Below, piece after piece: positions 1-23,419 of a stretch of 23,419 nt of DNA. The stretch spans positions 1-23,419 of the forward strand of contig MFYT01000103.1 in the NCBI GenBank assembly GCA_001789205.1, given 5' to 3'. The notes beneath the pieces were generated by a model that was given only the letters and a program-made list of their open reading frames with translations, was not told the origin of the DNA and ran no database searches. How positions within the stretch are numbered: the stretch's first letter is position 1; every line of letters begins with the position of its first letter. The position numbers and the translations under genes were made by a program. The DNA is from Candidatus Raymondbacteria bacterium RIFOXYA2_FULL_49_16. GTDB taxonomy: Bacteria; Fibrobacterota; OXYB2-FULL-49-7; XYB2-FULL-49-35.

Positions 1-14
1 GTAAGTTTATTTCT

Positions 15-1646
15 TTACCTTTGGCCGTACTGCTGCAGCGCATCCATATTTGTAACGCGTAACTCAACCCTGCGATTTGCCTGCCTGCCTTTTTTCGTGT
101 CGTTGACCGTCTTGGGCATGTTCATACCGTATCCATGTGAACTCAAATATGAGCTTAAAGCAGGCGCGACTTCGATCAGATAGTTGCGTACCGCTTCGGC
201 CCGGCCCTGGCTGAGAGTTATATTATAAGAATCGCCGCCTATATTGTCGGTATGGCCCCCTACCTCAATCTGCAATTTTGGATATTTGAGCAGCATTTTA
301 CCGATAATATTGAGGTATGGTTTTGAATTAATGGTCAGCACGGTCTTTCCAGTCTCAAAGTATACGGCATCAAGGAGCAACTCACCTGTTGACAGTAACA
401 TTTTTTCCGCGTCGCTACGCTTGTCCTTCTCTACTGCAAGATCACTTGCGGCCAAAATGAGCGCAAGCGAGTCGGCTGTCGCCTTTGTAGCCAGTATATC
501 GGCGGTTTCCTCGTTTGCCCGCGCAAGGTCATCGGCTTTTCTTTGCATGGAATCTATTTGATAAAGCCCATTTTCCTTTTCAATAATAAGCGCCATGGAG
601 TCGTTTGCCGATTTTTCGTTGAGGGACCGGACCTGGTCGGCCGAGTGAGCGGCTTTCTGCTGCAAGGCAGCTTTTTCCTGCGCCGCCTTTTCCTTTTTCG
701 CACGCACGGCCATTCTTTTACTTGCCAACATGTCAAATGAGAACGCCACCGCGCCAAACACCCGGTAGGGTTCCAACGCGCGGGGTTCTGCATTTATACG
801 GTTTTTTGAGAGTGCGACATCGACCCCCGCCGAAATATTAGTATTATAGGACGAACGGAATTGGACTGACGGGGTGACCCACAATGGATCTGTACCAAAA
901 GCCCAATCATTCATCTGCGTCCTTGAATTCAATTCAACGCCAATGGCGGCAAATGAAAAAAGGTTGCCTTGAAGGCCTGCGCCCAGAAGCAGCAGAGAAG
1001 CATTGTCCCCGCTAAGTGATTTGACAGCGCCTTCATTCAGATGCAGTTTAACAGCATGAGACTCATTGCCAAAGCTGAGCGACTGCAGAAGTTTGGCCAT
1101 AAAATCAGTGCCCGTGCGGGTCTGAAAGTAATTATATCCATCGGCACGGTTAGTGTTGATCTGATTATCTGAAGTACCACCGATAAGAGCCGCCTGACCG
1201 CCTAAATTCATCATTGATTTGACAGGATACGGCAATGTGCCCTGGACACCAGCCTTAACGCTGCCCCAGCCGCCGCTTTTAGTGGTATTGTTATAATTAC
1301 TCGATCCAAAGGCCCCCACAGACGCAAAGAGATCGATAAAGGGACTTGCCCCATACGAAGCCGCCCCAAGCCCGTTGACAATAGAAGCGTTTTTATTGGG
1401 GGTTGAGATAAACTCCTGGTTCTGGTTGTACCAGTTTCCAGTAACATTGAATGTAAGACGTCCCTCTCCCATGGGTTCAGCGGAACTCACACTGCTTAAT
1501 CCCCGTGTGGCCTCACTGTTGATAACAGGGGTGACATCGTTATTATAAACGGCCTGGATCGTTTGGGGGAACAGGCTTGCGAATAACGCTACAATCATGA
1601 TGCAAATACCTGTCCATGTTTTTGATGCTTTTTTACTGATTTTCAT
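15..1646 (-). CDS. OmpA-family outer-membrane protein (copy 1)
   Basis: This 543-residue protein probably links the outer membrane to peptidoglycan. Residues 1-32 are a signal peptide (basic start, hydrophobic core, ending TIQA). Residues about 33-305 are glycine- and aromatic-rich with alternating patterns that suggest a beta-barrel. Residues about 310-420 are an Ala/Lys/Glu-rich helical, probably coiled-coil, stretch. The OmpA C-terminal peptidoglycan-binding domain follows at about 425-532, with HTDN at 465-468, a following N-x-x-LS-x-x-RA pattern, and NRRVEL at 524-529. The start is an ATG preceded by AAGGAG about 7 nt upstream. It is the last gene of a four-gene minus-strand unit, 54 nt after the ice-binding-like gene. 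Its N-terminal third is nearly identical to the truncated gene at 23071-23419, so the two are inverted paralogues. Family assignment is firm; the barrel is inferred. Confidence 0.9.
   Translation of the reverse strand: MKISKKASKTWTGICIMIVALFASLFPQTIQAVYNNDVTPVINSEATRGLSSVSSAEPMGEGRLTFNVTGNWYNQNQEFISTPNKNASIVNGLGAASYGASPFIDLFASVGAFGSSNYNNTTKSGGWGSVKAGVQGTLPYPVKSMMNLGGQAALIGGTSDNQINTNRADGYNYFQTRTGTDFMAKLLQSLSFGNESHAVKLHLNEGAVKSLSGDNASLLLLGAGLQGNLFSFAAIGVELNSRTQMNDWAFGTDPLWVTPSVQFRSSYNTNISAGVDVALSKNRINAEPRALEPYRVFGAVAFSFDMLASKRMAVRAKKEKAAQEKAALQQKAAHSADQVRSLNEKSANDSMALIIEKENGLYQIDSMQRKADDLARANEETADILATKATADSLALILAASDLAVEKDKRSDAEKMLLSTGELLLDAVYFETGKTVLTINSKPYLNIIGKMLLKYPKLQIEVGGHTDNIGGDSYNITLSQGRAEAVRNYLIEVAPALSSYLSSHGYGMNMPKTVNDTKKGRQANRRVELRVTNMDALQQYGQR
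1292..1418 (-). repeat. Inverted repeat copy within OmpA copy 1
   Basis: The reverse complement of this segment matches 23293-23419 over 127 nt with one mismatch (1386 versus 23325, a silent Ala codon change). It includes a 94-nt perfect match (1292-1385 with 23326-23419). The match stops only because the window ends. Upstream of 1418 the two genes fall to roughly 85% identity (about 17 differences in 115 nt by hand alignment). Confidence 0.95.
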
Positions 1647-1700
1647 GACAATCTCCTTAGAGTTTAAGACCTTTTTTTGTTATCAATAATAAATATGAAC

Positions 1701-2789
1701 TTATCTTATAAAAACTACCTCCCTCGTCGAGATGAAGGATCCGGCTTCCAAACGGCATAGGTATACACCGCTCGAAAGATTGAGCGTTTTATTCTTGGAA
1801 TTGAAAGGCACGGTGTGCATGCCGGCTTTCTGACGGCCATTCACGAGTGTGGCAACTTCATGACCAAGCGAATTGTAGACCTTAAGGGAAACCTGAACCG
1901 CCTTCTTAAGACTATAGTTAATCATGGTGGATGGGTTGAACGGATTCGGATAGTTCTGCAAGAGCGCGAATTCTTGGGGAGCTGATCCATTCTCGACAAT
2001 GGTTCCTTCAGACGGTTTAGTGACGGCATTGGCGTCTAAAATCACCGCGGTCTGGGCCAACGCTCTACCGTTTAAAGTTGCACCGGTCTGCATCTCAATC
2101 ATCGTTTGACACAATATGATTCCCTTCATAGCAGCTGTTGTTCCAAGGGTTGTTTGATCGGCGACCTGCCAGAAAATGTTTGATGCCTGCGCACCGCCGC
2201 TCAAGGTAACAATGGCGCCATTACTCACCGTGAGAGTTCCAGCTATCTGGAAAATCCAGACATCGCTTGTGGCGCCGGATATAATGACACCGCCAGCGGA
2301 TATCAGAACCCCGGTACTCCAATTATAAAGACCAGGTGCGAGAGTCTGCCCAGTAACATCTCCTGTGTACAGTTCGGTGAAATCGGGTGTTGGTCGTCCG
2401 GCAGCATCCGTGTACGCAGTTTCCATGTCGCTTACAGCCGTAGTCATATTGGACGAAGATGGGGCAGTATAGTCAGCGGCATATACATGTCCAACAACTA
2501 TGGCTGATGTTGAAAATGTACCTGAGGCATCCATTATCAATCCAAATCCGGTTATATATGTCGCAGCGGCTGGACTAACGCCAATATCACCAGTAACTTG
2601 GGTGGTTCCCGTGGCTGAAATTCCTGTTTTTGCGAGAAGCGTAAAATTGCCGGCTGTTCCAAGATTCACTATTGCCAGAGATTGAGACACGGCAGAGACA
2701 GGCAGCATCAAAGCGGCCATCAGTGTCGCACCGATGAAGCACATCCACAAATGTAAAACAGTTTTTGGAATATTTATTTTGCTTTTCAT
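1701..2789 (-). CDS. Ice-binding-like (DUF3494) secreted protein with C-terminal sorting domain
   Basis: This 362-residue protein starts with a long signal peptide (about 1-35). Residues about 40-265 match the ice-binding-like/DUF3494 beta-solenoid family. The pattern is LGTAGNFTLLAKTGIS, then GDIGVSP, then a Ser/Thr/Gly/Ala-rich repeated stretch with GLYNW and DVWIFQIAGTL. Residues 274-362 form a separate sorting-type domain with QNYPNPFNPST, GHEVATLVNG, a GxYLCRL strand and a final VVFIR; such domains direct export by type IX secretion in FCB bacteria. AAAAGGAG lies about 10 nt before the ATG. Members of this family bind ice or act as surface adhesins, and the sequence alone does not decide between them. 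It is the third gene of the unit started by the BON gene, so regulation is probably by the sigma-54 promoter at 4295-4310. Confidence 0.88.
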   Translation of the reverse strand: MKSKINIPKTVLHLWMCFIGATLMAALMLPVSAVSQSLAIVNLGTAGNFTLLAKTGISATGTTQVTGDIGVSPAAATYITGFGLIMDASGTFSTSAIVVGHVYAADYTAPSSSNMTTAVSDMETAYTDAAGRPTPDFTELYTGDVTGQTLAPGLYNWSTGVLISAGGVIISGATSDVWIFQIAGTLTVSNGAIVTLSGGAQASNIFWQVADQTTLGTTAAMKGIILCQTMIEMQTGATLNGRALAQTAVILDANAVTKPSEGTIVENGSAPQEFALLQNYPNPFNPSTMINYSLKKAVQVSLKVYNSLGHEVATLVNGRQKAGMHTVPFNSKNKTLNLSSGVYLCRLEAGSFISTREVVFIR

Positions 2790-2838
2790 AAGTAATGCGC
2801 TCCTTTTTAAAACGCGTTATGGATACTTTTTTGCGTGC

Positions 2839-3381
2839 TTAAAAGCTGAATAGGAGTCCCACTGTGATGACAAAAAAATCGCTTTTTAGGTCCCCACTGC
2901 CCGGGATATCTTTAAAATCATAATCCAGAAAGACATAGCGAAGGTCGCCGGTCAATTTCATAATTGAACCCAGGGGTATGTCCACACCGCCGCCGAGATG
3001 CCATCCGAATGCTTGCGTCGTCTCATCCGCAAGAAGCGATACCCTGCTCTGATCATAATCAAAAGTCAAATTGTACCAGCCCGCACCAATGGCGCCATAG
3101 ACAATAGGGAGCGGATAAATCAAACCGGTGACCATCACCGGCCAACTACGGACCGTCAAAGCGCCATGCGCATATTCTTCCTGCCGATAGTTGATGGAGG
3201 CTTCAGCGCCGAGAACCGGCAGTAATTTCAACCGGCAGGCGAGTCCACCCATATAGGACCCTTTATCGGCATCCTGAGCTTTATAATAACCGGCCTGCGG
3301 GCCAATACTTATACTGGCTGCATTCATCTGGGCAACCAAAAACGCGACTAGCCCCATCATAAGCATCATTTTTGTCAACAT
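2839..3381 (-). CDS. Small predicted outer-membrane beta-barrel protein
   Basis: This 180-residue protein has a signal peptide (about 1-22, MLTKMMLMMG then a hydrophobic run to NAA). The rest alternates polar and hydrophobic residues with many Gly/Tyr and ends in LLFSF, a terminal aromatic typical of outer-membrane barrels. Its length fits a small eight-strand OmpW/OprF-like barrel, but I cannot name the family. The reading frame opens further upstream with a GTG at 3420. I chose the ATG at 3379-3381 because AGGAAGGAA (3387-3395) sits just before it and the signal peptide begins there. It lies 61 nt after the BON gene and 49 nt before the ice-binding-like gene on the same strand, so it is probably cotranscribed with them. 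Confidence 0.75.
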   Translation of the reverse strand: MLTKMMLMMGLVAFLVAQMNAASISIGPQAGYYKAQDADKGSYMGGLACRLKLLPVLGAEASINYRQEEYAHGALTVRSWPVMVTGLIYPLPIVYGAIGAGWYNLTFDYDQSRVSLLADETTQAFGWHLGGGVDIPLGSIMKLTGDLRYVFLDYDFKDIPGSGDLKSDFFVITVGLLFSF

Positions 3382-3442
3382 CGCGGTTCCTTCCTGTGTA
3401 AATGATTTATTTTTAGCCACAACCCATCGGTCCCATCAACAC

Positions 3443-4261
3443 TTATTCAACGTTCATTTCATTGATTATGCCATTCACGCCCTTGATATTGTTGACGAGT
3501 GCAACCACCAAACTCTCTTCAGCGCTGCTCTCTACATTGCCATATATCCTGACCATTCCTTTGTTCGTAGAAACTTTGATATTGACAGCGCTGGTCGACT
3601 TATGAAACAGCAAGGCAATCTTAACCTGGGCGGTAATGGAAGCGTCGTCGATATCGTCCCCTACCTTTTCAAAGTTGGTTTTCGTTGGCTCGGATGATTT
3701 CATGTCATTATTAACGCTCTTAACACCTTCAACTTCCTTGACATATTCAGATGTTAATTCTCTTTGCGCTTCGCTTGGGGCATGACCGCGCAAGGTGACG
3801 ACACCGTCTTTAACGTCAATCTCTGTCTTTACACCGCTTACATTCCGATGGAACATCAGCATGGTCTTAACCTTCATGCCAATCCAGATATCTGAGTTTT
3901 CCGCCGGTTGTCCGCCTTTAACCTCCAGCTTGTTGTCCACGCGAACAACACCGGGAAGCCCAGCGACCGTCTCCTCTGCCAATGATCGGTGAGACCATTC
4001 GCTTACTGTTCCTGTTAAGATAACGATGCTGTCATTCGTTGTTTTGATTTTGATATCATCACCTTTTAAGTAGGTCTTAAACACATAGGATTTTTTCGCG
4101 GATGATTCGATGCGACCACCTATTTGGATTGCGAATAAAACCCCCGCGGCACCTAGAATAATAACCGCAGACAAAACCTTCGTTGCAAGATTGAGCTTCT
4201 TCATTGTCCAGTCTCCTTCAAGTGATTGAATTTGCTTTCTAACGTTTTTTGATTTATCCAT
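3443..4261 (-). CDS. BON-domain periplasmic protein (three BON repeats, OsmY-like)
   Basis: This 272-residue protein (253 from the inner start) has a hydrophobic N-terminal segment, MKKLNLATKVLSAVIILGAA, serving as signal peptide or anchor. Three BON-type repeats follow. Each has a helix, a strand of the form GVVTLRG or MVRIYG, and an EGVKSVNN or KGVNGIIN ending. BON domains bind membranes and occur in OsmY and other stress-induced envelope proteins. Two starts are plausible: ATG at 4259-4261 with AAAAGGAAC upstream, and ATG at 4202-4204 with AAGGAG (4213-4218) and a much better signal peptide. I give the longer form but slightly favour the inner start for the mature secreted protein. It is the first gene of a four-gene unit with a sigma-54 promoter at 4295-4310. 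Confidence 0.85.
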   Translation of the reverse strand: MDKSKNVRKQIQSLEGDWTMKKLNLATKVLSAVIILGAAGVLFAIQIGGRIESSAKKSYVFKTYLKGDDIKIKTTNDSIVILTGTVSEWSHRSLAEETVAGLPGVVRVDNKLEVKGGQPAENSDIWIGMKVKTMLMFHRNVSGVKTEIDVKDGVVTLRGHAPSEAQRELTSEYVKEVEGVKSVNNDMKSSEPTKTNFEKVGDDIDDASITAQVKIALLFHKSTSAVNIKVSTNKGMVRIYGNVESSAEESLVVALVNNIKGVNGIINEMNVE

Positions 4262-4294
4262 TTAGTGTTCCTTTTCGGTTCAACTGGATAGAGA

Positions 4295-4310
4295 AGCAAA
4301 TATCGTACCA
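4295..4310 (-). promoter_or_regulatory. rpoN promoter: Sigma-54 (-24/-12) promoter of the BON-OMP-IBP-OmpA unit
   Basis: The minus strand reads TGGTACGATATTTGCT, against the consensus TGGCACRNNNNTTGCW, with one mismatch in the -24 box and exactly 10 nt between GG and GC. The predicted transcript starts near 4285, 24 nt before the first ATG at 4261. Confidence 0.75.
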
Positions 4311-4372
4311 TATTTATTAATTGCCCTTATTTATTGATAAAACCGGAAACAGCCTCGATCTATCCCGAATCT

Positions 4373-4389
4373 ATTCCAGGAAACGAGAA
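4373..4389 (-). promoter_or_regulatory. Candidate enhancer-binding-protein site (weakest copy)
   Basis: The plus strand reads ATTCCAGGAAACGAGAA, which fits the WTTCT-N7-GAGAA element seen in the other intergenic regions, but with a less AT-rich centre. It begins 63 nt beyond the -24 box of the promoter at 4295-4310, the same placement as the better copies. Alone it would not be convincing. Confidence 0.4.
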
Positions 4390-4487
4390 CACCTATTAGC
4401 GCTATTAAGAATTCCGCCATTAACCCCTATAATATTGACTTACATAAGTATTGGTCCAAAAAGTAACCTATGGCCCGGTGCTAAGAT

Positions 4488-7400
4488 TTATTCTTCGATC
4501 ACTATCTCCACAACGTGCTCCTGATGGTCGTCGTTGAGTGTTACTGACCGGTCTTTTCGCTCCACGCCGTCAACAATCACGCGGATCCCCTTGCCCGGTT
4601 TTACCTGATGAAACCCGCAATGATACACAGTCTCTCTGAAACGGTAGTGGACCTTGAAATGTTCCCACTCCGCGGGAATGCAGGGGTTGAAAGTGAGCGT
4701 ACCGGCTTTCAATTGCACACCCAGGACATACTCGACGATGAGCCGGTACATCCATGATGCGGACCCGGTATACCATGTCCAGCCTCCCCGCCCGGTGTGG
4801 GGTTTTGATCCGTAAATATCCGCTGCCATGACATAGGGTTCCACCAGGTATTGCGCGGCTTTCTCCCTGGTTGATCCATGGTTGACCGGATTGATCATGG
4901 ACAACAGATCGTGTACCTGCTGCACCTCCCCCATTTTTGCGAAAGCCATGACAGACCAGATTGCCGCATGTGTGTACTGGCCGCCGTTTTCCCTGACACC
5001 GGGAACATATCCTTTTATATACCCGGGTTCCTGCGCGGATTTGTCAAAGGGAGGGTCCAATAACCTGATCATACCGTTTTGAAAATCAACTAAAAAGCGC
5101 GCAAGGGAACGCATGGCCTGCTGTGATCGCCCGAGTGATCCTGCCCCGGACAAGACCGACCAGCTTTGCACGGTCCCATCTATTTTACACTCTTCATTGT
5201 GTGAGGAGCCGAGGGTGGCGCCATCGTCGCAGAATGCCCGTAGGTACCACTGCCCGTCCCAGGCCTCGGATTCGATTTTTTTCCGCAGCAGTTGAGCTGC
5301 CTCGGCGCACGCTTGGCCAAAGGCCTGGTCCCCGCGCGTCAACGCCAGTGGACCAAATTGTTTGAGAACCGTAAAAAGGAAGAACGCCAGCCACACACTC
5401 TCTCCCGTGCCTTTGGCGCCCACAAGATTCATGCCGTCGTTCCAGTCTCCGCTTCCCATGAGAGGCAGCCCATGCTGGCCAAACCGCAATCCATGCAGAA
5501 TTGCCTGCTTGCAATGCCCGTACAATGTGGCCTTCTGGCGCGTTCTGGCCGGAAGATCATAGAAGGACTCTTCTCCGGGATTAAGAAGACGGCTATCAAG
5601 AAAATGCGTGGTCTCATCCAGAATACCGCTGTCGCCTGTACGGGCTACATAATCGCCCGTGACAAAAGGAAGCCAGAGGTAATCATCTGAAATCATAGTG
5701 CGCACACCGCGTCCTTGGGGGGGGTGCCACCAGTGTTGCACATCGCCCTCGGGGAATTGGCGGGAAGCGCACAGCAGCAGGTGCTCACGGATTAGTCCCG
5801 GCTGCGTATGGACCAGCGCCATTACATCCTGGAGCTGATCACGGAACCCGAACGCACCCCCGGACTGATAGTATCCACTCCGGGCCCATAAACGGGCGGC
5901 CATGGTCTGGTACACAAGCCAGCCGTTTGCCATCACATTCATCGCACCATCCGGCGTTTCGATGGTAATGGCGCCTAACGTATGCTTCCAGAAACTCCAG
6001 ACGCGATCGCGGGCGTCATACGCGGACTGTACACCCTTAAACCGGCGGACCAGGTTCCGGGTTTCTTCTACGTCCTTTCCAACACCCAAGATAAATACTA
6101 TCACCTTTTCCTGTCCCGGCTTCAGGTCAAAATAGACCTGGAGCGCAGCGGCGGGATCAAGTCCGATACCGACCTTGCCTGACAACCGGGTCCGGTGCAG
6201 GGCCGCGGGATCCGCGAGCGTGCCATTTCGCCCGATAAATTCCGTTCTATCCCCGCAGATGCTTCGATTGGCCTCGCTTACCTCAAAAAATACGACGCGG
6301 CCCGGGAACTCCGTGTTGAAGGGATTGCTTGCCAGCAGCGCGCCTGTTTTCGAATCGATCCCGGTCCGTATGTGCATCCGGGTCTTGGAGCGGTTTTCGC
6401 CCAACACAAGTTCCAGAAATCCCGTTGCCGATACCTTGCGGGTAACGGGAGAGCCGTTGCGCACCCGAAGCATCCAGAATTTGACAGGAGCGTCCACGTC
6501 AGCGTACATCCACAACTCCGACTTGAGACGGTATTGCGAGTACTCAAAAACGCTGTACCCGAAACCATGGCGGTTGAGATAGGCCCCGGCTCCAGGAGCG
6601 GGCAGCGGTGTTACGGACCAGAATCGCCCGGAACTTTCGTCACGCAGATACACGGCTTCGCCGCTTCGGTCGCTTACCGGGTCGTTATACCATGGTGTTA
6701 TCCTGAATTCATGCGCATTCTCGAACCACGAATACCCGCCGCTTTGCGAAACAACTGTGCCGAATTGCCTGTTCGCCACAACATTCACCCAGGGCATGGG
6801 TGTGGGATTTCCCTGGTCTATCCGGATGATATACTCCCTGCCGTCGCGCGTGAACCCGCCCCATCCGTTAAAAAAGAGCAGGTTGTCCTGCCGGAAATTC
6901 TCCGGTGCAGGCAGGATACTCTCGTCCCGTGATGCGACAAATTTCGGAACAGGGGTCTCGCCGCGGAAAACCCGCTCAACCTGCTCCGAAAGCATTCCGC
7001 CGCTATCAGTAAAAACCACCCGCGCGGCGGCCAGCATAAGCATCTGGTCCTCGTCCGGCATCTGATCCGGGTGACGCAGAAACACTCCGCCTGTTTTATC
7101 GTACAGGGACGCCTCGGGACCGACGGCGATCAGGCCGATGAGCTGGTCATTAAATATCTGCCGGTACCCGGTACGTTCTTCGTTCCAGATGATAAGATCA
7201 ACCGCCAATCCCATCAATCGCCAATAGGCGTGCGCCTGAATCAGTTTCGCCGCCAGCTCAATTTTAGAAGGGTCGCCGATTCGCAGCAAAACAATGGGCA
7301 GGTCGCCTGAAATACTGTACGCCCATAAATGGGATTGTCCTCGCGCATTTTTCAGAAGCACGGTCTGATCGGCCCTGCGATAGAGGCTGGCATAGAGGAT

Positions 7401-10400
7401 TGAGCTCGCAAGAGTTCCGTACAACCGGGCGTCAGGTTCAGTGGCATTGAGTTGCCGGAGCAGCACGTTCGCATGTATCACCGCCAGATTAAAAACCCGG
7501 TCCGCCAGTTCCCGGTCCTGATATTTTTCGATGAGCGCTTCAGCCTGCGGCCTGGTTTCGGCCATGCCGGTGATATAGCCCACGGTAACGCTCTTGCCCG
7601 GCCCAATGGTCAGCCTGCATCGGATGGCGGCAATAGGATCGAGCACCGGCCCTTCTGTTCCGCCAAGCGGTCCGGGCCTTTCCATAGCCCTGGGCTTTCT
7701 TGTTGACAAGCCTCTCCCGATGAACGCAAGCCGGTCGGTCTCGTACGAAAGATCGCATCCATCGAGGCCGCGTGGCGTGAAAAGGTGGAACATCCAAGGG
7801 CATTGTTCCTCAGGCGACCGCGGCCTTCGGGAACAGAGGACCGCATGACGCTTCCGGAGAATCTCTGTCTGCACAAACAGGTTCGAAAACACGGGGTGCG
7901 AAGCGTCGGCCGCGGGCGGGGCCAAGACCACCTCAGCGTAGCTGGTGAGTTCGACGGTCCGGGACACGCCGGTGAGATTGCTTAGCGTGATGCGTCGGTA
8001 TTCAATATCATCTTCAGGCGAAACCGCGATCTCAGTATAGGTATCCAACCCCCCATCCCGCCGCCTGAACTCGGCGCGGGCCAGGGGAAAAACAGCTTCA
8101 TAATTTTTTGACTCAACGCAGGAGGGCTGAAAAGCCGCGGACCATTGCCGTGCGGCGGACACGTCGTTGACATAGACAAAGGCCCCGCAATCATCCATGG
8201 TCGGGTCTTCGTTCCAGCGAGTTACGGTGAGATCGCGCCACCGGCTATACCCGCCACCCGCATTGGTCACCATTACATGGTAATTGCCATTCGACAAAAG
8301 ATGGACTTCGGGTATGGTTGTATGGGGAGTGGTGAAAATCCGCAACACATCTTCCTGCCCCGGGGGAATTGTCCTCGAACGGAAAAGTTCAGATGGCTGC
8401 ATGAGAAACGGGGACGCCTTTGGCACGCGTTCCTGAAGCAAAAGAGTCGTGGTCCGGAAGAGCGGATCTGACTCGAATCGTTTTGTCATGGGATCACCGG
8501 CGATGGTGTTGACCAGTGAGACAAAACTCATACCCTGATGATGCGCCATGAACGACCGGATCAGGGCCGGGGAATGGCCGTTGGACAGCCGGCTTTGCGT
8601 AAAATCTATCGCCTCGTACAAGCCATACCTGCCTTCGTATCCATCGGCGGCAAGCCGCTCCATGTTTTCGCAGGCCTCTTGCGGTTTGACCATTAGCGCA
8701 AGCGCCGAAGAGTATGGGGAGATCACAAGGTCATTCGCCAATTCCCGCTTAAACCCCAGGTCTGGCACGCCAAAGGAGCGATACTGGTAGTTCAGGCTTG
8801 TATCGGTGCTGTTTTCGGCGGATTCCGAAATGCCCCAGGGCACGCCCCGTATTTTCCCATATTCAATCTGCCGGTCCACAATGGCCTCACAGGTTTGGCC
8901 CAGCAATGTGTTGGCATATCCGGGCATCACTAGCCGCGGCATCAGATACTCGAACATAGAGCCGCCCCACGAAAGCAGGATCGTTTTGCCCCGCCGGATT
9001 GTGATCAGGCGGCCCAGACGGAACCAATGTTCCAGGGGAAGCTTACCGCTTGCTATTCCGATGAAGCTTCCCAGCCGTGATTCGGACGCAAGAAGGTCGT
9101 AATGGCCCTCATCGCGCCTCCGTTTAGCAACATCATATCCTATGACAAGCAGGTTGCGTGAGGTGTCGTACAGCAATTCATAGTCCTGGTCAGCCAGGCC
9201 CTGACACTGGCCGGCCATCTGTTCAAGTTGTGTTATCCGTTCCTGCGCACAGCCGATTCCCAGTATAACCTGCTGTTCAAGAACGCCACGAAGACGCGGA
9301 AGGATTTCCCGCAACAGCGCCATGCTTCCAAGCGTACGATTGTCATCCAATTCCTGTCGAATCAGCGGATCAATGTCTGGGGGGGCCTCTGTCGCAAGCC
9401 AGGGCGCAAGGTAGAGCAGTTCGTCCCGCTGGTCAATGCAGCGGCCCTCAAACGCATTAAACCACCACCGGGCCTCGTCCCCTGCCGCGCGTTCCGCTGT
9501 CAATACCCGCAGTTCATTGATCCGGGTGAGTATGTCGCGGATGCGTTTCAGCGCTAATTCCAGGCCGCACGGCGTTTGTTGGCACTCACGCAGGATTGCC
9601 GCGAGTGACTGTATCCGCATCACACTTTCAGGGTCTTTATCTATTGCGGGAAGGAGGTTTTCCTTGAAGACATCCAGCGTACTGAGGAGACATTCAAAAA
9701 CCTGTTGTTGAAATATCGGTTTATCGGCCAATTCTACCAACCCAGCCCTGAGTGTCAACAGGTAGCCAGCCAGATTGCCGCTATCGACAGTGGAGATATA
9801 GTGCGGCGCCATGGGCTGGAGGGTCTTGGTATCGTACCAGTTATAAAAATGACCCTTAAACCTGCTCATCGCCTCCATGCTTTTTATTGTCTTGCCGGTC
9901 TTTTCAATCAATTGCGCCTGGCCCAGATAGCCCATATCATACGCGCCCAGGTTCGACAGAAGCATCAGGCCAATATTTGTCGGCGATGTTCTATGGGCAA
10001 CGGCCTCGCGGGGTGTTTCCTGATAGTTGTCCGCCGGAAGCCAGTTGTCCTCGGGCCCGGCGAATATTTCGAAATAGCGCCAGGTCTTGCGGGCTATTTT
10101 TTTAAGAAAATCCATCTGTTTAATGGAAAGCCGCGAGGGGCGCGGAACCACGCGCCTGCTGATCCACCACGAAAAAAGAGGCGAAAAAAACCATACCCCA
10201 AGCATGGGCAACACATCCGGCCGTCCCTGGGCCATGAAGTAAGCGCCCAGCAACAGGGCGCACAACGGAGCAATGGCCATGGATCGAATATACACCCGGA
10301 GTCCCCCGCATCGCTCGCGCTTGGCTTTTTCGGAGTCCGTCCATTGTAATAGTTTACGCCGTGATATCAGCATCCGCCAGCATGTGCGCATGATCGCATC

Positions 10401-13043
10401 GAGGTTGGAGAACGCCTCATACGGAAGTACGGCCAGCTCGAAACAGGCCTGAAAAACCCGGAGGCACATGAACCCGCCAATGGACCTGGCATGCGGATAC
10501 AATGGAAATCGAGGAGGGATCTGCGCCGCCTTAAGCACCACCGCAGGCGCGGACGGCAGCAGGAGGACTGCGGCAGCCACCGCGATTCCCAGCCAGGAAG
10601 GTGCGATAAAGAGCCAACTCACTACTATCAACAGCAGCATTCCCGCTGGGACCAGGCTCCGCCTAAGATTGTCAAAGATCTTCCACCGTGATACAGCCGA
10701 AATGGGGTTTTTAACTGATGCAAGCCTGAACCCGGGCACAAGGGGTTGCAGCCATGCCGCGATCTGCCAGTCGCCCCGTATCCAGCGATGGCGTCGCACG
10801 CGCTCATCCCTATAGTGTTCCGGGAATTCATCAACCATCTGCACATCGCTGACAAACCCCGACCTGCAGTAGGTGCCTTCCAGAAGATCGTGGCTCAAAA
10901 TCCGGTTTTCGGGCAGCCGTTTTGCCAAGGCCATGGCGAACATATCAACGTCGTAAATGCCCTTGCCAATGAAGGAGCCTTCACCGAATACGTCCTGATA
11001 CACATCCGAGACAGCGCGGGTATAGGGATCAATTCCTGAATCGCATCCGAAAAGACGGGAATACCATGAAGCGCCAATCGCGGGCAGGCTTGAAACAACC
11101 CTCGGCTGCAAAATCGCGTAGCCATCCACAACACGCCCTTTCACGCGGTCATAGACGGGCGCGTTGAGCGGATGGGCTATGGCCTCGATCAAGTGCCGTG
11201 CGCAGTCACGGGGCAATTCGGTGTCTGTATCGAGCGTGAGAACATATTTGATATCAGGCGCTATCGTACCATCGCCTTCAATAAGAAACCCGGTTTTCTC
11301 CCGCGAACGCAGGAAACCGTTCAGGGCTTCGAGCTTTCCTCTTTTTCGTTCATAGCCCATCCACCGCCGTTCACGCGGGTTCCACTTCCGTGGACGGTGA
11401 AAAAATAGAAATGGCCGATGCCCGTCACGAGCGTAGGTGTCGTTGAGCTGTCGCATGCCATCCCTGGCCAGTTCCAGCAGCGCCGCGTCGCCAGGCATGG
11501 TTTCCGCCTGTGCGTCCTCAAAATCAGTCAACAGGCTGAAGTATACGTTCGCGGCGCGATTGGACAAATAACATACCTCCATTTTATTCAGGAGCCCAGC
11601 CACAGCGCGGTGGTCCGCGAGCATGGCCGGCACGGTAATCAGGGTGCATGATTCTCTCGGGATTCCCGGCAAAAAGTCCATTTTAGGAAGCGATCGCGGC
11701 ATGATCACGAGGGTGATAGCCCAGTTTACAAGCGACACGGCCGCCTGGCTAAATCCGATGACCATCAGGACACCCGCGACCCAGAGCGTCATTGCGCTCG
11801 CGCCATGCGTTTCCCGCAGAACAATACCGGTGAAGACGACGGTGACAAACGCCAACGATCCCAGATAAAACAACAAAGGCGCTTTGTTACATAGGCGGTT
11901 AAGCGCTTCTCTTCTTGTCAGCCTAACGCCCAGAATGCGCTCCAGCACCGGCCGCTGACGATCGACCAGATAGGCGCCAACGTGGGCTGTTCTCGATCCG
12001 TATTCCGCGCTCCGGGCCAGGGCGACCGTTTGCGCCGCGACATGTTCCTCGGTCGTATGGCTTTGCCGGGCCATCTTTTCGATCACATGCCGGTAGGTGT
12101 CTCGTGTGGTAAAATCCATTTTCGGATACACCCCGGCTGGATCTTCGCGGAGAAGAGCTTCCACCTGGCTCATCTCCTCGACAAAACATTGCCAGTTGAT
12201 TGAGGTCAAAAACCTGAGGCTGGTGATGCTATTTCCAATGGCAATGTGGTTAATCGCCTGCTGCTGACTGTCTAGGTGCACCTGCCGTTCAATCGTCTGC
12301 CCCTGTTCGGTCAGACGCTGTTCTATCCAGGTTAAAACCAGAGCGAGCGCCGGATTATGGCTCTGAAGCTTCCGTACTAGCTCCGCTATATAGGCGCAGC
12401 TCATTGGAATGTTGGCGCGCGCCATGTCTGCTATGTCAAGTATAATGTTTTTGGGGTCCTGTTCAGCTGTCTCAAACATTCTGGCGGCCCAAAAAACAGC
12501 CACAGCGCGGTCTTGACGGCCCACCGCAATTCTCGCCGCAATATGTCCCAGATTTTCTATGAGTGCAAGCCGCACCATAATGGGAATGGCCCATAACTCC
12601 CCCAATTTCAGCGGCGTCACCCGCTGGTACGAGGAAATAATAGTGCGGAGATTGGCCTCATCAACACGCCCGTCAACATGGAAGATCAGTTCACGGACAA
12701 TCTCGTACACACGGGGCAGACCCGCCGAAGGCCCTGCACGGAGACGGGGCAGTTCGCGGCTATAGTGCTGGGGAAGATGCAGACGGACCAGCTGGATTTG
12801 TTCCTTTATCAGGTAAAAATTGTCCTGAAGCCATATGCCCGCTGGGGAAATACCGCCTTTGGCCGCCTCCCCATCTGTGAGTTGCCGGTAGACCTCGGAC
12901 AGTTTTCTTTCATTTTCGGTTAACCGTATCAACAGTTTTTCGCGAACGGGACGGTGGTCCAGTTCATGCAGCCGTGCCATTGCCTCGCCCTGTTTGTCGA
13001 GCTGGTCACTGCTGAAGAGATCACTCAACAGAGGATAGTCCAA
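4488..13043 (-). CDS. ndvB: Cyclic beta-1,2-glucan synthase (NdvB/ChvB-like)
   Basis: This 2851-residue inner-membrane enzyme matches the usual NdvB/ChvB length (about 2830). Family members polymerise UDP-glucose, cyclise the chain and export a periplasmic beta-1,2-glucan. Domains seen: a helical N-terminal region (1-385); membrane helices at about 390-455; a glycosyltransferase (GT84) region with DTD at 605-607 and HRWIRGDWQ around Trp754; further membrane helices at about 800-840 and 920-965; a glycoamylase-like domain (about 985-1530, WGISESAE at 1403-1410), which performs cyclisation in this family (GH189); and a GH94 phosphorylase-like region with beta-sandwiches near 1575 and 2055 and an alpha-barrel carrying GDWNDG at 2532-2537. 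The frame given begins with TTG at 13041-13043 and lacks a good ribosome site. An upstream ATG at 13139-13141 is one base out of frame (see findings). It is a single-gene unit with a sigma-54 promoter at 13203-13218. Confidence 0.93.
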   Translation of the reverse strand: MDYPLLSDLFSSDQLDKQGEAMARLHELDHRPVREKLLIRLTENERKLSEVYRQLTDGEAAKGGISPAGIWLQDNFYLIKEQIQLVRLHLPQHYSRELPRLRAGPSAGLPRVYEIVRELIFHVDGRVDEANLRTIISSYQRVTPLKLGELWAIPIMVRLALIENLGHIAARIAVGRQDRAVAVFWAARMFETAEQDPKNIILDIADMARANIPMSCAYIAELVRKLQSHNPALALVLTWIEQRLTEQGQTIERQVHLDSQQQAINHIAIGNSITSLRFLTSINWQCFVEEMSQVEALLREDPAGVYPKMDFTTRDTYRHVIEKMARQSHTTEEHVAAQTVALARSAEYGSRTAHVGAYLVDRQRPVLERILGVRLTRREALNRLCNKAPLLFYLGSLAFVTVVFTGIVLRETHGASAMTLWVAGVLMVIGFSQAAVSLVNWAITLVIMPRSLPKMDFLPGIPRESCTLITVPAMLADHRAVAGLLNKMEVCYLSNRAANVYFSLLTDFEDAQAETMPGDAALLELARDGMRQLNDTYARDGHRPFLFFHRPRKWNPRERRWMGYERKRGKLEALNGFLRSREKTGFLIEGDGTIAPDIKYVLTLDTDTELPRDCARHLIEAIAHPLNAPVYDRVKGRVVDGYAILQPRVVSSLPAIGASWYSRLFGCDSGIDPYTRAVSDVYQDVFGEGSFIGKGIYDVDMFAMALAKRLPENRILSHDLLEGTYCRSGFVSDVQMVDEFPEHYRDERVRRHRWIRGDWQIAAWLQPLVPGFRLASVKNPISAVSRWKIFDNLRRSLVPAGMLLLIVVSWLFIAPSWLGIAVAAAVLLLPSAPAVVLKAAQIPPRFPLYPHARSIGGFMCLRVFQACFELAVLPYEAFSNLDAIMRTCWRMLISRRKLLQWTDSEKAKRERCGGLRVYIRSMAIAPLCALLLGAYFMAQGRPDVLPMLGVWFFSPLFSWWISRRVVPRPSRLSIKQMDFLKKIARKTWRYFEIFAGPEDNWLPADNYQETPREAVAHRTSPTNIGLMLLSNLGAYDMGYLGQAQLIEKTGKTIKSMEAMSRFKGHFYNWYDTKTLQPMAPHYISTVDSGNLAGYLLTLRAGLVELADKPIFQQQVFECLLSTLDVFKENLLPAIDKDPESVMRIQSLAAILRECQQTPCGLELALKRIRDILTRINELRVLTAERAAGDEARWWFNAFEGRCIDQRDELLYLAPWLATEAPPDIDPLIRQELDDNRTLGSMALLREILPRLRGVLEQQVILGIGCAQERITQLEQMAGQCQGLADQDYELLYDTSRNLLVIGYDVAKRRRDEGHYDLLASESRLGSFIGIASGKLPLEHWFRLGRLITIRRGKTILLSWGGSMFEYLMPRLVMPGYANTLLGQTCEAIVDRQIEYGKIRGVPWGISESAENSTDTSLNYQYRSFGVPDLGFKRELANDLVISPYSSALALMVKPQEACENMERLAADGYEGRYGLYEAIDFTQSRLSNGHSPALIRSFMAHHQGMSFVSLVNTIAGDPMTKRFESDPLFRTTTLLLQERVPKASPFLMQPSELFRSRTIPPGQEDVLRIFTTPHTTIPEVHLLSNGNYHVMVTNAGGGYSRWRDLTVTRWNEDPTMDDCGAFVYVNDVSAARQWSAAFQPSCVESKNYEAVFPLARAEFRRRDGGLDTYTEIAVSPEDDIEYRRITLSNLTGVSRTVELTSYAEVVLAPPAADASHPVFSNLFVQTEILRKRHAVLCSRRPRSPEEQCPWMFHLFTPRGLDGCDLSYETDRLAFIGRGLSTRKPRAMERPGPLGGTEGPVLDPIAAIRCRLTIGPGKSVTVGYITGMAETRPQAEALIEKYQDRELADRVFNLAVIHANVLLRQLNATEPDARLYGTLASSILYASLYRRADQTVLLKNARGQSHLWAYSISGDLPIVLLRIGDPSKIELAAKLIQAHAYWRLMGLAVDLIIWNEERTGYRQIFNDQLIGLIAVGPEASLYDKTGGVFLRHPDQMPDEDQMLMLAAARVVFTDSGGMLSEQVERVFRGETPVPKFVASRDESILPAPENFRQDNLLFFNGWGGFTRDGREYIIRIDQGNPTPMPWVNVVANRQFGTVVSQSGGYSWFENAHEFRITPWYNDPVSDRSGEAVYLRDESSGRFWSVTPLPAPGAGAYLNRHGFGYSVFEYSQYRLKSELWMYADVDAPVKFWMLRVRNGSPVTRKVSATGFLELVLGENRSKTRMHIRTGIDSKTGALLASNPFNTEFPGRVVFFEVSEANRSICGDRTEFIGRNGTLADPAALHRTRLSGKVGIGLDPAAALQVYFDLKPGQEKVIVFILGVGKDVEETRNLVRRFKGVQSAYDARDRVWSFWKHTLGAITIETPDGAMNVMANGWLVYQTMAARLWARSGYYQSGGAFGFRDQLQDVMALVHTQPGLIREHLLLCASRQFPEGDVQHWWHPPQGRGVRTMISDDYLWLPFVTGDYVARTGDSGILDETTHFLDSRLLNPGEESFYDLPARTRQKATLYGHCKQAILHGLRFGQHGLPLMGSGDWNDGMNLVGAKGTGESVWLAFFLFTVLKQFGPLALTRGDQAFGQACAEAAQLLRKKIESEAWDGQWYLRAFCDDGATLGSSHNEECKIDGTVQSWSVLSGAGSLGRSQQAMRSLARFLVDFQNGMIRLLDPPFDKSAQEPGYIKGYVPGVRENGGQYTHAAIWSVMAFAKMGEVQQVHDLLSMINPVNHGSTREKAAQYLVEPYVMAADIYGSKPHTGRGGWTWYTGSASWMYRLIVEYVLGVQLKAGTLTFNPCIPAEWEHFKVHYRFRETVYHCGFHQVKPGKGIRVIVDGVERKDRSVTLNDDHQEHVVEIVIEE

Positions 13044-13189
13044 TGTGTCTTGGACCGCGGGTAATGGTAAGGTGACCCGCCTGTTGAAAAACCCCAGGCG
13101 GCGATACAGTGAACCTATTTTTAAGATGTTTTTGCTCTCATTTTCTGGTTGAAGGGACTATGCTGGGACACATATCTATTCGATTATGT

Positions 13190-13206
13190 TGCTCATAAAT
13201 AGAGCA
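13190..13206. promoter_or_regulatory. Perfect inverted repeat over the ndvB promoter -12 region
   Basis: TGCTC-ATAAATA-GAGCA is a perfect 5-bp inverted repeat with a 7-nt AT-only spacer. It has the same geometry as the candidate activator site at 21924-21940 but GAGCA rather than GAGAA arms. It covers the -12 element (13203-13205) and the predicted start of the ndvB transcript, a position typical of a repressor or autoregulatory site. Function is inferred. Confidence 0.4.
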
Positions 13207-13218
13207 GTATTCGTGCCA
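13203..13218 (-). promoter_or_regulatory. rpoN promoter: Sigma-54 promoter of the cyclic glucan synthase gene
   Basis: The minus strand reads TGGCACGAATACTGCT. The -24 box TGGCACG is a full consensus match, the -12 box CTGCT has one mismatch, and the GG-GC spacing is exactly 10 nt. The predicted transcript starts near 13192, about 50 nt before the ATG at 13139-13141 and about 150 nt before the TTG at 13043. Confidence 0.78.
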
Positions 13219-13293
13219 ATCAACCGGGGTTTGGGTTGGACGTCACACCAGTCCATTCTCCATTTCGTACTGGTTTACGCTTATGAGAAATTC

Positions 13294-13310
13294 TTTCTTA
13301 TTATTGAGAA
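13294..13310. promoter_or_regulatory. Candidate enhancer site shared by two divergent sigma-54 promoters
   Basis: The plus strand reads TTTCTTATTATTGAGAA, matching the element at 16454-16470 and 21924-21940. A further TTATGAGAA half-site sits just to its left at 13281-13289. The element lies 76 nt from the -24 box of the ndvB promoter and 65 nt from that of the plus-strand promoter at 13375, so one bound activator could serve both. Confidence 0.55.
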
Positions 13311-13374
13311 TTATCAGGGTAGGCCGCGCATGTTTTACTACCCAAGACGCGCGGACTTTTGCACTATTCATAAG

Positions 13375-13390
13375 CGGCACAGCAATTGCT
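13375..13390 (+). promoter_or_regulatory. rpoN promoter: Sigma-54 promoter of the 13449-14395 unit
   Basis: The sequence CGGCACAGCAATTGCT matches the -24/-12 consensus at all but the first base of TGGCAC, with 10 nt between GG and GC. The predicted start is near 13401, leaving a leader of about 48 nt before the ATG at 13449. Confidence 0.78.
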
Positions 13391-13448
13391 TTTTATTCCG
13401 GTAAAGCATTGTGTATTATTTCATTATAAAAGGAACAGGAGCAAAATC

Positions 13449-13652
13449 ATGTCACTAGTCTCAATCCTCATCGCTCTCATCCTTGCCGGTGTCGTGCTAT
13501 GGCTTATTAACACGTACATTCCCATGGACGGGAAAATCAAAAAGATCTTAAATGCAGTGGTGGTCATTATCGTGATACTCTGGTTATTGCGTGTGTTTGG
13601 GATACTCGACTCCATGCCAAACATGCACGCAGGGTACTGGCACATGCGGTGA
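13449..13652 (+). CDS. Small two-helix inner-membrane protein (Thivi_2564-like)
   Basis: This 67-residue protein has two hydrophobic helices (about 2-22 and 33-53) separated by NTYIPMDGKIKKILN. This layout matches a small membrane protein family known as Thivi_2564, whose role is unknown; I recognise the pattern but could not search. The frame extends upstream to 13386, but the ATG at 13449-13451 is preceded by AACAGGAG, and the longer form would reach into the sigma-54 promoter at 13375-13390. The stop TGA overlaps the GTG start of the next gene (GTGA), so the two are probably translationally coupled. This gene is first in the unit. Confidence 0.8.
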   Translation: MSLVSILIALILAGVVLWLINTYIPMDGKIKKILNAVVVIIVILWLLRVFGILDSMPNMHAGYWHMR

Positions 13653-14395
13653 AAGCATTCGCCTGCATCTTCCTGCTTGCCCTGCCAGTCTGGACCGCGC
13701 TGAGATATGACGGCCTGTCAGTTCATGCCTCTGTTTACGATTCCAGCAGGTTCGTTGGGTCTAAAGTGGAAAGCGGCCTTTTACCAAACCAATTGTACGT
13801 GTCGTTTGAATACGGCTACAGCCAGATGATCGATGATGATGCGGACTCACTCTCCCCGTTCTACGAAAACTTGAACGACCAGTTAGCGAACGCGTCAAAT
13901 TTCATCCTCTCGGTCTCAGGCTATATACACGGTCATATCGGTATCGGGCTTTTTTATTCAAGGTTTATTTCTCACGCCAAAGTGAATGTCTATGCCGTGT
14001 CCATTGGCCAGAAGACCTTCAGCGGCCCGTACACAGAAAAACTGTCAGTCAATTATTTCGGCCCGGTGTTCGGCATCAGGAGCAGTGTCTGGAACAAATA
14101 TCTTGTGTTTGCCGCGGATCTTCGTCCGGGACTTGTCCTGTTCTTTGATGACATCAGCTATGCCAATGTGATCAATAATTTCTCATCTCCGGTGTTCGGC
14201 ATCGGCGGGTCCCTGGGAATGGAATATCTTCTTAAAAATAATTTCGGGATCATCGCGAACCTGAACGGGCTCTTTGCCACCATCCGGGACGTAAAGGACA
14301 TGAATGGGAGGTCCAGAAGAGCGGAAAGAAACATAAGCCGGGCCGATATCAATCTCGGGATACGGCTTCATCTTGCCCGCAGGCCCGTACCATAA
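13649..14395 (+). CDS. Predicted outer-membrane beta-barrel protein
   Basis: This 248-residue protein begins at a GTG that overlaps the previous stop codon. Residues 1-17 form a signal peptide (MKAFACIFLLALPVWTA). The remainder shows repeated amphipathic strands rich in Gly, Tyr and Phe (LYVSFEYGYSQM, IGIGLFYSRF, LGIRLHLARR), consistent with a barrel of about ten to twelve strands. I cannot assign a family. Overlap with the upstream small membrane-protein gene suggests a functional pair. It faces the convergent propeller gene at 14433 with 37 nt between stops, where I saw no clear terminator. Confidence 0.7.
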   Translation: MKAFACIFLLALPVWTALRYDGLSVHASVYDSSRFVGSKVESGLLPNQLYVSFEYGYSQMIDDDADSLSPFYENLNDQLANASNFILSVSGYIHGHIGIGLFYSRFISHAKVNVYAVSIGQKTFSGPYTEKLSVNYFGPVFGIRSSVWNKYLVFAADLRPGLVLFFDDISYANVINNFSSPVFGIGGSLGMEYLLKNNFGIIANLNGLFATIRDVKDMNGRSRRAERNISRADINLGIRLHLARRPVP

Positions 14396-14432
14396 ATCAA
14401 CGGACGCTTTTTAATTATTGGGCTGCCGCGCT

Positions 14433-15668
14433 TTATCTCAGCAGCAGCATCCTTTTTGTCTCCGAAAAATCGCCCGTATTCAGCCTGTAGAAATACAGGC
14501 CGCTCGCGAGCCCTGAAGCGTCGAACCGCGAGGAATAGGCGCCGCGTGATTGTATTTCATGCACCAGCAACGCGACTTCTTTCCCGTGCGAATCATATGC
14601 TTTCAACGATACAAAACCGTCCGCAAACAGCCGGTACCTGATCGATGTGGATGGATTGAATGGATTCGGAAAATTCTGGTCAAGTGTGGAAATATTGGAA
14701 CGTCCGTCCGCACCCCCTGCAACGTCCGTGGTAAACCCTGTTAATGGCAATTTCCATATTCCATTTTCGGTTCCGGCAAAGAGGTCCGCTCCGTTGACAG
14801 CAAAGGTATATACAATAGTTCCGGTCAGTCCGGTATTGACCTCGGCCCAGGTACCACCGCTGTCTGTAGAACGGAAAACCCCTTGTTGTGTTGCCGCAAA
14901 GATATCCGTTTCGCTGAGTATCAGGGCGGTGACCGATGCTGTGTCCGGCAAACCGCTATTCATGGGAAACCACACTCTGGCGCTGTCTCTGCCGCGAAAC
15001 ACGCCTCCCCCGCCGGTACCGGTAAAGACAAACGTGTCGCCAATGGCGAAACAATAGGGAATTATGTTCTCTACCGGGTCTGGCAGTCCATTGGTGACCA
15101 GGAACCAGTTCAGGCCATTGTCAGCTGACCGGAACGCACTGCTTCCCCAGGTCCCGGCAAAAATATACCTGCTGTTTATGCCAATAGAATATATGTTCAT
15201 GAAAACCAGTCCATTGCTGACCTCAAGCCAGTGCGCCCCCCTGTCAGATGAACGGCAGACGCCGCCACCGCCTGTTCCGGAAAAAATATTGGTATCGTTT
15301 TGGGCAAGGGCTTTGACATTAAACGCGGATATGCCGGTATTCATCGCATACCAATGAGCACCGTTGTCTTCAGAACGGAACACCCCGCCATTGGCGGTGC
15401 CGGCGAAAAGATTCTCTTTGTGCATAACCAGGGCCTGCACGTTCACGTCCGTAAGTCCGTTGTTGACCGCAAACCAGGTGATGCCGCTGTCTGCGGAGCG
15501 GTAAACGCCGCTATCGCGGGTACCGGCAAAAAGGTCTGTTCCGTATGTGATCAAGGCGCTCACATATGCGCCATTAAGCCCATTGGTTCGCTGCCATTCG
15601 GGGGTCAAACCGAATGATAGTGCACAAGCGCATAGACCAGCGAGAATATACGAGTGATTTTTTATCAT
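14433..15668 (-). CDS. BNR/Asp-box beta-propeller protein with C-terminal sorting domain
   Basis: This 411-residue exported protein has a signal peptide (MIKNHSYILAGLCACALSFG). About seven repeats of roughly 42 residues follow, each with a strand like DLFAGT and an Asp-box (S-x-D-x-G-x-x-W). I read SADSGITW, SEDNGAHW, SSDRGAHW, SADNGLNW, a degenerate GRDSARVW, and STDSGGTW. These build a beta-propeller, often sugar- or protein-binding. No catalytic sialidase residues are evident. Residues 329-411 are a sorting-type domain (QNFPNPFNPSTSIRYRL, final MLLLR), implying type IX-like export to the cell surface. The frame opens with GTG at 15689. I chose the ATG at 15666-15668 because AAAGGA precedes it closely. 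It lies 39 nt after the outer-membrane gene at 15708 and is probably cotranscribed. Confidence 0.85.
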   Translation of the reverse strand: MIKNHSYILAGLCACALSFGLTPEWQRTNGLNGAYVSALITYGTDLFAGTRDSGVYRSADSGITWFAVNNGLTDVNVQALVMHKENLFAGTANGGVFRSEDNGAHWYAMNTGISAFNVKALAQNDTNIFSGTGGGGVCRSSDRGAHWLEVSNGLVFMNIYSIGINSRYIFAGTWGSSAFRSADNGLNWFLVTNGLPDPVENIIPYCFAIGDTFVFTGTGGGGVFRGRDSARVWFPMNSGLPDTASVTALILSETDIFAATQQGVFRSTDSGGTWAEVNTGLTGTIVYTFAVNGADLFAGTENGIWKLPLTGFTTDVAGGADGRSNISTLDQNFPNPFNPSTSIRYRLFADGFVSLKAYDSHGKEVALLVHEIQSRGAYSSRFDASGLASGLYFYRLNTGDFSETKRMLLLR

Positions 15669-15707
15669 ACAATCCTTTGAACAAGACACATACGCAGGTA
15701 ATAACGG

Positions 15708-16304
15708 TTAAAAAAGGACACTTATTCCCAGACTGTATTTTCCCGGATTTCCCGCGTCAACCGTTCTGAGCAGCGTCTGAACATTGAGGTCCAGCATAAG
15801 CTGCGCTGACGAGGTACGGAAAAACGCTATGCCAGCGGACCCGCCGGCCGCAAAACCAAACGCGGCGTCAAAATCAGGCTTTTTAGCAAGGGCAAGCCCG
15901 AAATCAAACCCAAGGAAGGGGGAAATATTCGTTCGTGTCAGGTAAAAGTTGGAGCCGATCGTGGCCGCGAGAAAAAACGCGGGAGCGGAAAAGTTAAACA
16001 CATTGTCTGATTTGAACTTGATGGCCGCCCATGGCGCCACTTCCCAATAATGCGCGTAGTGAAACAAATAAGCAACCCTGTTCGAAGACACTCCCCATAA
16101 CCCTGCTGGCCCAAGTCCCAATGCCATATATTTTTTCGCGGTAATTCTTCGTGCAATCTGCGTTTCCTCTTTGTTTGAAATGTCTCCTACCGCCGGACCC
16201 TCATGTGACGATGTTGAATCCCGGACACCCTCCGCCTGTAAGAACGCCGCGGCGCCAATAAACACAATCCAGATGCAAACTAAAGGCAGTAAAGGCTTGA
16301 ACAT
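15708..16304 (-). CDS. Predicted outer-membrane protein
   Basis: This 198-residue protein has a signal peptide (about 1-24, ending FLQA) and a short polar Ser/Glu-rich segment. Glycine- and aromatic-rich strands then run to a terminal SVLF, consistent with a small outer-membrane barrel. No family is recognised. AGGAG lies 7 nt before the ATG. It is the first gene of a two-gene unit with the propeller gene at 14433. The upstream gap carries a strong sigma-54 promoter (16371-16386) and a candidate activator site (16454-16470). Confidence 0.7.
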   Translation of the reverse strand: MFKPLLPLVCIWIVFIGAAAFLQAEGVRDSTSSHEGPAVGDISNKEETQIARRITAKKYMALGLGPAGLWGVSSNRVAYLFHYAHYWEVAPWAAIKFKSDNVFNFSAPAFFLAATIGSNFYLTRTNISPFLGFDFGLALAKKPDFDAAFGFAAGGSAGIAFFRTSSAQLMLDLNVQTLLRTVDAGNPGKYSLGISVLF

Positions 16305-16370
16305 ACTGTTTCTCCTAATGAGCAGTTATAATTTAACGCTGCGTCAAACACCCGTTAACACCTATGACCA

Positions 16371-16386
16371 TGCAATAATGATGCCA
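16371..16386 (-). promoter_or_regulatory. rpoN promoter: Sigma-54 promoter of the 16304-14433 unit
   Basis: The minus strand reads TGGCATCATTATTGCA. Only the last base of TGGCAC and the purine after it differ from consensus, and the GG-GC spacing is exactly 10 nt. The predicted start near 16360 leaves a leader of about 56 nt before the ATG at 16304. Confidence 0.8.
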
Positions 16387-16453
16387 GAAACCCCGCTCGT
16401 TACACTGCATTAAAGGGCAAAAAACAGGCCCTCTCTTTGCGCCCGCCCAATAC

Positions 16454-16470
16454 ATTTCTATTTATGAGAA
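16454..16470 (-). promoter_or_regulatory. Candidate enhancer-binding-protein site
   Basis: The plus strand reads ATTTCTATTTATGAGAA. The ATTTATGAGAA half is identical to the one at 21930-21940. It begins 68 nt beyond the -24 box of the promoter at 16371-16386 and so would be centred about 100 nt upstream of the transcript start. Confidence 0.6.
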
Positions 16471-16543
16471 TCCATGTCTTAAAAATGAATCCCCATAGAA
16501 AGTATGATTGCATGTTTCCTGGACCGCATACCCTCAAAACCGC

Positions 16544-18316
16544 TCAGCGGCTGGTATATGAATACCGTAGGATAAGCCGGTGTTCAGACTCCTTTTTTTT
16601 GCCTAAGACCTGAATATCGCAGAAAGAATAGGTGTACTGGTAGTCAAGGGTGACAACCCGTGAAATCTGCCAGCTCAGAATGCTGATTATATCGAGTTTT
16701 GGCATTCCACGGTTTTTCGCTGGAACAATAGGCAGAAAGAGGCGGACTTCCGACTTTGCCGTTGCCCTGCCGCCGACACGGACATCCAGAACAGCCGCTG
16801 CTTCGGGGCCAATGGCGTTTTCGGTCATGGCGGATATGGGCATAAGGACGGTACTCCTGGATATCTGCAACGAATCGCTTTGGCGTACCGCGGCCGGAAT
16901 GGTCGATACGTCGACTATTTCGTAATACTTTCGCGTATGGATGAATTCATACGCAAACCCAGTGCGCAGCCGGGCGTCCACATACCGCACTTTAACCAAG
17001 TCCATGTTCGCACCCACGCTACCGGTAAGTTCGGTTGGAGAAAAAGAAGGCTCCCGTTCGCGCGGAGCGCTGATGGTATCATACTGGTCCCTGTATCCGT
17101 TGTCATTGAGAAGATAAAAAAACGGTTTATTGTTGATTTGGTCGGGAAACACCCGTTTGGGGAAGATGGTGGAAGTGGCCTCGAAACGGCCATAGGGACC
17201 AAACCACGATAAAACCCGCCAGATAAAAAGCGACGTAAGCCGCGGTTCATCGATATTGGGTTCAATAACCGTCTTGCCGGGATTAGTGAGGCTTATCTCC
17301 GACAGCGCGAATCCTTCATCTAATTTTAAACTGGTACTCCAGTTATACGGAGGTTTTTCATAGCGAAACCATGAATTGAGCAGCACAGCGATGGTTGAGG
17401 TCGTCGTGTTGTTTGCGTTTTGCAGATGATCGACTTTTGCATTAAAAAGGATATTGCCGCCAATGTCTATCCCATACTTCCAATATGTTGCAAGGTTTTG
17501 AGGCGTTAAAATATCCACAATTCCGCCGCTGGTAATTTTATTGAAAGAGGCCGGGTCTTCAACAAGAATAAAATTTATTAACTGGCCAGGTAAAAGCCGT
17601 ACTGTCACGAAATTTTTCAGCGTATTGTAGTTTTCGCCCGGACCCATAATTTTATAGAGCCCTGGTTTTAGTATCCAGGTCTTGGTTTCTTCCCCCAGGC
17701 TGGGATCCGGGCCATAGCTGCGGCCAAAAGGCGCGAACGAATCAACGCGCGTAAGTTCGTATTCTCCGCGAAAGGCGATCCCGTTTTCATCCACGACATT
17801 GATGGACAGACCCGCCCAGCCGGGAACAATGGGCATGGACCTGCCTTCGGTTACATCGACCGTATGCACCAACCGCTGGTGTTGCGAACCGCTGCCATGG
17901 ATGACATAATACCGGCCTGGCAGCACCGCATAATTTCGACCCGTATTTCCCTCTCCAACAACAGTGCCGGCCGAATCAAGTATTTCCACAGCGGGTTCGA
18001 GGCCCAACTCGCTAAGCCGCGGAATAAAAATCGCCCCCTTGCCCACTGGAATATTGGTGTTGTCCGAAGCGATCTGCTGGGCCAGCGAAGGGGCTTCCCA
18101 GGTTTTTTCCGCCTCTTGAAGCCAGGTTGCCGGCGTTTTGGAGGCTGATGGCGGTTCCTTGACAGAAATGCTGTCGGGAGGCAGCAACCGCTGGAGGTAT
18201 TCACCGCTTATATCATCTCCGGGAAGGTCCGGGGGCTGGCTCGCAAACACACAGGCGCTGGCCAAAATAAAAACAGCGGGAAGCAACCGCGAACACCGAT
18301 GGATTGTATCGCGCAT
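16544..18316 (-). CDS. Predicted outer-membrane protein of the Mla/Mce-type operon
   Basis: This 590-residue protein has a signal peptide (about 1-26, ending VFAS). Next comes a Pro/Ser-rich linker, then about 75-250 with two beta-sandwich-like segments (AVEILDSAGTVVGEGNTG, VLPGRYYVIHG; LKPGLYKIMGPGENYN) resembling PEGA or carboxypeptidase-regulatory folds. The last 330 residues alternate amphipathic strands rich in Tyr/Trp/Arg (YWKYGIDIGGNILF, TLDYQYTYSF, HRLILRYSYTSR), suggesting a large beta-barrel. I recognise no named family. Its ATG lies 2 nt after the stop of the PqiC-like gene, so it is tightly coupled to the lipid transport genes. By context it may be the outer-membrane end of that transporter; this is inference. 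Confidence 0.7.
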   Translation of the reverse strand: MRDTIHRCSRLLPAVFILASACVFASQPPDLPGDDISGEYLQRLLPPDSISVKEPPSASKTPATWLQEAEKTWEAPSLAQQIASDNTNIPVGKGAIFIPRLSELGLEPAVEILDSAGTVVGEGNTGRNYAVLPGRYYVIHGSGSQHQRLVHTVDVTEGRSMPIVPGWAGLSINVVDENGIAFRGEYELTRVDSFAPFGRSYGPDPSLGEETKTWILKPGLYKIMGPGENYNTLKNFVTVRLLPGQLINFILVEDPASFNKITSGGIVDILTPQNLATYWKYGIDIGGNILFNAKVDHLQNANNTTTSTIAVLLNSWFRYEKPPYNWSTSLKLDEGFALSEISLTNPGKTVIEPNIDEPRLTSLFIWRVLSWFGPYGRFEATSTIFPKRVFPDQINNKPFFYLLNDNGYRDQYDTISAPREREPSFSPTELTGSVGANMDLVKVRYVDARLRTGFAYEFIHTRKYYEIVDVSTIPAAVRQSDSLQISRSTVLMPISAMTENAIGPEAAAVLDVRVGGRATAKSEVRLFLPIVPAKNRGMPKLDIISILSWQISRVVTLDYQYTYSFCDIQVLGKKKESEHRLILRYSYTSR

Positions 18317-18318
18317 TC

Positions 18319-18963
18319 TTATTGCACCCCGCGCTGCCCGTTAGCGCTGTCCAGGACTTGGTCCAGGTCGCCGACCACCTGATTCATGATGAATTCCATT
18401 ATCGACGACATCTCCTTGACCACGCTCTGCGGATCGTTTTTGAAAACACGTTTACGCTTGTCAAACCTGCGGCTGTACACTGTTTGTCCGTCCGACGTAC
18501 GGGTAAGCTGGAACCGCAGGGCCATGTGCGCGAACCACACCTGGTCGCTGTCGTATTCATCAATCGCCTCAATTGTCCCGCTGAGCTCAAAATCCGGCTT
18601 CTCGCCCCCGTCATACCTGCGGACAATGCCGCGGGCGATATCTACCGCGACAAGATGCTTGAAAATAAGATCGTTTATCATGCGGGCCGGTTTTACGGCC
18701 CATACCTGATAAAAGTAAAACTGGAGCTGATAGGCATTCTGACGGTAGACTATTTGCGGCCGGGCATAGGCCTCCTCAATGCTGAGGTCCTTCAGCCGGA
18801 TAATGGAGGGATACGGCGTTTCGTTCAAGCGGTTCTGCAGCGCCATGGGAATATAATTGAGTAAATAATATTTCTTCACTGGAACAATACCGCATCCGGC
18901 CATTACAAGGGCGGCTATAAGAAGGGTTAAAAACATGGGGGGCCGGGGGTATGTATTTTTCAC
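18319..18963 (-). CDS. PqiC-like ABC-transport auxiliary lipoprotein
   Basis: This 214-residue protein starts with a lipoprotein signal peptide whose lipobox is MAGC, with the lipidated Cys at 24. The body (about 29-200) fits the ABC-type transport auxiliary family (PF03886) that includes PqiC/YmbA: YYLLNYIP near the start, then I-x-x-YDSDQVWFAHMALRFQLT and VYSRRFDKR. Family members sit on the inner face of the outer membrane and accompany MCE proteins. Its ATG overlaps the stop of the MCE gene by four bases (ATGA at 18960-18963). The next gene begins 2 nt after its stop. Confidence 0.83.
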   Translation of the reverse strand: MKNTYPRPPMFLTLLIAALVMAGCGIVPVKKYYLLNYIPMALQNRLNETPYPSIIRLKDLSIEEAYARPQIVYRQNAYQLQFYFYQVWAVKPARMINDLIFKHLVAVDIARGIVRRYDGGEKPDFELSGTIEAIDEYDSDQVWFAHMALRFQLTRTSDGQTVYSRRFDKRKRVFKNDPQSVVKEMSSIMEFIMNQVVGDLDQVLDSANGQRGVQ

Positions 18964-19877
18964 GGCGTCTCCCGTTCTTTCTGCTGCTCGCCTTTCAGCA
19001 GCAGCGAGGGGTTTTCAGCAAGGACCTTGCTCAGTTCATTGGCGTTTTCAAGCGTTTCACGCAGATTTTCCATGGAGACCGTGATGTCTTCGCGCGACTG
19101 TTTTACAATGAACGATATGTCCTGAGAAAGCTGCTGCATGAATTGCGCGGTGGAATCAATGGAAGCCAGGATGCGCCCCATATTTCCCGAACCAAATGAC
19201 CGGTTCGTTTCGCCGGTAATTGATTTTACATCGCGCGAAATACTGTCCACGCGCGCTATAATGTTCTGGAAAGAGCCGGCTATGGTAACAAAATCGGGCC
19301 GCATAACAGCGAAAAACTGGCGCGCGTCTTCGCTGATGGCCGCGGTATTGTCCACAATCCTTTTTATTCCCTTGAGCGTATCGGGATCGGTAATTGCGTT
19401 GAGGTGGTTGAGCAGCAGTTCAATCTTTCCCATGATCACCTCAGCCTGGCCCGTAATGGTTGTCATCATCGACTTTTTCGTTGGAATGGCGGAGCCGGGC
19501 GGCAGACCGGGCGCTTCATTGGTCCCACCGAGCAGTTCCACATATTTGAGTCCCGTAATGCCCATGGCGCCGGTCTGCGCAACCATGTCGGTCTTTACCG
19601 GAAAATCCTCCTGGATTTTAAACGTGACCTTTACCCGGAGAAGATTCGCGGGATCGTATGAGATACGGTCCACCTTCCCTACCGGTACTCCATGAAATTT
19701 GAGAATCGCCCCCTGTTCAAGTCCCGAGAGCGACTCGCCTTCGAAACTCGCCCAGTATGTTTTCTGCTTGTCCACGAGTTTGAAACCAATGGGAATGGCG
19801 ATAAAGAAAAACAGGCAGACCGCCCCGCCGATCATAAATACGCCGAGCCGCGCCCTCTGTAATTTTGAGATGCTCAT
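18960..19877 (-). CDS. mlaD: MCE-domain lipid-transport protein (MlaD-like)
   Basis: This 305-residue protein has one N-terminal membrane helix (about 12-33) that anchors it in the inner membrane with the rest in the periplasm. A single MCE domain covers about 38-118 (SLSGLEQGAILKFHGVPVGKV, then GITGLKYVELLGG). A long helical region of about 145-290 with heptad-like leucines could form a coiled coil or bridge toward the outer membrane. In the Mla family MlaD is a hexameric lipid-binding ring on the transporter. It is longer than E. coli MlaD (about 183 residues), as in many non-proteobacterial homologues. The start overlaps the ATPase stop by four bases (ATGA at 19874-19877). Confidence 0.9.
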   Translation of the reverse strand: MSISKLQRARLGVFMIGGAVCLFFFIAIPIGFKLVDKQKTYWASFEGESLSGLEQGAILKFHGVPVGKVDRISYDPANLLRVKVTFKIQEDFPVKTDMVAQTGAMGITGLKYVELLGGTNEAPGLPPGSAIPTKKSMMTTITGQAEVIMGKIELLLNHLNAITDPDTLKGIKRIVDNTAAISEDARQFFAVMRPDFVTIAGSFQNIIARVDSISRDVKSITGETNRSFGSGNMGRILASIDSTAQFMQQLSQDISFIVKQSREDITVSMENLRETLENANELSKVLAENPSLLLKGEQQKERETP

Positions 19878-20671
19878 GCCACGTTCTCCACTATAAAATC
19901 GCTGGTCTCGTCCACGGCTTCCGGCGCCGCCAGTTCCCGGCGCGCGAAAAAGTCGTGCATGGGCCCATCGGGCGCTTTGCGGGCCTGGTCCTGGACGCCA
20001 CTGTACAAAACCGAACCTTCATGCAGAAATAAAATGGAATCCGCGATACGCTCGATTGATAACAATTCATGCGTTACCACGACAATGGTAATGCCCAGGG
20101 ATTCGCGAAGCGTGAGCAAAAGATCGTCAAGACCCGCTGACGTAACAGGATCGAGCCCGGCCGACGGTTCGTCGCAAAACAATAAGGGCGGTTCGAGCGC
20201 CAGCGCGCGTGCAAGGGCAGCCCGTTTGCGCATGCCGCCCGAAAGCTCTGACGGAAATAGATACGCGGCATTGGGTATGCCAACCTGCGAAAGTTTGATA
20301 TGGACCATTTCATCTATCACGTCCCGGGGAAGCGCGGTATGCATGGCAAGGGGCAGCGCCACGTTTTCTGCGATGTTCAGGCTTCCAAGAAGAGCGCCAT
20401 TCTGAAACAGCGTCCCGGCTTTTTTAAGCATGTCCACGCTCGCGGGAGAATCCTGGTCCGCCAGTGTATGGCCGAAAAGCCGGACAACTCCTGAAACGGG
20501 CGTAATCAGCCCCAGCAGTGTTTTCAGCAGTGTTGTTTTACCGCAGCCCGATGTGCCCAGAATCGCCGTGATGCGCGACGGCATGAATGCCGCCGAGACC
20601 GCTTTGAGCACCACATGCTCACCGTAGCGCACGGTTACGTTTTCCGCTTCGACAATGGGTTGCTGGTCCAT
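19874..20671 (-). CDS. mlaF: ABC transporter ATPase, MlaF-like
   Basis: This 265-residue ATPase powers the Mla-type phospholipid transporter. Walker A is GTSGCGKT at 39-46, the Q-loop is near Gln90, the signature LSGGM is at 143-147, Walker B LLFCDE at 163-168, and the switch His at 201. All catalytic motifs are intact. The open frame runs 52 codons further upstream inside the permease gene. I chose the ATG at 20669-20671 because TTGAGG precedes it and the homologous region starts there. It lies 7 nt after the permease stop and overlaps the next gene by four bases, in a tight operon. Confidence 0.93.
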   Translation of the reverse strand: MDQQPIVEAENVTVRYGEHVVLKAVSAAFMPSRITAILGTSGCGKTTLLKTLLGLITPVSGVVRLFGHTLADQDSPASVDMLKKAGTLFQNGALLGSLNIAENVALPLAMHTALPRDVIDEMVHIKLSQVGIPNAAYLFPSELSGGMRKRAALARALALEPPLLFCDEPSAGLDPVTSAGLDDLLLTLRESLGITIVVVTHELLSIERIADSILFLHEGSVLYSGVQDQARKAPDGPMHDFFARRELAAPEAVDETSDFIVENVA

Positions 20672-20678
20672 GTGTGCC

Positions 20679-21761
20679 TCAAATGATAAATGAAAATAAC
20701 GCGTCAGTAATGATGATAATGAATATTCCGGTGACCACACTTGCCGTGGTTTCGCGGCCCACAGCTTCCGCACCCCCGCGTACACGAAACCCGTAAAACA
20801 CGCCGACCCAGATGATGAGCCACGCAAAGACGATTGACTTGATTAACCCGGCCAGGACGTCTTTTATAAAAATATTCTGTGACAATTGGCTCCAAAAAAG
20901 ACTCGATGAGATATCAAGATACGCAAGTGATACCAGAAACCCGCCAAAAATTCCCGTGGCCGTGGACAGCATTGTGAGGATGGGCATGGTGAGCGTTATG
21001 GCCCAGAATTTAGGGACCACAACATACTGGATGGGGTTAATTCCCATTGTTTTCAGCGCATCGATCTCCTCCCCAACCATCATGGTCGCGATCTCGGCTG
21101 TTGTGGCGCTGCCGGTCCTGCCGGCAAGTATTATGGCCGTGAGAATGGGCCCCAGTTCCCTGATCATGGAAATGCCTATCATGGGCGCAAGAAAAATCCC
21201 TGCGCCGTACATGCGCAGCTGAATGGCGGCCTGGAGGGCAAGGACAATCCCGATGAGCATTGAGAGCAGGGCCACGATCCCAAGGGCTTTATACCCGAGT
21301 TGAAACATCTGCTCGCCAAGGGCCCCTTTTTTCATGTCCAGCTTTTTGAACGCGCCAATAGTGCCCCAATAGAACATTTCAGTGAGAACCGAGAGGGCGC
21401 TTGCCGCAACGCTGAAAACCGCGAGTGTCGCTGTTCCCACGGACGACGGGAACCGTTCCCCGAGCTTCACGGAAACAGCAGCCACGGGCTGGGGCACTGC
21501 GGTAATGGCCGACAGCATAGGCCGGGTGATGTTTCGGAGAATAATCTTCTGGTTGCTGCGTTCAAATGTTCTTTTCAGAACATGGACCAGAGAAATCCCG
21601 CTTGAATCAATATCTTTGACTCCTGCGAAGTCTAAAACAACCGGCTTGTCGTGCGAAAAACCTGCGGCAGGGCGGCTGCTGACCCAATCCCGGTTAAAAT
21701 GTTCCGGAAGCCGGATAATTGGCTCTGGTTCCAAGGACAATGATGAGTGAATGTCGGCCAT
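20679..21761 (-). CDS. mlaE: Mla-type ABC permease with N-terminal STAS domain
   Basis: This 360-residue membrane protein fuses a STAS-like domain (about 5-105, with VVLDFAGVKDIDSSGISLV) to an MlaE permease (about 110-360). The permease carries the family hallmarks RELGPILTAIILAGRTG and EEIDALKTMGINPI, with about five membrane helices. It would form the inner-membrane channel for phospholipid exchange with MlaF, MlaD and partners. In proteobacteria the STAS protein (MlaB) is usually separate; the fused form is common elsewhere. I chose the ATG at 21759-21761, preceded by AAGAGAGA, over an upstream GTG at 21818. It is the first gene of a five-gene unit. A sigma-54 promoter lies at 21845-21860. 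Confidence 0.9.
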   Translation of the reverse strand: MADIHSSLSLEPEPIIRLPEHFNRDWVSSRPAAGFSHDKPVVLDFAGVKDIDSSGISLVHVLKRTFERSNQKIILRNITRPMLSAITAVPQPVAAVSVKLGERFPSSVGTATLAVFSVAASALSVLTEMFYWGTIGAFKKLDMKKGALGEQMFQLGYKALGIVALLSMLIGIVLALQAAIQLRMYGAGIFLAPMIGISMIRELGPILTAIILAGRTGSATTAEIATMMVGEEIDALKTMGINPIQYVVVPKFWAITLTMPILTMLSTATGIFGGFLVSLAYLDISSSLFWSQLSQNIFIKDVLAGLIKSIVFAWLIIWVGVFYGFRVRGGAEAVGRETTASVVTGIFIIIITDALFSFII

Positions 21762-21844
21762 TGTCTCTCTTATCTTGGCATAACGGGTCACGGCTTCTAT
21801 TATAATAGAAACACGCACAGCCAGAGTCTACGCATATATTGTAT

Positions 21845-21860
21845 TGCAATAAACATGCCC
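21845..21860 (-). promoter_or_regulatory. rpoN promoter: Sigma-54 promoter of the Mla-type operon
   Basis: The minus strand reads GGGCATGTTTATTGCA. It keeps GGCA, TTGCA and the exact 10-nt GG-GC spacing. The predicted start near 21834 leaves a leader of about 73 nt before the ATG at 21761. Confidence 0.72.
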
Positions 21861-21923
21861 ATGTCATTAACACAATGCATTGGGGCCATTTGTATTCGCC
21901 AATATTATTATATTCAAGAATAC

Positions 21924-21940
21924 TTCTCGATTTATGAGAA
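21924..21940. promoter_or_regulatory. Candidate enhancer site between divergent sigma-54 promoters (best palindrome)
   Basis: TTCTC-GATTTAT-GAGAA is a perfect 5-bp inverted repeat with a 7-nt spacer and is the clearest copy of the element found in five intergenic regions. It lies 64 nt from the -24 box of the Mla operon promoter and 34 nt from that of the LapA promoter. Confidence 0.65.
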
Positions 21941-21973
21941 TATTTTCTATTGTATTGCCAGTATATAGGTATC

Positions 21974-21989
21974 GGGCATTTTTATTGCT
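21974..21989 (+). promoter_or_regulatory. rpoN promoter: Sigma-54 promoter of the LapA-domain unit
   Basis: The sequence GGGCATTTTTATTGCT keeps GGCA, TTGCT and the exact 10-nt GG-GC spacing. The predicted start near 22000 leaves a leader of about 41 nt before the ATG at 22041. Confidence 0.72.
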
Positions 21990-22040
21990 TGTTATCCAGA
22001 GATACAGGGTATTAACTCATTTTTAAAGAAGGGGGGTTCA

Positions 22041-22262
22041 ATGCCCCTAATAATAGCCCTGGTAGCTGTAACAGTTTTCTCCGTTATTGTGGCGCTTCAA
22101 AACGCCGCCTTGGTCACAGTGAAGTTTTTGGGCTGGCAGTTTGAAAACACCCTTGCCACCATGATCTTGCTGTCGTTTGCCCTGGGCGCAATTGCGGGCC
22201 TTTTGGTCGCCTTGAGATTCATGGTCAACAAAAACCGTGCGCCCAGCGCTGTGCGGCAATAG
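22041..22262 (+). CDS. LapA-domain (DUF1049) inner-membrane protein
   Basis: This 73-residue protein has two hydrophobic helices (about 2-20 and 40-62) separated by QNAALVTVKFLGWQFENTLA, the hallmark of the LapA/DUF1049 family. LapA works with LapB in controlling LPS assembly in E. coli, but this copy stands without a LapB partner in view, so the role here is open. AAGAAGGGGGG lies about 5 nt before the ATG. It is the first gene of a probable two-gene unit with the basic protein at 22304, with a sigma-54 promoter at 21974-21989. Confidence 0.85.
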   Translation: MPLIIALVAVTVFSVIVALQNAALVTVKFLGWQFENTLATMILLSFALGAIAGLLVALRFMVNKNRAPSAVRQ

Positions 22263-22303
22263 ACTAACGTTTACAGGTTTAATTTTTTAACGGAAGGACC
22301 CAT

Positions 22304-22588
22304 ATGGAAACCAATGAAAGCGTTGTGACAAAAAACGTACGGGAAACCGTGATCAAGGCTGCGGCAGGAATAGGCATTTTAAAAGCTAAGGTCAGCGAAA
22401 AATCAGCTCCATTGAGGAATACAATTAAAACTAAAACGCACGCCATTGCCCGGAATATTGAAGGAAAGCGCCAGAAAATTGAGTTCCAAGCCGGCACTGT
22501 GACTCACAGGGCGATCAAGACGGCAAAAGACGCCATGGTTGGTTTTAAGCAAGGAGTAAGCGAAGTTCGTTCCAGAAAAAAACTCTAG
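22304..22588 (+). CDS. Small basic helical protein of unknown function
   Basis: This 94-residue protein is rich in Lys, Arg, Ala, Thr and Val and strongly basic. It has no clear membrane helix and no signal peptide. Its pattern (RETVIKAAAGIGILKAKV, THRAIKTAKDAMVGF) suggests amphipathic helices, as in YtxH-, late-embryogenesis- or histone-like stress proteins, but I recognise no family. GGAAGG sits about 6 nt before the ATG. It follows the LapA gene by 41 nt on the same strand and is probably cotranscribed from the sigma-54 promoter at 21974-21989. Confidence 0.7.
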   Translation: METNESVVTKNVRETVIKAAAGIGILKAKVSEKSAPLRNTIKTKTHAIARNIEGKRQKIEFQAGTVTHRAIKTAKDAMVGFKQGVSEVRSRKKL

Positions 22589-22657
22589 CCGCCCTGCTGC
22601 GTGTTTCTGTTCCAATCTTGATAATGTTTTGAGTCAGAACCTCAATCAACCGCATGT

Positions 22658-22783
22658 TCACTTCTTTTTTTCCACGTCCATGCGGCCCAGAATCCTGGCG
22701 ATCTTGAGCATGCATAATACACTCACAACCACTATCGAAGTAACACCGAACAACACAGTCAAACACCTTTTCATCTTTTGCAT
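22658..22783 (-). CDS. 41-residue single-helix membrane protein
   Basis: This short gene is hidden under longer meaningless frames. It begins MQKMKRCLTVLFGVTS, continues with a hydrophobic helix (IVVVSVLCML, about residues 8-26), then has a charged tail KIARILGRMDVEKKK and a TGA stop. A perfect AGGAGG (22791-22796 on the complementary strand) lies 7 nt before the ATG. A strong sigma-54 promoter at 22817-22832 would start transcription about 24 nt upstream. Positive residues on both sides make orientation uncertain. I recognise no family. It is a lone gene, convergent with the 94-residue gene and divergent from the second OmpA gene. Confidence 0.7.
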   Translation of the reverse strand: MQKMKRCLTVLFGVTSIVVVSVLCMLKIARILGRMDVEKKK

Positions 22784-22816
22784 GCACATTCCTCCTATGT
22801 TCTTAAGTCCAGACAT

Positions 22817-22832
22817 GCAATAATCAGGCCAA
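22817..22832 (-). promoter_or_regulatory. rpoN promoter: Sigma-54 promoter of the 41-residue protein gene
   Basis: The minus strand reads TGGCCTGATTATTGCA. It keeps TGGC, TTGCA and the exact 10-nt GG-GC spacing. The predicted start near 22807 is about 24 nt upstream of the ATG at 22783. Confidence 0.72.
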
Positions 22833-22896
22833 AATGCGCTAGTAGATTGACAACCAGCGGGTTTACGCTCAAAACTTTCTCAAAACCAGTGCACGC

Positions 22897-22913
22897 ATTC
22901 TTAAAACAGAGAA
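22897..22913. promoter_or_regulatory. Candidate enhancer site between divergent sigma-54 promoters
   Basis: The plus strand reads ATTCTTAAAACAGAGAA, another copy of the WTTCT-N7-GAGAA element. It begins 65 nt beyond the -24 box of the promoter at 22817-22832 and ends 84 nt before that of the OmpA copy 2 promoter. Confidence 0.5.
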
Positions 22914-22996
22914 CACTCTGCTATACAAATTACATACTATAGGCCCAATGGAGAAAATACGGCAATTTTAAGGCCTTTTTTAATCAGTAAGATATC

Positions 22997-23012
22997 TGGC
23001 ACTGTTGTTGCT
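22997..23012 (+). promoter_or_regulatory. rpoN promoter: Sigma-54 promoter of OmpA copy 2
   Basis: The sequence TGGCACTGTTGTTGCT matches the -24 and -12 boxes fully apart from one purine position and has the exact 10-nt GG-GC spacing. The predicted start near 23023 is about 48 nt before the ATG at 23071. Confidence 0.82.
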
Positions 23013-23070
23013 TGAATCTCCATGTGTGTCTGCGGGAAACAACCGTATTATTTTATCACAAGGAGTCTCT

Positions 23071-23419
23071 ATGTTCAAAGCAAAAACATCAAAACCCCGG
23101 ACAGCGATCCGCGTCATGGCAGCCGCTATTTTCGCATGCCTGTCCATCCAAATAGTCCAGGCGGATTATTATGGCGCCACCCCTGTTATCAACAATGAGG
23201 CCACGCGGGGATTAACAACCGTTACATCCGCTGAACCCATGGGAGAGGGACGCCTTACGTTCAGTGTTTCCGGAAATTGGTATAACCAGAATCAGGAGTT
23301 TATCTCAACCCCCAATAAAAACGCCTCTATTGTCAACGGGCTTGGGGCGGCTTCGTATGGGGCAAGTCCCTTTATCGATCTCTTTGCGTCTGTGGGGGCC
23401 TTTGGATCGAGTAATTATA
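23071..23419 (+). CDS. OmpA-family protein copy 2 (5' part, runs off the window)
   Basis: The first 116 codons of a second gene like the one at 15-1646 are present. The signal peptide (about 1-31, ending IVQA) differs from copy 1. After it the proteins align without gaps: TPVINNEATRGLTTVTSAEP versus TPVINSEATRGLSSVSSAEP, then an identical stretch from NQNQEFISTPNKNASIVNGL to the window end. The start is an ATG with AGGAG 5 nt upstream (23061-23065). It has its own sigma-54 promoter. The OmpA peptidoglycan-binding domain would lie beyond the window, so the family call rests on similarity to copy 1. Confidence 0.85.
   Translation, partial: MFKAKTSKPRTAIRVMAAAIFACLSIQIVQADYYGATPVINNEATRGLTTVTSAEPMGEGRLTFSVSGNWYNQNQEFISTPNKNASIVNGLGAASYGASPFIDLFASVGAFGSSNY
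23293..23419 (+). repeat. Inverted repeat copy within OmpA copy 2
   Basis: This segment matches the reverse complement of 1292-1418 with one mismatch in 127 nt. The perfect part, 23326-23419, runs up to the last base of the window, so the true repeat is probably longer. Confidence 0.95.

Follow-up and report, generated by a model that had tools for sequence, protein, structure and literature searches.

The eight −24/−12 sites found in the window, a stretch of 23,419 nucleotides that forms the whole of contig C103 of a Candidatus Raymondbacteria genome (5.43 Mb, 112 contigs; the host genome hereafter), are probably the sigma-54 promoters of one envelope and stress regulon of the Fibrobacterota, which a dedicated NtrC-type response regulator, here called P0002, would switch through a shared upstream dyad. 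Judged from sequence, all eight units of the window bear a real-looking predicted sigma-54 promoter together with a candidate upstream activator site.

The initial annotation had listed eight 16-mers with 10 nt between GG and GC, one for every transcription unit. Each occurs once in the window, exactly where it had been placed, all eight contain GG-N10-GC, and gene prediction yielded eight units with exactly one site each. On the minus strand, the intergenic site TGGTACGATATTTGCT (4295..4310, 14.9 bits) precedes an operon (15-4261) encoding, likewise on the minus strand, a triple-BON protein (3443..4261; PF04972, 3e-41; paralogs on C92 and C100), an outer-membrane beta-barrel protein (2839..3381; PF13505), an ice-binding-like protein with a secretion sorting tail (1701..2789; PF11999, 4e-74, and PF18962) and an OmpA-family protein of 543 aa (15..1646; PF00691, 3.6e-16). 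The closest relative of the triple-BON protein, at 66% identity, belongs to 'Fibrobacteres bacterium fen_1185' (G006), a member of the same phylum. Site TGGCACGAATACTGCT (13203..13218, minus, 16.3 bits) stands before the gene for a cyclic-glucan-synthase-type protein of 2851 aa with GH94 domains (4488..13043, minus; PF06165, PF17167, PF10091), and site CGGCACAGCAATTGCT (13375..13390, plus, 14.7 bits) before those for a Thivi_2564-family membrane protein (13449..13652, plus; NF041949, above cut-off) and an exported protein of 248 aa without family match (13649..14395, plus). Further along the minus strand, TGGCATCATTATTGCA (16371..16386, 15.8 bits) precedes genes for a putative outer-membrane protein of 198 aa without family match (15708..16304) and a BNR-repeat surface protein with a sorting tail (14433..15689; PF15902, PF18962), while GGGCATGTTTATTGCA (21845..21860, 15.2 bits) precedes an MlaE/F/D-type operon (16544-21818) that comprises a lipid-transport ABC system of MlaE, ATPase, MlaD and an auxiliary lipoprotein (18319..21818; PF02405, PF00005, PF02470, PF03886) and, inside the same operon, an exported protein of 590 aa without family match (16544..18316). 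The weakest of the eight, GGGCATTTTTATTGCT (21974..21989, plus, 12.5 bits), lies before a LapA-domain gene (PF06305) and a 94-aa reading frame without family match that looks YtxH-like by eye (together 22041..22588, plus). Finally, TGGCCTGATTATTGCA (22816..22831, minus, 15.6 bits) precedes a membrane microprotein of 41 aa (22658..22783, minus), which resembles a reading frame after a sigma-54 site on C26, and TGGCACTGTTGTTGCT (22997..23012, plus, 16.0 bits) precedes a second OmpA gene truncated by the contig end (23071..23419, plus). With the transcription start set 12 nt after the GC, predicted leaders come to about 16-56 nt, a little below the 24-75 nt originally given, and that of the glucan synthase to about 149 nt, close to the earlier estimate of about 150. 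As the window is a complete contig, both ends of the 'unbroken block' described in the initial annotation are assembly cuts.

The GG-N10-GC core by itself is uninformative (it occurs 278 times in the window, where shuffles predict 252 ± 14), and for this reason we applied a full −24/−12 matrix fixed beforehand (TGGCAcg-N4-TTGCw), whose weights approximate the textbook consensus; gene caller, matrix and expectation-maximisation code were simple implementations. The eight sites are the window's top eight by this matrix (12.5-16.3 bits; next best 12.0, in coding sequence), and all are intergenic, correctly oriented and 27-160 nt from the start codon. Background was taken from 400 kb of the host genome, sampled non-exhaustively as 20 stretches of 20 kb. 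Only one of 136 upstream regions in this sample reached 12.4 bits, compared with all eight window units (Fisher p = 2e-12), and 13 coding but no intergenic sites of at least 13 bits were present (50 kb of intergenic strand). The comparison with the genome background and the intergenic-versus-coding placement, both proposed in the initial annotation as checks, spoke for the sites, as did the third, the presence of rpoN: the host genome encodes one intact RpoN (PF04552, 1.4e-58; C-terminal ARRTISKYRE box intact), alongside 27 clear sigma-54 activators. It is extremely improbable that the sites are chance or compositional artefacts and that the units run from ordinary sigma-70 promoters; the chance-level frequency of the core and a number of sigma-70-like matches somewhat above shuffles (32 versus 17.0 ± 5.3) would fit such a reading, but the full-matrix scores and the placement, which set 8/8 units apart from 1/136 background regions, argue against it.

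By eye, TTCTC...GAGAA dyads were seen repeatedly upstream of sigma-54 sites, and the promoters have a common element, approximately TTCTCA-N4-TGAGAA, which precedes the −24 box by 56-111 bp. A first motif search on the window's five segments only, with no symmetry imposed, did no better than shuffles (34.2 versus 32.9), so the element becomes visible only with a wider promoter set. De novo expectation-maximisation on 13 promoter regions (five from the window, six from C98 and two from C100) returned ATTCTCATAAnCGnnAA with a log-likelihood ratio of 72.9, compared with 46.8 ± 2.3 and a maximum of 51.7 for dinucleotide shuffles. When the motif was trained on C98 and C100 only, the held-out window regions scored above 100, 100, 100, 98.8 and 96.5% of the 85 intergenic segments used as background, placing five out of five in the top 3.5%. 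Complementarily, 32 upstream segments taken near orthologous regulators in relatives from other families of the phylum, searched without window sequence, gave nTTCTCATTTTTGCGAA (ratio 115 versus 64.4 ± 5.2), the same element as in the host genome.

Within the window, the candidate activator sites GTTCTCGTTTCCTGGAA and ATTCTTAATAGCGCTAA (4374..4412, minus) beat all 85 background segments with the held-out motif and score p=0.000 with the relatives' matrix. The latter value was also obtained for TTTACGCTTATGAGAAA (13274-13290) and TTTCTTATTATTGAGAA (13294-13310), an unstranded pair (13274..13310) common to the divergent sigma-54 sites at 13203 (minus) and 13375 (plus). A related palindrome at 13190-13206, TGCTCATAAATAGAGCA, overlaps the glucan synthase promoter in its −12 and start region. 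Both the held-out motif and the relatives' matrix also pick out TTCTCATAAATAGAAAT (16454..16471, minus), 84 bp upstream of the −24 box, and ATTATTATATTCAAGAA with the dyad TTCTCGATTTATGAGAA (21924-21940), likewise unstranded (21904..21940) and common to the divergent sites at 21845 (minus) and 21974 (plus). The last candidate, ATTCTTAAAACAGAGAA (22897..22913, plus), common to the sites at 22816 (minus) and 22997 (plus), is weak (held-out p 0.012-0.035; relatives' matrix p=0.106). In the whole host genome, only three places match TTTNCGNNTATGAGAAT with at most one mismatch: C103:13274 in the window, C26:25558, which is followed 83 bp downstream by a further sigma-54 site, and C98:15777, the only match with no mismatch, which lies in the promoter region of the candidate activator's own operon.

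This candidate, P0002 (C98:13861-15183), is an NtrC-type response regulator with receiver (PF00072), AAA+ (PF00158) and Fis-type helix-turn-helix (HTH_8, PF02954) domains. The perfect element at C98:15777 belongs to the promoter of the operon of a small response regulator and P0002, where a sigma-54 site of 15.6 bits follows 87 bp downstream, and neighbouring genes encode a PAS-GAF-HisKA-HATPase kinase of 744 aa and a CheB-CheR-PAS protein. P0002 shares 47% identity over 434 aa with an activator of fen_1185, the next best activator of the host genome reaching 33%. The P0002 clade is monophyletic with support of 100/100 (15 sequences versus 25 other activators of the host genome), has one copy in the host genome and has orthologs in 22 of the 150 genomes sampled from the phylum, with none at the threshold used among the f2 genomes listed. 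P0002 falls below the NCBIfam equivalog cut-offs of every named activator, NtrC, ZraR, AtoC, NorR, PspF and others, the best scores being 350 of 800 bits for LuxO and 338 of 558.6 for NtrC. Instead of the usual GAFTGA, the sigma-54 contact loop of the clade reads GAFTSA, in some members GSFTSA or GAFTSS. A NorR with Ser at the loop's Gly is active without signal and partly escapes repression, while still being partly regulated (PMC2941729); as a guess, the GAFTSA loop may leave P0002 partly active.

Neighbourhood and co-occurrence point to P0002 as the candidate activator. The relatives' matrix recognizes 17 of 22 cluster sites in the host genome as opposed to 4 of 16 other sigma-54 sites (p=0.003), and the host-genome matrix, applied to the relatives, recognizes 21 of the 37 sigma-54 sites in the activator's vicinity as opposed to 5 of 38 elsewhere (p=9e-5). 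Over 40 genomes the exact dyad is only mildly enriched where the activator is present (42 versus 22 reversed controls), compared with 10 versus 10 in genomes without it. In another reading, the element is the site of some other regulator, such as a repressor or a sigma-70 activator, overlapping sigma-54 control, with P0002 as a bystander. The palindrome over the glucan synthase −12 and start region sits as a repressor site might, and it is neighbourhood and co-occurrence that pair P0002 with the element; a position 56-111 bp before the −24 box, however, is typical of sigma-54 enhancers, and the preference for sites near the P0002 clade appears within the same genomes, which makes the bystander reading quite unlikely.

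Beyond the window, sequence-based predictions that look real extend the regulon from C103 to C98, C26 and C100. Taken together, the four contigs hold 17 intergenic sites of at least 13 bits in 83 kb versus 0 in the 400-kb control, a density that is biased upward outside the window because the cluster loci were partly picked for having sites; neither the comparison made for the window nor the cross-tests of the element have this bias. On C26, sigma-54 sites and elements accompany a second Mla operon, TamB with Omp85/TamA, and a microprotein with an AI-2E transporter. C100 contributes a BrkB protein and a BON paralog, and C98 superoxide reductase, a glycosyl transferase, GH57, a PEP-utilising enzyme, pyruvate:ferredoxin oxidoreductase and signalling genes. 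The element also scores at a few sigma-54 sites outside these clusters, one of them flagellar, and a convincing copy was not found at two C98 sites. It is mostly absent at the flagellar flgF promoter and at several promoters for secreted proteins, so the sigma-54 promoters of the host genome are not all of one class.

A comparable arrangement is found in relatives. In fen_1185, the P0002-clade activator adjoins a block of BON, OmpA, membrane protein, ice-binding, CsbD, Mla, YtxH, Thivi_2564 and TamB-like genes (the names CsbD, YtxH and TamB being assigned by likeness), that is, the window's gene set assembled in one place. Sigma-54 sites are clearly enriched around the activator orthologs in three of four relatives: strong intergenic sites number 10 in 60 kb near the ortholog versus 2 in 119 kb of control in G006 (fen_1185), 4 in 20 kb versus 1 in 60 kb in G050, and 14 in 40 kb versus 7 in 74 kb in G018. 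In the fourth, G032 (9 in 19 kb versus 28 of at least 13 bits in 100 kb), density is not diagnostic because this genome uses sigma-54 widely and its controls are site-rich too, and local density was dropped as the sole mark of the regulon. Near the relatives' orthologs we found genes for OsmC, rubrerythrin, ferritin, desulfoferrodoxin (superoxide reductase), Hsp20, multi-BON and OmpA proteins, as well as BrkB/YihY, an M50-CBS protease, DUF2934, a transglycosylase-associated protein and a sugar transferase. A universal link between BON proteins and sigma-54 was discarded, as only 2 of 49 BON orthologs from outside the phylum (in Verrucomicrobia, Omnitrophota, Deltaproteobacteria and others) have a site of at least 12 bits, with 0.8 expected; such promoters being missing there, the wiring is therefore lineage-specific.

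Genuine sigma-54 promoters could also answer to several different activators, with clustering that reflects gene neighbourhood and not one regulon. The 27 activators of the host genome, the cluster sites lacking a convincing element and the nearly ubiquitous sites of G032 fit this alternative, but most cluster promoters have one element in common, which was recovered independently near orthologous activators and is mostly missing from the flgF and secreted-enzyme promoters; we regard it as unlikely. The dedicated regulon proposed in the initial annotation is retained as a sigma-54 regulon on the grounds of background, rpoN, placement, element and candidate activator, but its 'envelope' label, which suits the window, the C26 TamA/TamB genes and the second Mla operon, is too narrow because of the superoxide reductase, PEP-utilising enzyme, pyruvate:ferredoxin oxidoreductase and signalling genes on C98 and the relatives' OsmC, rubrerythrin, ferritin and Hsp20. 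From its predicted members, the core looks like envelope functions with oxidative and general-stress functions on top.

In the mechanism we propose for regulation by P0002, RpoN-RNA polymerase would occupy the −24/−12 sites, and P0002 would bind the upstream dyad and open the promoter complex through ATP hydrolysis. Phosphorylation probably comes from the adjoining PAS-GAF histidine kinase and the CheB-CheR-PAS protein, and the P0002 operon probably reinforces itself, since its own promoter bears the same sigma-54 site and element. The general stress regulons of RpoS, EcfG and SigB include OsmC, BON (OsmY), CsbD, Hsp20 and ferritin-like proteins; the gene families overlap, but the Fibrobacterota regulon would be driven by sigma-54 and an enhancer-binding protein instead. 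RpoS was rejected as a driver in the host genome, where no model scored above its cut-off (best TIGR02394, 239.8 versus 378.7 bits). Tentatively, several Fibrobacterota lineages outside the Fibrobacter family may have combined sigma-54 with a self-amplifying, partly active GAFTSA clade of NtrC-type activators into a counterpart of these RpoS-, EcfG- or SigB-dependent stress responses.

In the Psp (PspF) and Zra systems, too, sigma-54 and an activator respond to envelope stress, whereas the regulon described here has other targets (glucan, Mla, Tam, OmpA, BON), another activator clade and many scattered units. P0002 resembles NtrC, ZraR, AtoC and GlrR in its domain order and in the dyad upstream of −24/−12, but differs from them in its contact loop, its own monophyletic clade and its equivalog scores. 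Sigma-54 control of the bacterial cell exterior is already known (Francke et al. 2011, PMC3162934), Desulfovibrio has sigma-54 activators whose annotations link them to general stress and to stress of the envelope (PMC4641369), and the Chlamydia sigma-54 regulon places envelope genes under sigma-54 (PMC7482065); in contrast to these cases, the Fibrobacterota would use one candidate activator and one element for many envelope and stress units. The word Fibrobacter occurs neither in PMC3162934 nor in a 2025 cross-phylum survey (PMC12316311), and we found no paper on sigma-54 or sigma factors in Fibrobacter or Fibrobacterota. Overall, this is a new regulon out of known parts.

General stress responses are well known in few phyla only. 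A response run by sigma-54, whose activator, binding site and targets can be identified, would open the question to direct tests in a phylum where genetics hardly exists. The natural GAFTSA activator clade offers material for work on the sigma-54 mechanism, and the regulon places many small membrane proteins, so far uncharacterised, in a functional setting. In these bacteria, one switch would tie together Mla/Tam lipid transport, cyclic glucan, OmpA and BON proteins, and oxidative defence.

At the glucan synthase promoter, the palindrome TGCTCATAAATAGAGCA (window 13190-13206) overlaps the -12 and start region and could act as a second site, one where this regulator or a different one represses. 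Sigma-54 sites also lie just upstream of two tiny membrane peptides, TVLFGVTSIVVVSVLCMLKIARILGRMDVEK (window 22658-22783) and TVLFGIGSIMHACFIFILKITRIWTRMDLGE (12643-12850 of the DNA stretch L038), which are alike and may be a conserved microprotein that belongs to the regulon. C-terminal sorting tails of the secretion-system kind, carried by both the ice-binding-like protein (1701-2789) and the BNR-repeat protein (14433-15689), suggest that these two are sent to the surface by type IX-like export. The OmpA genes at the contig start (1-1646) and end (23071-23419) have 54 40-mers in common, in long identical stretches, so that the breaks at both ends were probably caused by repeats in assembly.

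Elsewhere in the same genome (G000), activators L102, L120 and L122 carry the natural loop variants GAFTNA, GSFTSA and GAFTSA, with the variation falling at the glycine that corresponds to the position whose change renders NorR constitutive (PMC2941729). A clade of sigma-54 activators of ~700-860 aa with PAS-like N-termini has eight members in G000; at L137, L139 and L141 (contigs C74, C67 and C17), the activator gene points away from one for a coiled protein of 45-75 aa, behind which lie genes for large secreted proteins. This arrangement makes a second sigma-54 module that recurs, perhaps for secreted enzymes. Finally, arbitrary sequence from the Fibrobacterota relative G032 (stretches L311-L315) contains 28 strong intergenic sigma-54 sites in 100 kb, and sigma-54 may therefore have a near-housekeeping role there.

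Follow-up and report, generated by a model that had tools for sequence, protein, structure and literature searches.

A palindromic element at a subset of sigma-54 promoters in a Raymondbacteria genome, probably the upstream activating sequence of a GAFTSA-type response regulator

An 18-bp element with two-fold symmetry, ATTCTCA-N4-TGAGAAT (the consensus of sites from all contigs), lies upstream of a subset of the sigma-54 promoters of Candidatus Raymondbacteria bacterium RIFOXYA2_FULL_49_16. With a probability of about 0.88, this palindrome serves as the upstream activating sequence (UAS) for an enhancer-binding protein (EBP), a response regulator of GAFTSA type that controls a sigma-54 regulon with genes for envelope, stress and polysaccharide functions; the activator is most likely an EBP encoded on contig C98. 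The window, which is the whole stretch of 23,419 nucleotides that was analysed, is contig C103 of this genome (5.43 Mb in 112 contigs). The genome survey is based on pattern searches and fetched stretches, and the sigma-54 promoters are predictions throughout. A preliminary description of the window had interpreted a recurrent 17-nt sequence near these promoters as an activator site; this reading is supported in essence, now with a corrected register, a spacing rule and a candidate activator. A bare DNA motif is thereby developed into a putative regulator–regulon pair, with a site, a spacing rule, a candidate activator and partners and a target list, in a lineage without close sequenced relatives.

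SIGMA-54 PROMOTERS AND THE ELEMENT IN THE WINDOW

The genome has a single copy of RpoN, located on contig C23, and 27 strong matches to AAA+ activators, which make up the EBP set considered here. A strict sigma-54 pattern has 49 matches in the genome as against 10 in the reversed control. Eight sigma-54 promoters are predicted in the window, with GG-N10-GC spacing at the targets (Table 1). Three of the five element-bearing regions (at 13.3, 21.9 and 22.9 kb) include a predicted plus-strand promoter (13375, 21974 and 22997) as well, so that the element sits between divergent promoters there.

Table 1. Candidate activator sites and predicted sigma-54 promoters in the window.
Feature	Sequence	Position	Strand	Remarks
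Candidate activator site A1	ATTCCAGGAAACGAGAAC	4373..4390		Palindromic 18-mer, centre 71 nt from -24 T of 4310(-)
Candidate activator site A2	ATTAGCGCTATTAAGAAT	4395..4412		Weak; 22 bp from A1
Candidate activator site B1	GTTTACGCTTATGAGAAA	13273..13290		Weak; 21 bp from B2
Candidate activator site B2	TTTCTTATTATTGAGAAT	13294..13311		Between divergent promoters 13218(-) and 13375(+)
Candidate activator site C	ATTTCTATTTATGAGAAT	16454..16471		
Candidate activator site D1	ATTATTATATTCAAGAAT	21904..21921		Higher score than D2; overlooked in the preliminary description
Candidate activator site D2	TTCTCGATTTATGAGAAT	21924..21941		20 bp from D1
Candidate activator site E	ATTCTTAAAACAGAGAAC	22897..22914		Between divergent promoters 22831(-) and 22997(+)
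Predicted sigma-54 promoter	TGGTACGATATTTGCT	4295..4310	-	Before BON-domain gene 3443-4261
Predicted sigma-54 promoter	TGGCACGAATACTGCT	13203..13218	-	Before cyclic-glucan-synthase-like gene 4488-13043
Predicted sigma-54 promoter	CGGCACAGCAATTGCT	13375..13390	+	Before Thivi_2564-family membrane protein, ATG 13449
Predicted sigma-54 promoter	TGGCATCATTATTGCA	16371..16386	-	Before gene 15708-16304
Predicted sigma-54 promoter	GGGCATGTTTATTGCA	21845..21860	-	Before MlaE-type permease/ABC operon
Predicted sigma-54 promoter	GGGCATTTTTATTGCT	21974..21989	+	Before LapA-domain gene 22041-22262
Predicted sigma-54 promoter	TGGCCTGATTATTGCA	22816..22831	-	Target short, unnamed
Predicted sigma-54 promoter	TGGCACTGTTGTTGCT	22997..23012	+	Before OmpA-family paralog starting 23071

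All five 17-mers described previously are present, and their 5' ends lie 63, 76, 68, 64 and 66 nt from the -24 T of the minus-strand promoters at 4310, 13218, 16386, 21860 and 22831, respectively, in agreement with the proposed spacing of 63–76 nt. GAGAA is the sole 5-mer occurring in all five 130-nt regions upstream of these minus-strand promoters. A 5-mer common to all five regions arises in 758 of 5000 dinucleotide-preserving shuffles, but in only 4 of 5000 when confined to a 22-nt band, and in 2 of 5000 within 14 nt.

The exact form of the element needed correction, since TTCTC-N7-GAGAA, as read from the site at 21924, has 205 matches in the genome versus 182 in the control, with no clear enrichment. 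An initial pattern search tied to promoters yielded 12 matches, including four in the window and two others that accompany sigma-54 promoters of contigs C100 and C107; its reversed control yielded 12 as well, so that the search has no weight by itself. Expectation-maximisation motif discovery in ten sigma-54 upstream regions (from the window, C100 and C107), to which no positional information was supplied, produced a ATTCTCATAAATAAGAAT-like motif, whose palindromic form reached 139 compared with 104–114 in shuffles. When the width was set to 17, all ten sites were located 44–85 nt from the -24 T. The first output of expectation maximisation, a GC-richer motif of 12 nt, was rejected, as its margin over its own shuffles is smaller than that of the palindrome.

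The earlier suggestion of a partial palindrome suited to a dimeric activator thus holds for dyad symmetry, but not for register, the 18-bp palindrome taking the place of the 17-mer. Likewise, the common orientation ascribed to all copies carries little meaning because the element is palindromic. The promoters thus have in common a dyad-symmetric upstream site at roughly -80 to -150, as expected of a sigma-54 UAS. As was pointed out previously, the window itself holds no EBP gene.

Two other short sequences recur. One, AAACAGGCCCTCTYTTTGCG, which includes a sigma-54-like core (GG-N10-GC), is present in near-identical form at 16422–16441 in the window and near 8852 in L120; the copy on C107 faces a GGDEF gene and has the element upstream, and the window copy leads to no clear gene. 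Also, the 10-mer GGTTTACGCT is common to two promoter regions of the window (13272–13281 and 22860–22869).

TANDEM SITES

Second copies of the element at 4395, 13273 and 21904, 20–22 bp from the first, make three of the five window sites duplicated; site A is a weak match to the element. A second site at a distance of 20–23 bp occurs at 7 of 15 loci in this genome and at 5 of 12 loci in its relatives, whereas any other spacing band contains a second site at 0–1 loci. Six tandem pairs with the 20–23 bp spacing were found in about 1.07 Mb of sequence from this genome, a sample that includes overlaps and is non-random, being drawn mostly from around promoters and EBPs. Each of the six lies between genes and next to a sigma-54 promoter; the window has three, C100 one and C98 two. 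The spacing corresponds to two helical turns, as cooperating dimers would require.

SPECIFICITY FOR A SUBSET OF SIGMA-54 PROMOTERS

As to the proposed check on its frequency near sigma-54 promoters, the element proved specific to a subset of them. For a held-out test, the five window sites alone supplied a matrix, with which sigma-54 promoters elsewhere in the genome were scored; promoters found through the motif were left out, and a site was counted at p < 0.05 relative to the promoter's own shuffles. Using the palindromic form of this matrix, a site was found at 8 of 10 promoters on contigs C26, C98, C100 and C107, versus 2 of 20 on the remaining contigs (Fisher p = 0.0003). Contig C98 was picked for its EBP and strict sigma-54 promoters, independently of the motif. 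With the window matrix, the promoters at C107:9937 and L117:8727 have no significant element. The scores of two unrelated promoters of this genome, in L018 (C15) and L030 (C31), represent either chance matches or undetected targets.

A CANDIDATE ACTIVATOR ON CONTIG C98

The preliminary description recommended seeking an EBP whose own promoter carries the element. Among the 27 EBP loci scanned, the only one of this kind is on C98, where the element is present in two copies. The C98 EBP is a response regulator of 440 aa (L117:8862–10184, minus strand) with REC (PF00072), sigma-54 interaction (PF00158) and Fis-type HTH (PF02954, HTH_8) domains, all above cut-off. Upstream of its gene are a REC-only gene and then a predicted sigma-54 promoter (TTGGCGCGATAGTTGCT at L117:10707), and the two palindromes, at L117 10778 and 10799, are situated at this promoter of the EBP operon itself. 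Genes for a PAS-GAF histidine kinase and a CheB-CheR-PAS protein lie farther upstream in the same orientation. This REC-AAA+-HTH_8 regulator of C98 is most likely the activator acting at the element.

The C98 EBP has a GAFTSA loop instead of GAFTGA. Most of its homologs in other genomes (L229–L257) have GAFTSA or GSFTSA, and three have no match to the pattern used. By comparison with NCBIfam and the PDB, the protein belongs to the NtrC family but matches no named regulator: it is below the NCBIfam equivalog cut-off for NtrC, LuxO, AtoC, PEP_resp_reg, GlrR, ZraR and NtrX, and its best partial matches (LuxO, NtrC and AtoC) are all far below cut-off.

CONSERVATION AND ALTERNATIVE EXPLANATIONS

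The closest genomes share no more than the phylum with this one, and its genus and family are not represented among them. A search of 60 genomes found strong homologs of the C98 EBP in 19, counting its own genome; those compared are 44–55% identical to the C98 EBP and at most 39% identical to any other EBP of this genome. In the relatives, the element (p ≤ 0.01) is found at 13 of 27 intergenic sigma-54 promoters located within 1.5 kb of the EBP homologs, some of these promoters being divergent pairs with one common site. Blind motif discovery in the relatives' regions only, with no use of the window matrix, yielded aTTCTCAaATtTGAGAAt (129.9 versus 75–95 in shuffles). Motif discovery on sigma-54 upstream regions, which had been proposed as a check, returned the palindrome both in this genome and in relatives, and the anticipated conservation is seen near C98 EBP orthologs in other families of the phylum.

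Among the conserved genes behind the element-bearing promoters are the REC-only gene and genes for DUF2934 and rubrerythrin-like proteins and for a small 'VNYCGS' protein. Several relatives have two or three EBP homologs, and the element is absent from some of those loci. For the orthologous MlaE genes of relatives, the fetched flanks have no sigma-54 promoter and hence no footprint. When sigma-54 promoters of two relatives were chosen regardless of the motif, only a minority had the element, which is therefore no common property of sigma-54 promoters but the mark of a single regulator.

That regulator could be another of the 27 EBPs, with the C98 EBP being a target or sharing the motif. Several EBPs of this genome have Fis-type HTH tails, and the C70 EBP has one weak copy of the element upstream (12.1), although no sigma-54 promoter is in the right place there. 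However, no EBP but that of C98 has both the element and a sigma-54 promoter in front of its operon, and in relatives the element is again found near orthologs of this EBP, as judged by the identities given above, which makes a different EBP improbable. A non-EBP protein acting at the same promoters, such as a repressor, an IHF-type global bending protein or another co-regulator, is less probable still. Divergent promoters are often occupied by several factors, and, according to established knowledge, a position upstream of the promoter suits a bending protein also; nevertheless, dyad symmetry and tandem copies 21 bp apart are unlike the sites of a general bending protein, and the element is conserved near the orthologs of one EBP and absent from most other sigma-54 promoters. 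Chance similarity in AT-rich intergenic DNA, with which the unclear genome-wide enrichment of TTCTC-N7-GAGAA and the equal numbers of true and control matches in the first promoter-linked search would agree, is strongly disfavoured, being contradicted by the shuffle, held-out, tandem-spacing and cross-genome tests.

PROPOSED MECHANISM AND COMPARISON WITH KNOWN SYSTEMS

By analogy with established knowledge of NtrC-family proteins, dimers of the C98 EBP would bind the 18-bp palindrome, often at two sites 20–23 bp apart on the same face of the DNA, with the bound palindromes centred about 60–100 nt upstream of the -24 box. Phosphorylation would then promote oligomerisation of the EBP into a ring, and the DNA would form a loop. 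ATP hydrolysis would remodel the sigma-54 RNA polymerase, thereby activating promoters on one or both sides of the element. The operon of the C98 EBP would itself be in the regulon, enabling autoregulation. The inducing condition is presumably envelope or starvation stress.

Like NtrC, ZraR, AtoC, NtrX and LuxO, the C98 EBP has a REC-AAA+-HTH_8 architecture and a putatively autoregulated operon, and the element resembles NtrC-family UASs in having palindromic sites near -100, tandem sites and a sigma-54 promoter. The NtrC site motif is TGCACC-N5-GGTGCA. The C98 system differs from NtrC in its motif, in GAFTSA for GAFTGA and in its targets, and the C98 EBP differs from the named NtrC-family EBPs in that identities of 44–55% are found only within its own group in the phylum. 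The PEP-CTERM response regulator (TIGR02915, PrsR) is likewise a sigma-54 EBP tied to polysaccharide genes, and Bac_transf sugar transferases are encoded on C107 and at the EBP locus of one relative; the score of the C98 EBP for this family is 313.5, below the cut-off of 502.6.

In Desulfovibrio vulgaris, DVU3305 (general stress) and DVU3381 (envelope stress) have sigma-54 regulons (PMC4641369; PMC3333781). These are similar in that response-regulator EBPs control their own operon together with stress or envelope genes, but the organisms and the targets are different. In a comparison limited to running text, TGAGAA does not occur in PMC4641369, nor do GAGAA and TTCTC in PMC3333781. A literature search found no published report of this motif as an EBP site.

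PREDICTED TARGET GENES

The predicted targets in the window comprise genes for a BON-domain protein with partial similarity to OsmY, a cyclic-glucan-synthase-like protein, a Thivi_2564 membrane protein, an MlaE-type operon, a LapA-domain protein and an OmpA paralog. Elsewhere in the genome, the predicted targets are a BON gene on C100, GGDEF and STAS genes on C107, genes for an AI-2E-type transporter and a DUF6600 protein on C26, and superoxide-reductase-like, PEP-utilising-enzyme and DUF2934 genes on C98. Judging from these gene families, the target set looks like an envelope, stress and polysaccharide regulon, and this agrees with a published account in which the cell exterior is the domain of sigma-54 (PMC3162934). 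If this set holds, a stress and envelope programme would be under sigma-54 control, and a likely regulon is now assigned to many small genes of unknown function.

More tentatively, one GAFTSA-type EBP together with sigma-54 might direct a phylum-wide regulon for envelope and stationary-phase stress, in the role that RpoS or SigB has elsewhere. Such a regulon, which is less likely than not, would include OsmY/BON-like, OmpA, periplasmic glucan, superoxide-reductase-like, polysaccharide and c-di-GMP genes.

The element does not mark BON genes in general. A BON-gene cluster of Deltaproteobacteria ES-bin-228 (L084, 827 and 6645) has sigma-54 promoters with a different common upstream motif, CCGTCRCATRTGACAG ... 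AAAYATGACGGATT, so another EBP may control a similar set of genes there.

The product of 4488–13043 in the window is a cyclic-glucan-synthase-like protein of 2851 residues, in which two GH94 supersandwich stretches accompany a GH94 catalytic domain, a glucoamylase-like domain and a weak match to a glycosyltransferase. OmpA-family paralogs are located at both ends of the window (15–1646 and 23071–23419) and share 78% identity across 114 residues; the second one is truncated by the contig end, probably because the contig stopped at a repeat.
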